Assembly (NCBI RefSeq): GCF_002259795.1
Contig: NZ_MWXA01000003.1
Span: 310,001-374,000, forward strand
DNA from: Bifidobacterium aquikefiri
Lineage (GTDB): Bacteria > Actinomycetota > Actinomycetes > Actinomycetales > Bifidobacteriaceae
Length of the DNA stretch: 64,000 nt
Reading direction: 5' to 3'
Shown: positions 1 to 64,000 of the stretch, piece after piece
Layout: each line of letters starts with the position of its first letter
How positions within the stretch are numbered: position 1 is the first letter of the stretch
Program-made: the position numbers and the translations under genes
Notes under the pieces: generated by a model
Database searches by the model: none
What the model was told of the DNA's origin: nothing
What the model saw: only the letters and a program-made list of their open reading frames with translations

Positions 1-1137
1 ATTGAGAGGTCATTGCTCACCACGGATGCCGCGGAGCTTGCTTCACGTGCTGACATAGTCATTGAATTGATTGGTGGCATTGAGCCCGCGCGTACCTTCC
101 TGCTCACGGCCATCGAATCTGGGGCAAGCGTCGTCACCGCAAATAAGGCGTTGCTGGCGAAGCACGGTCCTGAGCTGTATGAGGCAGCGGCCAGGCAGGG
201 CGTTGACATCTACTTCGAGGCAGCTGTTGGAGGCGCTATTCCAATTGTGCGCCCATTGCGCGAATCTTTGGTTGGAGACAAGGTTCTGAGCGTCATGGGC
301 ATCGTCAACGGGACCACGAATTACATTCTTGACGAGATGACGACCAAGGGTATCGGATTTGACGAGGCATTGAGGGACGCGCAGGCGAAAGGCTTTGCCG
401 AGGCCGATCCCACCGCAGACATTGAAGGTCACGATGCCGCTGCCAAGGCAGCCATCATGGCGTTGCTTGCATTCCATACGGACGTTCGCATCGATGATGT
501 TCCCGTGGAGGGCATTGCTCATATCACCGCAGGCGATATTGCTGCGGCAAGTGCAGAACATAAGGTCATCAAGCTTTTGGCAGTCGTTGAACAGACAGAT
601 GCAGGCATTTCTGCGCGTGTATATCCGGCGCTGTTGGACGAGACCCACCCGCTGGCAACCGTGCATGGCAGTTTCAACGCCGTATTCGTCAAGGCAGAGG
701 CTGCAGACGATCTGATGTTCTATGGTCGCGGTGCAGGTGGGGCTCCAACCGCTTCTGCAGTGGTTGGTGATGTCGTGACTGAGGCTCGTCATATTGCACA
801 GCACTCACTGGGACCCGTTATTCCGATATATGCCAACCTTCCCAAGGCTCCTTTGAATGCATCGAAGGCTGCGTTTGCCGTTCGATTCCTGATTCATGAT
901 CGACCAGGCGTGCTCACTGCGATTGCCAAGGAATTCTCAGACCGTGAGATCTCGATCAATGGTGTGAACCAAGACATCAAGCCCACACAGCACGACCCGG
1001 GTTACAGCGGCGAGGTTCAGCAGTTGCGCATCGTGACGCATCTGTGTGACGAAATTACCTTACGAGATGCGGTGAAGGCAGTCTCTCAGCTCGATGCGGT
1101 GACAGGGGACGCGTCTATCATTCGCGTTCTGAACTGA
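1..1137 (+). CDS. hom: Homoserine dehydrogenase, 5' end outside the window
   Basis: Reduces aspartate semialdehyde to homoserine with NAD(P)H, the branch point to threonine and methionine. The frame is open from base 1, so the gene starts upstream. The 378 residues seen lack about 60 N-terminal residues, including the dinucleotide-binding glycine loop. Visible are the end of the Rossmann domain (TANKALLAKHG), the conserved NGTTNYIL motif of the catalytic domain near residue 104, and a C-terminal ACT domain (RFLIHDRPGVL onward, about residues 297-378) that in this family senses threonine. thrB follows after about 100 bases on the same strand, so the two are probably one threonine operon. The internal TTG at 13 is not a credible start. 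Identity is firm. Confidence 0.95.
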   Translation: MERSLLTTDAAELASRADIVIELIGGIEPARTFLLTAIESGASVVTANKALLAKHGPELYEAAARQGVDIYFEAAVGGAIPIVRPLRESLVGDKVLSVMGIVNGTTNYILDEMTTKGIGFDEALRDAQAKGFAEADPTADIEGHDAAAKAAIMALLAFHTDVRIDDVPVEGIAHITAGDIAAASAEHKVIKLLAVVEQTDAGISARVYPALLDETHPLATVHGSFNAVFVKAEAADDLMFYGRGAGGAPTASAVVGDVVTEARHIAQHSLGPVIPIYANLPKAPLNASKAAFAVRFLIHDRPGVLTAIAKEFSDREISINGVNQDIKPTQHDPGYSGEVQQLRIVTHLCDEITLRDAVKAVSQLDAVTGDASIIRVLN

Positions 1138-1244
1138 GCGCCACCTACAGAACACTGGCACGGTAACATCGACACTGCAACGGCAGTTTTTTAATAGTGA
1201 TGGCAACACAACGCAGCAACAGTCCACAGCCTGGAGGCTTGATG

Positions 1245-2273
1245 ATGGGTGAAGCAAACATAATGACCACAGTCGTCAATCACAGCGATACGGTCCATGT
1301 ATCTGTACCCGCGACGAGCGCGAACCTGGGTTCGGGATTCGACTCGGTCGGCCTTGCTCTCGATAGGCGTGACCATGTGACCTTTACGCTTGGAGATGTG
1401 GGTGATTCCAGCGTCGAAGTGGAAATTCACGGCGAAGGCGAGGACGCGCTGCCTCGTGACGAGAGCAATCTTATTGTTCATACATTCCTTGGGGCATGCG
1501 AGGCGCTTGGACTGCCACGACGGGCGCTGCGGATGGTCGCCGAGAACAGGATTCCACAGGCACGTGGCATGGGTTCGAGTGCAGAGGCAATCGTGACTGC
1601 CACGGCAGCGGCACGGGCGTTCGCTCAGGATCCAGCGAGCAGCCTTGACCGAGAGTATGTCTTTGCACATGCGGCAGAGATAGAGGGACATCCCGATAAC
1701 GTGGCACCTGCGGTCTATGGAGGATTGACGGTGTCGTGGCACTATCGCCACAATGATGAAAATCTTCAGGATGTCAATGGAGGGGCGATTCAGGATGCTT
1801 CCATTGTCGAAGGTTTCCATACAGTCAATTATCTGGTCTCACCCGAAATTGCGGCCTACGTGTTTGTTCCCGATTTCTCGCTCTCAACCAACAAGGCCAG
1901 AAGGAGTCTTCCGGACACGGTTCCCTATGCAGATGCAGTGTTCAACGTTTCTCGCGCTGGACTGCTTCCCGCTGCGTTGGAATCAGCTGGTGGAGAAAGT
2001 TCCAATGAGCTGCTCTTCTATGCCACACAGGACCGTTTGCACCAGTCATACAGGTCGCAATTGATGCCTCAATCGGCAGCACTGATGCATTCGCTACGAG
2101 CTCATGGCTATGCGGCTATGATTTCTGGTGCAGGCCCTTGCGTAATCGTGCTGCATTATGGCGAAATCAGCCAGGAACTGAGGCAGCTCGCGGGGGAACA
2201 ATTGGAATCGGGGCACTGGAATCTGCTCAACCTTCCGATTGATTCGCAGGGTGTGCGCGTAACCAGAGACTAA
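1245..2273 (+). CDS. thrB: Homoserine kinase (GHMP family)
   Basis: Phosphorylates homoserine to O-phosphohomoserine, the step before threonine synthase, in the cytoplasm. The 342-residue protein has the three GHMP-kinase motifs: an N-terminal substrate motif (PATSANLGSGFDS), the ATP-binding glycine/serine loop (RGMGSSAEAIV) near residue 110, and a C-terminal glycine-rich motif (ISGAGPCVIVL). The frame is open further upstream, with a GTG at 1197 and ATGs at 1242 and 1263. I chose ATG 1245 because GGAGG at 1233-1237 lies seven bases ahead of it; 1242 and 1263 remain possible. It sits directly downstream of hom, as in many Actinobacteria. thrC is not next to it. Confidence 0.94.
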   Translation: MGEANIMTTVVNHSDTVHVSVPATSANLGSGFDSVGLALDRRDHVTFTLGDVGDSSVEVEIHGEGEDALPRDESNLIVHTFLGACEALGLPRRALRMVAENRIPQARGMGSSAEAIVTATAAARAFAQDPASSLDREYVFAHAAEIEGHPDNVAPAVYGGLTVSWHYRHNDENLQDVNGGAIQDASIVEGFHTVNYLVSPEIAAYVFVPDFSLSTNKARRSLPDTVPYADAVFNVSRAGLLPAALESAGGESSNELLFYATQDRLHQSYRSQLMPQSAALMHSLRAHGYAAMISGAGPCVIVLHYGEISQELRQLAGEQLESGHWNLLNLPIDSQGVRVTRD

Positions 2274-2338
2274 GGTGACGGTTAAACGCCGCCCAACGAC
2301 GATTGAACTGCACGATTTGTGTGCATAAGAGGAGAATA

Positions 2339-3688
2339 ATGGCATTACCGCTGATTTTGGCATCTCATTCACGTCCAAGACGCGACTTGCTGTATAGCGC
2401 GGGTATATGTCCAATGATTCGTGAATCGCATGTTGATGAGCGTGCTGTGATTCTCGACATGGCGAAGCGGCAGAACGTCAATCCTGATCAGATTCCGGCT
2501 CAGGAACGCGTCGCTGCACTTTCCCGTGCCAAGGCGCAGACCGTCGCAGAATCCTTCAAGGCAGTCAAGGAAGCTGCCAAAAATGCTCGCGGATACCGCC
2601 AGATCAGTACACCACTCAAGGACGGCCATGGCACGATCAGTGCCGTCGAATCCATGCAGGATGCAATCAATTCTCAGCAGGGCATGGCGACGATTCAGGT
2701 TGGACCGCTGGTGGTCGGTTGCGATTCAATGTTTACCCTTGACGGGGTGACCTACGGCAAGCCTCATGACAAGGATCGTGCCCGGACACGCCTGCATCTG
2801 ATGAGTGGCAAGACCGGAACGCTGTGGACAGGTCACTGCCTGATCGATCTCGCAAGCGGGAAGGAACTTCATGCGGTGAGTTCCTCGCAAGTAACGTTTT
2901 GTGAATTGAGCGATGCCGACATCGAGAGTTACATCGCCACCGGCGAGCCACTTGAAGTTGCCGGATCATTCACGCTTGAAGGCTTTGGCAGTGCCTTCAT
3001 CTCCAGCATTCAGGGTGATCCCAGTGGAGTCATCGGTCTGAGCATTCCCACCCTGCGAGGAATGATCGAGAGTCTGGGAATCGCATGGACGAATCTGTGG
3101 AATCTTACCCGTGAGGACAAGAGTCCATCGAACCCCGATAATCCGGTAGCTCCCAAGGATAACGTGCATCAACCTGGAGACGGGTGGATCGAATGCCTAT
3201 GCGGTCATCGCCACTGGGGCTTGAATGGGGCTTCGGGAGTTCTGCTTGCCCGTCGCAATGAGCAGACCGGTGAAGTGACTGACGTACTGTTGCAGCATCG
3301 TGCGTTGTGGAGCGCAGAGGGTGGCACCTGGGGAGCTCCTGGCGGTGCCACTTCCGATGGTGAAAGTCCTTTGGAGGGGGCCTTGCGCGAGAGCTTCGAA
3401 GAAGCCAACATTCACCCCGACGATATCGAAGTCGAGGGTTCATACCTTGAGGATCATGGACCGTGGGGGTATACGACCGTATTCGCATTCGAAAAACCAG
3501 GCCATAGCGTTGTTCCCAAGGCCAATGATGATGAGAGCCTCGAAGTGGGATGGATTCCCCTCAGGGACGTGGTGAATTACAGGCTGATTTCGCCGCTTCA
3601 GAACGATTGGAGCGAATTCGTCAAGCGTCTGCAAGAGATTTCACGCCGAATGCTGAACAATCAGATCAGCTCAGCACAGCGGCAATAA
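2339..3688 (+). CDS. Maf nucleotide pyrophosphatase fused to a Nudix hydrolase
   Basis: Two nucleotide-cleaning enzymes in one 449-residue chain. The N-terminal Maf domain (residues 1 to about 245) opens with the family motif LILASHSRPRR and contains VVGCDSMFTLDGVTYGKPHD, which matches the Maf catalytic region. Maf proteins hydrolyse non-canonical or modified nucleoside triphosphates. An inserted segment of about 45 residues separates these motifs. The C-terminal part (about 280-449) carries a Nudix box, GATSDGE then RESFEEANI, with glycine replaced by asparagine at the penultimate motif position. AGGAG lies four bases before ATG 2339. The 3' end overlaps the convergent transporter gene by 23 bases. 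The Nudix substrate cannot be told from sequence; the fusion itself is clear. Confidence 0.9.
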   Translation: MALPLILASHSRPRRDLLYSAGICPMIRESHVDERAVILDMAKRQNVNPDQIPAQERVAALSRAKAQTVAESFKAVKEAAKNARGYRQISTPLKDGHGTISAVESMQDAINSQQGMATIQVGPLVVGCDSMFTLDGVTYGKPHDKDRARTRLHLMSGKTGTLWTGHCLIDLASGKELHAVSSSQVTFCELSDADIESYIATGEPLEVAGSFTLEGFGSAFISSIQGDPSGVIGLSIPTLRGMIESLGIAWTNLWNLTREDKSPSNPDNPVAPKDNVHQPGDGWIECLCGHRHWGLNGASGVLLARRNEQTGEVTDVLLQHRALWSAEGGTWGAPGGATSDGESPLEGALRESFEEANIHPDDIEVEGSYLEDHGPWGYTTVFAFEKPGHSVVPKANDDESLEVGWIPLRDVVNYRLISPLQNDWSEFVKRLQEISRRMLNNQISSAQRQ

Positions 3689-4610
3689 TCGCGATGATCA
3701 ATGGCGAGGTAATGGTGCTGACAAGGATGCCATCACGCGCGAATGTAAGTCCAACGTTGTAGCGAGCGGCATAATTATAAACGTTCTGGCCGGTTGGCAA
3801 AGCGGCGAGCACAACGCATCCGTAGAGCTCCATGCCACGGAAGCCCATGAAGAAGTAGGCAATGATGAAGGCAACGATTGGCATAATGACGTTTTTGAGC
3901 ATGACCACCGTTACCGTTGCCCTGCGGTTCGTACCCTTGCGCATGGGCTGACTGCCGCGCAGTGACATGCCGAAAGCCATCAGGATCATGGGCACGGCTG
4001 AATCGCCGATCATATCAATCGGTTTGAAGAGAAAATCAGGAATGATGAAGTGACCGCTATAGGCGGTGATTGCCGAAATCAGAATGCCACTGAGCGAACC
4101 AATCAGCAACGGTTGATGCAGCGGTTGACGAAGCACGGCCATCAATGAGAATTTTCCCTTGGTGGTCACATCGAGGGCTGTCAGTCCAATGGGTGTGAAC
4201 AGAGCTTGTTGCATGACCAGAATCGGGGCGACCAAGGCTGGATTGCCAAGAATGTATGTGGCTACGGGAAGACCGATGTTATTTGAATTCAGATACAGTG
4301 AATTCAATGCGCCGATCGTCGTGTCCGCAGCATTCATATGGAAGAACATCTTGTTGAGCACCACGAACAGGCCACCGACTATTGCGGCTGAAAAGAACGC
4401 GATGATGATGCTCGGATGAAAAATATCCCTCAGCGGCTGCTTTGCCATCACCGCAAACATCAGGCAGGGACTCGTGACAAAGAAGCTGTATCGGTTGAGT
4501 ACCATCTGGGCTGTTGGTCCGCCAATACGGTATCGGGAAGCGATGTAACCGACAAAGATGACGATTCCGATTATGCAAAAGCCCTGCATTGCGCTTAACA
4601 GACCTAGCAT
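3666..4610 (-). CDS. AEC-family (auxin efflux carrier type) membrane transporter
   Basis: A 314-residue integral membrane protein with about ten hydrophobic segments in two halves, the normal AEC length and layout. Bacterial AEC members export or exchange organic acids such as malate or malonate; the substrate here is unknown. Recognisable features are the N-terminal segment GFCIIGIVIFVGYIASR, the polar intramembrane NSNNIGLPVATYILG near residue 110, and the C-terminal ALPTGQNVYNYA motif typical of the family. The frame extends to 4712, but ATG 4610 has GGGAG six bases ahead, so I placed the start there. It is divergent from dapE and convergent with the Maf-Nudix gene, so it is probably transcribed alone. 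Confidence 0.85.
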   Translation of the reverse strand: MLGLLSAMQGFCIIGIVIFVGYIASRYRIGGPTAQMVLNRYSFFVTSPCLMFAVMAKQPLRDIFHPSIIIAFFSAAIVGGLFVVLNKMFFHMNAADTTIGALNSLYLNSNNIGLPVATYILGNPALVAPILVMQQALFTPIGLTALDVTTKGKFSLMAVLRQPLHQPLLIGSLSGILISAITAYSGHFIIPDFLFKPIDMIGDSAVPMILMAFGMSLRGSQPMRKGTNRRATVTVVMLKNVIMPIVAFIIAYFFMGFRGMELYGCVVLAALPTGQNVYNYAARYNVGLTFARDGILVSTITSPLIIAIIAAVLS

Positions 4611-4740
4611 TGATGACTCTCCCATATCGTGAACTAGCATAACTATAGGTGCAACCGAAGCCTTGCTGCCCGCCTGTCTCACAGAATGGCTGAATGCATG
4701 CATTTCGTACAAGAGATTGGCGACGCGTTACGATGTGTAC

Positions 4741-5955
4741 ATGCATGCTTCCTCAGATAGTTCCGCAACGGCCATCAATCTCGACATTCATTCATCTGAA
4801 CGCAGCCAGCTGGATGCTGTGTTCGAACAGATCATGAACATGTATTCGGTGAGTGACAACGAGCATGCCTTGGCCGATGCCGTTGAGGCTTTCCTTATGA
4901 AACAGCAGCATCTTGAGGTGCATCGCCTCGGTGATACCGTTGTCGCCTTGACTCATCGCAATCGAGAGGCACGCGTGGTTCTTGCGGGGCACCTTGACAC
5001 CGTTCCGGTCATCAACAATTTTCCGCCCCGTTGGCTCGAACCGGGAGATCCATTGATACGTCCGGAGATTGCGGCGGCGCATCCGTCGTCAGCAGTGATG
5101 TGGGGTAGAGGGTCGGTTGACATGAAGGCATCCGATGCCGTGATGCTGTATCTCGCGGCGACTCTGACGAACATCAGATATGATTTGACCTTCGTGTTCT
5201 ATGATCATGAAGAGGTGGCGGCCGAACACAATGGCCTGCGAAAAGTCGCGCAAGCGCACCCTGATTGGATTCAGGCGGATTTCGCCATCATCGGCGAGCC
5301 TACATCGTGCGCAATTGAGGGCGGATGCAATGGAACGATGCGGTTCGACGTGGTTACCCATGGTGTCGCCGCGCATTCTGCCCGGGCATGGATGGGAAGA
5401 AATGCCATCCATGAGGCCGCCGATATTCTGAACCGACTCAATGCCTTTGAACCACGCGCATTCATCGTCGATGGACTCGAATATCAGGAAGGGTTGAATG
5501 CGACGATGATTTCAGGTGGAAGCGGCACCAATGTGATTCCTGAGGAATGCAGAGTGCATGTCAACTATCGCTTTGCACCTGACAAGTCCATCGAAGAGGC
5601 CAAAAGTCTGATGTTTGGTGAGCACAGCGGCATTCGGCTTGGTTCTGAGGAAGTGAAGGCTCCCGGCGGAATCTTTGCAGGATATGGCATTGTGATGCAC
5701 GACGAATCCCCATCGGCGAGACCTGGAATGGATGCCCCTCTCAGCACATCGCTGGCGCAGTTGGTGCTGGAGCAGACGAAGCAGGAACCTCGCGCAAAGA
5801 TGGGGTGGACGGATGTCGCCAGATTCTCTCAGCTTGGCACCCCGGCTGTGAACTTTGGCGCAGGAGACCCCCTCCTGGCGCACAAACATGACGAGCAGGT
5901 TCCAGTCGATGATGTAATCACCATGGCTGACATTCTCACGCAGTGGCTCTCATAA
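4741..5955 (+). CDS. dapE: Succinyl-diaminopimelate desuccinylase (M20 metallopeptidase)
   Basis: Cleaves N-succinyl-LL-diaminopimelate to succinate and diaminopimelate for lysine and cell-wall synthesis. The 404-residue protein shows the M20 di-zinc ligands: HLDTVP near residue 84, GRGSVDMKASD near 126, the glutamate pair in DHEEVA near 157, GEPTS near 187, and a histidine in AHKHDEQ near 381. A dimerisation domain is inserted at about 190-305 (NGTMRFDVVTHG, HSARAWMGRNAIH). The frame continues upstream to 4663. I placed the start at ATG 4741 because conservation begins after it. No Shine-Dalgarno precedes it, and TACGAT at 4728-4733 could be a -10 box, so the mRNA may be leaderless. It is divergent from the AEC gene. 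Confidence 0.88.
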   Translation: MHASSDSSATAINLDIHSSERSQLDAVFEQIMNMYSVSDNEHALADAVEAFLMKQQHLEVHRLGDTVVALTHRNREARVVLAGHLDTVPVINNFPPRWLEPGDPLIRPEIAAAHPSSAVMWGRGSVDMKASDAVMLYLAATLTNIRYDLTFVFYDHEEVAAEHNGLRKVAQAHPDWIQADFAIIGEPTSCAIEGGCNGTMRFDVVTHGVAAHSARAWMGRNAIHEAADILNRLNAFEPRAFIVDGLEYQEGLNATMISGGSGTNVIPEECRVHVNYRFAPDKSIEEAKSLMFGEHSGIRLGSEEVKAPGGIFAGYGIVMHDESPSARPGMDAPLSTSLAQLVLEQTKQEPRAKMGWTDVARFSQLGTPAVNFGAGDPLLAHKHDEQVPVDDVITMADILTQWLS

Positions 5956-6329
5956 CCATATATTCCCTGAGAGCGCACATTCGTCCGTTGCTGCCATGTG
6001 GCGACATACAGCGCTTGACAAGAACCTTTTCTAAACCTCGATGCGTATGAGAGAGCGTTGATTTTCGCCACGATTGTAGAGAACTTACACCATTGTGACT
6101 CGCAGAATGCAGGTGTGTGCAATACTTGAACGTGGTGATTCTGCATATCACCAACTAGCAAGGCGTTGATCCCCCTGCAATCTCTGTGAAACGCAGATTG
6201 TGGAACGTGAAGCAGGCGACGGTGTCCGCCTTTGTTTAGGACGACTTTTTAATGGAGTCTTCAAGGAGCGTAGATTACGCAGCTACGGTGAGAGCGTAGA
6301 GTGAGCATCCTGAAGACATGGAGAGCGGC
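5956..6329. other. Intergenic region and probable rne leader
   Basis: No credible gene lies in these 374 bases. A TTGACA hexamer at 6015-6020 could be a -35 box, but no good -10 follows at normal spacing. Two small hairpins are visible: one formed by CAATCT and AGATTG around 6179-6201, and AGGCG/CGCCT at 6214-6231 followed by a T-rich stretch, which could be a weak attenuator. A long leader upstream of rne would fit the autoregulation known for RNase E in other bacteria, but that is inference here. Confidence 0.4.
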
Positions 6330-9300
6330 ATGATGCAGCGTGCCGCGAGGAGCATCGTGCCCAATTTGCAAGAAGAGAGTCTTGGCGAGAGCGAGACCCT
6401 GACAAATAAAACTGAACAGTCACAGCAGTCACAGCGTTCGGAGCAACCTGAGCAGCCACATCGTCGCAGAGTCGGTCGACGCGTTGTACGCGTTGCCGGG
6501 GCTGCAAATGTACACGTGCCGGTTCGTGTCGAGAATCAGGAATCTGAAACAAAGACTCCAGATAGAGTGACAGCTGTTGAGAGCAATGCCGTAAAAAATG
6601 ATACCGGCAAGAATGACTCTGCACAACGTGAAAATCCGCGTAAGCGTGCAAAAGGGCAAAAGCGTATTAAGGGTTTGGATGCACTCGAATTTGAGTCACC
6701 GACCACTCGGAATCGTAAGGCTTCTGTCGATGATTCGCACAAGGAATCTGCCAATGACACCACGGTCAAGCGCACGAGACGTCGCAGTGCCAAGCGAACG
6801 CGAGGCGTTGAAGTCACAGGGGACAGTGCCTCTGGCAGTGACATCGCAAGTGACGCCAGCAATACCGCCTCGAGAAATTCTTCCTCCAAGGAGGATAATT
6901 CCGTTGAAAGAATGTCGAGGGCACAAGAGGCAGTTGAATCACTTTCAACCACAGCCCCCCATCATGCGCCTGCAGCTGCTCGGCCGATGACTTCGCTGCT
7001 CTTCCAGGAACCGGTGATTCCTGCTGAAACGGCATGGCACAATGCGTGGGATTCCGATGGGAAAGCCGAAGCGTCGGAAGACACAGTGAGTTCCGACAAG
7101 CACGAGAGACGAAGCAAGCGCTCGCAGGATCGCAACGGATCCAATCGCAGCAATGACAATCTCAATGCTGACGAACAGAATTCGGAAACAACGTCAGAAT
7201 CCGCCGTAGACGAGGGCGAGCAGAGCGAGTCTCGACGTAGAAGCCGCCGTTCACGCCATGCGCAGGAAGACAATCAGCATGAATCCCGTGCCAAGCGCAC
7301 ACAGAGGCTCAATGCCCAGGAGCGTCGCGCTGCTGCAGAGGTCGAACAAATTGAAGAGGATCTTGAATACGACGAGATTCACTATGTGCCGATTGATGAA
7401 GATGAATTTAGACTTTCCAAGGCATCGAAGCGTCGCCGCAGTCGTGGCGCTCGCAAGGATGAAGACACTCGCCGAGAGAGCGATCGTCATGAGAACGGAC
7501 GTGACGAGGACGAAAACTCACGCGAGCATGAGTCCGAAGAAGATTTCAGGGATAAACGTCGTGGCAATGATGACGATTATGACGAGGAAGATCGTGACGA
7601 GGAGCAGCTCAGTGGCATCCGCCGTCGCCGTCGTCATAATCACGAGGGCGAATCCGATGACGATGGAAGCTATGAGACCACAGGTACACGTCGTCGTCGT
7701 AGAAGGCGCGCAACCAAATCTGCTGAATCGTCACGTTCCGAGGAGAGTGATGCGACATCAAAGCGATCTCGCAAGCAGCAATATATTGACGAGATAACCG
7801 ACATCCAAGGTTCCACGCGACTTGAGGCGAAGCGTCAGCGTCGCCGTGACAACCGTCGTGACCGTACCCGCCAGATGCAGCTTGTCGAGCAGGACTTCCT
7901 GGCACGCCGTGAGAACGTGAAGCGTGAAATGGTGGTACGTGAAAGGGAACAGCATACGCAGATCTCGGTGATCGAAGACGATATTCTTGTGGAGCACTAT
8001 GTGTCAGATATTCAGGAGGTTGCCACAGTCGGCAACATCTATATCGGTCGTGTGCAGAACGTCCTGCCAAGCATGGAAGCCGCGTTCGTTGATATCGGGC
8101 AGGCGAGAAACGGTGTACTCTATGCTGGCGAAGTGAACTGGGACACAACGAGACTTGAAGGGCAGCCGCGCAGAATCGAGCTTGCATTTAGATCCGGCGA
8201 TCCCGTGCTCGTGCAGGTCACCAAGGACCCGATTGGGCATAAGGGTGCTCGTCTCACATCTCAGGTGACGCTTGCTGGTAGATTCCTTGTTCTCGTGCCA
8301 TCTGGAGGTATGACTGGTGTAAGCCGTAAGTTGACGGAGCGCGAACGTACTCGTCTCAAGTCGATCGTTGCCAAGATTGCGCCGAAAGACATGGGTGTGA
8401 TCATTCGTACCGCTGCGGAAAATGCGAGCGAAGAGGCCATCACCAAGGATCTTCAAAGTCTCATGAAGCAGTGGGAGACAATCGACCGCAAGCGCAAGAC
8501 CACGGTCATTCTCAAGAAACCGAAGCTTTTGCAGGGAGAGCCGGATGTTGCGATTCGTGTGGTTCGTGATATCTTCAACGATGAATTCCAATCCCTCATC
8601 GTTCAGGGCGACAAGGTATATGAGCGCATCGAGGAATATCTTGATTCCATGGCTCCTGACTTGAAGAGCCGGCTGACCAAGTGGGAACCTGCCGATCACC
8701 ACGGCGCCGACGTCTTCGACACATGGCACATCGACGGTCAGTTGCGCAAGGGCATGGAGCGTCAGGTCTATCTTCCATCCGGCGGTTCGCTGGTGATTGA
8801 TCGCACTGAGGCAATGACAACGATCGATGTAAACACAGGCCGTTATATTGGCAAGGGCAAGTCGCTTGAGGAGACGGTCACGCGCTGCAACCTTGAGGCA
8901 TCCGAAGAGATAGCCCGCCAGCTGAGGTTGCGCGACATCGGTGGCATGGTCATGATCGATTATGTGGATATGGTTATGCCCGCGAACCGTGATCTTGTGC
9001 TGAAGCGTTTGCTTGAGTGCCTTGCCCGGGACAGGACGAAGCATCAGGTTGCCGAGGTCACTTCCCTTGGTCTGGTTCAGATGACGCGAAAGCGCGTCGG
9101 TCAGGGTCTTGTCGAGGCGTTCTCGGAGGAGTGCCCGACCTGCAAGGGTCGAGGTTTCATCCTTCATGATGAGCCGACAGTTTCGGCATCGTATGATGAT
9201 CCGTATGCTCTGAAGGGCGGCGATCCCTTCGTCAAGACGAAGCATGCTCACCATGAGGCACAGGAGCAGGGCGGCTCGGGAGTGTCGTCTCCCGATGTGA

Positions 9301-9371
9301 AGGCGAAGTTGGCAAAAATCGCCGCTGCGGCTCAGGCCGCATCCACTGAGCCGCAGGGCACCGTGGAATAA
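6330..9371 (+). CDS. rne: Ribonuclease E/G family endoribonuclease
   Basis: Central endoribonuclease for mRNA decay and rRNA/tRNA processing. The 1,013-residue protein has three parts. Residues 1 to about 500 are a low-complexity, highly charged extension rich in Arg, Glu, Asp and Ser (clusters such as RRRRRRATK and SRRRSRRSRH), probably disordered and RNA- or protein-binding. The S1 domain starts near 567 (GNIYIGRVQNVLPSMEAAFV). The catalytic DNase I-like part contains TTIDVNTGRYIGKGKSLEE near 830 and IDYVDM. The zinc-link motif CPTCKGRG lies near 935. The start is chosen between ATG 6318, 6330 and 6333, because GGAG at 6320-6323 precedes the latter two. In Actinobacteria the scaffold extension is on the N-terminal side, as seen here. 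rplU follows 187 bases downstream. Confidence 0.93.
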   Translation: MMQRAARSIVPNLQEESLGESETLTNKTEQSQQSQRSEQPEQPHRRRVGRRVVRVAGAANVHVPVRVENQESETKTPDRVTAVESNAVKNDTGKNDSAQRENPRKRAKGQKRIKGLDALEFESPTTRNRKASVDDSHKESANDTTVKRTRRRSAKRTRGVEVTGDSASGSDIASDASNTASRNSSSKEDNSVERMSRAQEAVESLSTTAPHHAPAAARPMTSLLFQEPVIPAETAWHNAWDSDGKAEASEDTVSSDKHERRSKRSQDRNGSNRSNDNLNADEQNSETTSESAVDEGEQSESRRRSRRSRHAQEDNQHESRAKRTQRLNAQERRAAAEVEQIEEDLEYDEIHYVPIDEDEFRLSKASKRRRSRGARKDEDTRRESDRHENGRDEDENSREHESEEDFRDKRRGNDDDYDEEDRDEEQLSGIRRRRRHNHEGESDDDGSYETTGTRRRRRRRATKSAESSRSEESDATSKRSRKQQYIDEITDIQGSTRLEAKRQRRRDNRRDRTRQMQLVEQDFLARRENVKREMVVREREQHTQISVIEDDILVEHYVSDIQEVATVGNIYIGRVQNVLPSMEAAFVDIGQARNGVLYAGEVNWDTTRLEGQPRRIELAFRSGDPVLVQVTKDPIGHKGARLTSQVTLAGRFLVLVPSGGMTGVSRKLTERERTRLKSIVAKIAPKDMGVIIRTAAENASEEAITKDLQSLMKQWETIDRKRKTTVILKKPKLLQGEPDVAIRVVRDIFNDEFQSLIVQGDKVYERIEEYLDSMAPDLKSRLTKWEPADHHGADVFDTWHIDGQLRKGMERQVYLPSGGSLVIDRTEAMTTIDVNTGRYIGKGKSLEETVTRCNLEASEEIARQLRLRDIGGMVMIDYVDMVMPANRDLVLKRLLECLARDRTKHQVAEVTSLGLVQMTRKRVGQGLVEAFSEECPTCKGRGFILHDEPTVSASYDDPYALKGGDPFVKTKHAHHEAQEQGGSGVSSPDVKAKLAKIAAAAQAASTEPQGTVE

Positions 9372-9458
9372 CTGCGGAGCAATGCATTCAAGGAATCAAC
9401 GCTCACGCTTCTGGCAATACGTCCGGAACTTGACGTAGGTACAGGTGAGCGTGTATGT

Positions 9459-9489
9459 TTGACAGTCGGTGTCTAGCCATGCCTGTTAT
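9459..9489 (+). promoter_or_regulatory. Candidate promoter for rplU-rpmA
   Basis: A perfect TTGACA at 9459-9464 is followed, after 19 bases, by TGTTAT at 9484-9489, which matches four of six -10 positions. It lies about 70 bases before the rplU start in the gap after rne. The spacing is slightly long, so this is a moderate prediction. Confidence 0.4.
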
Positions 9490-9557
9490 GGACTGTTGTT
9501 TCATGATGGTAGATTGCTAGGCAAGAACATAGCTTTCGGAATAGGCAAGGTAGGGTA

Positions 9558-9866
9558 ATGTACGCGATTGTGAAGGCCGGTGGCCATCAGGAAAAGGTTG
9601 AGGTCGGAGATATCATCACCATCAACCGTCTTAACAAGGCAAACGGTGAGACCGTTGAGTTTCCCGTGGCCTTGGTTGTCGACGGAACCAAGGTGACGGT
9701 TGCCGCCAAGGATCTCGCCAAGCTTTCTGCAACTGGTGAGGTTGTGGATGATGAGGCCAAGGGTCCCAAGATTCATATTCAGAAGTTCAAGAACAAGACT
9801 GGTGTGGCACGCAAACAGGGTCACCGTCAGAAGCTTACTTCTGTCAAAATCACCGCAATCGCCTGA
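9558..9866 (+). CDS. rplU: 50S ribosomal protein L21
   Basis: L21 binds 23S rRNA in the large ribosomal subunit. The 102-residue length is normal. The N-terminus [18 protein letters not shown] and the C-terminal RNA-binding segment ([16 protein letters not shown]) match the family. AAGG lies seven bases ahead of ATG 9558. rpmA follows after 37 bases, the usual rplU-rpmA-obg order, so the genes are co-transcribed from the region after rne. Confidence 0.97.
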
Positions 9867-9903
9867 TACGACGCATTCGGACTTTTCTTAGAAAGGAAAC
9901 AAG

Positions 9904-10155
9904 ATGGCACATAAGAAGGGCGCTTCCGCCTCTCGTAACGGGCGCGATTCAAACGCGCAGTACCTCGGCGTGAAGAAGTTTGGCGGAGAAGCCGTTGTTG
10001 CTGGAAACATCATTGTTCGTCAGCGCGGCACCAACTTCCATCCAGGCCAAAACGTTGGTATCGGCAAGGATCACACCTTGTTCGCACTGGCTGATGGCAG
10101 CGTTCAGTTTGGCGTTCGTCGCGATCGCAAGACTGTTGATGTGGTTTCTGACTGA
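9904..10155 (+). CDS. rpmA: 50S ribosomal protein L27
   Basis: L27 lies near the peptidyl transferase centre, and its N-terminal tail reaches the tRNA ends. The 83-residue protein begins [19 protein letters not shown] and contains [15 protein letters not shown], both diagnostic. GAAAGGAA at 9890-9897 is the ribosome binding site. There is no Firmicute-type cleavable N-terminal extension. A strong intrinsic terminator follows directly. Confidence 0.97.
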
Positions 10156-10171
10156 CCACAGTTGATTTTTT

Positions 10172-10201
10172 AGGCCGCGCCCGGTGAAGGTGCGGCCTTT
10201 T
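10172..10201 (+). terminator. Intrinsic terminator after rpmA
   Basis: AGGCCGCGCC at 10172-10181 pairs with GGTGCGGCCT at 10189-10198 (ten pairs, one G-U), with a seven-base loop and a short T run. It ends the rplU-rpmA transcript. obgE begins 57 bases later and so may have its own promoter or depend on read-through. Confidence 0.85.
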
Positions 10202-10257
10202 GCATATATCGGTTAAATATTCTCTTCTATCAGTTCTCTTGATTAAGGTAAAACGTT

Positions 10258-11964
10258 ATGAGCTCATTCGTAGACCGTGTGACGGTTCATGTCAAAGGTG
10301 GAGATGGCGGCAATGGTGCCTCGTCCATCAGACGCGAGAAATACAAGCCGCTCGCTGGCCCGAATGGTGGTAACGGCGGTCAGGGTGGTTCAGTGATATT
10401 TCAGGCAGATTCGAATTCCACCAGCCTGTTGGACTACCGTTTCCTGCCTCATCGCACGGCCGACTCGGGAACCATGGGTCTTGGCGACGACAAGGATGGC
10501 AGCGATGGTGGCGATGTGATTCTGCCTGTGCCAGTCGGAACCGTCGTCTTCACTGCCAAGGGAGGTTCTGGGGAACAGAAGCGCCCAGGCGAGCTGCTTG
10601 CCGATCTACGACATCTGGGAGATACCTTCGTGGCCGCGAGAGGCGGTAACGGGGGACTCGGCAACCGGGCACTGGCCAACAAGACGCGCCGTGCACCGGG
10701 CTTCGCATTGCTCGGTGAACCTGGAGAGGAACGTGACATCGTTCTTGAGCTCAAGTCCATCGCGGACGTTGCCCTGGTCGGATACCCAAGCTCTGGCAAG
10801 TCCAGCCTGATCGCCGCCCTAAGCTCGGCAAAGCCAAAGATTGCGGATTATCCATTCACAACCTTGGTTCCCAATCTTGGTGTGGTCGAAGCGGGCAATC
10901 ACCGCTTCACGATTGCCGATGTGCCAGGACTGATACCTGGTGCTTCAGAGGGCAAGGGGCTCGGTCTTGAATTCCTGCGTCACATTGAGCGCACGGAAAT
11001 CATCGCTCATGTCATCGATTGCGCGACCATGGAAGCTGATCGCGATCCCGTTGCGGACTATAGAACGATTGAGCGTGAGCTTTCGAATTATGCGGAAAGC
11101 CTTGATCTGCCGCTCGGTGTGATTCCGATTGCGGATCGTCCGCGTCTGATTCTTCTCAATAAGGCGGATGTGCCCGATGCCAAGGAACTCGCCCAATTTG
11201 TGAGCGGTGAGTTCGCAAAGATGGGATTGCGCACTTTCATCATCTCAACCGCATCCCATGAGGGTTTGAAGGAGCTGAAGTTCGCGCTTGCCGATCTTGT
11301 TGAGGAATTGCGCAAGACGATACAGGCCAAGGAGGAGAGCGCTCAGGAAGAACGAGTGCTCATCAAGCCGTTGGAGACAGGCCGACGCAGCAGAAGATCC
11401 GATGAGGGTGGATTCAGCACCGACTTCGATATCAAGCGTGAGCAGGATCGTGACGGTAACCACTGGTTCACCGTGACTGGCGTAAAGCCTGAGCGCTGGG
11501 TCATGCAGACAAACTTTGACAATGATGAGGCCGTGGGATATCTCGCAGATCGTCTGGCCAAGCTCGGTGTCGAGGATTCCCTGCGCAGACTCGGTGCCCG
11601 TCCAGGTGATGAAGTTCATATTGGCCTTGGCCGAAATTCCGTTGCATTCGATTGGGATCCGACCATCGCGGCAGGAGCCGAAATGCTTGATGGTGAGCCG
11701 ATGGCTTCGCGAGGCAAGGATTTGCGTCTCGAAGACCAGTCTGGTCGAACCCGTAGAAGGACCAATTCCGAGCGACGCGAGCAATATCACGAGATGATGG
11801 ATGCCAAGCAGGCCGTGCGCGATGCCATGATGGCCGAGCGCAAGGCTGGACATTGGGCAGATCCAGCAGTGCAAGATGATCCTCACGATGCGGGCAGCAT
11901 GCTCAATGCGAATGACCCTCAGGGAAGCGACGACAACGGCGGCCAAGACAGCGATAACCAGTAA
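10258..11964 (+). CDS. obgE: GTPase Obg/CgtA
   Basis: Ribosome-associated GTPase involved in 50S assembly and stress response. The 568-residue protein has the glycine-rich Obg domain (residues 1 to about 160; [18 protein letters not shown]), then the G domain with P-loop GYPSSGKSS near 178, a switch region with the FTTL threonine, DVPG for G3, and NKAD for G4 near 301. The actinobacterial OCT domain follows near 385-470 ([13 protein letters not shown]), and a charged tail of about 90 residues ends the protein. AAGG precedes ATG 10258. proB follows after 78 bases; obg-proB is a common pairing in Actinobacteria. Confidence 0.96.
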
Positions 11965-12042
11965 TCACGCTATTGTGGGATTGAGTTCGTCATGTCTTCC
12001 GCTTTTCAGCGTCAGACATCAATCCCGAGGAGGCTTTCGAGC

Positions 12043-13176
12043 ATGACCACACCATCCCAGGCACAGGTGCGTTCAATCGTGGCTCAGGCAAAGACCATCG
12101 TCGTCAAGGTTGGTTCAAGTTCGCTTACCTCGTCGACTGGTCATCTCGATGTGGCACGGTTAAGCGCACTGGTCGCAGCACTGGCTGAGGTTCGTCGAAT
12201 GGACGCGAATGTGGTGCTGGTTTCTTCAGGTGCCATCGCAGCCGGCTTTGGGCCACTCGGCTTTGATTCACGGCCGATTGATGTCACGACGCAGCAAGCG
12301 ACTGCCTCGGTAGGGCAGGGGTTGCTGATGGCGCATTATGAGGCGGCGTTCGGAAGATATGGCATCCGTGTCGGCCAGATTCTGATTACGGCAGAAGACA
12401 CAATCCGCTCCGTGCAGTATCGCAATGCACAACGTACGTTGAAGCGCCTGCTTCAGCTTGGTGTTGTGCCGATTGTGAACGAGAACGATGCCTTGGCAAG
12501 CAACGAGATCCGATTTGGCGACAATGACCGTCTCTCTGCCCTTGTCGCAAATTTGGTTCGTGCCGACGCACTGGTATTGCTTACCGATGTCGATGGTCTC
12601 TATACTGCTCCACCATCTGAGAAGGATGCGAAACGACTGGGATATGTCCCCAATGTCGAGAAGATTCTGGATAAGGTCAGGGTTTCCGGTTCGGGTTCAG
12701 GAATAGGCACCGGAGGCATGGTCACCAAGCTTGAAGCTGTTCATGTTGCCGCAGCGTCGGGAATTCCTTCCGTGCTCACGTGTGCGGAGAATGCCGGACC
12801 TGCCCTGTTGGGCGATCCAGTCGGCACTGCATTTGCACCGATTCGTCATCGCGGCAGTTCGCGACGTCTCTGGATTGGATACGCCGCAGCTCCTCGTGGC
12901 GAACTCATTGTCGATGATGGCGCGGCTCAGGCAGTGCGTGGCGGCAGGGCAAGTCTTCTCGCAGCGGGTGTCGTCGCCGTGGATCGAGATTTTTCTGCCG
13001 GCGATCCGGTGTGGATCTGTGACGAAGAGGGCAATCATCTCGCCAAAGGACTCTCTTCCTTCGATTCTGAAGAAATCGCGCAGATGCTCGGCAAGAATAC
13101 GTCAGAACTTAAATCTGAATTCGGTGCCGAATACGCCCATCCGCTGGTTCACCGCGACAATCTCGTGCTTGTCTGA
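12043..13176 (+). CDS. proB: Glutamate 5-kinase
   Basis: Catalyses the first step of proline synthesis, ATP plus glutamate to glutamyl 5-phosphate. The 377-residue protein has the amino-acid kinase fold (IVVKVGSSSLTS at the N-terminus, LVSSGAIAAGF, VNENDAL, FGDNDRLSALVA, LLTDVDGLY, GTGGMVTKLEA) and a C-terminal PUA domain from about residue 270 (SRRLWIGYAAAPRGEL). The frame extends to 11992, but AGGAGG at 12028-12033 lies nine bases ahead of ATG 12043, which fixes the start. proA is not adjacent; an aminotransferase gene follows after a repeat element. Confidence 0.96.
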   Translation: MTTPSQAQVRSIVAQAKTIVVKVGSSSLTSSTGHLDVARLSALVAALAEVRRMDANVVLVSSGAIAAGFGPLGFDSRPIDVTTQQATASVGQGLLMAHYEAAFGRYGIRVGQILITAEDTIRSVQYRNAQRTLKRLLQLGVVPIVNENDALASNEIRFGDNDRLSALVANLVRADALVLLTDVDGLYTAPPSEKDAKRLGYVPNVEKILDKVRVSGSGSGIGTGGMVTKLEAVHVAAASGIPSVLTCAENAGPALLGDPVGTAFAPIRHRGSSRRLWIGYAAAPRGELIVDDGAAQAVRGGRASLLAAGVVAVDRDFSAGDPVWICDEEGNHLAKGLSSFDSEEIAQMLGKNTSELKSEFGAEYAHPLVHRDNLVLV

Positions 13177-13204
13177 TCTCTCTCATCCAAGCATTCCTCC
13201 TCCT

Positions 13205-13244
13205 CGTCATCCCTCGACTTCGCTACGCTCCGCTCGGGATGACG
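13205..13244. repeat. Palindromic intergenic repeat, copy 1
   Basis: CGTCATCCC at 13205-13213 pairs with GGGATGACG at 13236-13244. The inner part contains TCGACTTCGC and CGCTCG. It lies in the gap after proB and is one of at least five copies of a family in this window (16348-16384, 19735-19797, 42061-42097, 42136-42160). It could act as a transcript-end hairpin. Confidence 0.8.
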
Positions 13245-13327
13245 GGGGGAGGCATCGTTGCCAAAGGTCATGGTGAGATCAAACAGGGAAACTGTGGATT
13301 TCTAGTCAGCGGGCTACAGTGTGAGGC

Positions 13328-14542
13328 ATGACCGCACAAGCATGGCAAACTTTGAGCAATCGTATTCAGCAGGTGGCGCCCAGCGCAACTTTGGCCGTTG
13401 ATACCAAGGCAAAGACAATGAAGGCCGAGGGAATCGACATCATCGGCTTTGGTGCGGGCGAACCGAATTTTCCGACCCCAGGATACATCGTTGATGCCGC
13501 CGTCGCGGCATGTCAGGATCCGAAAAATCATCGATATACGCCGACCGCGGGTCTTCCCGAGCTGCGAGCGGCCATCGCCAGGAAAACCGAACGTGATTCG
13601 GGATATGCCGTCGATCCTGCGCAGGTAGTGGTGACCAATGGTGGGAAACAGGCGGTATATGAGACACTCCAGGTTCTGATTGATCCCGGCGATGAGGTGA
13701 TCGTTCCTGCTCCGTATTGGACGAGCTACCCCGAGATGGTCAAGCTCGCGGGCGGCAAGCCCATCAGTGTTCTTGCATCGGTCGATCAGGGCTTCATACC
13801 AACGGTTGCACAGCTTGATGCCGCTCGCTCTGAGAGGACCAAGGCGATCATCGTCAATTCGCCATCCAATCCTTGCGGTTCTGTGTGGGATGCGAAGACA
13901 ATCCGCGACATAGCGCACTGGGCGATCGAACATCACATTTGGATTCTTTCAGACGAAATATATGAGCATTTGACCTATGACAACACGGTGACAAGCTACA
14001 TAGGTGCAGAAGTCCCCGAATGCCGCGAACAGCTCATCGTCCTCAACGGCGTTGCCAAGACCTTTGCCATGACCGGTTGGCGAGTCGGCTGGCTCATTGC
14101 GCCTCGGTTCTTTGCACAGGCGGTCTCCAAGCTTCAGGGGCACCTAAGCTCCAATGTGTCGGATGTGAGCCAGCGCGCGGCGTTGGCAGCAGTCTCGGGC
14201 GATTTGAGTGCCGTGGCTCACATGCGTTCGGCATTTGACATTCGTCGCCAGCATATAGAAGCCATGCTGAACGAGATTCCCGATGTATTCTGCCCCAATC
14301 CAACTGGCGCTTTCTATGCGTTCTGCAATGTGACGGGCTTGCTGAACAAGCCACACGGACAGCATTCGAGCGTTGCGTATACGTCTGCCGAATTGGCCGC
14401 CTTGCTGCTTGAAGAGGCGCATATTGCCGCGGTTCCGGGCGAGGCATTTGGCGCAGAGGGGTATCTGCGCTTCTCCTACGCCCTTGACGACAAGGACCTG
14501 ATTGAAGGCATACGGCGTTTCAAGGCCTGGGTTGAAGCCTGA
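13328..14542 (+). CDS. Class I pyridoxal-phosphate aminotransferase (aspartate/aromatic type)
   Basis: A 404-residue cytosolic fold-type I aminotransferase. The N-terminus has FGAGEPNFPTP, the substrate-arm motif of the subgroup 1-gamma aspartate aminotransferases. The cofactor-stacking region is PAPYWTSYPEM, the asparagine is in NSPSNPCG, and SDEIYEHL contains the aspartate that binds the pyridine nitrogen. The Schiff-base lysine is K244 in GVAKTFAMTGWRVGW. The arginine that binds the alpha-carboxylate is in YLRFSYA near the end. It probably makes aspartate from oxaloacetate and glutamate; aromatic or alanine activity cannot be excluded. It stands between proB and tRNA-Trp, with its own upstream gap containing a repeat. 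Confidence 0.9.
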   Translation: MTAQAWQTLSNRIQQVAPSATLAVDTKAKTMKAEGIDIIGFGAGEPNFPTPGYIVDAAVAACQDPKNHRYTPTAGLPELRAAIARKTERDSGYAVDPAQVVVTNGGKQAVYETLQVLIDPGDEVIVPAPYWTSYPEMVKLAGGKPISVLASVDQGFIPTVAQLDAARSERTKAIIVNSPSNPCGSVWDAKTIRDIAHWAIEHHIWILSDEIYEHLTYDNTVTSYIGAEVPECREQLIVLNGVAKTFAMTGWRVGWLIAPRFFAQAVSKLQGHLSSNVSDVSQRAALAAVSGDLSAVAHMRSAFDIRRQHIEAMLNEIPDVFCPNPTGAFYAFCNVTGLLNKPHGQHSSVAYTSAELAALLLEEAHIAAVPGEAFGAEGYLRFSYALDDKDLIEGIRRFKAWVEA

Positions 14543-14704
14543 TGTTGTGGTCTGTGCCGGCGCTGGATCTGTGGTGAGTCTGAGACGCATAATCCACGAA
14601 ACTTCGCGCTGGGTGTGCCGTCAAGTGGACGAAATGCATTTTGAACGCTAAACTGTCGATTTGGCGGTTTTGCCCAATGAGACGAAAATCTCCAGTGAGG
14701 TGAG

Positions 14705-14710
14705 TAGTAT
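14705..14710 (+). promoter_or_regulatory. Candidate -10 box for tRNA-Trp / secE-nusG
   Basis: TAGTAT lies 15 bases ahead of the mature tRNA 5' end, the distance expected for a tRNA promoter. No convincing -35 hexamer is seen at 17 bases. Confidence 0.35.
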
Positions 14711-14725
14711 GGGCAAAGTTCACTT

Positions 14726-14797
14726 AGGGAAGTGGCGCAATTGGTAGCGCAACGGTCTCCAAAACCGTAGGTTGTGGGTTCGAGTCCCGCCTTCCCT
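14726..14797 (+). tRNA. tRNA-Trp (anticodon CCA)
   Basis: A 72-base cloverleaf. The acceptor stem is AGGGAAG (14726-14732) pairing with CTTCCCT (14790-14796), with discriminator G. The D-loop contains TTGGTA, the anticodon CCA is at 14759-14761 in loop CTCCAAA, and the T-loop is TTCGAGT. The 3' CCA is not encoded. Its place just before secE-nusG is the usual one in many bacteria. Confidence 0.97.
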
Positions 14798-14833
14798 GCA
14801 AAGTAAGTCAATAATTGCGAACGAAGGACGGAT

Positions 14834-15064
14834 ATGGCGAAGTCACAACGGTCTGGAGATAAGGACCCAAAGCCCAACTTCTTCATGCGCATCGGTCAGT
14901 TCATCAAGCAGATCATTGATGAACTGCGTAAGGTCGTAACACCAACACGCAAGGATTTGTTGCTGTGGTCCGTTGCAGTGTTCATCTTCGTTCTGATTCT
15001 CATGGTGTTCGTGACTGTTATGGATATAGGGCTTGGTAAGCTCGTGCTTTTGGTATTCGGCTGA
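14834..15064 (+). CDS. secE: Preprotein translocase subunit SecE
   Basis: A 76-residue membrane subunit that clamps SecY in the SecYEG channel. It has a charged cytoplasmic N-terminus, an amphipathic helix with the conserved DELRKVVTPTRKD, and one transmembrane helix (LLWSVAVFIFVLILMVFVTV). GAAGGA precedes ATG 14834. It is followed by nusG after 27 bases, the universal secE-nusG pair. Confidence 0.96.
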   Translation: MAKSQRSGDKDPKPNFFMRIGQFIKQIIDELRKVVTPTRKDLLLWSVAVFIFVLILMVFVTVMDIGLGKLVLLVFG

Positions 15065-15091
15065 GATAAATCTCATAAAGGTGATATTTGA

Positions 15092-16042
15092 ATGACTGAT
15101 GAACAAGAAAACATCGATAACGAGGCTCCAGTTGCCGATGAGGCGTTGAACGACGCGCAGCAATTCGAGAACGGTCTTGCTACCGATAAGGAACCGTTGG
15201 AAGGGGATCCAGCAGTTTCTACCGATCAGCCTCATGAGCAGGTCGATGAGCTTCCCAACACAACAGGCGAGACAACAGGCGACGATAATCATGTCGAAGC
15301 GGAATCTGATTCAATGTCTTCCGCACATGCCGTGGGTGCTGAACCTGCTGAAGATTCTTCCGAGGATTCTTCCGAATCGGACGCTGAGCATGAGTCCGAT
15401 GCTGAACAGGCAGAAGAAGAGGGAGACGCAGGGGAGCGGGCTGTAAAGGCTTTTTCCAAGCAACTGCGCACGCTCGAAGGCAAGTGGTACGTCTTGCATA
15501 CGTATTCCGGCTATGAGAAGCGCGTCAAGGCCAACATCGAATCCAGAGTGACTTCCTTCGGTCTGGAAGACAGAATCTTTCAGGTCGAGATTCCCATGGA
15601 AGAGGTTGAGAAGCACACCGACAAGGGTAAGAAAGTCATTACTCGCGTCCGTATTCCAGGATATGTGCTCATTCGTATGTGGCCAGACGAGGATGCGCGT
15701 CGTATTGTTCGCGAAACCGAGGCAGTCACCGGCTTTGTTGGTCCGTCGCGTGAACCTGCGCCATTGTCACGCAAAGAGGTCGTCAACATGATGGCTCCGA
15801 TGATTGCATCTGAGGCCCTCAAGGAGTCTGGCGACAAGCCTGCGGCAGCCAAGAAGCGCAAGGTCGAGGTTTCCTTCGCGGCTGGCGATCAGGTGACCGT
15901 CACCGAAGGACCATTCGCAACTATGCCTGCGGTTGTCTCCGAAGTCGAGCCAGCCACTCAGAAGCTTACGGTGTTGGTCTCCATCTTCGGTCGTGACACG
16001 CCGGTCGAACTCAGCTTCGAACAAGTCGAGAAGATTTCCTGA
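15092..16042 (+). CDS. nusG: Transcription antitermination protein NusG
   Basis: Elongation factor that binds RNA polymerase and couples it to Rho or the ribosome. The 316 residues comprise an acidic, low-complexity N-terminal extension (1 to about 125; clusters such as [15 protein letters not shown]), the NGN domain from [19 protein letters not shown] near 131, and a C-terminal KOW domain ([21 protein letters not shown] near 265). Acidic N-terminal extensions are usual in Actinobacteria. A weak AAGGTG site precedes ATG 15092. The usual next genes, rplK-rplA, are displaced by 3.9 kb owing to the surface-protein gene that follows. Confidence 0.96.
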
Positions 16043-16070
16043 TTCGCAATATCAATATGTTTCATTGAAT

Positions 16071-16106
16071 GGGTGCAAGTCGCTAGGCTTGTGCCCATTC
16101 CTTTTT
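16071..16106 (+). terminator. Probable intrinsic terminator after nusG
   Basis: GGGTGCAAG at 16071-16079 pairs with CTTGTGCCC at 16088-16096 (nine pairs, two G-U), with an eight-base loop. A T-rich tail ending in five T at 16102-16106 follows. It would end the secE-nusG transcript before the surface gene. Confidence 0.55.
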
Positions 16107-16347
16107 CCGAGCTGATTTCGCCGCCGCTTTCAATATGGTTGCGTTGAAAGAAGCGGAATCGTTGGGTATAGCTTCAGTGGCGTGGAACAGTACGTGCTTT
16201 GATGTGTACGGTTCCACCTGTTCTTGACTGTTACCAGTCCTATCGTCTCGAGTACCCATTCCTAGTCGTCTCGAGTGTTTTTCTTCCCTGTTGTCTCGAG
16301 CAGAGGCTATCTCCTCCTTGCCATCTTGGGCGGGCTGCCACTCCCTT

Positions 16348-16384
16348 GTCATCTCGAGCGAAGGCGAAGCCGTAGTCGAGAGAT
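16348..16384. repeat. Palindromic intergenic repeat, copy 2
   Basis: GTCATCTCGAGCG at its left end and GTCGAGAGAT at its right end enclose AAGGCGAAGCCGTA, in which GGC and GCC can pair. It differs from the reverse complement of copy 3 (19758-19797) mainly in one inner base and the outer end. Three truncated copies of its CTCGAG core lie just upstream at 16247-16252, 16270-16275 and 16295-16300. Confidence 0.75.
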
Positions 16385-16567
16385 TTCATCTGTTGGCATC
16401 CTGTGGATGGTGGTGGGATCTCTCCTTCCCTGACGTAATGAGATAGCGGTTGATGTGCATTGAACATAGTCGTCATGTATGATGTTGAACATATTGTATG
16501 GATGCGTGGTTGTTCCTGCCGTTTCTGGTGGAGGCCGCGCTGGTTGACTGTCGTGGATGGAGTGCTG

Positions 16568-19500
16568 ATGCTTGTCTCTCGTTTGTTTGGTTCTGTCGCC
16601 GGTCGTCTGGCGCGTCGTTGTTCCGGTCGTTCCACGGCAGCTCTGTTACCATCCGCCCGTCGCGGGGGGGGGGTAGCTGTATCGGCTTTGCTGCTGTCGG
16701 TGGTGGTGTTGCTGTCGGGGTTGTTGGCGGTGTCGCCGGCTGAGCGGGCGACTGCGGACGAGCCGGCTGGCTATGGTCCCGATGGCTATTTCAGTACGCT
16801 GAGTGCGGGTGCAACTCCGGTGATTGATGCGGATGCTGCGACGCCGGGTGTTGCCAAGGATGGTTGGGCGAACACGCGGCGGATTGTGTTCGGGAAATCT
16901 GGTGTCTTGTCTCAACACTCGCCTTTGACGGGGACGGCGAGCGTGTCTGGTGGATACAAGACGTTGGCGAAGGGCCCTGTGGAGAGTGTGGCGAATGCCA
17001 ATTCCTTCAGTGATCGGGAGGGTGATAGTAATATTGTGAAATCGGCGACGACGTCGGTTGCTGCGGATGAGGCGTTGTTGTGGGCTGATAATGTGGTGAC
17101 TGTTGGCTTTGCGTTTTCTACGGTGACTGCATATACATGCCCTGGTGGATATACGTGCAATTCTTTTGACTCGACGGGCTATAAGTCGCAGTTGGCTCTG
17201 GTGTCTGATGTGGCGGGTGCTACAAATTATTCATCCTTTGAGCAGGGTCTGTTGCGTGTAGCTCTCGTGGAGGGTGTGTGCACAGCCCAAGCGACCCAAG
17301 GGTGCAATTCTGGTAGTTATACGCAGCAAACTAATTCGGTGAACGATTACATGGTGTTTCCGTTGTCTGTTGGTGATTTGAACCAGTATGCCGGTGCAAC
17401 AAACGGCTGGTTGGATAACGTTCCCGACTCTAATCTCGCTTGCCCTTCAAACACTTGTGCTAATGGTGTTTCGGGCTCTTGGCTGCGCACTGCTCGTTGG
17501 AACATCGCAGGCCCTGTATTCAATGTGCAAAGCAAAGGTATACCGTTCACTTGGGATTCGTACGAATCCGATCAAGGGTTGCGTCCTGCTTTTCGTTTGG
17601 GTCTTGATGGTTTGTTGTTGTCGGCGCATAGTGGTGACCAGTCCCAAGTGTTGAATGCGCCAAATAGCGCACAGCCTGATTCGTTGCGGTTGACGTTTGT
17701 GGATGAGGGTAAGCGGGTGAGTCTGTCGAAGAAGCCGTATCTTGCTGAGTCTGGTGGGGTGTGGAGGGTGACGGATTTGGAGGGTGTTGCTGATTTGGAG
17801 GCTCCTTCTGGTTTGGGGTGGAAGATTGTGGATCCTGAGGATGATTCGGGTGTTGTGGTGGCTTCGGGTCGGACGAATTATGATGCTGCTGCGGGGTCTG
17901 ATGGCAATATGGTGGTGCCGTGTGCGACGTTGGTGTCGGGCAGGGAGTATGACTTCTATGCGTGGGGTCAGCAGGATGGTTCGGATTCGGTGGGTTGGTC
18001 GAATCGTGCGACGGAGCCGGTGCGGGGTGTGGTGACTAAGAATGCTGCTGGTACGTGCGCTCTGAAGATAGCGTCTCCGCCGTCGTATGGGATTGAGGTG
18101 TCGGGTGTTTCGTCTGGTGGGTTGATGGCGTATCGGATTGGTGATTATGACGAGACTGTGTTTGATCAGACGGGTGCGTTGCAGAGTGTAAGACTGGCGA
18201 CTCCTGCTGACCCGGTGAAAGCGTCGGTGTTGGCTGCGGCGGTGGCTGCTGGTGGTTCGGGTGTTGATGTGGATAATCCTGTTGGTTGGGTGGCGGCTCG
18301 TTGGCTTGGGTATCCGTCTGATCCGTTGTCGGGTGATACGTCGTCGGCGTCGAGTCCGTATGCGGGGAGTTTGCAGTTGTTTGCGCAAGGGTTGGCTGCG
18401 AACACGGGTGGTTTGTCGGTGGCGGGGAGTCTTCCTGCGGGTACGTTCTCTTCGGGTGGGACGTTTGTGTTGTCGGTGTCGGGGCCTGGCTTGTATCTGA
18501 TTGTGGATTCGAGTGGTGCGAGTTTGCCGATTATCGTGGGGTCGAAGGCGTTTAACGAGGGGGTGGGTGAGGATGGGTTGATGGTTGATTTCCCGGATGC
18601 GGGTGTTCATGGTAAGCCGCAGTTGGGCAGGGCGGTGTTGAAGACGAGTGTGGTGGGTGTGTCGAAGCGGGTGGTGAACAATGGGTTGCAGGGTTTCGAT
18701 ATGGGAGCTTCTGTGGAGTATGAGGTCGCGCTCACGGTGCCTGACTTGGTCGGCTTCTCTGGTGTGACGTATGACGCGTATGAGTTCGAGATTGATGATG
18801 TGGCGACCAACGGTCTGACATTGCCTGCTGCTGGTTCGGTGCGGGTGTTGATGGATGTGGATCCCGACAGTGGCGTCGCCTCCCCGGATGTGGATGTGAC
18901 GGGGAGGTTGTCGTCCTCGTCGATTGTGGTGGCCGACAAGTCGTTGACGGTGAGCGGGTTGAAGGCCTTGTTCGCCACGGATTCGGGTGGTCATGTGGCG
19001 AACAGGGCGACGGTGCCGGCTGGTTCCCTGGTTCGGGTTCGTTATGAGGCTACGGTGAATGTGGATGCGTTGGTGAGTATGCCGGGTGGTGGTGGCGTGC
19101 ATTCGAATCTGAACGAGGCGACTCTGACGCGTTCCATGGCTGCGGGTGGCACGGAGGGGTTGACGGTGTCGGCGGATGTGTACACTTTCGGGGTGGATGT
19201 GGTGAAGGTGGCGATGGATGATGCGACGAGTCCGTTGGCTGATGCTGGGTTCGTGGTGAAGCGGCATGGGGTGGCGCTCTCGTTCGTGGACTTGGGTGGT
19301 GGAGTGTATCGCAAGGCCGTGCCGAGTGACGTGTTGGTGACGACCACGCTTGTCACGGGTGGGGATGGCAGGCTCGCCTTGCGGGGTGTGGCTGCTGGCG
19401 GGTTGGTGTTTGAGGAGATGGCTGCCCCGTCGGGTTATTTCAAGGTTCCGGGGTTCACGGTCGAGACGGTGCCGGTGTGGAATGTGGACGCGAGTGGGAT

Positions 19501-19723
19501 CGAGCTTGTTTCGTATCGTACTGCTGGCACGCCGCTCGTGTATGTGAGTCAGGATGGGCATACGGTGGTGGTGGCTGATCCGCCGGTGGGTCTTGCGAGT
19601 TTGCCCTACACGGGTGGGGTGGGCATCGCGCTCCTTCTGCTGTTCGCGGGCGCGGTTGCTATGCTTGCGATCCGACCGTATTATCTGGCTCACTGCGCCG
19701 AGGCCACTGCCAACATTATCTGA
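16568..19723 (+). CDS. LPXTG-anchored fimbrial-type surface protein, likely phase-variable
   Basis: A 1,051-residue secreted, wall-anchored protein. The signal peptide has an Arg-rich n-region and the hydrophobic core VAVSALLLSVVVLLSGLLAV (about residues 36-55). Much of the middle is unassigned. Residues about 690-870 resemble an isopeptide-forming fimbrillin domain (SKRVVNNGL start, SNLNEATLTRS end). Residues about 876-1005 resemble a SpaA/Cna-B fold (KVAMDDATSPLADAGF, FEEMAAPSGYFKVPG). The sortase signal LPYTG is at 19601-19615, followed by a membrane segment. GGAG lies five bases ahead of ATG 16568. Ten G at 16664-16673 encode Gly-Gly-Gly just before the signal core, and this length keeps the frame open. 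No sortase gene is nearby. The coding strand is strongly G+T-rich, unlike the neighbours, suggesting acquisition. Confidence 0.85.
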   Translation: MLVSRLFGSVAGRLARRCSGRSTAALLPSARRGGGVAVSALLLSVVVLLSGLLAVSPAERATADEPAGYGPDGYFSTLSAGATPVIDADAATPGVAKDGWANTRRIVFGKSGVLSQHSPLTGTASVSGGYKTLAKGPVESVANANSFSDREGDSNIVKSATTSVAADEALLWADNVVTVGFAFSTVTAYTCPGGYTCNSFDSTGYKSQLALVSDVAGATNYSSFEQGLLRVALVEGVCTAQATQGCNSGSYTQQTNSVNDYMVFPLSVGDLNQYAGATNGWLDNVPDSNLACPSNTCANGVSGSWLRTARWNIAGPVFNVQSKGIPFTWDSYESDQGLRPAFRLGLDGLLLSAHSGDQSQVLNAPNSAQPDSLRLTFVDEGKRVSLSKKPYLAESGGVWRVTDLEGVADLEAPSGLGWKIVDPEDDSGVVVASGRTNYDAAAGSDGNMVVPCATLVSGREYDFYAWGQQDGSDSVGWSNRATEPVRGVVTKNAAGTCALKIASPPSYGIEVSGVSSGGLMAYRIGDYDETVFDQTGALQSVRLATPADPVKASVLAAAVAAGGSGVDVDNPVGWVAARWLGYPSDPLSGDTSSASSPYAGSLQLFAQGLAANTGGLSVAGSLPAGTFSSGGTFVLSVSGPGLYLIVDSSGASLPIIVGSKAFNEGVGEDGLMVDFPDAGVHGKPQLGRAVLKTSVVGVSKRVVNNGLQGFDMGASVEYEVALTVPDLVGFSGVTYDAYEFEIDDVATNGLTLPAAGSVRVLMDVDPDSGVASPDVDVTGRLSSSSIVVADKSLTVSGLKALFATDSGGHVANRATVPAGSLVRVRYEATVNVDALVSMPGGGGVHSNLNEATLTRSMAAGGTEGLTVSADVYTFGVDVVKVAMDDATSPLADAGFVVKRHGVALSFVDLGGGVYRKAVPSDVLVTTTLVTGGDGRLALRGVAAGGLVFEEMAAPSGYFKVPGFTVETVPVWNVDASGIELVSYRTAGTPLVYVSQDGHTVVVADPPVGLASLPYTGGVGIALLLLFAGAVAMLAIRPYYLAHCAEATANII
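16664..16673 (+). repeat. Homopolymeric tract of ten G inside the signal-peptide coding region
   Basis: Ten consecutive G lie 96 bases after the chosen start codon. With ten the frame is open for 1,051 codons. With nine, the next codon read would be TAG at 16674. With eleven, translation would end at TGA 16741-16743. This is the classical layout of a slipped-strand ON/OFF switch. Confidence 0.85.
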
Positions 19724-19734
19724 AGGCGTCCCCC

Positions 19735-19797
19735 GTCATCTCGAGCGTTCTTTCCTTGTCATCTCTCGACTACGGCTTCGCCTCCGCTCGAGATGAC
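19735..19797. repeat. Composite palindromic repeat, copy 3
   Basis: A half copy, GTCATCTCGAGCG at 19735-19747, is followed by a full copy at 19758-19797 that starts GTCATCTCTCGA and ends CGCTCGAGATGAC. The first half and the last 13 bases are perfect inverted repeats, flanked by C-rich and G-rich runs. It lies 12 bases after the surface-protein stop and probably forms the transcript-end hairpin. Confidence 0.8.
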
Positions 19798-19952
19798 AGG
19801 GGGAGGAAGGACGCTGGACTGAATTGTCCGTGACTTCGTGCATAATGAGAAAGTTGCTCTGAGCTCTATCGGCTCAGCAAGAAATACAGGTAAGTTGCGG
19901 GAGGAACCTGATCGTTCCGTCAGAACCGCTTTACAGAAAGAAGAACCGGAAT

Positions 19953-20384
19953 ATGGCTCCTAAGAAGAAAGTCTCTGCGCTTATCAAGCTCGAGATTCAG
20001 GCCGGCAAAGCCAATCCTGCTCCACCGCTGGGCCCAGCACTGGGTTCACATGGTGTGAACATCATGGACTTCTGCAAGGCATACAACGATGCCACCAAAG
20101 ACAAGATGGGTCAGGTTGTTCCTGTCGAAATCACCGTCTTCGAGGATCGTACCTTCACCTTCGTGCTCAAGACCCCACCGGCTGCTGACTTGCTTCGCAA
20201 GGCTGCAGGTGTTGACAAAGGCGCTGCAAATCCTTTGACGACCAAGGTCGGCTCGGTTACCAAGGCACAGGTTCGCGAAATTGCAGAAACCAAGATGGCT
20301 GATCTCTCGGCTCGCGATGTTGAAGCTGGAATGAAGATCATTGAAGGTTCCGCACGCTCAATGGGCATCACGGTCACCGACTGA
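19953..20384 (+). CDS. rplK: 50S ribosomal protein L11
   Basis: L11 forms the GTPase-associated centre with 23S rRNA. The 143-residue protein has the N-terminal [22 protein letters not shown] proline-rich switch and the C-terminal RNA-binding domain ([26 protein letters not shown]). A purine-rich AGAAAGAAG precedes ATG 19953. rplA follows after 63 bases. CATAAT at 19841-19846 might be the -10 of its promoter, but no good -35 is seen. Confidence 0.97.
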
Positions 20385-20447
20385 AACATTCGTTTAAGCG
20401 GTAGGGCCGCGCTAGCCCGCACCGCGACTGCTGAATAGGAGAAGCAG

Positions 20448-21140
20448 ATGGCAAAGCGTTCTAAAAAATACCGCGAGGCGGCCGAAAAGGTCGATCGCAA
20501 TAATCTCTACACTGCCAACGAGGCAATTGCTCTGCTGAAGAGCCTGCCAAAGCGCGGCTTTGACGAGACCGTCGAGGCTGTGTACCGTCTCAGCGTCGAT
20601 CCCCGCAAGGCCGACCAGTTGGTTCGTGGAACCGTTAACCTTCCTCATGGAACCGGCAAGACCGCCAAGGTCATCGTTTTCGCTCGTGGCCCTCAGGCCA
20701 CTGCAGCAACCGAAGCTGGAGCCGATGAAGTTGGGGATGACGAGCTGATCGCCAAGGTTTCCGATGGATACCTCGATTTCGATGCAGTTGTTGCAACCCC
20801 AGACATGATGGGCAAGGTCGGTCGTCTCGGTCGTGTGCTCGGACCTCGTGGTCTGATGCCAAACCCAAAGACTGGTACCGTCACCATGGATGTAGCCAAG
20901 GCTGTTTCCGACATCAAGGGCGGCAAGATTGAGTTCCGTGTTGACAAGCACGGCAACCTGAGCTTCCTGGTTGGCAAGCTTTCCTTCGCCGAAGGCGATT
21001 TGGACGAGAACTTCAAGGCCGTTGCCGATGAAGTCAAGCGCCTGAAGCCAAGCACTGTCAAGGGTCGCTACATCACCAAGGCCACCATAACCTCAACGAT
21101 GGGCCCAGGAATTCCTCTGGATCCAGCAATCCTGTCGTGA
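20448..21140 (+). CDS. rplA: 50S ribosomal protein L1
   Basis: L1 forms the mobile L1 stalk near the E site and in many bacteria represses its own operon by binding the rplK leader. The 230-residue length is normal. Key motifs are the N-terminal [29 protein letters not shown], and [22 protein letters not shown] lies just ahead of ATG 20448. A strong hairpin follows about 30 bases after the stop. Confidence 0.97.
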
Positions 21141-21172
21141 TAGGCAGCAATTCGTAAACAGTATTCGTAACT

Positions 21173-21204
21173 CTGATGCTCAGCGCCAATCCGCTGGGCA
21201 TCAG
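21173..21204 (+). terminator. Hairpin ending the rplK-rplA transcript
   Basis: CTGATGCTCAGCG at 21173-21185 pairs with CGCTGGGCATCAG at 21192-21204 (thirteen pairs, one G-U) around a six-base loop. The tail TGTGTT is a weak U run. Confidence 0.6.
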
Positions 21205-21452
21205 TGTGTTACGGGTCTGATACAGCGCGGACATTCCTTGGAAGAGGCCCTTGATACTTGTTATGAGTTGCACTTTCGCGGGAAGTGTGCTGAGCTCATT
21301 GGTTGTCGTCTGATTGTGCTGTGCTTGCCCATCAACGGACACGTAAAGTGCAAGCGGTATGTCAACATCCCCACAAGAAATATGCAAAACCTTGAAGCCT
21401 TAGCCCCACCATGCTGGATGCTTCGCTTATTGTGAACTCTTCAAAGTATAGA

Positions 21453-21474
21453 GGCCCTCAACAGGGCCATTTTT
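21453..21474 (+). terminator. Terminator-like hairpin
   Basis: GGCCCT at 21453-21458 and AGGGCC at 21463-21468 form a tight stem with a four-base loop, followed by ATTTTT. It is oriented for plus-strand transcripts. No gene immediately upstream explains it, so it may be a second stop for rplK-rplA. Confidence 0.6.
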
Positions 21475-21576
21475 CGCCCACAATGGTGTGATATCGGTCC
21501 GCTGAAGGCTTGTCTACTTTTCCAAGTTCACAATTAACGCTCTCACACCAATCGGTCTTCGAAAGAGGCAGTGTAT

Positions 21577-23127
21577 TTACTCTTGAGAGGTGTGTGAGGT
21601 GTCAGCGTTGCGCGCGTCCATGATAAGGCCGATCTTTACGGCGGTGAGCAGGACATAGGCCTCGCGAGGATTCATCGGATCCCAACCGGTGATTTCGATG
21701 GAGCGCTTGAGGCGATAGCGCACGGTGTTGGGGTGCACATTGAGTTCGCGAGCTGTGATCTCAAGCGAACTCCCTGAAAGCAGGAATGTCTGTAAGGTGT
21801 TGAGCAAGGGATTCTCAAGATCGTCGCCACGCAGGGTCTTGTAGATGCTGGTATACAGTTCATCTCTGGCTTCATCATCGCCGAAGAGCGCGCGTTCGGG
21901 CAATGCATCATCGGCGCGCAATGGGCGCGGAATGCCATGTGCCATATCCATGCGGACAAGTGCCGGCGTGGCTGCAACGGTATTCAGTGAAGCTCTGATG
22001 GTCTGCGATGCACCTTCGATATGGGAGCGAAGCGGTCCCAGGCATACTGGACTGTCATCGAAATAACGAAGCAGCGGTTCGCAGAGTTCTTCCGGTGATC
22101 CATGGCCTCGAGGATCGATGAGTGTAATGAGCATTTCGTTATGGCTTGACATCATGCATTCCGCGCCATGACCTCGAATCAGGCTGCGCATGCGCCGCTG
22201 CGTGATGCCGGAACCCATCTCGGTGGTATCGGCCAGTCGTCCGATTATGGCGAAACAGTGGTAGTCCACAGGCCAGCCCAGCATACTCATGCGAGCCACG
22301 ACCTGATGATCAATTACGCCATCGATCAGATCCTCGATCGTGAGCGTTTCTATGCGAGCGTCCCAATCGCCACGCGCCTCGGCGGATGTTGCGTAGACCG
22401 ATGCTGCAGAGAAGGCAACTTCCCGGGCGTAATAGAGCATGCCATTGCGAATTTCCTGTTCATTGCCTTTCTCGGCGAAGTCTTCGACATTGCGCTCAAG
22501 AATATCGACGATGAAACGCGTCACCTCCAGTGCCTGATGCAGGCTGATTGCCTTGGTGAATTCGAGTGGCGCGACAAAGAAGATGTGATCGGTCGATGGC
22601 CGTGGTCCGGTTGCTGAATCAGGAGATTTACGGTATTGCGTCATCCAGGCAATGAAATCCGCGACAGCCGTTCTGATGATCAGCGTCAGAAGATTCTTGT
22701 CGGTAGCGCTCAGATTCTTGTACCAGTCCAGATCATGATCGAGGTGACCTAAAGCTTTGCTGAGTGCCTGTTCAACGTCTTTGGGCAACTTGGGCCGTGC
22801 ATCATGCTTCGTTTTGAGCCGGAGGCCATTGGCTGCCTCTTCAGCCTTCTGTGCATCATCTGCAACGGTGACGGCATTCATACCGGGAAACGGCGTGTCC
22901 TCGGTCTGTTGCATTGCTGCGGTATCAACGTCCGTGCGCTTGCCCCCGGCCGCGGTGCCCTTGACGCTGATACTCGCTGAACTCGAGGATTTCTTCGATC
23001 TGTGCGCGTCATCCTCAGCACTGCGCTGCCCCGATTTACGCAAGTCGGGGTTGAACAGTGCAGCGGCGTCGCGAGCGACCTTCGCCAAGGCATTTCCGCC
23101 GGAATGTGATGATTTTGGCCTACTCAT
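21577..23127 (-). CDS. PucR-type transcriptional regulator
   Basis: A 516-residue cytosolic regulator. The first 120 residues are polar and poorly conserved. The middle part (about 130-420) resembles the sugar-diacid/PucR regulator core. The C-terminus has the PucR helix-turn-helix: ARELNVHPNTVRYRLKRSIEITGW near residue 465, followed by a helical segment. Proteins of this build activate or repress catabolic or lipid genes in Actinobacteria; the Streptomyces fatty-acid regulator FasR is PucR-like, and fas lies 9 kb away, but a link is only a guess. It is last on the minus strand behind the membrane protein gene, 110 bases away. No Shine-Dalgarno is obvious before ATG 23127. Confidence 0.8.
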   Translation of the reverse strand: MSRPKSSHSGGNALAKVARDAAALFNPDLRKSGQRSAEDDAHRSKKSSSSASISVKGTAAGGKRTDVDTAAMQQTEDTPFPGMNAVTVADDAQKAEEAANGLRLKTKHDARPKLPKDVEQALSKALGHLDHDLDWYKNLSATDKNLLTLIIRTAVADFIAWMTQYRKSPDSATGPRPSTDHIFFVAPLEFTKAISLHQALEVTRFIVDILERNVEDFAEKGNEQEIRNGMLYYAREVAFSAASVYATSAEARGDWDARIETLTIEDLIDGVIDHQVVARMSMLGWPVDYHCFAIIGRLADTTEMGSGITQRRMRSLIRGHGAECMMSSHNEMLITLIDPRGHGSPEELCEPLLRYFDDSPVCLGPLRSHIEGASQTIRASLNTVAATPALVRMDMAHGIPRPLRADDALPERALFGDDEARDELYTSIYKTLRGDDLENPLLNTLQTFLLSGSSLEITARELNVHPNTVRYRLKRSIEITGWDPMNPREAYVLLTAVKIGLIMDARNADTSHTSQE

Positions 23128-23237
23128 AGTGCCCAGCTTAGCGAGTTTGGCTGATGCGCAAAGCTGTTTCGGTGGTTTTCACACCAAGTCTGTCATCTCG
23201 CGCAGTCGTCAGCAGGTGAGAACTTGCACCGCCTTGC

Positions 23238-25283
23238 CTAAGTTGCTAACTCCTGTGTGTCTTTCACAAAGGCAAGCGCCAGGAAGCCGAAGACAAAGAC
23301 CAGGGGAAGAATATGACGGTCATAATTATTGGCCGGGGCAAATACCATCACGCCCATCAGCACCAGCAGCGTGGTGTGGTATGAGAGAGCGCGGAATCGT
23401 TTGAGTGCGAATTCAATACAGATGAGCAGCAGTGAGAGCACCAGCCAGAAGTTTCCATTGGTCAGCCAGCCAAGTACCGGAGTTCTGCCCCATGCAAAGG
23501 CGAAACCGGCGACCTTGTCGCGCCACACGTGCAACCAATTCTTGATCCATGTGCTTGAATCCTGAACATATCCGTTGTTGACGTAGTAGTTCATCGAAAC
23601 ATAGGGCACATCTGTCACATCGAAGTATCCGTAGCATTCCGCCATGAAGGCATCAATGTACAGCACAGGATTCTTCAAGCCGATGGAGAGCCATGCACTG
23701 TTGAACTGGGTCATATCCGCTGCAGTGACCGTTCGCCATTTGTATACGGTGAGCTTGTCTTCTCCGCCAGATGATTTCACCGGATCGGCATCGTTCGGGT
23801 TGTATCGCAAGGCCATGGTGTCAAGATCCAGGATGGGTTCGAGCTGCCTGCGCGCCTGAGCAGGAATGTTTGCAGGGTCCCGTTCAGCAACGCGGGCGAT
23901 CTGTTGCAATTGAATGCCTTTGGCTTCGATGGGATCGCCCTGAATCACAGCACCGGCAGCGATGAGACTCATCAGCAATCCTTCAAATGCAATGACGGGA
24001 ATCAACATGCAGAGCACGTAACTCCTCCAATGCCTGCGGTCGGAAAGAAGCGAGAGAATGAGCTGAACAACAATGATATACACGCCATATTTCACTGTTC
24101 CAAGCATCAGGAGTGAGCTGGCTGCCAATTCAATCTTGAGAGAACGAGGTATTCGTACAGTTGGCGATGACGAGTCGTCGCTGTGAGAAACGGTGGTATT
24201 GAAATCTTTGCCGTGCAGTGTATGGCGTAATGGATTCCTGCGATAGAGAGTATAGAGGATGCCAATCCACCATACGAAGGAATATGCGAATGCGGGTGAC
24301 TTGGTTATTGAGATTGTGCTGAAAACGCTGATTGGCGTCAGCAGGAAGAGCGCGATGATGGCAAGACGCGGACCTGCCGACGCATACAATCGCGATGACC
24401 CGTATGCAAATGTGTCCTTCATTCCCTTATGCGGTTGCGCCTGTGCCTGTGTCTGTGTGCTGGCTTGTCGTACTCCATAATTAAAGAATCGATTCGCCGT
24501 TGAGGAACAGCAGAATGCTGCGAAGAGCATTTGCAGTCCTGCTAGAGCAACGATTCCGGCATCGTCTGATCCACTCAGCTTGCGAAATGCTGCAACAACG
24601 GCGCCGTAGAACAGGGTGAGCAAATAATTGTGTTGATCGGTGAGATAGGTCGGATTCTTTGGCCACAGGTAGTGTGCCGTCGGATAGATATCCATTTGCG
24701 TGAAGCCATCAAGATAGGGCAACTTCATGCCGCGCAGATTCGCCCACCAGAGATTGAATTCATTGATTTGCGAATGGATGTCAGCGCCATACGCTGCGAG
24801 TAAGGTCACATAGGCCCACAGCCAGCCGATTGCGAAAACGAGGAAGAGACGTCGGCGGCTTGATGTCAGGCGCATGATCCATGGTGCAAGCCTTGACCAT
24901 CCTCGTGATATGGCATGAAGCATTATGCGAATTGAACGATGACGGAGTAGATGACGGAGTAATAGTGCCCGCAGCCGTGATATCGGTGTTGAGCGGAAAG
25001 AGGAGTGGCCTTCGGCTGCCACGCTGGAACGATTCGCGTCGCCTTGACATGCGCGAGTCCAGTGAACAGCAACGATGATGATCCCTAAGGTTACGCCAAA
25101 GGCTGTGATGAAAATCAGAGCATTCGTCCACGAATATGATGCGATTGAAGCATTTGCCCTGTAGATTGGCCCCACTGAGGTGCACAGTGCAATCCACATG
25201 CAGACCAGCGTTATGCAAACCCAGCGGAGGGTGCTCAGAATGGAACGAGAATGTGATTTTAAATCATGGTGTGAGTTACTCAT
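23238..25283 (-). CDS. Large polytopic membrane protein, possibly a GT-C glycosyltransferase
   Basis: A 681-residue protein with about a dozen hydrophobic segments. After the first segments comes an aspartate-containing loop (AYGADIHSQINEFNLWWANLRG), and later DQHNYLLTLFYGA. Such acidic first-loop motifs occur in GT-C glycosyltransferases, which use lipid-linked sugars outside the membrane, and the whole resembles the uncharacterised DUF6020 proteins of Gram-positive bacteria. A long, mostly extracytoplasmic segment at about 450-600 precedes the last membrane helices (FWLVLSLLLICIEFALK). The frame opens at 25370, but ATG 25283 is preferred: it avoids overlap with the upstream ecfT gene, which ends at 25333. 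Function is not proven. Confidence 0.65.
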   Translation of the reverse strand: MSNSHHDLKSHSRSILSTLRWVCITLVCMWIALCTSVGPIYRANASIASYSWTNALIFITAFGVTLGIIIVAVHWTRACQGDANRSSVAAEGHSSFRSTPISRLRALLLRHLLRHRSIRIMLHAISRGWSRLAPWIMRLTSSRRRLFLVFAIGWLWAYVTLLAAYGADIHSQINEFNLWWANLRGMKLPYLDGFTQMDIYPTAHYLWPKNPTYLTDQHNYLLTLFYGAVVAAFRKLSGSDDAGIVALAGLQMLFAAFCCSSTANRFFNYGVRQASTQTQAQAQPHKGMKDTFAYGSSRLYASAGPRLAIIALFLLTPISVFSTISITKSPAFAYSFVWWIGILYTLYRRNPLRHTLHGKDFNTTVSHSDDSSSPTVRIPRSLKIELAASSLLMLGTVKYGVYIIVVQLILSLLSDRRHWRSYVLCMLIPVIAFEGLLMSLIAAGAVIQGDPIEAKGIQLQQIARVAERDPANIPAQARRQLEPILDLDTMALRYNPNDADPVKSSGGEDKLTVYKWRTVTAADMTQFNSAWLSIGLKNPVLYIDAFMAECYGYFDVTDVPYVSMNYYVNNGYVQDSSTWIKNWLHVWRDKVAGFAFAWGRTPVLGWLTNGNFWLVLSLLLICIEFALKRFRALSYHTTLLVLMGVMVFAPANNYDRHILPLVFVFGFLALAFVKDTQELAT

Positions 25284-25332
25284 CGTCCACGATTGTAGTA
25301 CCTGGCCTGACTGCAGAGTCCTGCGCTCAGCA

Positions 25333-25938
25333 TTAGATTCCTCTGGCATCCAACGAATCGGCAAGTTCATCGGCTTGCTTAAGCACCAGCACCATCAGAG
25401 GAACTGCCCATGCCTGAATTCCGAGGAGTATTCCGGTATGCACACCTCGGGCCTGACTCGCTTCATGGACGGTTTTCATTGATGCCGAGATAATGGGAAT
25501 CACACTGATTCCCAAGGAAACTGCAATGCCTATGCGGTCGGTATCCACACCAAAACGCTGAAATGGGTGCAGCATTCGCACTACATTTGCGAAAATCTCG
25601 GAAAGTGGCGTGGTTAGCGTTATCAATGCGGCGAACAGCACTATTGCGGTGATGCGCAAGGTGATGACGGCCGTCTCCTGCATTGGCTTGAACCAGACCT
25701 GAGCCACGAAGGTGAATGTGATAATCCAGCGAGAGGTCCACAACTGCCTGAAACATATGCGTAAGCCGAGTTCGCTGAAGCAATAGAGCAGCACGCATGC
25801 CGTTGCCAGCAATCCCGTGATCCATACCGGCAGATCAGGGTAGGCGAGGACTGCACCGGTGGCGAAAAGCGCAAGAAGTTTCCAACCGGCGGGGCAGCGG
25901 TGCAGAAGACTGTGGCCGGGAACATACATGGCGATCAT
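25333..25938 (-). CDS. ECF transporter transmembrane subunit EcfT (BioN-like)
   Basis: The scaffold membrane subunit of an energy-coupling-factor vitamin importer, linking the ATPase to the substrate-binding S component. The 201 residues give about five membrane helices. The two Ala-Arg-Gly coupling motifs of the family are present as EASQARGVH near residue 160 and DSLDARGI at the very C-terminus. Its start overlaps the stop of the upstream ATPase gene by four bases (ATGA), a translationally coupled pair. With bioY 920 bases upstream on the same strand, biotin is the likely cargo. Confidence 0.85.
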   Translation of the reverse strand: MIAMYVPGHSLLHRCPAGWKLLALFATGAVLAYPDLPVWITGLLATACVLLYCFSELGLRICFRQLWTSRWIITFTFVAQVWFKPMQETAVITLRITAIVLFAALITLTTPLSEIFANVVRMLHPFQRFGVDTDRIGIAVSLGISVIPIISASMKTVHEASQARGVHTGILLGIQAWAVPLMVLVLKQADELADSLDARGI

Positions 25939-26693
25939 GCGCTGTAACCCAGCCCTGTGCTCGGTATGCTGGCACTGATTTGTGAGCAGTATCTTCGATA
26001 ATCTTCAATCACCTTGCCGCTTTCTGCGATTTCGACAATCTGACCGTCGTGGAAATGCATGGCAAGCTCACAATGGGAGGCGAGCTCAAGATCATGTGTG
26101 GCAATGATTACCGGCCGGCTGTGGTTGCCGAGCAAAACGTGTGATATGCGCTCTGCGTTGGGAAGGTCGAGCATGGTCGTCGGTTCATCGGCGAGCAGTA
26201 ATTGCGGGTCTCGTATCAGAATTCCTGCCAATGCGAGCATTTGCTTCTGTCCGCCAGACAGCGAATGCGCCGGCTGATTGGCGAATTGCGAGAGATGAAA
26301 ATCTGCGAGCTGCTCTTTCACTCGTTCGGTCTTCTCTTGCTTGCTCATCACTGCACCATGCAGTGAAAAGGCCACATCTTCGGCAACGGTTGGCATGATG
26401 ATCTGGGTATCGGGATTGGTAAATACGAAGCCGATTCTATGGTGGAGCTCCTTGGCTTTGCGCGATGGATCAAGTCCCAGCACCTGCAAATCTCCCGATG
26501 TTCTGCGTTCCAGACCGTCTATCAGGCGAAGGAAGGTCGATTTTCCCGATCCGTTCGTTCCCAGTATCGCAATGCTTTTTGCGCTCAGCTCGCACGAGAC
26601 ATTATTGAGAATCAATCGCTGGTTAATCGAATAGTTCAAGCGAGTGGTGTGAATATATATGTCATTTTGTTGGCTTTTGTGAGGAGTTGTCAT
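25935..26693 (-). CDS. ECF transporter ATPase EcfA (BioM-like)
   Basis: The ATP-hydrolysing subunit of the ECF importer, 252 residues. It shows Walker A GTNGSGKST near residue 37, the Q-loop, the ABC signature LSGGQKQ near 145, Walker B LLLADEPTT, and the switch histidine in IIATHDLE. It overlaps ecfT by four bases. GAAGG lies nine bases ahead of ATG 26693. Only one ATPase gene is present, which fits the dedicated BioMNY-type system rather than the shared EcfA1-EcfA2 type. The 163-base gap to bioY holds an 11-base inverted repeat (26736-26746 and 26822-26832). Confidence 0.87.
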   Translation of the reverse strand: MTTPHKSQQNDIYIHTTRLNYSINQRLILNNVSCELSAKSIAILGTNGSGKSTFLRLIDGLERRTSGDLQVLGLDPSRKAKELHHRIGFVFTNPDTQIIMPTVAEDVAFSLHGAVMSKQEKTERVKEQLADFHLSQFANQPAHSLSGGQKQMLALAGILIRDPQLLLADEPTTMLDLPNAERISHVLLGNHSRPVIIATHDLELASHCELAMHFHDGQIVEIAESGKVIEDYRRYCSQISASIPSTGLGYSA

Positions 26694-26856
26694 CGTAGCA
26701 TGCCTTCGTATTGAGTTTTGTTCGTGAGCACATTATTTTGTTGCCTGACTGTAAAATCAATACGTGAAAACGTTGAAACGACGGTGCGAAAATCGCTCAA
26801 TACCCGAGAAATTCTGAAAATAGGCAACAAAAAAATTATTCTCGAATGTTGAGTCG

Positions 26857-27423
26857 CTATTTCTGTGCGAAAGCCGCCGGATATGCCTTCCAGAGTGCAG
26901 AAGTGACGAGCGTTGCGACCACGATCTTCATGATATCGCCTGGAATGAAGACGAGTGCGCTATAGGCGGCGGTTCGTATCGGCTGATCGATGACGAGTGC
27001 TGTGACTGGAATGCCAAAGATATACGGAATCAGCATGCCGCCAACAAGACAGGCGAGAGCGGTTTTCCAAATGTTGAAACCTTTCCCACTATGCGAGATA
27101 AGACCGATAACGAATGCTCCAATGACGAATCCGAGCAGATACCCTGCAGTAGGACTGACGAAGAGTGCCAAACCGCCATTGCCGCCAAGAAGGGGCAGTC
27201 CGAGCGCAGTCAGTGCAAGCAGCAAAATAACCGACAATGCGCCAAGCCATGGTCCAAGAACGACTCCTGCCAGCATGACCGCCAGATTCTCCAGGCTGAT
27301 CGGAACGGGTCCAACTGCAATCCTGATGAAGCTCAATACGGAAATCAAAGCGGCGAATACTGCGACCTTTGCCAGGCTTCTGTTATCAAAAATACGTGTG
27401 TGTTCCTTTGCTGATGTATTCAA
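26857..27423 (-). CDS. bioY: Biotin-binding ECF S component BioY
   Basis: Membrane biotin-binding protein, 188 residues with six hydrophobic segments. The family signatures are the N-terminal AKVAVFAALISVLSFI, PVPISLENLAVMLAGVVLGPWLGALSV cut into helices, and the glycine-rich GLPLLGGNGGLALFVSPTAGYLLGF. The start is TTG 27423, with AGGAG eleven bases ahead; no ATG lies nearby in frame. It is divergent from birA and upstream of the EcfA and EcfT genes. Together these imply biotin import beside the enzymes that need biotin. Confidence 0.92.
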   Translation of the reverse strand: MNTSAKEHTRIFDNRSLAKVAVFAALISVLSFIRIAVGPVPISLENLAVMLAGVVLGPWLGALSVILLLALTALGLPLLGGNGGLALFVSPTAGYLLGFVIGAFVIGLISHSGKGFNIWKTALACLVGGMLIPYIFGIPVTALVIDQPIRTAAYSALVFIPGDIMKIVVATLVTSALWKAYPAAFAQK

Positions 27424-27656
27424 AATTCTTTGTTCTCCTGTTTCATGGATGCCTCGTGGAGTCCTGTGGCCACTTAGCGGATTACTGGCTCAACCGAGCC
27501 TTCCAGCTCTGGAAAACCAACATTTCCGCAGCTGATTGTTCATCATCCTAGATTTGGGCACTCTCTAGATTTTTGTGGAATCATACAAAATCCCGTCTCT
27601 CGATTTGTAGCCTCAGGACTGTTGCTACCCCATGGTCAGTTGATACGTTGGAAAAC

Positions 27657-28619
27657 ATGCCCTATCAAGACTGTATCTGGCCAGCTTCGGCCCCTGAGAC
27701 AGAGGAAGTGGCATCAACCGTAAAAGTCCTCGACACCGTTGATTCGACCAATTCGTTGATCGCTCGTGCAATCGCAGCAAGCGAATATGCCGATGCGAGG
27801 CAATGTGTCAGGCACCTGTTCGAACAGCCCGACAAGGATGCTGCCAGAACTGCGACTCTTGATCCAACAACCGAAAAGATACCGGAAGCGTTGCCCATCA
27901 GCATTGCGATATCGGATATGCAGACCAAATGCCGCGGCCGTCAGGGCAGAAGCTGGTTCAATCAACCTGGGGAGTCGCTCTTAAGTTCCTGGGCGGTTCC
28001 AGTCGGCCGTAATCTTCTTGATTCCAGGTATTCGGGATGGCTCACCACTATCTGCGGTCTTGCTCTGGTAGATGCCGTCAATGAGGTGTTGCGAGCACAT
28101 GACCTTCATGCCATGAACCCAGACAGCCAACTCAAGCTGAAATGGCCGAACGATGTGTTCTGTGAAGGGCACAAGCTGGCAGGAATCCTTTGCGAGATGG
28201 TTCCCTGCAACGAGGAATCAGCAGTCCTGATCATCGGTATAGGCATGAATCTTTTCGTTGCGAAAGAAGAGTTGCCAATTGACATGTCGACATCGCTGCA
28301 ATTGCAATTTGGCCCTTTACCTGCATATGCCGAACTTCGCGATGAGCTGGTCTGCGCCACCACGCAGCATCTACGCAAGGAATTCAGCGTGTTTATGGCG
28401 GATCCGGCGATTGCGGTTCCCAAGCTGTTGGAACGCGTCAGGCAGATGAGTTGGACTCTTGGCAAGCAGGTTCAGGCACATTTGGCAGGAGACAAGCAAC
28501 TGATCGGTCGGGCGCTTTCGATCAACGATGATGCCTCTCTCACCATTCTGCGCCACGATGGCAGTCAGCAGAAGGTAACCACTGCCGATGTCGGGGTGCT
28601 TCCCGATGTGGGTCTTTAA
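27657..28619 (+). CDS. birA: Biotin--[acetyl-CoA-carboxylase] ligase
   Basis: Makes biotinyl-AMP and transfers biotin to the carrier lysine of the downstream carboxylase. The 320 residues go straight into the catalytic domain (LDTVDSTNSLIARAI near residue 26), so the N-terminal helix-turn-helix of E. coli BirA is absent and the protein should be an enzyme only. The adenylate loop is GRQGRSW near 96, LKWPNDVF is present near 160, and a small C-terminal SH3-like domain follows. The frame opens at 27573; ATG 27657 fits the family start, though TTG 27648 is possible. It is divergent from bioY; the carboxylase gene follows after 134 bases. Confidence 0.92.
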   Translation: MPYQDCIWPASAPETEEVASTVKVLDTVDSTNSLIARAIAASEYADARQCVRHLFEQPDKDAARTATLDPTTEKIPEALPISIAISDMQTKCRGRQGRSWFNQPGESLLSSWAVPVGRNLLDSRYSGWLTTICGLALVDAVNEVLRAHDLHAMNPDSQLKLKWPNDVFCEGHKLAGILCEMVPCNEESAVLIIGIGMNLFVAKEELPIDMSTSLQLQFGPLPAYAELRDELVCATTQHLRKEFSVFMADPAIAVPKLLERVRQMSWTLGKQVQAHLAGDKQLIGRALSINDDASLTILRHDGSQQKVTTADVGVLPDVGL

Positions 28620-28719
28620 GCGATGAGATGCGCACGAGGCAGAGGGCAGCAATGTTGTGCAACGTTCAGGTTTTTCCATGAGTCACACCATTGCGGCGAA
28701 TCATCAGGATGAAAAAGTT

Positions 28720-28733
28720 TGTACAGCTGTACA
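28720..28733. promoter_or_regulatory. Perfect 14-bp palindrome upstream of the carboxylase gene
   Basis: TGTACAGCTGTACA is its own reverse complement and lies 20 bases before the carboxylase start codon. Its length and place suit a dimeric repressor operator. A degenerate relative, TGTGCAGTACACA, lies at 32564-32576, 19 bases before the fas start. Confidence 0.5.
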
Positions 28734-28753
28734 GGCAGCGAAGAAAGGATGCT

Positions 28754-30709
28754 ATGAAGAAGCTGTTGATCGCGAATCGCGGTGAGATCGCCCTTCGTGT
28801 TGTGCGAACCGCGCAGGAGATGGGGATCGAAACGGTAGCAGTCTATGCAGAGCAGGACCGCAATGCGCCATACACACAGATGGCAGACGAGGCTTATCTG
28901 TTGCCGGGCGACACCAATCTGCAGACCTATCTGAACGAGGATCTGATCGTCGATGTGGCCAAGCGTGCTGGCGCCGATGCCTTGCACCCGGGGTATGGCT
29001 TCCTTTCAGAATTCCCAACATTCGCAAAAAAGGTCATCGATGCAGGTATCACCTGGGTCGGCCCATCACCGCACGTGTTGCAAGAGCTCGGCGACAAGAT
29101 CACGGCGTGCAAGGTGGCACAGCGTGCGAAGGTTCCAGTCGTTCCTGGCATTGCAGAGCCGGTCAGCGACATGCGCGTGCTGCTGGACTTCGCAAACCAG
29201 AACGGCTATCCGGTCATGATGAAGAAGGCGGATGGCGGTGGTGGCCGCGGCATCACCCCCATCCACAACGATGATGAGCTGCGTGCCTTCTTCATGAACC
29301 ATGATGCACTTCAGGGAGGCGATCTGGGTGATTACTTCATTGAGAAGTTCGTCGACAAGGCACGCCATGTCGAGACCCAGTCCGGTCGCGATGCTCACGG
29401 CAACTTCACCGTGTATTCGACACGCGACTGCTCGGTGCAGCGCAGAAACCAGAAGCTGGTCGAAGAGGCTCCTGCACCGTTCCTGAGCGGCGACGTCATC
29501 GCCCAGCTCGAAGGCTTCTCGCACCGTCTCTTCGAAACGGCCGGCTACGTTGGTCTGGGCACCTGCGAATTCCTGGTCAGCAGGGGCAAGGTCTACTTCA
29601 TGGAAGTGAACCCGCGCCTGCAGGTCGAACACACGGTGAGCGAACAGGTGTGCGGCCTCGATCTGGTTCGTGAGCAGCTTGACATCGCTGACGGTGCTTC
29701 ACTGACCAAGGCTCCCGAACCCCGCGGACACAGCTTCGAGCTGCGTATCACCAGCGAGGATCCGGCAACGAATCTGACACCGAGCTCCGGCACGCTCGAA
29801 GCCATCACATGGCCGACCGGCCCGGGCATCCGCATCGATTCTGGCGTTGAGGTGGGCGATACCGTCTCACCAAAGGACGATTCGATGATGGGCAAGGTCA
29901 TCATCTCCGCTCAGGACCGCTTGAGCGCAGTCGCTCGCGTGCGCCGCGCATTGCGAGAAATGAGCATCGAAGGCGTGCCGACTCCGGCAACCCTGTTCCA
30001 GAAAATCTTCACCAATCCTGAATTCACAGCGGAAGATCACAGTTTCGATGTGACCACCAAGTGGCTTGAACGCAACTATCTGAACGTCGAGCCGAAGACC
30101 ACAACGACCGGTCAGCCCGCATCGATGACCGCACCGGAAGCCGGTGGCGACGATGCAGAGGGCAAGGATCGCACCAGCGTCGAAACCTTCACCATCGAGG
30201 TTGACGACAAGCGCGTCAAGCTCGCGCTTCCAGAAGGCATGTTCGCAGGAATGGGTTCCGCAGCAGCGGGTTCTCGCGGCGCTCGCAGACCAACGCAACC
30301 ATTGCGCGGTCAGGGCTTGCACGATGTGACCAAACAAGCAGCCCGTCAAAACCAGCAAGGCGCGGGCATTATCGTCGCCACGATGCAGGCTGTAGTGACC
30401 CGCATCAATGTGGCGGAAGGGCAGAAAGTCGACAAGGGCGATCTGATGATCGTGCTCGAATCCATGAAGATGGAAAACTACGTCTATGCGCCGGCAAAGG
30501 GCGTGGTATCCAAGATCATGGTCAGCGTTGCCGATGGCGTCGATCCCGGCGAGACGCTGGTCAAGCTTGATATTGGCAAGTCCGACACGGGCAATTCTGA
30601 TATAGACAAGGAACAGAAAGGCGATACCGAGCATAGCGAATCTGCTTCAGCAGCAACGCGGCTTGCTCACTCCGCCGAAAACGTTGGCAAGCAGGGAGGT
30701 GCAGCATGA
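28754..30709 (+). CDS. accC: Acyl-CoA carboxylase alpha subunit (biotin carboxylase plus biotin carrier)
   Basis: ATP-dependent carboxylation of carrier-bound biotin for making malonyl-CoA. The 651-residue protein starts with the biotin carboxylase domain (KKLLIANRGEIALRVVR; ATP-grasp loop KKADGGGGRGI; EVNPRLQVEHTVSE near 285), continues with a biotin carboxylase C-terminal domain to about 450 and a linker, and ends with a biotinyl domain whose modified lysine is K572 in ESMKMEN. A tail of about 45 polar residues follows. GAAAGGA precedes ATG 28754; the frame is open from 28691, but conservation begins at 28754. It overlaps the next gene by four bases, so the alpha and beta subunits are coupled. 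Confidence 0.94.
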   Translation: MKKLLIANRGEIALRVVRTAQEMGIETVAVYAEQDRNAPYTQMADEAYLLPGDTNLQTYLNEDLIVDVAKRAGADALHPGYGFLSEFPTFAKKVIDAGITWVGPSPHVLQELGDKITACKVAQRAKVPVVPGIAEPVSDMRVLLDFANQNGYPVMMKKADGGGGRGITPIHNDDELRAFFMNHDALQGGDLGDYFIEKFVDKARHVETQSGRDAHGNFTVYSTRDCSVQRRNQKLVEEAPAPFLSGDVIAQLEGFSHRLFETAGYVGLGTCEFLVSRGKVYFMEVNPRLQVEHTVSEQVCGLDLVREQLDIADGASLTKAPEPRGHSFELRITSEDPATNLTPSSGTLEAITWPTGPGIRIDSGVEVGDTVSPKDDSMMGKVIISAQDRLSAVARVRRALREMSIEGVPTPATLFQKIFTNPEFTAEDHSFDVTTKWLERNYLNVEPKTTTTGQPASMTAPEAGGDDAEGKDRTSVETFTIEVDDKRVKLALPEGMFAGMGSAAAGSRGARRPTQPLRGQGLHDVTKQAARQNQQGAGIIVATMQAVVTRINVAEGQKVDKGDLMIVLESMKMENYVYAPAKGVVSKIMVSVADGVDPGETLVKLDIGKSDTGNSDIDKEQKGDTEHSESASAATRLAHSAENVGKQGGAA

Positions 30710-32481
30710 CCGATATTGTGAGCGCAATCGAAGAGCGAATCCTACGCAGAACGCCGAAAAGCAAAATCGCAGAAATGAGCGATATTTCGAGCGATAATGT
30801 GAGCGATGCTCCGAGCGATACTGCTGCGAAGAAGGCCGACAAGGCAGCAGCGGCAGCCGAGGTCGAAGCCGTCAAGCGAGAAACCGCCCAGGCTGCCGTA
30901 GAGCAGATTTCGAATGGCGATGCGAAGGCTCAGATCAAGCAGCCCGTTCGCGATGCCATCATCAAGGCGGCACAGCTCGCACGAGAAGCCGAAACGAATG
31001 CGCGCAAGCGGCAGCACGGCAAGGGCAAGCATACGGCCCGTGAACGTCTCGATCTGTTGTTTGACACCGAGACCTTCGAAGAGATGGGTCGCTTCTCAGG
31101 GGGCAATATCAACAATGGCAAGGCTGGTTCTGCCGTAGTGACCGGTTTTGGCAAGGTTTACGGCCGAACGGTAGGGGTGTACGCGCAGGACTTTTCCGTG
31201 CGTGGCGGCACCCTTGGGCAGGCCGAGGGACTCAAGATCTGTCACCTGATGGACATGGCAATGCAGATGAAAGTGCCTGTTGTCGCATTAATCGACTCAG
31301 GTGGCGCTCGTATTCAGGAAGGCGTGGCAGCGCTGACCCAATACGGGCATATCTTCCGCAAAACCTGCCAGGCGAGTGGATTTATTCCGCAGATTTCCGT
31401 GATTCTTGGGCCCTGCGCCGGAGGAGCCGTGTATTGCCCCGCGTTGACCGACTTGATCATCATGACGAAAGAGAACTCCAATATGTTCGTCACCGGTCCA
31501 GACGTGGTGAAGGCCGCAACCGGTGAAACGATCAGCATGGATGAGCTTGGCGGTGGCTACGTGCACAATGCAACATCCGGCGTTGCTCACTATCTTGGTG
31601 AGGACGAGGCCGATGCCATTGACTACACGCGCACGGTGCTTGCCTATCTGCCGTCAAACAGCGATGAGAAGGCTCCCACCTATGCCTATGCATCCGGCCA
31701 TGCAGAACAAGAGGCCGCAAAGCGCCTGAAGACCGTCGTGCCAACGAATGACCGTCAGCCATATGATGTGCTTGAAGTGGTTCGCGCCATCGTCGATTAC
31801 GGCGAATTCGTGCAGGTGCAGGAACTGTTCGCTCAGTCTGCTGTAGTGGGCTTCGCCTGCATCTCGGGCAAGCCGGTTGGAATCGTCGCCAATCAGCCGA
31901 ATGTGCGCGCAGGCATTCTCGACGTTGATGCATCCGAGAAGGTCGCACGTTTTGTCCGTCTGTGTGATTCCTTCAATCTGCCGATCATCACACTCGTTGA
32001 CGTTCCCGGGTACAAGCCGGGCAGCGATCAGGAGCATGCGGGCATCATTCGTCGCGGTGCCAAGGTCATCTATGCATATGCGAATGCACAGGTGCCGATG
32101 GTCACCGTCATTCTGCGCAAGGCATTCGGTGGCGCGTATATCGTCATGGGATCGAAATCCATAGGTGCCGATATGAACTTCGCATGGCCTACATCGCAGA
32201 TTGCCGTGCTTGGGGCCACAGGGGCCGTCAATATCATTCACCGCAAGGATCTGCAGAAAGCCAAGGAGGCAGGGCAGGATGTCGAAGCTTTGCGCAGCAG
32301 GTTGGCCGATGAATACGAAGCCAGCACGGTGAACGCCAATCTTTCGCTCGAGATGGGAGAGATAGACGCAATGATCGATCCAGAACAGACACGGGAGGTC
32401 ATCGAAGAGTCGTTAGCCATGCTCGCGTCAAAGCGCCGCGTCTCGCATAACGACAAGCATCACGGAAATCAACCATTATAG
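30706..32481 (+). CDS. accD: Acyl-CoA carboxylase beta subunit (carboxyltransferase)
   Basis: Moves the carboxyl group from carboxybiotin to acetyl-CoA or propionyl-CoA. At 591 residues it belongs to the fused carboxyltransferase type of Actinobacteria. The first 100 residues are polar and helix-rich. The two crotonase-like domains follow, with ARERLDLLFD, the acyl-CoA pocket motif GGARIQEGVAAL near 205, and DVPGYKPGSDQEHAGIIRRGAK near 432. ATG 30706 overlaps the upstream stop codon (ATGA). With the alpha subunit it should supply malonyl-CoA to the fatty acid synthase encoded 113 bases downstream. Confidence 0.93.
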   Translation: MTDIVSAIEERILRRTPKSKIAEMSDISSDNVSDAPSDTAAKKADKAAAAAEVEAVKRETAQAAVEQISNGDAKAQIKQPVRDAIIKAAQLAREAETNARKRQHGKGKHTARERLDLLFDTETFEEMGRFSGGNINNGKAGSAVVTGFGKVYGRTVGVYAQDFSVRGGTLGQAEGLKICHLMDMAMQMKVPVVALIDSGGARIQEGVAALTQYGHIFRKTCQASGFIPQISVILGPCAGGAVYCPALTDLIIMTKENSNMFVTGPDVVKAATGETISMDELGGGYVHNATSGVAHYLGEDEADAIDYTRTVLAYLPSNSDEKAPTYAYASGHAEQEAAKRLKTVVPTNDRQPYDVLEVVRAIVDYGEFVQVQELFAQSAVVGFACISGKPVGIVANQPNVRAGILDVDASEKVARFVRLCDSFNLPIITLVDVPGYKPGSDQEHAGIIRRGAKVIYAYANAQVPMVTVILRKAFGGAYIVMGSKSIGADMNFAWPTSQIAVLGATGAVNIIHRKDLQKAKEAGQDVEALRSRLADEYEASTVNANLSLEMGEIDAMIDPEQTREVIEESLAMLASKRRVSHNDKHHGNQPL

Positions 32482-32594
32482 ACGCGAATGCACTTCAGCA
32501 AGATTCTTATCGTAATCTCAACCAGTAATACCCCAGACAGCAAGAAACGCATCGTTATCACTATGTGCAGTACACAAGAAGGCAAAGGAACACT

Positions 32595-35500
32595 ATGACA
32601 AGCAGTACATTCTTCCTCAATCGTCTGAGCAGCGAACCACACGCTGTTATTTTCGGTGGACAATCCACGCCGTGGACGACTGCTTTGGCGGAATTGACCA
32701 CCGACCCCACGCTTGAGGCCGTTCTCAGGGATCACGTGAAGGCGGCCGAACGCCTTCTGTCCCCTGTATATGCAGACCTGATGGCAACCAATGGTCGTTC
32801 GCTCGATATCTTTGGTTTCAAGCCAAATATGGCGAAATTGGGAGCCGCTGCAGACGCGTCGGCAAGCGTTCCCGGCATTGCACTGGCCCAGCTTGGTGCC
32901 ATGCTCGATTCGGCAAACCTCGGCTATGATGTGGCAACCGCGAAGGCAACGGCGGTGCTTGGTCACTCGCAGGGCGTCATTGCCGCTCATATGGTGCAGC
33001 AGATTGTCGCCGCAGGGTCAATCAAGGCGGCAACCGCTGGAATTGATGAGATTCTTGCAATCGCCATGCTTATCGGTGCGGCGGGAACACGTAAGACCCG
33101 CCAGATCTCCCTGATCTCTCATGGTGAATCGACGCCGATGCTTTCGGTCAAGGGAGCCACGCGCAAGCAAGTGGAAACCTTGATTGCTCGCGTTCCTGAG
33201 CCACGTGGTCCCATCGTCATTGCAGTGTCAAATGCGCCTACGCATCAGGTTCTCTCGGGCTATCCTGGCGATCTCGAAGCCTTTGCCATAGAGGTCAGCA
33301 AGGAGCATCGTCACCAGGCAAAGCTTCGCGAAGAGAAGATTCGTGGAGGAGCCGTTTTCAACCCAGTTCTTGAATATCTTGAGGTAACTCTGCCATTCCA
33401 TTCGCCATTGATGAAGGAAGCCGTCGAGATGACCATCGCCTGGGCGCAACAGTGCGGGCTTGATGCAGCGCGCACGCGCACCCTCGCTCAGGAAGTATTG
33501 GTGAACCCGGTTGATTGGGTTGACAACATAGGAACCCTGCTTAAAGACACGGATCCAACCAAGCTGTGGATCGTGGACTTTGGGCCAGGGACAACGCTCG
33601 GCAAAATCACGACTCCGCTGCTTCAGGGCAGTGGTGCAGGCATCGTTGAGGCGGCAACCGCTGCCGGACGCGCCAAGCTCTCCACACTTGAGACATCGCC
33701 GGAACGTACGCAGGATTGGAAGCGCTTCGCGCCAAGCATCATCAGCACTCCAGCAGGCGATAAGATCCGCACCAAGTTCAGTGAGCTCACTGGCAAGCCG
33801 CCGGTGCTGCTCGCTGGCATGACTCCAACGACCGTAGAGCCTGAAATCGTTGCGGCAGCGGCGAATGCCGGCTATTGGACCGAGCTTGCCGGTGGTGGCC
33901 AGGTCACCTCGGAAGTCTTCGACGGTCACGTTGCCAAGCTCGAGAAGGAATTGCAAGAGGGCCGCACCATTCAGTTCAACGCCATGTTCATGGATCGTTA
34001 TCTATGGAACCTGCACTTTGGAACGCAGAAGATCGTCCCCAAGAAGCGCGCATCCGGTACGCCATTTGACGGCGTCGTCATCTCTGCAGGTATTCCCGAG
34101 CTCGATGAAGCCAAGGATTTGATCGCATCGCTCCAGGCCGATGGCTTCCCATTCGTGTGCTTCAAGCCGGGAACCGTCGATCAGATCCATCAGGTCGTTC
34201 GCATTGCACAGGCAGTTGCCCCAACCAAGGTTCTGATTCAGGTTGAAGGCGGAGCCGCGGGTGGACACCATTCGTGGGAATCGCTTGACGATCTGCTGAT
34301 CAACACCTATGCCGAGGTTCGCTCATGCGACAATCTGGTGATCGTCACCGGTGGTGGCATCGGTACTCCCGAGCGTGCTGCCGATTACATTTCCGGTGAA
34401 TGGGCACGCGTCTATGGCCTGCATGACATGCCGGTCGACGGTGTGCTTGTCGGTACCGCAGCAATGACGGCGAAGGAAGCCCATACCAGCCCGCAGGTCA
34501 AGCAGATGCTGGTGGATACGCCAGGAATCTCCGACAACACGCCAGATGCTGATCCATTCGCGCCAATCGGTGAGCAGTGGGTGCCGAGCGGCAAGGCTGT
34601 CGGGGGTGTCACATCGGGACTAAGCCACCTGCATGCAGATATCTATGAGCTTGAGAATTCATCAGCTCGTTGCGGCCGTCTGCTCGTTCGTGTGATGAAG
34701 CATCCAGAGGAGTTGGAATCTCGTCGTGAAGAGATCATCAAGGCTTTGGACGAAACTGCCAAGCCCTACTTCGGCGACCTTGATTCAATGACATACGAGC
34801 AGTGGGCAGAGCGCTTTGTCGAACTTGCCTACCCATGGGCCGACGGCACCTATGCCGACCGCTTCCTGCATTTGCTCAAGCGCATCGAGGCTCGTGTCTG
34901 CAAGCAGGAGAGCGGCAAATTCGTCTCGCTCTTCCCGGACCGCGCCAGCATTGCCGATCCACATGTGGCAATAGAGCAGCTGAAGAAGGAATATCCGCAG
35001 GTCGCCGACATTCGTGTCACTCCGACCGACGTTGCCTGGTTCCCCGTGCTGGTCCGTGAATACCCGAAGCCTATGCCATTCGTACCAGTCATCGATAACG
35101 ATCTGCTGCGTTGGTGGGGTCAGGATCAGCTCTGGCAGTCCGAAGATTCGCGTTACAGCGCCGATTCGGTCCGAATCATTCCTGGGCCGATTTCCGTTGG
35201 CGGCATCACTACCAAGGATGAGCCGGTTGCACACATTCTTGAGCGTTTCGAAGATGCCTCGATTGAGCGCGTTAAGGAAAACGCCGGTGGAAAGACCACC
35301 AAGGCTTTCTCGGAGCTCGCAAGTTCTGCAACGCCTGAAGAGTTCATCCGTCGCAGCCCGCATATTTCGTGGGTTGGCCACTTGATGGACAATCCTGCAT
35401 TCGGCACCGAAGTCGGAGACCCATATTACGAAATCGTCCCCGTTGCAGATACCAAGGCGGATGCCGACTCGACCCGCCAGCTCTTTGACCTTGACATTCA

Positions 35501-38500
35501 TCTCGATACCTTCTGGGACAACGATCCTGACCGGGGCGTGAGTAAGCATGCCGTGCGGCACATTGTCATTCCTCTGGTCGTCGACGGTGCTCAGTCCGGT
35601 CTCTTCCCAGTCGTGGATCGCGATCGTCTGCCAAAGCATGTCTATCAGATGCTCGCAGCGACCGCCGGCATCGGCAACACCAGCATCACCGGTGACAAGC
35701 TCACCGCCATGCCGCAGATCGAGCAGGATGCCGACACGGCAGCCTATCCATTCGGCATCGCCCACACCAGCTACACCTTTGCTGAGAATCTTGGCTTCGA
35801 CCACGAGTCCGCCACCGCGGGTACCTTGCCGAACGGTCTGGTTGCTTCGAAGATCACGCCGGATGCCCTTGTCGGACCAGCTTGGCCAGCCATCTATGCG
35901 GCACTGGGTTCGGTATATATCGACGGATTCCCCATCATCGAAGGCCTGTTGAATGCTGTGCATCTGGACCACTTGATTCGTATGGATGTCAATGAGCAGG
36001 AATTGCTTGATCACACTGGTGAAACGATTTCACTCACCAGCTGGGCTGAGCAATACAAAGAGTCGGTTTCTGGCCGTGTGGTGACGATTCATGTCATCCA
36101 TGCCGCTCAGGACGGCACGGTTCTGGCTCATGAAACCGAACGTTTTGCCATTCGTGGACGCGCATACAGCTCTGAACTTCCGGTGGAGGCCCCTGACTTC
36201 GGTGGCATTGCCGACGAAGTGCTTGATACCCCACGCCGTCTGCTGCGTAGGGTCAAGGTCGTCGCTCCTTCGAACATGACAGCATTTGCGCGTACCTCCG
36301 GTGATTTCAACCCGATACACACATCGGCACGCGGTGCAGCGGTATCAGGTTTGAAGGCTCCGCTGGTGCACGGCATGTGGCTTTCAGCAACGGCCCAGCA
36401 TGTTGCTCAGGCATTTGATGACAATGGTCTCCACTGCGAGATCGTCGGCTGGACCTACAACATGTATGGCATGGTGCAGCTGGGCGACACCGTCGAGATT
36501 TCTGTCGAACGTGTTGGCAAGGTCAGCCACGGCGGCATGGTTTTGGAGGTTACGAGTCGCATCGACGGTCAGCTTGTTTCGCGAGGAACGGCCATCACCA
36601 GAGCAGTCCGTTCGGCATTCGTATATCCAGGTCAGGGTATTCAGAAGCAAGGCATGGTGCTCGATGAGCGCGCAAAGTCCGTTGCAGCTCGCGAAACTTG
36701 GGAGCGTGCAGATGCACTGACCCGCAAGAAGCTTGGATTCTCGATTCTCGCCGTCGTACGCGATAATCCGAAGCAACTCACCGCCAATGGCATCACATAT
36801 CGCCATCCAGACGGTCTGCTGAATCTGACACAGTTCACTCAGGTTGCGCTCGCCACCGTGGCGTTTGCGCAGACCGCCCGTCTGCGGGAGGCTGGCTCTG
36901 ATATTTGGCCCGCCTACTTCGCTGGTCACTCGCTCGGTGAATACAACGCGTTGAGTTCCTTCGCCGGCATCATTCCACTGGAAACGGTGCTGGAGTTGGT
37001 CTTCCACCGTGGCTCCACGATGCATCATCTGATAGATCGCGACGCTCAAGGACGTTCCAACTACCGCATGGGCGTACTTCGTCCAAACCAGTTTGGCGTT
37101 GGTGATGCTCAGGTCAAGGCATACATCGAAGAAGTCAGCAAGAAGTGCGGCGAATTCCTCGAAATTGTGAATTACAATCTTGCGGGTCAGCAATATGCCA
37201 TTGCTGGAACCATCGCAGGCTTGAAGTATCTGCAGGCAGATGCCTCCCATAGGGCCAAGGAATATGGTGGCAAGCCGCCGTTCATGCTCGTTCCGGGAAT
37301 CGACGTACCATTCCACTCCACACTGCTTCGCAAGGGTGTGCCGGAATTCAGGGATAAGCTTGACGCTCTGCTTCCGCAGCATATCGACTATGGGCGTCTG
37401 GTGGATCGTTACATCCCTAATCTCGTTGCCGCTCCATTTGAAATGACGAAGGAGTTTGCTGCGAAGATCCTTGAGGTTGTTCCTTCGGCACGTATCAAGG
37501 CCGCTCTTGACGATGACACCGTGTGGAACTCCTATGCAGAGGATGAGCAGAAGCTTGGCCGCTTGCTGCTGACTGAGCTGTTGTCCTGGCAGTTCGCCTC
37601 GCCTGTGCGCTGGATCGAAACCCAGGCCCTGCTCTTCGCCTCGCGTGCTCAGGGCGGTCTCGGTGTTGAGGAATATGTAGAGGTCGGTTTGGGCAATGCC
37701 CCAACGCTCGCCAATCTCGGTGCGAAGACCCTTCGTCTGCCGGAGTTCTCCGGTCGACACGTCACCGTGTACAACGTTGGTCGTGATGAAGGTCGTGTCT
37801 ACATGACCGATTCCGATTCCCTGGTTGCCGATGATGAACCATTGGATGTGGCGGAGGAGACTCCTGCAGAGCCAAAGAGCATGACACCGTCCGTTCCGGC
37901 TGCCGCAGCACCTGCTGCTGCCCAGACATCGGCTCCTGCTGCACCGGCACCTGCGGCTGCCTCAGGTGAACGTCCTGCTGACATCGCATTCAAGGCATCA
38001 GATGCCATCGCTGCATTGCTTGCATATTCAGGCAAGCTTCGCCCAGATCAGATTGGCGACAGCGACACCACCGATACCCTGACGAACGGTGTATCTTCAC
38101 GACGAAACCAGCTGTTGATGGATATCAGCTCCGAACTTGGTGTGGCGAGCGTCGATGGTGCTGCCGATGCCAACATCGGTGCGCTCAATGCCCTGGTCAG
38201 CAAGGTTGCTCCGAACTACAAGGCATTCGGGCCGGTTCTTGGAGAGATCGTCCGTGATCGTCTACGTGCCATGTTCGGTGCTGCTGGCGTCAAGGTTCCT
38301 CAGATCGAAAAGCGCGTTACCGATGTTTGGCAGCTGGGTGTTGGCTGGGCGTATGCAACAGTCGTGGCGCTCGTGCTTGAAACCCGAGAGGGAGCCTCCG
38401 CTCGTGGCGGCGATTTGGCTTCGCTGCCAACCGATGCTGTGGCCAACGTTGCAGCTGCCAATGCAATCGTCGATTCTGCTGTGCAGAAGGTTGCTCAGCA

Positions 38501-41500
38501 GCGTGGCATTTCAGTGAGTCTGCCAAGTGCAGGCGGTGCCGCTGGTGGTTCGGTTGTCGATTCCGCAGCGCTCGATGCCTTTGCGCAGAAGGTCACCGGT
38601 TCCGATGGCGTGCTTGCGCAGACCGCTCGCTTTGTGCTCAACCAGATTGGTGCAACACGAGCCGTTCCACAGGCAACTGAGGATGATAACGCTGCCGTGG
38701 TTGCCACGGTTGAAGCCGAACTTGGAGCAGACTGGCCACAGCAGGTCGCGCCTCGCTTCGATGCCAACAAGGCACTCCTGCTTGATGACCGCTGGGCATC
38801 CGCTCGTGAGGATCTTGCCCACATCTATTACGACGGTGCCTTTGAAAACGGTGCATCCGCTGGGCCGAGCTTCGTCGGAGCGGGTAAAGAGGTTCACGAT
38901 CAGGCGGCCTGGTTCGCTGATAAGGCGAAGCGATCTGGCAATGACGGTCTGGTGGCACGTTTCACGAAGATTGCCGATGAAGCCTTGCAAACTCCAGCAG
39001 ACAATGGTTCGGGTGAATTTGCCAAGGATATTGCAGTTGTCACCGGAGTTGCGCCAAACTCCATTGCCGCTCAGGTTGTAGCTGATTTGCTTGCCGGTGG
39101 AGCAACGGTTGTTGCCACTTCCCATAGCTTCAAGCATTCGACCATTGAGTGGGCAAAGAATACCTATCATATTCACGCTGTTGGTAACGCTCGACTGTGG
39201 TTGGTTCCGGCAAATCTTTCGAGCTATCGAGATGTGGACGAACTCGTGAAGTGGGTTGGCAACGAGCAGAAGAAGACGAACGGTGCAACCACCACAATTC
39301 TTAAATCCCAATACGAGCCAACGCTCTTCTTCCCATTTGCAGCGCCTCCAGTTCATGGCAGCATGGCGGATTCCGGTCAGCTCTTCGAATCCCAGGCACG
39401 ACTGATGCTGTGGGGCGTTGAACGCGCCATCGCAGGGTTCTCGGCCATCGGTGCAGACACCGATGTGCAGCACAAACTGCATGTGGTGCTTCCAGGATCT
39501 CCCAACCGTGGCATGTTTGGCGGCGACGGAGCGTATGGCGAGGTCAAGTCGGCATTCGATGCGATTGTGAATCGTTCACATGCAGAGACCGACTGGTCTG
39601 CTCGCGTCACCTTCGCACACCCTCGCATCGGCTGGGTTCGTGGAACCGGACTTATGGGCGGCAATGATCCTCTGGTCAATGTTGTTGAAAGCCATGGCTT
39701 GAAGACCTATTCAACTGCCGAGATCGCAGCTAGGCTCATTGATCTGTGCTCACCGGAATCCCGCAAAAAGGCTCTGGAAGCACCTCTGAACGTTGATTTG
39801 ACCGGTGGCCTCGGCAATGAACCGCTCGATATCAATGAGCTTTGGGCAGAAGCCAAGGCAAGGGATGATTCGGCTGAGGACTCAACTGGTGATGCTGCTG
39901 CCAGCAAGTCCGAATCCGCTCACGCCGCGAAGCTGAACAAGGCTCTGCCAACGCCGCACGTTCCTCACCAGCCAAAGGTTGATTTGGCTGATTGGAAGCA
40001 AGTCAGCGCCAAGCCAGAGGACGAGATCGTCATCGTCTCCGTGGGCGAGCTTGGTCCCTGGGGTTCAGGACGTACCCGTTTCGAGGCCGAGCTTGGCATT
40101 CATTCCGACGGTCAGGTTGATCTGACCGCTGCGGGTGTGCTGGAGCTTGCGTGGAACATGGGCTTGCTCACATGGCAGGATAGCCCGAAACCAGGTTGGT
40201 ACGATGCCGACGGCAACCTTGTCCCTGAAGAAGACATTGCAGAGCGTTACCACGATGAAGTCGTGGCTCGCTCCGGCATTCGTCCATTTGACGAGGGCAT
40301 GGGCAACGACTACTCAGACGGTAGCGATGAGGAAGAGCAGGATGTCTTCATCGACCATGATGTCGAATTCTCGGTGCCGACCAAGGCAATTGCTGACGAA
40401 TACATGAAGCTCGATGCAACGCGCACTTCCATTCGTGTCGATGACGAGACTGGCGAGTGGATTGTCACACGACACAAGGGTTCAGTCGTTCGTGTGCCAC
40501 GCCGTGCAACCATGAGCCGCACGGTCGGCGGCCAGTTCCCGAAGGGCTTCGATCCATTGAAGTGGGGCATTCCCGCTTCGATGGTCGGATCCGTCGACCA
40601 GATTGCTCTGTGGAACATTGTGACGGCAGTGGACGCATACATTTCCGCTGGTTTCTCACCAGTCGAGATTCTGCAATCCATTCACCCATCCATGGTGGCA
40701 AGCACGCAGGGTACCGGTTTCGGCGGCATGTCTTCCATGAGAAAGCTCTACTTGGACCGCTTCCTCAACAAGGAAGTCCCGACCGACATCCTGCAGGAGG
40801 CTTTGCCGAACGTTGTTGCCGCTCACGTCATGCAGGCATACATCGGCGGTTACGGCAACATGATTCAGCCTGTGTCCGCTTGTGCAACGGCTGCGGTGTC
40901 GCTTGAGGAAGGTGTCGACAAGATTGCGCTTGGCAAGGCGGACTTTGTGGTCACCGGTGCCATCGACGATATTGGCGTTGAATCGGTTATTGGTTTCGGC
41001 AACATGAACGCGACTGCGAATGCACAGGAGATGCTCGACAAGGGCATTGCCCCGCGCTTCTTCTCTCGTGCGAACGACCGTCGTCGTGGAGGTTTCCTCG
41101 AATCCCAGGGTGGCGGCACCATCCTGGTGACTCGCGGTGATATTGCCTTGAAGATGGGCTTGCCAGTGGCGGCCGTGGTTGGTTACATCCACTCCTTCGC
41201 AGATGGTGGCAACACTTCGATTCCTGCCCCGGGTCTCGGTGCCTTGGCAGCGGGTCTTGGCGGAAAGGATTCCAAGTTCGTGCATGAATTGGCGAAGTTG
41301 GGCGTTGCTCCTGATGACATCACTGTTGTTTCAAAGCACGATACCTCCACGAATGCCAATGACCCGAATGAGTCCGAGCTGCACAACACACTCGCCCATG
41401 CGATTGGTCGCACGGATGGCAACCCGCTGTTCGTGATTTCGCAGAAGTCACTGACTGGCCATGCCAAGGGCGGTGCCTGCATCTTCCAAATCAACGGTCT

Positions 41501-41945
41501 GACCCAGCTCTTCGATTCTGGTGTGATTCCTGCGAACGCTTCACTTGACTGCGTCGATCCCAAGCTGCGCCGCGACGATCACATGGTGTGGCTGACCAAG
41601 CATCTGCATATTGGAACAGTCAAGGCCGGTTTGGTTACGTCCCTTGGTTTCGGTCACGTTTCCGGAATCGGAGCCATTGTCAACCCCGGTGCATTCGAAG
41701 CTGCCGTTGCCAAGACGGCTGGTAAGAAGGCGCTTGAGGCATGGCGTGAGAAGGCGAACGCGCGTCTCGCCGCCGGTCAGCGTCATCGCATCGAGGGCAT
41801 GATGGGTCGTGCGGCGCTGTATAAGCCTATGGATAACCGTCGCTTCCATGAAGATGGACATGGCTACGACGGCCACGAAATTGAGAAGGCCATGCTGCTC
41901 GATCCTGCTGCTCGACTTGGTGCTTCCGGCTACTATGAGCGCTGA
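32595..41945 (+). CDS. fas: Type I fatty acid synthase, single chain
   Basis: Makes C16-C18 acyl-CoA from acetyl- and malonyl-CoA in one multifunctional complex. The 3,116 residues follow the fused fungal alpha+beta order. They show acetyltransferase (GHSQGVIAAH near 123), enoyl reductase (LLAGMTPTTVEPE near 405; VEGGAAGGHHSWE), dehydratase hot-dog (SGDFNPIHTSARG near 1235), malonyl/palmitoyl transferase (GHSLGEYNAL near 1443), a Pro/Ala linker, acyl carrier domain (GVSSRRNQLL near 1833, phosphopantetheine serine), ketoreductase (VTGVAPNSIAAQVVADLL near 2147) and ketosynthase (SACATAAVSLEEG near 2762, SKHDTSTNAN near 2912, LTGHAKGG near 2952). AAAGGA lies ahead of ATG 32595. Only Bifidobacteriaceae, Corynebacteriales and a few others carry this bacterial FAS I. 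Confidence 0.97.
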   Translation: MTSSTFFLNRLSSEPHAVIFGGQSTPWTTALAELTTDPTLEAVLRDHVKAAERLLSPVYADLMATNGRSLDIFGFKPNMAKLGAAADASASVPGIALAQLGAMLDSANLGYDVATAKATAVLGHSQGVIAAHMVQQIVAAGSIKAATAGIDEILAIAMLIGAAGTRKTRQISLISHGESTPMLSVKGATRKQVETLIARVPEPRGPIVIAVSNAPTHQVLSGYPGDLEAFAIEVSKEHRHQAKLREEKIRGGAVFNPVLEYLEVTLPFHSPLMKEAVEMTIAWAQQCGLDAARTRTLAQEVLVNPVDWVDNIGTLLKDTDPTKLWIVDFGPGTTLGKITTPLLQGSGAGIVEAATAAGRAKLSTLETSPERTQDWKRFAPSIISTPAGDKIRTKFSELTGKPPVLLAGMTPTTVEPEIVAAAANAGYWTELAGGGQVTSEVFDGHVAKLEKELQEGRTIQFNAMFMDRYLWNLHFGTQKIVPKKRASGTPFDGVVISAGIPELDEAKDLIASLQADGFPFVCFKPGTVDQIHQVVRIAQAVAPTKVLIQVEGGAAGGHHSWESLDDLLINTYAEVRSCDNLVIVTGGGIGTPERAADYISGEWARVYGLHDMPVDGVLVGTAAMTAKEAHTSPQVKQMLVDTPGISDNTPDADPFAPIGEQWVPSGKAVGGVTSGLSHLHADIYELENSSARCGRLLVRVMKHPEELESRREEIIKALDETAKPYFGDLDSMTYEQWAERFVELAYPWADGTYADRFLHLLKRIEARVCKQESGKFVSLFPDRASIADPHVAIEQLKKEYPQVADIRVTPTDVAWFPVLVREYPKPMPFVPVIDNDLLRWWGQDQLWQSEDSRYSADSVRIIPGPISVGGITTKDEPVAHILERFEDASIERVKENAGGKTTKAFSELASSATPEEFIRRSPHISWVGHLMDNPAFGTEVGDPYYEIVPVADTKADADSTRQLFDLDIHLDTFWDNDPDRGVSKHAVRHIVIPLVVDGAQSGLFPVVDRDRLPKHVYQMLAATAGIGNTSITGDKLTAMPQIEQDADTAAYPFGIAHTSYTFAENLGFDHESATAGTLPNGLVASKITPDALVGPAWPAIYAALGSVYIDGFPIIEGLLNAVHLDHLIRMDVNEQELLDHTGETISLTSWAEQYKESVSGRVVTIHVIHAAQDGTVLAHETERFAIRGRAYSSELPVEAPDFGGIADEVLDTPRRLLRRVKVVAPSNMTAFARTSGDFNPIHTSARGAAVSGLKAPLVHGMWLSATAQHVAQAFDDNGLHCEIVGWTYNMYGMVQLGDTVEISVERVGKVSHGGMVLEVTSRIDGQLVSRGTAITRAVRSAFVYPGQGIQKQGMVLDERAKSVAARETWERADALTRKKLGFSILAVVRDNPKQLTANGITYRHPDGLLNLTQFTQVALATVAFAQTARLREAGSDIWPAYFAGHSLGEYNALSSFAGIIPLETVLELVFHRGSTMHHLIDRDAQGRSNYRMGVLRPNQFGVGDAQVKAYIEEVSKKCGEFLEIVNYNLAGQQYAIAGTIAGLKYLQADASHRAKEYGGKPPFMLVPGIDVPFHSTLLRKGVPEFRDKLDALLPQHIDYGRLVDRYIPNLVAAPFEMTKEFAAKILEVVPSARIKAALDDDTVWNSYAEDEQKLGRLLLTELLSWQFASPVRWIETQALLFASRAQGGLGVEEYVEVGLGNAPTLANLGAKTLRLPEFSGRHVTVYNVGRDEGRVYMTDSDSLVADDEPLDVAEETPAEPKSMTPSVPAAAAPAAAQTSAPAAPAPAAASGERPADIAFKASDAIAALLAYSGKLRPDQIGDSDTTDTLTNGVSSRRNQLLMDISSELGVASVDGAADANIGALNALVSKVAPNYKAFGPVLGEIVRDRLRAMFGAAGVKVPQIEKRVTDVWQLGVGWAYATVVALVLETREGASARGGDLASLPTDAVANVAAANAIVDSAVQKVAQQRGISVSLPSAGGAAGGSVVDSAALDAFAQKVTGSDGVLAQTARFVLNQIGATRAVPQATEDDNAAVVATVEAELGADWPQQVAPRFDANKALLLDDRWASAREDLAHIYYDGAFENGASAGPSFVGAGKEVHDQAAWFADKAKRSGNDGLVARFTKIADEALQTPADNGSGEFAKDIAVVTGVAPNSIAAQVVADLLAGGATVVATSHSFKHSTIEWAKNTYHIHAVGNARLWLVPANLSSYRDVDELVKWVGNEQKKTNGATTTILKSQYEPTLFFPFAAPPVHGSMADSGQLFESQARLMLWGVERAIAGFSAIGADTDVQHKLHVVLPGSPNRGMFGGDGAYGEVKSAFDAIVNRSHAETDWSARVTFAHPRIGWVRGTGLMGGNDPLVNVVESHGLKTYSTAEIAARLIDLCSPESRKKALEAPLNVDLTGGLGNEPLDINELWAEAKARDDSAEDSTGDAAASKSESAHAAKLNKALPTPHVPHQPKVDLADWKQVSAKPEDEIVIVSVGELGPWGSGRTRFEAELGIHSDGQVDLTAAGVLELAWNMGLLTWQDSPKPGWYDADGNLVPEEDIAERYHDEVVARSGIRPFDEGMGNDYSDGSDEEEQDVFIDHDVEFSVPTKAIADEYMKLDATRTSIRVDDETGEWIVTRHKGSVVRVPRRATMSRTVGGQFPKGFDPLKWGIPASMVGSVDQIALWNIVTAVDAYISAGFSPVEILQSIHPSMVASTQGTGFGGMSSMRKLYLDRFLNKEVPTDILQEALPNVVAAHVMQAYIGGYGNMIQPVSACATAAVSLEEGVDKIALGKADFVVTGAIDDIGVESVIGFGNMNATANAQEMLDKGIAPRFFSRANDRRRGGFLESQGGGTILVTRGDIALKMGLPVAAVVGYIHSFADGGNTSIPAPGLGALAAGLGGKDSKFVHELAKLGVAPDDITVVSKHDTSTNANDPNESELHNTLAHAIGRTDGNPLFVISQKSLTGHAKGGACIFQINGLTQLFDSGVIPANASLDCVDPKLRRDDHMVWLTKHLHIGTVKAGLVTSLGFGHVSGIGAIVNPGAFEAAVAKTAGKKALEAWREKANARLAAGQRHRIEGMMGRAALYKPMDNRRFHEDGHGYDGHEIEKAMLLDPAARLGASGYYER

Positions 41946-41961
41946 GCCTGTAATATAGCGA

Positions 41962-42020
41962 CACAATGTGCCTGTTGAAATATTCTCCCATGCGGAAAAC
42001 ATGTCAGCAGGCACATTGTG
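41962..42020 (+). terminator. Long hairpin after fas
   Basis: CACAATGTGCCTGTTGA at 41962-41978 pairs with TCAGCAGGCACATTGTG at 42004-42020 (seventeen pairs, one G-U) around a loop of 25 bases. It begins 17 bases after the fas stop codon. There is no T run, so it may protect the 3' end rather than terminate by itself. Confidence 0.55.
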
Positions 42021-42060
42021 CTATCCATGCCGAATCCATGCACGGCAGTTGTTGTTTTCT

Positions 42061-42097
42061 GTCATCTCGAGCGGAGGCGTAGCCGCAGTCGAGAGAT
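42061..42097. repeat. Palindromic intergenic repeat, copy 4
   Basis: The ends GTCATCTCGAGCG and GTCGAGAGAT match copy 2 (16348-16384), with an inner GAGGCGTAGCCGCA. It lies in the fas-acpS gap. Confidence 0.78.
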
Positions 42098-42135
42098 CTC
42101 AACACCCGGGTACTAATAACAGAGGCCATTCGGAG

Positions 42136-42160
42136 ATCCCTCGACTTCGCTCGGGATGAC
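42136..42160. repeat. Palindromic intergenic repeat, copy 5 (short)
   Basis: ATCCCTCGACTTCGC and TCGGGATGAC form the shortest version of the family, resembling copy 1 (13205-13244) without its middle. It is inverted relative to copy 4, 38 bases away. Confidence 0.75.
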
Positions 42161-42357
42161 GGTGGTTGCTGGTGATGCCGGTGGGTTGCTCGGATAACGA
42201 TGATTTTTCCGGGCATTCTCGAGAGGCAACAGTTAGGGGAATGTCCTCAAGCACAGCCGCTCACAGCTGTGCTTTGCCCAGAGTGATGAAGAGCCGGCTG
42301 TTTCAATACTACATATCCCTTACGCGCAAAACGTGAAGAGCCGTATAAGCTTAAGAT

Positions 42358-42816
42358 ATGAGCGAAATACTTGGTCTGGGGCATGATGTGGTCGATGTTG
42401 ATGCATTTTCGCAGCAATGGCATGAGCCATCATCGACCATACGCAAGCTCTTCTCTGTACGAGAGTTGCGGCAGTGCACCATGCGTGCGGCGCTCAAGCA
42501 CGATGATGAATTCCTGCATGCCGCGGCTCGATGGGCTGGCAAGGAATCGGTCATCAAGGCTTGGTCAGAGGCCATAGCCGATGGCACGGCTCCCTTTACC
42601 ATTGAATCAGTCCCGTGGAGCGACATCGAAATCCTTGACGATTCACGCGGCCGCCCGCAGGCGATTCTTGGAGAATCGCTTGCTCAGTCTCTCACAAGCT
42701 CAATTGCAGCACAGCGCCCCTTGACCTGGCATATCTCCCTATCACATGATGGATCCATCGCATCCGCCGTCGCGATATTGGTTTGTTTATCTGGCCACGA
42801 AGGTGCAGACGTGTAA
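42358..42816 (+). CDS. acpS: Holo-[acyl carrier protein] synthase
   Basis: Transfers phosphopantetheine from CoA to the serine of the acyl carrier domain of the type I synthase. The 152 residues show the magnesium-binding N-terminal LGLGHDVVDVD, the core ARWAGKESVIKAWS near residue 58, and the C-terminal SLSHDGSIASAVA. No Shine-Dalgarno precedes ATG 42358. TATAAG at 42344-42349 suggests a leaderless transcript. The synthase gene lies directly upstream, its sole obvious client in this window. Confidence 0.93.
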   Translation: MSEILGLGHDVVDVDAFSQQWHEPSSTIRKLFSVRELRQCTMRAALKHDDEFLHAAARWAGKESVIKAWSEAIADGTAPFTIESVPWSDIEILDDSRGRPQAILGESLAQSLTSSIAAQRPLTWHISLSHDGSIASAVAILVCLSGHEGADV

Positions 42817-42905
42817 GTCGCTTTTATGACAAAAACAGCAAAAACCGACTCGCAAGGCGCAACCTGCCTACTCAGTGTCCTGTTAACGCAATCTGTGGGG
42901 TTGGA

Positions 42906-43934
42906 TCACACCAGCACTTTGCGGCCTGCTGAGATGATGGCTTCGGCGACCGCATCAAGCGCGGGGGAGGAGAGCTTCCATTGCTGCCAGAACAGGGGCA
43001 GAAGCAACGGTTCGGGCGAGAGCAACGCCAGGCCATCCTTGGGATAGGTATCGAGGAATGCCTTGGGGATGAGCCCCCAGCCATATCCGAGCGAAATTGC
43101 GTTGTTGTATCCGACCGAGGTGGGAATGTAATGTGTCGGCGGGTGAACCTTGATGCGCGTGATGCGGCGAATGAACAGGTATTGCATGCGATCCTCGCGG
43201 TCATATTGAATCAGCGGTGCATGCTCGACCGCGTCCAGGGTCATGCCACTCGGGAACCAGCGCTCAGCAAATTCGGTAGTCGAAACCGCGTAATAGGGCA
43301 TCGATCCGAGTTTGGTGATCGAACATCCCTGCACAGCCCTCCCTTCGGCGGTGATGGCAGCCATGACTTCACCGGAGCGCAGCAACCCAGCCGAAATATG
43401 CTCATCCTGCCGACGAATATCGATGGAAATAGACCGATGCACGACCGGAGCAAGCGCCGGAAGCACCCAGCTTTCCAGCGCGTCGGCATTGACCACGATG
43501 CGAATGTTGACTGCGCTTGCGGTTCGTTCGGATTTCAGCATTGAGATTGCCTCGTCCTGTGCAAGTTCAATCTGCCGTGCCAGTCGTACTAGCAGTTGCC
43601 CGACTTGCGTCGGTTTGACCGGCTTGCTACGTTGCAGCACGATATGCCCCAGTTGTGACTCGAGATTCTTGATGCGCTGGCTGATCGCTGACTGCGAGAG
43701 GTGAAGCTCGTCAGCTGCGGCATCAAAGCTGCCGGTTTCGAGAATGGTCTGTAAGGCGTTGAGCTGCTCAAGGGGGAGTGTGCGAATCTGTTCGGCAACT
43801 TTCGTTGCTGCGATGTCATCAAGGGTTTGACTGGAGTTCTGCATCTTTGTGATTGTGTTGAGTTCCTGGGCTGTGAGCTTGATGTTGGACTGGCGAGTTT
43901 CTCCAGTATCTACCTTTCTTGAAGACTTTGGCAT
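42906..43934 (-). CDS. LysR-type regulator of the ArgP/LysG group
   Basis: A 342-residue DNA-binding regulator. After an unusual polar N-terminal segment of about 45 residues comes the winged helix-turn-helix (LEQLNALQTILETGSFDAAADELHLSQSAISQRI, residues about 53-88, given here as one family-typical block cut by the usual helix boundaries). The effector-binding domain then runs to the end. ArgP/LysG proteins sense lysine and arginine and activate lysE-type exporters. The gene is divergent from a lysE homologue, the classical arrangement, with an A+T-rich stretch between them. GGAAG lies eight bases ahead of ATG 43934; the frame is open to 44069. Confidence 0.88.
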   Translation of the reverse strand: MPKSSRKVDTGETRQSNIKLTAQELNTITKMQNSSQTLDDIAATKVAEQIRTLPLEQLNALQTILETGSFDAAADELHLSQSAISQRIKNLESQLGHIVLQRSKPVKPTQVGQLLVRLARQIELAQDEAISMLKSERTASAVNIRIVVNADALESWVLPALAPVVHRSISIDIRRQDEHISAGLLRSGEVMAAITAEGRAVQGCSITKLGSMPYYAVSTTEFAERWFPSGMTLDAVEHAPLIQYDREDRMQYLFIRRITRIKVHPPTHYIPTSVGYNNAISLGYGWGLIPKAFLDTYPKDGLALLSPEPLLLPLFWQQWKLSSPALDAVAEAIISAGRKVLV

Positions 43935-44191
43935 TGTGCGCACTTCCTTTTCTACTCGTGAGGTTGATGGATGTGACATCGTTTCGTTGCTGCTTTCATG
44001 CTCGTGACTTTCGAATATTCCGGTGATTGCAATGGTTCTTGCCAACGAAAGACGCACGCAATGCCTCACGACTATATGAATCAGCTGATGGCCGAGATGG
44101 TATCAATAGGGACTCTAGCATAAGTAAAACTAATAATATATAAATAAAAACACTTGGACTTATTGTTTGAGAACACTTAGGCTACTTGATT
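43935..44191. promoter_or_regulatory. Divergent lysR-lysE control region
   Basis: The 257-base gap contains an exceptionally A+T-rich block at about 44116-44165 with TAAGT and ACTTA in inverted order. TTGGAC at 44154-44159 could be a -35 box for lysE. LysR-type regulators usually bind such a region to control both their own gene and the exporter. Confidence 0.45.
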
Positions 44192-45007
44192 GTGAGTTCA
44201 TTAGTGTTATCGATTCTTATCGCAGGTTTTACCAGCCAGGCCGGAATCATCGTTGCCGTTGGAGCACAGAACGCGTTCATCATTCGCCAGGGCATCGCGC
44301 GAGCATACGTGCCGCAGATACTTACCATCTGCATTGGCGCGGATATCGTATTGATAAGTCTTGGCACTGCCGGTATGGGAAGCATGGTCTCGGCCCATCC
44401 CGAGGTTATGAAGGCGCTTACCTTGGTTGGTGCGTTCGTGCTGCTCATCTATGGCTTCTCGGCATTCAAGCGTGTGTTCGAAACCTGTGTGAGATTGGAA
44501 TCTCGTTTTAAGCTGCGCAAGGCGCGCGCCCTTGCCCTTGCCGGCGGTGCAAGCGTTGATGAGCATGACTTGAATGATTCACACAGTGGCGTCGATGATG
44601 GCGATGTGGTCGACTCAATGGCCACTCAGCCGGCTTCGTCGCTGAGAGGCTCCGCATCCGCATCCATTGCTGGAGAGGTTGAATCTTCAGCCAATGAATT
44701 CCAGAAAGGTGCGCAGACCACATTAAAGAAGAGTCTTGTTGCTTGCCTCGGTTTTACCTTCCTCAACCCCGGTGTTTATCTCGACTCATTGGTATTGCTT
44801 GGTGGGATTGCAGCATCCTACGGAGCTGGACTCAAATGGTCATTCGCAGCTGGTGCGATGCTCTGCAGCATGGTGTGGTTCATTTCGCTTGGATTCCTGT
44901 CATCGAAAATGTCAAAGCTATTCAAGAACGAATACGCGTGGCTGGTGCTTGACATCATCATCGGCATCATGATGATCTTCATCGCGGCACATCTGGCACT
45001 GCGCTGA
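44192..45007 (+). CDS. lysE: LysE-family basic amino acid exporter
   Basis: Membrane exporter of lysine and arginine, preventing toxic build-up when peptides are taken up. The 271 residues give six hydrophobic segments. The signature is GFTSQAGIIVAVGAQNAFIIRQG near the N-terminus, split by helix ends, with a C-terminal half starting FLNPGVYLDSLVLLGG. Between the third and fourth segments is a hydrophilic loop of about 75 residues (DEHDLNDSHSGVDDGD), which makes the protein longer than the common LysE of about 205-235. GTG 44192 has AGG ten bases ahead; TTG 44186 is possible. Divergent from its presumed regulator. Confidence 0.88.
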   Translation: MSSLVLSILIAGFTSQAGIIVAVGAQNAFIIRQGIARAYVPQILTICIGADIVLISLGTAGMGSMVSAHPEVMKALTLVGAFVLLIYGFSAFKRVFETCVRLESRFKLRKARALALAGGASVDEHDLNDSHSGVDDGDVVDSMATQPASSLRGSASASIAGEVESSANEFQKGAQTTLKKSLVACLGFTFLNPGVYLDSLVLLGGIAASYGAGLKWSFAAGAMLCSMVWFISLGFLSSKMSKLFKNEYAWLVLDIIIGIMMIFIAAHLALR

Positions 45008-45119
45008 CTGTGCCGGTTGTGCGCCCAGCCATACGCTCTTGCTGCTATAAGGCGAGATGAATCCCATGTGGTAAAGGCGGCATTGAAGCCGTCGTGTCGC
45101 GCATTGTTCAGGGTGCATG

Positions 45120-45125
45120 TATAAT
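45120..45125 (+). promoter_or_regulatory. Consensus -10 box for tRNA-Gly
   Basis: A perfect TATAAT lies 45 bases ahead of the tRNA. The -35 region is poor (a TGTCGC at 19 bases). Confidence 0.45.
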
Positions 45126-45170
45126 TACTCAGGTTGCTGTGAGAGTGGCGAATGCCGCTTTCGCACCAAT

Positions 45171-45244
45171 GCGGGCGTAGCTCAATGGTAGAGCCTCAGT
45201 CTTCCAAACTGATTACGCGGGTTCGATTCCCGTCGCCCGCTCCA
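45171..45244 (+). tRNA. tRNA-Gly (anticodon TCC)
   Basis: A 74-base cloverleaf with encoded 3' CCA (45242-45244). GCGGGCG at the 5' end pairs with CGCCCGC at 45234-45240, followed by discriminator T. The anticodon loop is CTTCCAA within the stem TCAGT/ACTGA, giving TCC. The T-loop is TTCGATT. It stands alone after lysE. Confidence 0.96.
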
Positions 45245-45672
45245 TTTTCTCGGTCTGGGAACGTTGGAATTGCAATGTTTCTGAGCTTCTCTAAACGTTC
45301 ACAGTAAAGGTATGTTATCAGTGAGTATCTCAGAGACAATCCGGAATGCGTGTAGTTGGGGTTCTTCCTTCTCGTTTGGCAGCAACTGCGAAGCGATAAG
45401 GGAATGGCCTCGGTGAAAGAAGAGAGAGAAAATCCGAGGGGCGTGTGGGCCGGTACGGGTGGCTCACCTATTCCGTCATGTGAGACGAAACGTCCCGCAT
45501 AACGGGCTAGACGAACGCATGTTGCTCAGGTTGTGCTTTGGAGGTCGTTTTTCACTCAGATTTGCTCGAAAAGCGACTTCCAAAGCACAACACGTGCAAT
45601 ATCAGCGGATAACGGCCGAACCACCTTTTGCCGTATAACCCAAGAAGTCCGCCGAAGCGAGGCTGTGTCATG
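45245..45672. other. Gap after tRNA-Gly containing a long palindrome
   Basis: 428 bases with no credible gene. Its main content is a 23-bp inverted repeat at 45530-45591. A second, smaller hairpin is formed by ACGGC and GCCGT near 45612-45634. The rest shows nothing recognisable, and no known structured RNA could be matched by eye. Confidence 0.5.
45530..45591. repeat. Long near-perfect inverted repeat
   Basis: The left arm 45530-45552 begins GTTGTGCTTTGGA and ends in five T. The right arm 45569-45591 begins AAAAGCGACTT and ends CAAAGCACAAC. The 23 positions pair with two differences from perfect (one A/G, one T/C), both G-U on one strand. The loop has 16 bases. It could be a bidirectional terminator, a small RNA hairpin or a remnant of a mobile element. 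Confidence 0.7.
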
Positions 45673-45894
45673 TCATGCCATGTTGTACAAGTGGATGATT
45701 CCAGGCAGGAAAATACCAATGCCAATGATGAAAGTGAGTAGACCATATCCCAGTAATGGGCGTGTGTGCCCATCCCAAGGCTTCTTGTTCGACAGAGCAC
45801 GCATTTGGAAGGAGATGCCACCCATCACGAGTATCAGCACGCCAATGATCGTGACTACGAGTCCGGTCCAGAAGAGAATCATGTAAATATCCAT
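45673..45894 (-). CDS. Small membrane protein of unknown function
   Basis: A 73-residue protein with two transmembrane helices (MILFWTGLVVTIIGVLILVMGG and LLTFIIGIGIFLPGIIHL, each cut at its hydrophobic limits) joined by a short polar loop rich in Lys, Trp and Asp. The composition and two clean helices suggest a real gene. I do not recognise a family with a known role. No ribosome binding site precedes ATG 45894, but TATATT lies seven bases ahead on the coding strand, so the transcript may be leaderless. Its 3' side faces the long inverted repeat at 45530-45591, which could terminate it. Confidence 0.6.
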   Translation of the reverse strand: MDIYMILFWTGLVVTIIGVLILVMGGISFQMRALSNKKPWDGHTRPLLGYGLLTFIIGIGIFLPGIIHLYNMA

Positions 45895-46113
45895 GCATCA
45901 CAATATACGAGGCATGGTGGTGCATTGTAATCATCCGCAGGAATGAAACAAATGTCGGAGGACAACAAGCCAACCGGGACACAAGAAAGTCCTGTGACCG
46001 ATCCTTCATCGACATCAGCATACCCGTGCAAACGACCAGCGCTGCTGCACTCCGCTGCTCGACTCCTCCAGACGAACGGGGAATGCATCAAGGCAAGCTG
46101 CCAGCGGAAAAGA

Positions 46114-46119
46114 TATAAT
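46114..46119 (+). promoter_or_regulatory. Consensus -10 box upstream of the second PucR regulator
   Basis: A perfect TATAAT lies 55 bases ahead of the chosen start codon. Downstream of it, in the presumed leader, GGCAACCA occurs twice (46136-46143 and 46160-46167), and AACCA-AA-TGGTT (46139-46150) is an inverted repeat. These are candidate operator sequences for autoregulation. Confidence 0.45.
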
Positions 46120-46174
46120 CTGCCTTTAACGTTCCGGCAACCAAATGGTTATCGATTGTGGCAACCATAGAGTC

Positions 46175-47791
46175 ATGGTATTTACTTGCAGGCAACTACT
46201 TGATGTACCAGAATTACACTTAACATTGGCATATGATGGTGGGAACAATGCCATGGAGCAGGGGATTATATGGGTACATCCGACTGATGTGATCAACGCT
46301 GCCGATTACGCCGAACAAGGCGAAATTCTGCTTACCTGTTCAACGAACTTTCCTTTGGAGAGCATGCAGAATGCCAACGATATCTCCCTGCTGAAACGTG
46401 ATTTGCGCAAACTCGGCCTCGCTGCCGATGTAAACGATGTTCAGCAGGCATATGAGACACTGTGGCTGCAGTATATGGCCACGCTCGCCCATGCTGGAGT
46501 TCTCGCCATCGGTTTCGGCATCAAGATGAAGCATCCGACGATTCCCAAGGCCATGCTTCAAGCGGCGATGGAATACCATATCATGCTCTTCGAAGTACCT
46601 GAAGACGTGAATTTTTCTGAAATCGTCAAGACTGTGCTGCATAGGCAGGCTGAAGAAAGCGAAGGCATTCAGCGCGTCATGTACAACGTTCAACGCGATC
46701 TGTTCCGTGCAACTGATAATGAGAATGTCATTGAGTCAGTCGTCAGGGAAAGTGCAAAAAGGGCAAATGGATGGGCTGCCTTTGTTAATCTCAAGGGAAG
46801 CATCATTTCGATTTCCGATGCAAGCAAATCTCAGCAGGCCACACATCTTTCCCTGCTGATGGTTCAGCAGGAGGAACAACGCTGCAACAGTGCAAAGACG
46901 TGTTTCTGCATATCCAAGGGAAGAAACCGATATTATCTCTGCATTGTTGAAGATGGAAAACGCAGGTTGGGAACAATCATCGTATCTTCGCAGGGTAATG
47001 GCGATAGCAACATAGCTCGAGCAGTCGGCATCTCCGCTGCCGATGCGCTTGCCTGGAGCTTGCCGTCGCGGATCGAAGAGCGCAAAAGAAGAATGCGCTT
47101 TGGCAATCTCGCTGTTGAACAGTTGGCTAGTGGCAATGTGGATCTTGCATCGTCGCTATTCAAAGAGCTTCATGCGAATGCCATATCGTTCCCCATGACC
47201 TTGTTCTGCATAGACCCGCAATCGACGGAGAGCGATTTCACGTCCCGCATGTGTGACGACATAGCCGACGACGGAGCGCTTTTCGGGCAATTCCAAGACT
47301 ATTACTGGATTCTTGCTCCTGCTCACCAGAGCGAACGCATTCGTACGTTGTTGGCCGATTCAGAGCGGATTCTCTCCGGCACTGCCACAATCAATGACTT
47401 TTCGAATGCCCCAGATGTTTTCGAGCTGGCACTGAAAGATTTGTGCATGCGAAGAATAGGCAGTCATGATTCGATAATTGACCTTTCTCCGCATGAGCTG
47501 GTGAGTCCTGAAATCGCTGCTGCGTATTCATCTGAACTGTTCGCTTTGGTGAGGAGTCTGCCGAAGAATGAGAAGAACCAGCTGATGCGCACGCTCAGGG
47601 AGCTGCTCTACACTGCATTCAATGTGGGAGCAGCCGCCAAAAGACTCGCTGTTCACCGCCATACCGTGGAGAATCGGATGAGTAAGCTGGAATCATTGCT
47701 TGGCCTTGATTTCACGAATGAGTCAGCGCGCGTGAAAGTTTGGATCGCATGCTCATTCATGCGTGACGAAGATATGTCAACATCACGTTAA
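46175..47791 (+). CDS. PucR-family regulator of the catabolic island
   Basis: A 538-residue regulator with the full PucR layout. The N-terminal PucR domain (VFTCRQLLDVPELHLTLAY, then the GWVHPTD-like IIWVHPTDVINAADY) covers residues about 1-120. A middle domain follows at about 150-420. The C-terminal helix-turn-helix is VGAAAKRLAVHRHTVENRM near 490. In other bacteria such proteins control purine, amino-acid or amine catabolism. The gene points into the island on the same strand, 262 bases ahead of the aminotransferase gene, and is the obvious candidate to control it. The frame opens at 46145; ATG 46175 fits the family start but lacks a clear Shine-Dalgarno. Confidence 0.85.
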   Translation: MVFTCRQLLDVPELHLTLAYDGGNNAMEQGIIWVHPTDVINAADYAEQGEILLTCSTNFPLESMQNANDISLLKRDLRKLGLAADVNDVQQAYETLWLQYMATLAHAGVLAIGFGIKMKHPTIPKAMLQAAMEYHIMLFEVPEDVNFSEIVKTVLHRQAEESEGIQRVMYNVQRDLFRATDNENVIESVVRESAKRANGWAAFVNLKGSIISISDASKSQQATHLSLLMVQQEEQRCNSAKTCFCISKGRNRYYLCIVEDGKRRLGTIIVSSQGNGDSNIARAVGISAADALAWSLPSRIEERKRRMRFGNLAVEQLASGNVDLASSLFKELHANAISFPMTLFCIDPQSTESDFTSRMCDDIADDGALFGQFQDYYWILAPAHQSERIRTLLADSERILSGTATINDFSNAPDVFELALKDLCMRRIGSHDSIIDLSPHELVSPEIAAAYSSELFALVRSLPKNEKNQLMRTLRELLYTAFNVGAAAKRLAVHRHTVENRMSKLESLLGLDFTNESARVKVWIACSFMRDEDMSTSR

Positions 47792-48053
47792 CTTCATATT
47801 GGTTCAGAAGTGCACATAATGTTGCGCCACAGCAACGCCTACGTGTTTGCTGAACCTGCAATAGCCGTAATCTCAGCTAAAATACGCAACCTTCATCGCA
47901 TTTCGTTTTTGTGTTACATGAGTCTGAATAGGACACAATATCCAATTCCTGGCACTTATGTGCTGAATTATCCATTGTTACTTCTTGCGCTCTCATGAAC
48001 AATGCCTCTTACAGACATCCATTCATTACATATTCAGGAAGAAGCATATTCAT

Positions 48054-49352
48054 ATGTCCAACGAACACGATGATTCAACAATCACATTTGAAGACTATGA
48101 ACAATTTCTCAGCCCAGCACTTTCGAAGGCAACAACCTTGGTCGCTGAGTCCGGTAAGGGAATGTATCTGACCGATGTGAAGGGCAAACGATATATCGAT
48201 TGGGTGCAGGGCATAGCAGTGAATGCACTCGGCCATGCACATCCAAGGGTTGTCGCGGCAGCAAAGGCTCAGATCGATAAGCTGATAACTGCCTCATTCA
48301 ATGTGGTGAATTATCCGACGACATTGAAGCTGGCGAAGAGAATTTCTCAATTCACGCCTGGTGACCTTAACTCGATGCTGTTTGCCAATGGCGGCGCGGA
48401 GGCAACTGATGGCGCCATTAAACTGGCTCGTGTCGTCACCAAACGTCCTGCAGTGATAGCGTTCAAAGGTTCATTCCATGGGCGCACCGTTGGAGCTATC
48501 AGCATCACCGCCTCGAACTCCTTCTACCGCAAGGGGATTGAGCCATTGATGGGCGGTGTATATTTCACGCCATATCCTTCCAAGGATTTATGCCCAGCTG
48601 GCTATGATGCGAAACAGCGTGCCGATTGGTGCCTTGGCGAAATTGAACGACTCTTCAAATATTGTGTTTCGCCCGATGAAGTCGCATGCATCTATGTGGA
48701 ACCGGTTCAGGGTGAAGGTGGCTATGTGGTTCCTGATCCGAGTTTCCTGAAGGGGCTGCGCGACATCTGCACCAAGCATGGAATCATGCTCGTCTTTGAC
48801 GAGATCCAATCCGGTTATGGGCGCACGGGCAAGATGTTTGCGAGCATGCACTCAGGAGTTGTTCCAGACATCATGACCGTTGGCAAGGCCATTGCCGGTG
48901 GCTTCCCCATGAGCGCAGTGATCTCCACCGAGAAAATAATGAACACCTGGCGTCCAGGAATGCATGGTGGAACCTTTGGGGGTAATCCTGTTGCAGGTGC
49001 TGCAGGTCTGGCTGTGCTCGATGAGTTCGAAGAGCACAACATCGTGGAACACGCTGCGCAAATGGGAGAGTACTTCAAGTCGAAGCTGTTCGAATTGCAG
49101 AAGAAATTCCCATGGATCGCCGATGTTCGCGGTGTCGGCATGATGCTGGCGATCGAATTCGGTTCGAAAGACGGCATGAGCGGTGCCGAGGTCTTCCACG
49201 CGGTGTCTCAACAAGCCTTGGAAAAAGGGCTTCTTCTGTTGGGTTGCGGTGCAGACCATGATGCGGTGAGATTCGCGGCTCCGTTGAACTCCACGATTGA
49301 TGACATTAATGAGGGACTCATGGTTTTTGAGGACGTACTTGCCTCAATCTGA
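48054..49352 (+). CDS. Class III aminotransferase (4-aminobutyrate/ornithine type)
   Basis: A 432-residue PLP enzyme that moves a terminal or omega-amino group to a keto acid, usually 2-oxoglutarate. It has the domain order of the family: DWVQGIAVNALGHAHP, the phosphate-binding FANGGAEATDGA in place of the more common NSGSEA, FHGRT, the glutamate of VEPVQGEGG, FDEIQSGYGRTG, and the cofactor lysine K278 in TVGKAIAGGFP. The nearest functional groups are 4-aminobutyrate and acetylornithine aminotransferases; the substrate is not fixed by sequence. GGAAGAAG precedes ATG 48054. It heads the island operon, 45 bases before the first permease gene, so its substrate is probably derived from the imported compound. 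Confidence 0.85.
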   Translation: MSNEHDDSTITFEDYEQFLSPALSKATTLVAESGKGMYLTDVKGKRYIDWVQGIAVNALGHAHPRVVAAAKAQIDKLITASFNVVNYPTTLKLAKRISQFTPGDLNSMLFANGGAEATDGAIKLARVVTKRPAVIAFKGSFHGRTVGAISITASNSFYRKGIEPLMGGVYFTPYPSKDLCPAGYDAKQRADWCLGEIERLFKYCVSPDEVACIYVEPVQGEGGYVVPDPSFLKGLRDICTKHGIMLVFDEIQSGYGRTGKMFASMHSGVVPDIMTVGKAIAGGFPMSAVISTEKIMNTWRPGMHGGTFGGNPVAGAAGLAVLDEFEEHNIVEHAAQMGEYFKSKLFELQKKFPWIADVRGVGMMLAIEFGSKDGMSGAEVFHAVSQQALEKGLLLLGCGADHDAVRFAAPLNSTIDDINEGLMVFEDVLASI

Positions 49353-49397
49353 GGCTGTTCGCAAGTTCATCGTAGTCCAGTAGCGAGGGAGTGATAT

Positions 49398-50348
49398 ATG
49401 GGTAGATATGTTGGGAAACGACTGCTTTCCGCAATACCTGTGTTATTCATCGTCGGCATAATTGCGTTTGTTTTATCTCATCTCAGTGGCGGCGATCCAG
49501 CACGAGTCGTTGCTGGAAATGATGCCACGCAGGCACAGGTTGAGGCAATCAGGCAACAGATGGGGCTGAACCAGAGTCTGCCCATTCAGCTGTGGCAGTG
49601 GATGATCAACATTTTTCATGGCAATCTCGGGTATTCCTATATTCTTGGTGAGCAAGTGACGCCAACGATTCTGTCCCATATTTTTCCAACATTGTCTGTT
49701 GCCTTGTTTGGCGAGGCCATCTCGCTCGTCGTGGCGATTCCGCTGGGAGTGCTGGCAGCTGACAAACATCGAAGAATAGCCGATAAAATCGTGTTGGCTT
49801 TTGCCACGCTCACCACATCGCTGCCAAGCTTTTTGGCCGGGTTGCTGCTGATGATTGTGTTCGTGTTGCAGCTCAAGCTGCTTCCAGCAAGTGGTTTTGT
49901 TGATCCCAACGAGGATTTTGCCGGGTATTTCAGTCATTTGATTCTTCCTGGAGTTTCTGTGGCAACATTACAGATAGCGATAATCTCGCGTATGACTCGA
50001 TCATCCATGATTGACGCATTGGGCAGTGACTATATGAGAACTGCATCCGCGAAAGGTCTGACACGTTCACGGCAGCTTTGGGTCCACGCATTCAAGAATT
50101 CCTCGATTCCGATTCTCACCATCATTGGTCAGTCCTTCGGCGAACTGATAGCTGGTGCCATAGTCGTTGAGACCGTGTTTGATGTTCCAGGCATTGGTCA
50201 ATTGGTGGTCAACTCAATTCTTCGACGCGATTACCAGATGATTCAGGGAATCATGATTTTTGTCGCCTTGGTCTTCATCATCGTCAATCTCATCACCGAT
50301 GTTCTCTATGCCGTCGTTGACCCAAGAATACGAGAAAGGTCGTTCTGA
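49398..50348 (+). CDS. Peptide/nickel-type ABC transporter permease (DppB-like)
   Basis: First permease subunit of the importer, 316 residues with six membrane helices. The N-terminal helix and the following extracytoplasmic loop (SGGDPARVVAGNDATQAQVEAIRQQ read in two parts) are typical of DppB/OppB. The ATPase-contact EAA loop is seen as DYMRTASAKGLTRS near residue 215. GAGGGAG lies ahead of ATG 49398. The second permease gene starts two bases after its stop, so the two are translationally coupled. Confidence 0.9.
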   Translation: MGRYVGKRLLSAIPVLFIVGIIAFVLSHLSGGDPARVVAGNDATQAQVEAIRQQMGLNQSLPIQLWQWMINIFHGNLGYSYILGEQVTPTILSHIFPTLSVALFGEAISLVVAIPLGVLAADKHRRIADKIVLAFATLTTSLPSFLAGLLLMIVFVLQLKLLPASGFVDPNEDFAGYFSHLILPGVSVATLQIAIISRMTRSSMIDALGSDYMRTASAKGLTRSRQLWVHAFKNSSIPILTIIGQSFGELIAGAIVVETVFDVPGIGQLVVNSILRRDYQMIQGIMIFVALVFIIVNLITDVLYAVVDPRIRERSF

Positions 50349-50350
50349 TT

Positions 50351-51229
50351 ATGGCCGAAGTCAATGTTGTTGCCAATGCGACACCATCGAAATTCAGCAA
50401 GCTTTCTTCCAAGTGGAGCGTGCTGAGAACTTCGCCAAGCACCCTCATCGGTGGAGTTCTTCTGTTGGTGATCGCGCTTGCCTGCATACTCATACCGTGG
50501 CTGGGCCACATGGACGGGACTACTACAAACACAGCCAACATGTTGCTTGCTCCCAGTGCCCGGCATCCGATGGGGACGGACAATGTTGGCAGAGACACCT
50601 TCACCAGAGTGCTTCTTGGAGGCAAGGCGTCACTGACTGTCGGTATCTCTGCCGCTGCAATAGCTGGAATCATTGGATTTATAGTGGGACTCTATTCAGC
50701 CTATTATTCCAAACTTGGATATCTGCTGATGCGTGTCTGCGATGGATTGATGGCCTTTCCAGCGATTCTGTTTGCCATTGTCTTCATCGGTGCCTTTGGA
50801 CAGAGCATGAGAAGCGTCATCCTATCGTTATCCATCGTCTTTATTCCTATGGTTGCACGAATAGTTCGTTCAGCCACGCTGAGCAATATGAATGAAAACT
50901 ATGTGCAGGTTCTGACGAATCTTGGTGCCGGAAGTTTTCGAATCTTATGGAGAAACATTGCTCTGAATGTCATTGGGGCATGGATCGTTGAGGTCACCTT
51001 CGTCTGTGCAGACGCGATTCTTGTTGAAGCTGCGATGAGTTTCATCGGTGCCGGCATTCCTCAGCCTCAAGCGAGCTGGGGCAACATGCTCTACGACAGC
51101 AGAACCTATATCTACTCGGCATGGTGGATGACGGTATTTCCCGGCCTGGCCCTGGCTTTTACGGTGTTCGTCATCAACATGTTGGGCGATGGGCTGCGCG
51201 AAGTATTCGATCCGAAAAGTAGGAGGTGA
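50351..51229 (+). CDS. Peptide/nickel-type ABC transporter permease (DppC-like)
   Basis: Second permease subunit, 292 residues. It has an N-terminal membrane helix (LIGGVLLLVIALACILIPWL), the periplasmic-loop motif HPMGTDNVGRDTFTRVLLGG typical of DppC/OppC, five further helices, and an EAA-type loop (NENYVQVLTNLGAGSFRI) near residue 180. ATG 50351 lies two bases after the upstream stop. The stop codon of this gene lies in the ribosome binding site of the first ATPase gene. Confidence 0.9.
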   Translation: MAEVNVVANATPSKFSKLSSKWSVLRTSPSTLIGGVLLLVIALACILIPWLGHMDGTTTNTANMLLAPSARHPMGTDNVGRDTFTRVLLGGKASLTVGISAAAIAGIIGFIVGLYSAYYSKLGYLLMRVCDGLMAFPAILFAIVFIGAFGQSMRSVILSLSIVFIPMVARIVRSATLSNMNENYVQVLTNLGAGSFRILWRNIALNVIGAWIVEVTFVCADAILVEAAMSFIGAGIPQPQASWGNMLYDSRTYIYSAWWMTVFPGLALAFTVFVINMLGDGLREVFDPKSRR

Positions 51230-51236
51230 AGTCACA

Positions 51237-52238
51237 ATGAACGACAGTCAACAAGAGCGGTCGCTCCCCGCTTCAACACAGATTTTGGAATCAGCTGAAA
51301 CTTCAAAGACCGTTGAGAATATTGAGCATGATGCTCGTGCGCTCTTGAAGGTGAACAATCTCAAGGTGGATTTCAGCAACTCCCGTCATCAGTGGACCAG
51401 AATAGTGCATGGAGTGAGCTTCGCGGTCGGCAAAGGTGAGATTCTCGGCATCGTTGGTGAGTCAGGGTGTGGAAAAAGCGTTACTGCTTTTTCGATCCTG
51501 CGCTTGCACGAACGGAGAACGACCCGGTACGAAGGCGCTATAACCTTTGAAGGTCATGACATATTTTCATTGGGGCAGAAGCAATTACGAACATTGCGTG
51601 GTGGCGATATAGGATTCATCTTCCAAAACCCCATGTCCAGCCTCAACCCGCTGCTGACCATAGGGCAACAGCTCAGAGAGACTGTACGTACTCACCAGCC
51701 TTCACTCAGCAAAAACGAAGTGGAGAGTAGCTGCATCGAAGCCTTGCACGATGCAGGCTCAGACAATCCTGAATCCTGGATGAAGCAATATCCTTATCAA
51801 TTTTCTGGTGGGATGCTGCAACGAGTCATGATCGGTATGGCATTGATCAATCATCCCAAGCTTCTGATTGCCGATGAACCCACAACCGCTCTGGATGTGA
51901 CCATTCAGATGCAGCTGCTCAAGGTGCTTCGTGACCTACGCAAAACGAGAGACATGAGCATTGTTCTCATCACTCATGATATGGGCGTTGTGGCTCAAAT
52001 GTGCGACCGGGTAGAGGTCATGTATCAGGGTCGCATTATGGAATCCGCGCCCGTGTCTGATATCTTTGCGCATCCTCGTAACCCTTATACGCAAGGTTTG
52101 CTGGCGGCGATACCGCCAATGGAAGGATTGCGACCCAAACGTCTGAAAACCGTATCTGATTTTCTCAAGCAGTCTGGCAGCGATCTATCACCCCATGGCA
52201 ATGTCATGGATCACGCCGCCTTCACTGCCAAGGAATAG
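51237..52238 (+). CDS. Peptide/nickel-type ABC transporter ATPase (DppD-like)
   Basis: First ATPase subunit, 333 residues. It shows Walker A GESGCGKS near residue 78, the Q-loop FQNPMSSLNP, the signature FSGGMLQR, Walker B LLIADEPTTALD and switch histidine ITHDMG. The C-terminus ends soon after NPYTQGLLAAIP and lacks the cysteine-rich oligopeptide-ATPase tail of classical DppD/OppD. AGGAGG at 51221-51226 lies ten bases ahead of ATG 51237; the longer frame from 51189 overlaps the permease gene and is less likely. Confidence 0.9.
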   Translation: MNDSQQERSLPASTQILESAETSKTVENIEHDARALLKVNNLKVDFSNSRHQWTRIVHGVSFAVGKGEILGIVGESGCGKSVTAFSILRLHERRTTRYEGAITFEGHDIFSLGQKQLRTLRGGDIGFIFQNPMSSLNPLLTIGQQLRETVRTHQPSLSKNEVESSCIEALHDAGSDNPESWMKQYPYQFSGGMLQRVMIGMALINHPKLLIADEPTTALDVTIQMQLLKVLRDLRKTRDMSIVLITHDMGVVAQMCDRVEVMYQGRIMESAPVSDIFAHPRNPYTQGLLAAIPPMEGLRPKRLKTVSDFLKQSGSDLSPHGNVMDHAAFTAKE

Positions 52239-52314
52239 AGGGCTTGATGCAACAGAGAGATGTGGAAAACAAGTGTTTCACGAACGGTGACGGACAAAGC
52301 GGGAAGGTGGCAAT

Positions 52315-53142
52315 GTGATAGGGCAACGTAAGGCTATACTCCAGGTCAACAGCATTACCAAGGATTTTGTAAGACGCGGTTTTACGAGCCGCGCACAGAC
52401 CGTGATGCGTGCGGTGAACAATGTTTCCTTGCAGTTATTCGCCAACCAGACATACGCCTTGGTTGGTGAGTCGGGCAGTGGAAAAAGCACGACGGGAAGA
52501 ATAATCTGCGCCTTGGAAAGACCAACTTCCGGTACGGTCGTATTCAACGATGAGAATTATACGGATTTTTCCGACCACCTTCTGCGCCAAAAGATCAGAG
52601 GCAACATACAGATGGTGTTGCAGGATCCATTCTCTTCGCTCAATCCTCGTAAAACCATAGAACATGCAGTTCTTGAAGCCCTTGAGATTCAAAAAATCGG
52701 GAAGAACCATTCTGAGCGACTCGATGCAGTGGTGGACATGATTGAGCGAGTTGGCCTTTCCAGCGGGATGATCAATCGTTATCCGCACCAATTCTCGGGT
52801 GGTCAGCTTCAACGTGTGAATATTGCCCGAGCGTTGGTAGTTCGTCCGAAAATCCTGATCCTTGACGAATCGGTCTCTGCTCTCGATGTCTCGGTACAGG
52901 CTCAGGTTCTGAATCTTTTGCAGGATTTGAAACAGGAATTCTCCCTGAGCTATCTCTTCATCACCCATGATCTGAGCGTTGTTCGATTTATTGCGGATCG
53001 CGTCGGAGTATTGCGAAAGGGCGAGCTCGTGGAGGAAGGAACCGTGGATGAGATATTCGACCATCCGCAAACCGACTACACGCAGAATCTGCTGTCAAGT
53101 ATTCCGATTCCCAATCCTGAACACCGCCAATTGGCGTTTTGA
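52315..53142 (+). CDS. Peptide/nickel-type ABC transporter ATPase (DppF-like)
   Basis: Second ATPase subunit, 275 residues. It has Walker A GESGSGKST near residue 50, the Q-loop LQDPFSSLNPR, signature FSGGQLQR, Walker B LILDESVSALD and switch ITHDLS. The start is GTG 52315, with GGAAGG seven bases ahead and no in-frame ATG alternative. Walker B has serine-valine after the catalytic glutamate where the sister protein has Pro-Thr; both are normal variants. It completes the ATPase pair. Confidence 0.9.
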   Translation: MIGQRKAILQVNSITKDFVRRGFTSRAQTVMRAVNNVSLQLFANQTYALVGESGSGKSTTGRIICALERPTSGTVVFNDENYTDFSDHLLRQKIRGNIQMVLQDPFSSLNPRKTIEHAVLEALEIQKIGKNHSERLDAVVDMIERVGLSSGMINRYPHQFSGGQLQRVNIARALVVRPKILILDESVSALDVSVQAQVLNLLQDLKQEFSLSYLFITHDLSVVRFIADRVGVLRKGELVEEGTVDEIFDHPQTDYTQNLLSSIPIPNPEHRQLAF

Positions 53143-53189
53143 CTACATTCTTGCCACTGAAAACCATCCAATAACAAAGAGAGGAAATT

Positions 53190-54755
53190 ATGAACGCCTT
53201 AGGAAAGAAAATAATGGCCATAGGAGCTTCTGTGGCCGTGCTGTTCAGCCTTACGGCCTGCGGTTCCAGCAGCGCTTCATCGTCCAGCAAGGGGGTTGAT
53301 GGAGGAACAATCCATATTGCCCTCAACGCAACGGTAACCAGCCTGGATCCAATGATCACGGGTGCCTACGTTGCTCGAGACACCATGCGCAGCATGTATG
53401 AATCGCTGGTCACTCTCAAGCAGGACGGATCCGTTGGTCCATTGCTTGCAAAGAGTTACAAGGTCAGTTCTGATTTCAAGACCTTCACCTTCACACTTCG
53501 ATCAGGGGTGAAATTCCACAATGGTGAAACGATGAAGGCTTCTGATGTTGTAGCATCCATGCAGCGCTGGATCAAGCTTTCCCAGATTGGCAGCACATTC
53601 TTCACCGGTTCGACGGTCACCTCACCCGATGCCGATACGGTTGTCATCACATCTCCAAAACCAGTATCAACCGGCCTGTATCTGATGGCCGATACAGGAC
53701 GCATCGCCGCAATCATGCCAAAATCCGTGATCGACAAGGCAACCTCGACAGGTGTGACCGAATATGTCGGCACAGGTCCCTACGAGTTCAGTTCATGGGA
53801 CAAAGATAACAAGATAGTGCTCAAGAAGTTTGCCGACTACTCTTCTCCAACGGGTGCCACCAATGGATACACGGGCAAACGTGTTGCGCACGCCGACAAA
53901 CTCGAATTTGACTTCGTGACCGATGGCACAACCCGACTTTCAGGTACCTTGAGCGGTCAGTATCAGATTGGCTATTCTCTGGCCGATTCCCAGTATGCTC
54001 AGGCAAAGGCCAACTCAAGTTTGAAGGTCGAGAAGGACGAGATGCTTGAGACCCTTATCTTCAACAAGCAAGAAGGTCTGTTCAAGGACAACACCAAGTT
54101 GCGTCAGGCAATCCTGGCTGCGCTGAACATGTCGAAAATTGCGAAGGCTGGTCATCAAAACTCGGATCTGTATACGAACGATGGCGGTCTGATGCCAAAG
54201 AACAGCCCTCTTCGTTCGGACTCAAGTCTGGATAAATACAATGACCCAGACGCGGCAGCGGCCAAGAAGCTCATCAAGGAATCAGGATATAACGGTCAGA
54301 CCATCACTTTCCTGACCACCAAGGATTATCCATATATGTATGACGAAAGTATGGAGATTCAAAATGAGCTGAATGCGGTGGGCATCAAAACCAACATCCA
54401 GGTTCTGGATTGGGCGAGCGTGCTGCAAAAGATGTTCCAACCAGGCTCCTGGGACATGCTGATTTCCAGCTACAGCTACTCTGCGAACCCAATCAGTTAC
54501 TCATTCTTCCAGGCTTCGGGAGCTGGATGGAATACTGATCCAGAATTCAAAGAGATTGCTGACAGCATCAATGCCGCCACCACTGAGACTGCCCAGAAAG
54601 CTGGATACGATAAGCTTCAGGATTGGTTCTACACCTACGTTCCGAACATCATCGTGAGCAAGTATCAGCAGATCAGTGCCGTATCCACGAAACTCAATGG
54701 ATATTCCTCAGGAATGCAGGGGCCGGTGTATTACAACCTGCAGTTGAGCGAATAG
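53190..54755 (+). CDS. ABC transporter substrate-binding lipoprotein (SBP family 5)
   Basis: The extracytoplasmic receptor of the importer, 521 residues. The lipobox LTAC places the lipidated cysteine at residue 24, followed by a serine-rich tether (GSSSASSSS). The body has the family 5 peptide-binding fold: SLDPMITGAYVARDTMRSMYE at its start, FTLRSGVKFHNGE near 105, and VGTGPYEF near 195. Family members bind di- or oligopeptides, nickel or other small molecules, so the ligand is open. It is last in the transporter set, and a strong hairpin follows at 54778-54816. Confidence 0.9.
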   Translation: MNALGKKIMAIGASVAVLFSLTACGSSSASSSSKGVDGGTIHIALNATVTSLDPMITGAYVARDTMRSMYESLVTLKQDGSVGPLLAKSYKVSSDFKTFTFTLRSGVKFHNGETMKASDVVASMQRWIKLSQIGSTFFTGSTVTSPDADTVVITSPKPVSTGLYLMADTGRIAAIMPKSVIDKATSTGVTEYVGTGPYEFSSWDKDNKIVLKKFADYSSPTGATNGYTGKRVAHADKLEFDFVTDGTTRLSGTLSGQYQIGYSLADSQYAQAKANSSLKVEKDEMLETLIFNKQEGLFKDNTKLRQAILAALNMSKIAKAGHQNSDLYTNDGGLMPKNSPLRSDSSLDKYNDPDAAAAKKLIKESGYNGQTITFLTTKDYPYMYDESMEIQNELNAVGIKTNIQVLDWASVLQKMFQPGSWDMLISSYSYSANPISYSFFQASGAGWNTDPEFKEIADSINAATTETAQKAGYDKLQDWFYTYVPNIIVSKYQQISAVSTKLNGYSSGMQGPVYYNLQLSE

Positions 54756-54777
54756 TTTCTTGAAAAAGGAATGAGAG

Positions 54778-54816
54778 GCAGCCACGCCTTGACGGTTGAA
54801 ACTGTGGCGTGGCTGC
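54778..54816 (+). terminator. Hairpin between the binding-protein and amidase genes
   Basis: GCAGCCACGCC at 54778-54788 pairs perfectly with GGCGTGGCTGC at 54806-54816. The loop contains a further ACGGTT/AACTGT stem. No T run follows. It is more likely an mRNA-stabilising or partial-termination element favouring the receptor over downstream enzymes. It also argues against a start of the amidase at 54771. Confidence 0.6.
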
Positions 54817-54893
54817 TACGTATCCATAAGATTTCCATGTATCACTGTAATTTTCGTATCTTCAACACGTCTGCAATCCGAAAGAGTGAGGCT

Positions 54894-56945
54894 ATGCATT
54901 CGATGGCAAATTCCGCGAGTGGTGAATCTCAACGAGACGTATGTGAGTTGAGCATAGGCGAGATGAAATCCATGCTGGCATCTGGTCGCATCACTTCCAC
55001 AGAGCTTGTGGTGAATTATTTGAATAGGCTGTTTTTTTACGATGTCAATGGTATCCAGCTCAATTCAACCCCAATCATTGCAGCCACTGCCTTGCATGAG
55101 GCCATGGTGAAGGATTCGCAACGTGACCATGGCGATGTCCAGGGACCCTTGCATGGCATTCCGTATACGGTGAAAGACAGTTATATGGCCAAAGGCATGA
55201 CGATGGCAGCCGGATCACCGGCCTTTGCGCATGTTGTGGCCAATGAAGACAGTTTTTCTGTTGCTGCACTGCGCAAGGCCGGCGCGATTTTGCTCGGGCG
55301 AACCAATATGCCACCCATGGCAGCTGGAGGAGTGCAACGTGGAATATATGGAAGGTCTGAAAGTCCATATAATGGCGAATATTTGCCGGCAGCATGGTAT
55401 TCGGGTTCCTCGCATGGTTCGGTAGTGTCGACCGCGGCAAGTTTTGCCGCCTTCGGCATGGGGGAGGAAACCGTTTCTTCCGGGCGTTCGCCGGCAGCCA
55501 ACAATGGTGTCGTGGCATATACTCCTACGAGAGGTGTCATCTCGCTGCGTGGCAATTGGGTGCTGCATGCCACGAAGGATGAAGTAGTGCCGCATACTCG
55601 CAATGTCGATGATCTTCTTGAGCTGTTGCCAACGCTGACACAGGCTGATGAAGACACCAGGGGGGATCTGTGGAGAAGGCAGTCATGTGTTCGACTTGAT
55701 GATGCCGCACGCGTTCAAGACCTTGGCTTCGATCGAGTGAAGGGAGCAGACGTTCTTTCCGGGCTTAACATCGGTGTCGTCAATGAATATGCAGGACGCA
55801 TCGGGGGTGTGATTCCCTCGGTCTACACCCGGCCAAGCATCAATGCGTTGCTCATGCAGTCGATTCAATCCCTGCAGCAACTGGGCGCTCATGTCAGATG
55901 GACATCATTGCCTTTGCGCGACGCCTATGAGATTGCACCGAGAAACCTCAAGACTTTTGCCGATGAAGGACTCATTCCTCACGATTGGATGGATCACGAA
56001 TGGCTCCAGCTCAATGCATCGGTTCTTGAAGAGTTCATTACATCCTTTAGCATGAGCGGCATCACCAGTCTGCAGGATGTTGACCCCGACGACATATTCC
56101 CCAACCCCTTCAACTCCGTGGCACAGACGAAACACTGGCGCTATGGCTTCTACCGGCAGGCATATGAATACATGCGTTCAGGGGCGATGCTTCCCTCGGA
56201 GCAGACCCCTGAACTCAAACAGGGTCTTCGAGGCCTTGAAACCATACGAAAGCGCCATCTTGAAGCATGGATGCGCGCCGAAAACCTGGATGTGCTTATT
56301 TTTCCAACGAACAGCAATGTTGCCAAGGCCGATTGTGATGTGGACGATGTTGACAACGTCGAGGCCTGGCAGGATGGAACATGGTTTTCCAACGGCAATA
56401 GATTCATCCGTCATCTGGGGATACCGACGGTGACGACAACGATGGGTGTGATGTCCGATACAGGCATTCCTGCGGGACTGACCTTTATGGGACCGTCGGG
56501 AAGTGATCAGCTGCTGTTATCGTGTGCCTACGAATTTGAAAAGGCCACATCGTTGCGGGTATCTCCGAGACGCACCCCACCACTTCCCGCCGCTGGCAGA
56601 ATTCCCCTGAACGATGGCTCGGCACAGCCGCATGTCGAGCAGGTTGATGCTGGGGCGCTTCATGCAACTCTTGAAGTCACGATTGGCAATGGTTCAATTG
56701 ACTATGGTGTGCGCATGCTCGACCCCGATAGGCGGTATTCCTGCCGAATCTTCATCAATGGCGTACTCATGCACGAATGGTCGCGTGATGATTCCTGGCA
56801 TGGATCACTCTCGCTCGCAGCGGTGTTTGATGCCAGAAAAATTGCCGTGATCGCACTGTATTCGAGCTTGGACCGAAGTTTGGGCGCCGACATTCGTGTG
56901 TGCGACAATCCTGCGCCAAGCCATGGTGAGGGGTCGTTGCTGTGA
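54894..56945 (+). CDS. Amidase-signature family protein
   Basis: A 683-residue protein of the Ser-cisSer-Lys amidase superfamily, which hydrolyses carboxamides. The catalytic lysine is in GIPYTVKDSY near residue 94. The cis-serine region is GSSHGS near 172, and the nucleophile region is EETVSSGRSPAANNG near 195. In typical members these read GGSSGGS and TDTGGSIR, so the active site is recognisable but altered. After the amidase fold (to about 560) comes a further domain of about 110 residues with no clear family. No signal peptide is seen. The frame opens at 54771; ATG 54894 (or 54903) is preferred, since the hairpin at 54778-54816 lies before it. It probably cleaves an imported amide. Confidence 0.8.
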   Translation: MHSMANSASGESQRDVCELSIGEMKSMLASGRITSTELVVNYLNRLFFYDVNGIQLNSTPIIAATALHEAMVKDSQRDHGDVQGPLHGIPYTVKDSYMAKGMTMAAGSPAFAHVVANEDSFSVAALRKAGAILLGRTNMPPMAAGGVQRGIYGRSESPYNGEYLPAAWYSGSSHGSVVSTAASFAAFGMGEETVSSGRSPAANNGVVAYTPTRGVISLRGNWVLHATKDEVVPHTRNVDDLLELLPTLTQADEDTRGDLWRRQSCVRLDDAARVQDLGFDRVKGADVLSGLNIGVVNEYAGRIGGVIPSVYTRPSINALLMQSIQSLQQLGAHVRWTSLPLRDAYEIAPRNLKTFADEGLIPHDWMDHEWLQLNASVLEEFITSFSMSGITSLQDVDPDDIFPNPFNSVAQTKHWRYGFYRQAYEYMRSGAMLPSEQTPELKQGLRGLETIRKRHLEAWMRAENLDVLIFPTNSNVAKADCDVDDVDNVEAWQDGTWFSNGNRFIRHLGIPTVTTTMGVMSDTGIPAGLTFMGPSGSDQLLLSCAYEFEKATSLRVSPRRTPPLPAAGRIPLNDGSAQPHVEQVDAGALHATLEVTIGNGSIDYGVRMLDPDRRYSCRIFINGVLMHEWSRDDSWHGSLSLAAVFDARKIAVIALYSSLDRSLGADIRVCDNPAPSHGEGSLL

Positions 56946-57050
56946 GCCTTGGCAAGAAGCGCGCTGATGAATTTTCAGCAATACGGAACCGAATGATCGA
57001 GATGGGTGGCGGTAATTTGCATGGTGCCGCCACACAGAGGGGAATAGACA

Positions 57051-58694
57051 ATGTTTGCCATAGACACCATATTTGAGAATGCACATGTTCAGACCATGGA
57101 TCCCAAGCATCCCTATGCTACGGCGATAGGGGTGCATCATGGGAAAATCGTTGCCATTGATGATGAACTTGAAGGTGTGAGTGCCAAAGAACGTGTTGAT
57201 TTACAAGGAAAATATGTGTGCCCGGGCTTTAACGATGTGCATCTGCATTTCTCATTATTGGGCGCAAATCTGAATCAGGTGGATTTACGCAAGCAAACGA
57301 TATCAACCATGGATGAGCTTTATGCCAAGGTTGAGTCTGCATGCATTCAAGCTCCGGAAGGGCAGTGGGTGCTTGGCTGGGGTTTTGACCAGTTCTCGCT
57401 GGGTGCATTCCCCGACATTGCACGGCTTGACCAGATATCGCATGGTCATCCCGTGCTCATCCTGCATCTTTCGAACCATGCAGCGGTAATCAACAGTGAG
57501 GCATTCAGGCGTGCTGGATATGAACATCCTGAAGATATCGAAGACACGGATCTCGTCATTCGAGAAAAGGGGAGGATCACCGGCCTGGTCAAAGATAAAT
57601 TCTGCTTCATGGTCACCGGTGTGGCCAACCGGGTCTCAGAAGAGATTTTGCTGCATCAGCTCCGTCTTGCGGCAGACTACACGCTGGCGTTGGGCATTAC
57701 CAGTTTTACCGATGGGGGAACAGGCACCGATCCCCACTGGGAAGGCATCGGCCAGACACCCGATGATGCTGGACTATTCCAAGCTGCCTATGATCGCGGC
57801 CTCATCCAGCAGCGTGGCACTCTCATGCCGTATTACAGTTCATTCCATGATCTTGGAGAGCTTACTGGAGACATTACGGAGGGTTTCGGCCTTGACCTCG
57901 GTATCCGTACCGGCTTCGAAGGCGGCATGCTTGACATCGGGCCGGCAAAGGTCATTCTTGACGGTGCTTTCAACAGTCTCTCGGCATACTTGAGTGAACC
58001 ATATCTGGGGTACTCGGACAACTATGGTGTGCTCAGCTGGGATCCAGAGGAGTTCAAACATCACGTTGCGCAACTGCACCGCCAGGGATGGCGTGTGGCA
58101 GTTCACGCAATTGGAGACAGAGCCGTGAATCTGGCCTTGGATGCGTTCGAGCATGCCCAGAATCTTTATCCAAGAAAGGATGTCCGTCACCGGCTCGAGC
58201 ATTGCGGGATTGCGGATGACGCAATGGTTGACCGCATCGTCCGGGATGGAGTCATCGCCAATCCACAGGGAAGCTTCATCAAGAACAATGGCGATGCGTA
58301 TGTCGAGCTATTGGGGGAGGAGCGAGCGCGAAGAGCATACCGGATGGGTGCCTTTGTGAGTCGGGGAGCAATCATTCCGGGCAGCACCGATGCCCCGTGT
58401 GCACCAGTTGCTCCCATGGTTTCGATTGAAGGCATGGTGACGCGAACAACCGCCCATGGCTTTGTCCTTGGTGAGAGCGAGAAGCTCTCAGTTGATCAGG
58501 CGCTGAGCGCATATACCTATGGAAGCGCATATGCGTCGCATAAGGAGCATGTTCTTGGCAGTATCAGCGCCGGCAAATTCGCTGATTTCTCTGTGCTCGA
58601 TCATGATCCCCATGATGTGCCAGCCGATGAGCTTCACAAGATCGGTGTGCTCCAGACAATCATCAACGGTGTGACTCGATATTCACGGATGTGA
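57051..58694 (+). CDS. YtcJ-like metal-dependent amidohydrolase
   Basis: A 547-residue member of the amidohydrolase superfamily (Amidohydro_3/YtcJ group). Features are the N-terminal beta-sandwich part (FENAHVQTMDPKHPYATAIGV), the first metal motif PGFNDVHLHF near residue 66, a metal histidine in VAVHAIGDRAVNLAL near 350, the histidine of HRLEHCG, and the late aspartate in GSTDAPCAP near 445. Relatives hydrolyse N-substituted formamides or amides and imide rings. The natural substrate here is unknown; it may act before or after the amidase-signature protein. AGGGGA precedes ATG 57051. Confidence 0.85.
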   Translation: MFAIDTIFENAHVQTMDPKHPYATAIGVHHGKIVAIDDELEGVSAKERVDLQGKYVCPGFNDVHLHFSLLGANLNQVDLRKQTISTMDELYAKVESACIQAPEGQWVLGWGFDQFSLGAFPDIARLDQISHGHPVLILHLSNHAAVINSEAFRRAGYEHPEDIEDTDLVIREKGRITGLVKDKFCFMVTGVANRVSEEILLHQLRLAADYTLALGITSFTDGGTGTDPHWEGIGQTPDDAGLFQAAYDRGLIQQRGTLMPYYSSFHDLGELTGDITEGFGLDLGIRTGFEGGMLDIGPAKVILDGAFNSLSAYLSEPYLGYSDNYGVLSWDPEEFKHHVAQLHRQGWRVAVHAIGDRAVNLALDAFEHAQNLYPRKDVRHRLEHCGIADDAMVDRIVRDGVIANPQGSFIKNNGDAYVELLGEERARRAYRMGAFVSRGAIIPGSTDAPCAPVAPMVSIEGMVTRTTAHGFVLGESEKLSVDQALSAYTYGSAYASHKEHVLGSISAGKFADFSVLDHDPHDVPADELHKIGVLQTIINGVTRYSRM

Positions 58695-58793
58695 GGCAGA
58701 CACAGCGTGCCGCTCATGTTCGCTTGGCCATCAGGATGAACAAGTGAAGCGGATGCAACTGAGCCAGAACTCGTCAGGAATTGGGGTGTTCGT

Positions 58794-60116
58794 ATGAGTG
58801 CTGCGAGGCGTAGCGGCGAAATCGTGGCCTATGCCATGTGGATACTTGCCATGTCAGGCTATGTCTTTGCTGCCACATGCCGGTCCTCACTTTCTGCCAC
58901 TGGCATCCAGGCCGCGCTGTATTTCAACATCAGCAGTGCAGCATTGTCTTCATTCGTGTATCTGCAGCTTTTCGTCTACGCGATTGTACAAATTCCTGCC
59001 GGCATAATGCTTGACAGATTTGGCCCAAAACGAATGATTGCCGCCGGCTGCCTGCTGATGTCAGTCGGGCAAGGGATCATGGCCCTTGCAACGGCAACCT
59101 GGATGGCTGTGTTCGCTCGCGCCGCCGTTGGCATTGGTGATGCTTGCATATTCATTTCTGTTATCAGGCTGCTCGCAGCCTGGTTTCCCATGCGCAAGTT
59201 GCCCTTGTTGAATCAGTTGACCGGACAAATTGGCAATCTCGGCCAGATTATATCGGTCTACCCTTTCGTCTGGGTCATGAAAATGGCACATTGGCAGACC
59301 GCATTCCTCTCGCTCTCCGCCATTGGCATTCTTATAGCGTTCTGTGTGATCTCGCTATTGCGCGAAAGTCCGCATGAACGAGAATCGCGTGCAATGGCGC
59401 AGAAACTGAGAACGACGGGATTGAACTGGGCAGATGTCCTGCGCAATCTGCGCTCGGTCGCACGGCTTCCTGGAACCATATGTGGGTTTTGGGTGCATAG
59501 CATCACATGGTTTTCCAATACGATGATGAATCAACTCTGGGGCTTCCCATTCCTTCTTGCCGTCGAGCACTATTCGCATGCTCAGGCGAGTGCCTACCTT
59601 GCATCTGGAACTGCGATGTGCGTTATCTGGGCACTCATGTTCGGACGCTTTTCCAGTGCGCATCCGATTCACGGCAGAATCATGTTGGTCTATGTCACGG
59701 TAGGTGCGCAGATGCTGTGCTGGACGATACTGCTTGCCACGGCTGGACCTCATCCCACAGCGGTGATGATTGCCCTGCTGTTTTCCATTTCGAGCGGCAT
59801 GGCAGCCTCAAGTGTCGCTTTTGACTTTGCTCGAGAGGGCTGTCTGCCGAAGGATCTGGGAACTGCAACCGCCCTTGCCAACATCGGAGGTTTCCTCTCC
59901 TCGGGACTTGTGCTCCTTGGAGTTGGACAACTGTTGGATTGGCAGGGAGCAAACAGCCCAAGACTGTATACGAGTCAGTCAATGCGAGTTGCGGTACTGG
60001 TGCAGTATCCAATGTGGATCATTGGTCTTATCGGATTCAGCGTCATGCTGCCCAAGGTGCTCGCTCGATTGCGAGAACGCAGTCTTCGGATCAGCTCGGC
60101 TGAGCTCCGGCATTGA
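58794..60116 (+). CDS. Major facilitator superfamily transporter
   Basis: A 440-residue integral membrane protein with twelve hydrophobic segments. The conserved loop between helices two and three reads GIMLDRFGPKRMIAAG near residue 75, the MFS signature. The nitrate/oxalate-like sub-family is suggested by the sequence but not firm. Substrate and direction are unknown; an exporter of a product or an importer of the pathway substrate would fit the island. GGGGTG lies ahead of ATG 58794. It is followed by the dehydrogenase gene after 69 bases. Confidence 0.85.
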   Translation: MSAARRSGEIVAYAMWILAMSGYVFAATCRSSLSATGIQAALYFNISSAALSSFVYLQLFVYAIVQIPAGIMLDRFGPKRMIAAGCLLMSVGQGIMALATATWMAVFARAAVGIGDACIFISVIRLLAAWFPMRKLPLLNQLTGQIGNLGQIISVYPFVWVMKMAHWQTAFLSLSAIGILIAFCVISLLRESPHERESRAMAQKLRTTGLNWADVLRNLRSVARLPGTICGFWVHSITWFSNTMMNQLWGFPFLLAVEHYSHAQASAYLASGTAMCVIWALMFGRFSSAHPIHGRIMLVYVTVGAQMLCWTILLATAGPHPTAVMIALLFSISSGMAASSVAFDFAREGCLPKDLGTATALANIGGFLSSGLVLLGVGQLLDWQGANSPRLYTSQSMRVAVLVQYPMWIIGLIGFSVMLPKVLARLRERSLRISSAELRH

Positions 60117-60185
60117 AGTGTGAATTGAAGTGTGACTTGATGTGTGAATAGTGTTGCGCAATCTGAAATTGAAAGGTGAAGTCCA

Positions 60186-61229
60186 ATGAAAGCAACCGTA
60201 TATAAAGGGGAACGCCGGGTCGAGCTGGAGGAAGTTCCAGATGCCGCAATAGCCAAATGTTCCGATGCCGTGGTTGACATCGAGTATGCAGGTGTGTGTG
60301 GTTCAGATCTGTGGACATATCGAGGTCAGGGAGCATCTGCACCCAGCAGGATAGGTCATGAATTCGTTGGCACCGTCCGTGAAGTGGGATCAGAGGTATC
60401 TTCCGTCAAACCTGGCGATTGGGTCATCGTTCCCTTTCGCTATAGCGATGGCGTATGCCGCTATTGCCAGAAAGGCTTAGAAACCAGCTGCATTCATGGA
60501 GGCTTCTGGGGCAGGGAGAGCGTCGATGCCGGTCAGGGCGAGGCGGCATGCGTCCCTTATGCCGATGACACCCTGGTTAAGGCACTGCCTGATGGGAGTC
60601 GTCCGGACGAGGGCATCATTGCAAGCCTGTTGACACTCAGCGATGTGTTTACCACCGGATATCACGCAGCCACATGCTCCAGAATCCGCAGTGGCGATAC
60701 CGTTGTTGTGGTGGGAGACGGGGCTGTAGGACTCTGCGCGATCATGGCGGCGCGATTACTTGGTGCCTCACACATTATCAATGCCGGGAGCAGCCATGAG
60801 GACCGACATCTTCTTGCCAAGGCATGTGGAGCCGATGAAGTGATTTCCGCTCGTGGCGACGATGCAGTGAAGGCGGTTGAAACACTGACATCGGGCCATA
60901 TGCCTGATGAAGTGCTTGAATGCGTCGGCTCTGCGCAGTCATTCTCCACGGCGATCTCGATGTGCGCTCCAGGAGGATCGGTGAGCTACGTCGGCTTGCC
61001 ACATGGAGTTGACATCGATGTGAAAAGTCTGTTCTACAACAACATAACGGTTACCGGCGGCATGTCGCCAGCGCATCATTACATCGCCAGGCTGTTGCCA
61101 CAGATTCTCGACAAGTCAATCAATCCAGGACTGGTCTATACCAAGGAATACCGATTGAAAGACATCGCCACGGCATACGAGGACATGGATAATCGTCGCA
61201 CGATCAAACCCCTGATCAAGGTCGGCTGA
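60186..61229 (+). CDS. Zinc-dependent medium-chain alcohol dehydrogenase
   Basis: A 347-residue MDR-family oxidoreductase that interconverts alcohols and aldehydes or ketones with NAD(P). The catalytic zinc ligands are the cysteine in AGVCGSDLW near residue 38 and the histidine-glutamate in IGHEFVG near 59. A structural-zinc segment, VCRYCQKGLETSC, keeps three cysteines rather than the usual four. The nucleotide-binding loop is VVGDGAVGLCA near 176. AAAGGTGA lies ahead of ATG 60186. It is six bases ahead of the kinase gene. It could reduce or oxidise the aldehyde made by the phospho-lyase. Confidence 0.88.
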   Translation: MKATVYKGERRVELEEVPDAAIAKCSDAVVDIEYAGVCGSDLWTYRGQGASAPSRIGHEFVGTVREVGSEVSSVKPGDWVIVPFRYSDGVCRYCQKGLETSCIHGGFWGRESVDAGQGEAACVPYADDTLVKALPDGSRPDEGIIASLLTLSDVFTTGYHAATCSRIRSGDTVVVVGDGAVGLCAIMAARLLGASHIINAGSSHEDRHLLAKACGADEVISARGDDAVKAVETLTSGHMPDEVLECVGSAQSFSTAISMCAPGGSVSYVGLPHGVDIDVKSLFYNNITVTGGMSPAHHYIARLLPQILDKSINPGLVYTKEYRLKDIATAYEDMDNRRTIKPLIKVG

Positions 61230-61235
61230 TGGCAT

Positions 61236-62351
61236 ATGGGCATAGAATCATATGAAGGATATAGAGCACTCTGCGAACCGCATGAAAGAATCAGCGAGCA
61301 TGATGCTCTCATTTTCCTGAAAGATCAATATAGGCTGAGCAATATCACGCTGCGACGCATCATGACCGAGCGGGACGACACATTCAGCGTGAGCGTTGCC
61401 CAGTCGACAAGGCCGAAATGGATATTGAAGATTGAGCATCCGTCAGAGAGCCGTGAGGCGGTGCTCATGCGTGCGCAAGCAATTCGTAGTTTCGAAGAGC
61501 TCGATTCATCGCTGCCCGTCACCCGGATCTTCGCAAACAGATCAGATGCTCTGGTATCCGCGATGGAACGGCAGAATCACACGCGATATGCGACGTTGAC
61601 CTCATTCGTTGCTGGTGAAGTGCTCTCGCATATGAGAGAGCCCGCCTCGGATCTTCTGCTTTTCAATATGGGCCAGGCATTGGCGCGAATTGAGCTGGTT
61701 TTGGCGAAGCAGCAATCCTGTGAGGATCATCTCGGTCGAGTGCTGTGGGACATGAGGCTTTTCCCGGAGATATGTGAGGCCACACTTCCTGCAATCTCCG
61801 ACAGCCATATGAGGAAGCCAATAGAACGAGCCCTTGACGATTATCTGACCATCCACAAGCGTGTGTGTGGGCTCCCGGAATATATGTGTCATGGTGATTT
61901 TCATCCTGGAAATGTGATGGTGGATTCGAATATGCCGAATGTCATTGCGGGAATCATCGATTTTGGCGACATGCACAGGATGCCATTGATCTGCGATGTG
62001 GCGACATGCCTATGCTATGCCATCGCTACTCATGCCGGTGTCGACACTGCACTCGCGCCGTGCAGACGAATACTTCAAGGGTATTCCTGGCAGCTTTCAG
62101 CGCATGACGATGATCAGCGCCGTTACGCACGATCAACAAGTCTGATGCATCTCAGTGATGAAGATTACTCGCTGCTGCCTATCCTGATTGAGGTGAGGAG
62201 CGCGCTTGCCGTAATTCTTCCGTATCTGGCACAGACTCTTGCGGGCGTGGATGCCTCGCATTACATCGCAAATCCAGAGACTCGTCTGAGACGGTTGATA
62301 ACCGTGCAGAATATTGGTCACAGAGAATGTGAAGCACAGCTTCAGCCATAA
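61236..62351 (+). CDS. APH-fold small-molecule kinase (possible amino-alcohol/hydroxylysine kinase)
   Basis: A 371-residue protein with the aminoglycoside phosphotransferase fold. The nucleotide-side lysine is in WILKIEHPSES near residue 69, the catalytic loop is CHGDFHPGNVMVD near 219 (HxDxxxxN), and the metal aspartate is in IIDFGDMH near 239. Relatives phosphorylate homoserine, choline, hydroxylysine and similar amino alcohols. Resistance to aminoglycosides is not implied. It sits six bases behind the dehydrogenase gene and 47 bases ahead of a phospho-lyase-like enzyme. That combination matches hydroxylysine kinase plus phosphohydroxylysine phospho-lyase in animals and bacteria. The substrate is inference. 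Confidence 0.75.
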   Translation: MGIESYEGYRALCEPHERISEHDALIFLKDQYRLSNITLRRIMTERDDTFSVSVAQSTRPKWILKIEHPSESREAVLMRAQAIRSFEELDSSLPVTRIFANRSDALVSAMERQNHTRYATLTSFVAGEVLSHMREPASDLLLFNMGQALARIELVLAKQQSCEDHLGRVLWDMRLFPEICEATLPAISDSHMRKPIERALDDYLTIHKRVCGLPEYMCHGDFHPGNVMVDSNMPNVIAGIIDFGDMHRMPLICDVATCLCYAIATHAGVDTALAPCRRILQGYSWQLSAHDDDQRRYARSTSLMHLSDEDYSLLPILIEVRSALAVILPYLAQTLAGVDASHYIANPETRLRRLITVQNIGHRECEAQLQP

Positions 62352-62398
62352 CGGTTGTAAGAGGTGACGGTGCTGATGGCAATACGAAAGGAAAAACT

Positions 62399-63778
62399 AT
62401 GACAGCAGATACGGCAGGCATGGCATCACAGGCTGTGCAAGGCAAGAAACAGGTTTCCAATGCGTTCGATTTCCACAAGGGCATGGCATCCTTGAGTGAT
62501 GACGAGCGAGCGCTGATAGAACGGCGGAAACGGATCTTGGGAACCATGGGTCCGCTGTTCTATGACCGGCCGGTGCATATAGTGCGCGGGCAGGCAGCGC
62601 ATCTCTTCGACGCATCCGGCAATGATTATCTGGATTGCTATAACAATGTCGCATGCGTTGGCCATGCAAACCCACGGGTACGTGAAGCGGTCAACGATCA
62701 ACTGGGCCTTCAAGACACGCATTCCAGGTATGTGCAGGATGAGATTCTTGACTATGGGGAGCGAATTCTGAGCTACTTTCCTACTGCCATGGATCGAGTG
62801 AACTTTACCAACTCTGGGTCGGAATCCAACGATCTTGCCCTGCGCATGGCTCGTGTATTTACGGGTCATCAGGGAGTAGTAGTGACAACAAATGCCTATC
62901 ATGGCATTACGTCGCTCGTCTCTTCGGTCTCTCCAAGTTTTGGTACGGGCGTGCCGCTGGCGCCTTTTCTTGCAACCGTCGAGATTGCCGATGTATTGAC
63001 GGGTGATCTGCCTGAGAGTCAGGTCAACGACATATTGCAACAACGCTTTGCATGTGCGTTTCAGAAACTTCACGATGGTGGATTTGGCGTATCTGCAGTC
63101 TTGCTGGATCAGATTTTCTCTTCCGACGGCATTCTTCCAGGGGCGCCAGGCTGGGTGAATCATATTGCTCAGGCTGTTCATCGTGTTGGCGGCATACTTA
63201 TCGCGGACGAAGTGCAATCGGGATTCGCCCGCACAGGAGAAGCCTTCTGGGGTTTTCAGCGGCATCATGCAGATGCGGATATTGCCACAATTGGCAAACC
63301 GATGGCGAATGGAATCCCCACCGGTGCCGTCATCTATAAACACCAGATAGGCGAGGCCTTTGCCTCGTGCACCCGGTATTTCAATACTTTCGGCGGCAAT
63401 CCCGTATCCATGAGAGCCGCAGAGGCAGTACTCGACGAGATTGAAGACCGGCACCTGCTCGCCCACGCGCAGCAAATCGGTGAGCAGCTCGATGCACAAC
63501 TTCATCAGCTGCTTGGCGGAACTTCACGGTTTCGCGGCATGCGTCATGCTGGCCTGTTTCTTGGCATCGATATAGGCAGCAGTGATTCAGCCAGTTCGGA
63601 TCCTCAGGCAACGCGGGCAATTATCAACAGGTTACGTGATATGTTCATTCTCATATCATCGTCTGGTCCCGATGGCAGCACACTGAAACTCCGTCCCCCT
63701 CTGGTGTTCTCTTCCGCGGACGTGGATCGTTTCATGCAAGCCTGCTCCACGCTCGTCGATGAGGGATATTTTGGGTGA
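62399..63778 (+). CDS. Class III PLP enzyme resembling amine-phosphate phospho-lyases
   Basis: A 459-residue protein with the class III aminotransferase fold but closest in pattern to ethanolamine-phosphate and 5-phosphohydroxylysine phospho-lyases, which eliminate phosphate and ammonia. Typical of that branch are IERRKRILG near residue 40, IVRGQAAHLFDASGNDYLDCYNNVACVGH, THSRYVQDEILDYGERI, TRYFNTFGGNPVS and SSSGPDGSTLKLRPPLVFS, each read in part. NSGSESNDLALR is present near 140, and the cofactor lysine is K300 in ATIGKPMANG. GAAAGGA precedes ATG 62399. The kinase gene lies just upstream. An ordinary aminotransferase cannot be ruled out by eye. Confidence 0.8.
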   Translation: MTADTAGMASQAVQGKKQVSNAFDFHKGMASLSDDERALIERRKRILGTMGPLFYDRPVHIVRGQAAHLFDASGNDYLDCYNNVACVGHANPRVREAVNDQLGLQDTHSRYVQDEILDYGERILSYFPTAMDRVNFTNSGSESNDLALRMARVFTGHQGVVVTTNAYHGITSLVSSVSPSFGTGVPLAPFLATVEIADVLTGDLPESQVNDILQQRFACAFQKLHDGGFGVSAVLLDQIFSSDGILPGAPGWVNHIAQAVHRVGGILIADEVQSGFARTGEAFWGFQRHHADADIATIGKPMANGIPTGAVIYKHQIGEAFASCTRYFNTFGGNPVSMRAAEAVLDEIEDRHLLAHAQQIGEQLDAQLHQLLGGTSRFRGMRHAGLFLGIDIGSSDSASSDPQATRAIINRLRDMFILISSSGPDGSTLKLRPPLVFSSADVDRFMQACSTLVDEGYFG

Positions 63779-63781
63779 TGC

Positions 63782-64000
63782 ATGTGTGGCTTGGGTGATG
63801 CACACGGCAGCATAGGCCAGGCAGGCTCAGGCGCTGAGAGCGATTGCATTGAACCTGCACCATTGCTAGAGCCGGATGTAGAAAGCCTGATTGCGCTGCT
63901 GCTCAGCAATGAACACGATTCCCGACGGAACAACGTGAATCGCCGGATCAAGCGATTCCTGTGCAATCTTATGAGTGCTGAGAGCCGTTGCACATGCATA
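63782..64000 (+). CDS. Unidentified reading frame cut by the window edge
   Basis: ATG 63782 lies three bases after the phospho-lyase stop, in the same frame (TGA-TGC-ATG), and remains open for 73 codons to the right edge. The start reads MCGLGDAHGSIG; later LEPDVESLIALLLSNE and RRNNVNRRIKRF suggest a helical, basic segment. No family is recognised and no Shine-Dalgarno is clear. It could be a further island gene or a chance frame. Confidence 0.35.
   Translation, partial: MCGLGDAHGSIGQAGSGAESDCIEPAPLLEPDVESLIALLLSNEHDSRRNNVNRRIKRFLCNLMSAESRCTCI

What the first reader, a model, noticed from the sequence alone, without database searches (positions are those of the whole stretch)
46175..63778. 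Accessory catabolic island for an amide- or peptide-linked amino alcohol
Twelve same-strand genes combine a PucR regulator, two class III PLP enzymes, a full family 5 ABC importer, an amidase-signature protein, a YtcJ-like amidohydrolase, an MFS carrier, an alcohol dehydrogenase and an APH-fold kinase. The parts suggest import, amide cleavage, phosphorylation, elimination of phosphate and ammonia, and redox handling of the aldehyde. I know of no described bifidobacterial pathway with this make-up. The substrate could be hydroxylysine peptides, ethanolamides or a related compound.
Basis: inference. Interest (0 to 1): 0.75.

Follow-up and report, generated by a model that had tools for sequence, protein, structure and literature searches.

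The report
Amino-alcohol breakdown cluster in bifidobacteria
A few bifidobacteria carry a conserved set of thirteen genes that most likely imports a small molecule containing an amide-bound amino alcohol, cuts it, and removes its nitrogen by adding and then eliminating a phosphate; the molecule itself is not yet known.

Summary
In detail: 13 (not 12) same-strand genes at 46175-63778. The last two are the firmest part. PLP2 lies in the class III phospho-lyase family: the two solved phospholyases score 316 and 279 bits, the best transaminase 138, and PLP2 has 33 of 39 residues that mark other lyases off from transaminases. The APH kinase beside it is fused to such a lyase elsewhere. The cluster recurs in 8 of 189 family genomes, a reduced importer-kinase-lyase form in further ones. 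Loci in unrelated bacteria combine kinase and lyase with Opp-type importers and non-homologous amide hydrolases. The genome has a separate ethanolamine-type cluster, and PLP2 falls outside that clade, so free ethanolamine is unlikely. PLP1 looks like an omega-amino transaminase, not a second lyase. The locus is accessory: its usual site, between pepN and glmM, is empty in 25 of 27 genus genomes, the window's included. Best reading: import and cleavage of an amide conjugate, then phosphorylation and elimination to an aldehyde. The substrate is open. New variant of a known kind.

The parts
46175..47791 (+). PucR-type regulator; the frame can also start at 46145
   Evidence: Pfam PucR 57 bits and HTH_30 55 bits; the G005 orthologue begins at the residue that matches 46175
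48054..49352 (+). PLP1, class III transaminase of the omega-amino type
   Evidence: PRK08117 594.9 bits over cut-off 574; GABA transaminase TIGR00700 394 under 506.65; best solved relatives GabT and PuuE
49398..50348 (+). OppB-type permease
   Evidence: Pfam BPD_transp_1; Opp2B 298 bits under cut-off 350
50351..51229 (+). OppC-type permease
   Evidence: Pfam BPD_transp_1 and OppC_N
51231..52238 (+). OppD-type ATPase (frame 51189-52238; start uncertain)
   Evidence: Pfam ABC_tran and oligo_HPY
52315..53142 (+). OppF-type ATPase
   Evidence: Pfam ABC_tran and oligo_HPY
53190..54755 (+). family 5 solute-binding lipoprotein
   Evidence: Pfam SBP_bac_5 229 bits; lipobox-like LTAC read by eye from the translation
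54771..56945 (+). amidase-signature protein; true start may be further in
   Evidence: Pfam Amidase 163 bits; PRK06565 565.9 bits, just under cut-off 575; orthologues outside G005 align from residue 32-57
57051..58694 (+). YtcJ-like amidohydrolase
   Evidence: Pfam Amidohydro_3 273 bits
58794..60116 (+). MFS carrier
   Evidence: Pfam MFS_1 107 bits
60186..61229 (+). zinc-type medium-chain alcohol dehydrogenase
   Evidence: Pfam ADH_N and ADH_zinc_N
61236..62351 (+). APH-fold kinase
   Evidence: Pfam APH 96 bits; PRK06148 residues 8-269 at 111 bits; catalytic motifs invariant in 11 orthologues; model and fold search
62399..63778 (+). PLP2, class III phospho-lyase
   Evidence: 5g4i 316 bits, 6tor 279, best transaminase 138; PRK06148 residues 582-1005 at 351 bits; lyase-marking residues

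Best explanation
The cluster takes in a small amide- or peptide-like conjugate through an Opp-type importer. In the cell the amidase and/or the YtcJ-like hydrolase cut amide bonds and free a 1,2-amino alcohol. The APH-fold kinase phosphorylates its hydroxyl. PLP2 then eliminates phosphate and ammonia and leaves an aldehyde, which the alcohol dehydrogenase handles, probably by reduction in this fermenter. PLP1 probably transaminates a terminal-amine product of the same conjugate. PucR controls the genes; the MFS carrier moves a substrate or product. Resting on strong homology: importer class, kinase class, phospho-lyase class. Inferred only: the order of steps, that the hydrolases supply the kinase, the role of PLP1, the direction of the dehydrogenase, the substrate. 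Free ethanolamine is probably not the substrate.
For: PLP2 scores far above transaminases with solved phospholyases and has 33 of 39 residues that separate 34 other lyases from 9 transaminases. Kinase and PLP2 match the two ends of the PRK06148 fusion and are one protein in G508 and in Natribaculum luteum. The cluster is kept together across species. The nearest PLP2 relatives outside the family (G508, G432; 100/97 in the tree) have two amidase matches and an ADH match at 44-48% in the same stretch. Amide hydrolases: 8 of 28 lyase loci, 0 of 18 other stretches. All 4 of 21 plasmid loci with Opp-type genes also have amide hydrolase genes. PLP1 and amidase travel together in B. tibiigranuli.
Against: No activity, expression or ligand data. 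20 of 28 lyase loci of the order and 13 of 21 plasmid loci show no amide hydrolase, and the 8 positives include near relatives. G155 and G156 keep importer, kinase and PLP2 without amidase, YtcJ, ADH or PLP1 nearby, so the lower steps do not need them. In B. tibiigranuli the amidase is not at the kinase locus. Two amidase-bearing loci, L134 and L138, have ethanolamine-clade lyases and no kinase match. The Thioclava lyase branches at the base of the ethanolamine clade.
Confidence: 0.62

Rival explanations
1. Catabolism of a free amino alcohol (ethanolamine or 1-amino-2-propanol) that needs no amide cleavage; the hydrolases and PLP1 process unrelated peptides or amides.
Against: The genome has a separate ethanolamine-type cluster. 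PLP2 is outside that clade. Opp-type importers with family 5 binding proteins usually carry peptides or larger solutes (recalled).
Confidence: 0.2
2. The kinase acts on a sugar, amino sugar or drug-like amine and PLP2 is an ordinary transaminase; the two are not sequential.
Against: Lyase-marking residues and score gap; kinase-lyase fusions; the pair is retained where other genes are absent.
Confidence: 0.1
3. Hydroxylysine peptide catabolism: the conjugate is a peptide, the freed residue is 5-hydroxylysine, and the product is aminoadipate semialdehyde.
Against: No peptidase in the cluster; the window genome fits a water-kefir species, where collagen is not expected (inference).
Confidence: 0.08

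Closest known systems
Ethanolamine-phosphate phospho-lyases: human ETNPPL (6tor) and the phospholyase 5g4i (recalled as A1RDF1 of Arthrobacter aurescens)
   Same: PLP2 shares the family, the lyase-marking residues and the expected elimination of phosphate and ammonia
   Different: PLP2 forms its own clade with an Arg where the ethanolamine clade has Pro; the solved enzymes have Met or Glu there; PLP2 works beside an Opp importer and amide hydrolases
Ethanolamine-type cluster of the same genome (L060: GntR, lyase, permease, kinase)
   Same: Kinase plus class III lyase logic
   Different: APC permease instead of ABC importer, another kinase group, no amide hydrolase among the neighbours listed, lyase 41-43% identical to PLP2
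RMM/Aut aminopropanol microcompartment loci
   Same: Phosphotransferase and class III-like aminotransferase in one locus (PMC4207490 and PMC6620236, passages); solved aminopropanol kinase 6ef6 is among the nearest folds
   Different: No shell proteins among the 13 genes, no SDR in the window; the cited papers propose other roles for these two proteins, so the kinase-lyase reading of that system is partly recalled
PRK06148/PRK06149 fusion proteins (kinase, middle part, class III enzyme)
   Same: The window kinase matches the N-terminal end and PLP2 the C-terminal end
   Different: Split into two genes; no middle part (a peptidase domain in memory); far below the whole-protein cut-offs
Mammalian hydroxylysine kinase and phosphohydroxylysine phospho-lyase
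   Same: Kinase then class III ammoniophospholyase (recalled; reference seen)
   Different: No sequence comparison made here; no evidence for hydroxylysine as the substrate
PbfA, hydroxy-aminoethylphosphonate ammonia-lyase
   Same: A class III enzyme that eliminates instead of transaminating (PMC8154272, passages)
   Different: PLP2 scores 147 bits with the PbfA model, cut-off 525; no phosphonate genes among the 13

Membership tests
Class III phospho-lyase family | Class III aminotransferase fold family | tested here: met
   Pfam Aminotran_3 217.8 bits
Class III phospho-lyase family | Closer to solved phospholyases than to transaminases | tested here: met
   316 and 279 bits against 138
Class III phospho-lyase family | Residues conserved in lyases and absent from transaminases | tested here: met
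   33 of 39 positions derived from 34 other lyases; 35 of 36 when PLP2 and its kin are part of the set
Class III phospho-lyase family | Elimination of phosphate and ammonia | not testable with these tools
   Needs purified enzyme
Ethanolamine kinase-lyase cluster | Lyase inside the ethanolamine-type clade | tested here: not met
   PLP2 groups with G508 and G432 (100/97), apart from the clade with 14 of 17 rows labelled ethanolamine type
Ethanolamine kinase-lyase cluster | Ethanolamine permease beside it | tested here: not met
   Transport genes are an Opp importer and an MFS carrier
RMM/Aut microcompartment locus | Shell proteins in the locus | tested here: not met
   None of the 13 proteins has a shell-protein match in Pfam; the rest of the genome was not searched
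PRK06148 fusion protein | Whole-protein score over cut-off 1128 | tested here: not met
   111 bits (kinase) and 351 bits (PLP2), as separate genes
GABA transaminase TIGR00700 (PLP1) | Score over cut-off 506.65 | tested here: not met
   394 bits; PRK08117 is met, 594.9 over 574
Amidase PRK06565 (54771-56945) | Score over cut-off 575 | tested here: not met
   565.9 bits, a narrow miss
Opp-type (family 5) ABC importer | Binding protein, two permeases and two ATPases together | tested here: met
   SBP_bac_5, BPD_transp_1 twice, ABC_tran with oligo_HPY twice

The most novel reading that the evidence does not exclude
A recurrent, undescribed kind of pathway for amide-bound hydroxy-amines: Opp-type importers and interchangeable, non-homologous amide hydrolases (amidase, YtcJ, histone-deacetylase-like, nitrilase-like, hydantoinase) feed a kinase and an arginine-type phospho-lyase whose substrate carries an acidic group and so differs from ethanolamine. 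Bifidobacteria would use it as a nitrogen source and an electron sink.
Probability: 0.28. Interest if true: 0.7.

Novelty: new variant of a known kind. Interest (0 to 1): 0.52.

Why it matters
Bifidobacteria are studied mainly for their use of sugars. This cluster points to a way of taking nitrogen, and perhaps disposing of electrons, from amide-bound amino alcohols without vitamin B12 chemistry or a microcompartment. The same parts list recurs in distant bacteria, so finding the substrate once could explain many clusters now annotated only as phosphotransferase plus aminotransferase. Kinase and lyase are single soluble proteins, so the question is directly testable.

Tried and rejected
Free ethanolamine as the substrate: lowered, because of the separate C11 cluster and the tree. 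PLP1 as a second phospho-lyase: rejected by scores; the two lyase motifs scanned for were absent from all PLP1-type rows except one stray match in G023. Recent island by base composition: not supported; G+C is 51.4% in the island, 54.8% to its left, and 52.0% for the likely genome (table of PMC11500810). Insertion at tRNA-Gly as a rule: not supported; no tRNA in the 9 fetched stretches scanned, from G000, G005, G023, G106, G138 and G142. Integrases were not searched for. Naming the substrate from the binding protein failed; its best solved relatives bind varied ligands. A profile of 11 kinases against PDB found only aminoglycoside and spectinomycin kinases at weak scores. Consensus scans: 17 promoter-like sites against 18.0 in shuffles, 19 terminator-like against 14.8. 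PADLOC had no match for kinase or PLP2. Outside the family the amidase has only general relatives at 40-52% (80 of the 395 other genomes searched) and YtcJ 40-43% relatives in 3; neither points to a substrate. Papers on hydroxylysine kinase, the 5g4i enzyme and aminopropanol kinase were not held.
Full report
WHAT IS THERE. Thirteen + strand genes fill 46175-63778: PucR, PLP1, OppB, OppC, OppD, OppF, a family 5 binding lipoprotein, an amidase-signature protein, a YtcJ-like amidohydrolase, an MFS carrier, a zinc-type alcohol dehydrogenase, an APH-fold kinase and PLP2. Families are from Pfam and NCBIfam. From PLP1 to PLP2 the gaps are 1-105 bases; PucR is set off by 262. The contig ends 940 bases past the window.

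HOST. The genome has 2,408,364 bases in 18 contigs, which fits B. aquikefiri LMG 28769 (2.41 Mbp, 18 contigs) in a table of PMC11500810, of which I saw passages. G005 (2,359,920 bases, one contig) fits B. aquikefiricola (2.36 Mbp) there. G023 has a contig of 73,236 bases, as has B. psychraerophilum. These names are inferences from size and contig number.

PLP1 IS NOT A SECOND LYASE. It passes PRK08117 (594.9 over 574) and misses GABA transaminase TIGR00700 (394 under 506.65); GabT and PuuE are its best solved relatives. Its main locus has PLP1, Opp, binding protein, YtcJ, an SDR, ADH, kinase and PLP2 but no amidase or MFS. So amidase and PLP1 may work together.

DISTRIBUTION. A kinase match was found in 3 of 27 genomes of the genus. 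PLP2 at 63% or more was found in 12 of 189 genomes of the family: 8 of the window type (G000, G005, G023, G106, G115, G138, G142, G170) and 4 of genus g6 (G153, G155, G156, G157). G115 was seen only from ADH to PLP2 in its own locus. G155 and G156 have PucR, an Opp importer at 28-41%, a binding protein at 26-27%, kinase (39%) and PLP2 (65-66%), without amidase, YtcJ, ADH or PLP1 in the 20 kb fetched; in G156 an MFS gene (58%) lies on the far side of RNase J and pepN. In G157 and G153 contig ends cut the view: G157 shows OppF, binding protein, kinase and PLP2, G153 only PLP2. By my count of listed rows, 38 of 189 genomes have a lyase at 41-47%, 352-405 bits.

ACCESSORY STATUS. In 25 of 27 genus genomes, the window's included, glmM and pepN lie 101-465 bases apart; in G023 they are 18.2 kb apart with the cluster between, in G007 8.7 kb apart. 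G015 and G024, nearest to G023 by glmM identity, have the site without the cluster. The cluster is next to or within a few genes of glmM in B. ramosum, B. simiiventris, B. subtile, B. tibiigranuli and G157, and next to pepN in G138, G155 and G156. In the window genome and G005 it lies elsewhere. So the locus comes and goes, with one preferred site; whether by repeated gain or by loss is open.

SEPARATE ETHANOLAMINE-TYPE CLUSTER. At G000:C11 (L060) a GntR regulator, a lyase 41-43% identical to PLP2, a permease with 331 bits to the ethanolamine permease model TIGR00908 (cut-off 381.75, so not passed) and a kinase lie together. That lyase scores 343 bits with human ETNPPL. In a tree of 75 rows (5 of them transaminases) the bifidobacterial PLP2 group (12 rows, 100/100) joins two f9 genomes, G508 and G432 (100/97), and stays apart from the clade that holds 14 of the 17 rows I labelled ethanolamine type. 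The solved lyases were not in the tree, and the Thioclava lyase branches at the base of that clade.

AMIDE LINK. I took 28 of the 32 lyase places outside the family listed and compared them with 18 other stretches (20 asked for, 2 did not exist), mostly from the same genomes. At least one of ten amide hydrolase queries matched in 8 of 28 and in 0 of 18 (Fisher p 0.012). All 8 are among the 17 loci without an EtnKin-type kinase match, none among the 11 with one (p 0.008). These figures are optimistic: L145-L147 are near relatives, as are L106 and L107; L134 and L138 have ethanolamine-clade lyases and no kinase match; and most queries were chosen from lyase loci. L106 and L107, the nearest relatives of PLP2 outside the family, each show two amidase matches and an ADH match (44 and 48%). 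Of 21 plasmid loci (taken from the top and along the ranking), 4 have Opp-type genes by similarity, and all 4 hold amide hydrolase genes: Chelatococcus (histone deacetylase family, Zn-dependent hydrolase), a Comamonadaceae plasmid (two histone deacetylase family proteins, Zn-dependent hydrolase, N-formylglutamate amidohydrolase; only one Opp-type ATPase in view), Roseomonas (amidase, allantoate amidohydrolase) and Thioclava (amidase). Four more show a hydrolase, the last two about 5 kb away on the other strand; 13 show none.

A POSSIBLE SPECIFICITY MARK. Just before the YFNTFGG motif PLP2 has Arg326. Of 88 lyase rows, 37 have Arg, 41 Pro, 4 Gly, 1 Ser, and 5 lack the pattern. Pro rows that are in the tree lie in the ethanolamine clade; Arg rows include the window group, the f9 group and the four Opp-type plasmid loci, so Arg is spread over several branches and may be the older state. 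The solved lyases have Met (5g4i) and Glu (6tor) there (alignment). That this residue touches the substrate is a guess.

MECHANISM. Best supported: import, amide cleavage, phosphorylation, elimination of phosphate and ammonia, aldehyde handling. The classes of importer, kinase and lyase rest on homology; the order of the steps, the hand-over from hydrolase to kinase, the role of PLP1 and the direction of ADH are inference. The substrate is open.

KNOWN SYSTEMS. Kinase plus class III lyase is known for hydroxylysine and phosphoethanolamine in mammals (recalled; title seen). Aminopropanol microcompartment loci hold a phosphotransferase and an aminotransferase (PMC4207490, PMC6620236, passages), and PMC6787980 cites a study of the aminopropanol kinase (passage); PMC6620236 itself proposes other roles for these two proteins. 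Ten searches (listings) showed no report of such a cluster in bifidobacteria; the library is open access only.

VERDICT. A real, conserved, accessory catabolic cluster.

Noticed in passing
L060 7017-12301 (G000:C11): Separate cluster in the same genome: GntR regulator, phospho-lyase, ethanolamine-type permease, kinase. A lyase of this kind is in 38 of 189 family genomes by my count; I know of no report of B12-free ethanolamine use in bifidobacteria, and one search (listing) showed none.
   Followed up: partly
L106 8086-10530 and L119 5942-8278: Kinase and phospho-lyase fused in one protein in an actinobacterium and in the haloarchaeon Natribaculum luteum.
   Followed up: partly
window 62399-63778, residue 326 of PLP2: Arg or Pro at this position splits 78 of 88 lyase rows into two kinds that follow the type of locus.
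   Followed up: partly
L129 12231-17000 and L061 2-12945 (G142:C27): B. tibiigranuli has a second, differently built set: PucR, PLP1, amidase, GABA-type transaminase, nitrilase-like protein, YtcJ relative, kinase, lyase, PucR.
   Followed up: partly
G007:C1 490604-499280: In another genus member 8.7 kb lies in the pepN-glmM gap where the cluster sits in G023, so the gap may be an insertion hot spot.
   Followed up: no
L145, L146, L147: Lyase loci of family f6 with an SDR, an APC-type permease and a YtcJ relative (27-28%); they recall aminopropanol-type loci. Shell proteins were not looked for.
   Followed up: no
window 45171-45244: tRNA-Gly (tcc) about 0.9 kb before the first gene; not seen beside the cluster in the other stretches scanned.
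   Followed up: partly
L009 4500-4940 (window 64500-64940): The contig end shows similar short peptide runs in several frames on both strands, as a repeat would; this may be why the assembly stops there.
   Followed up: no
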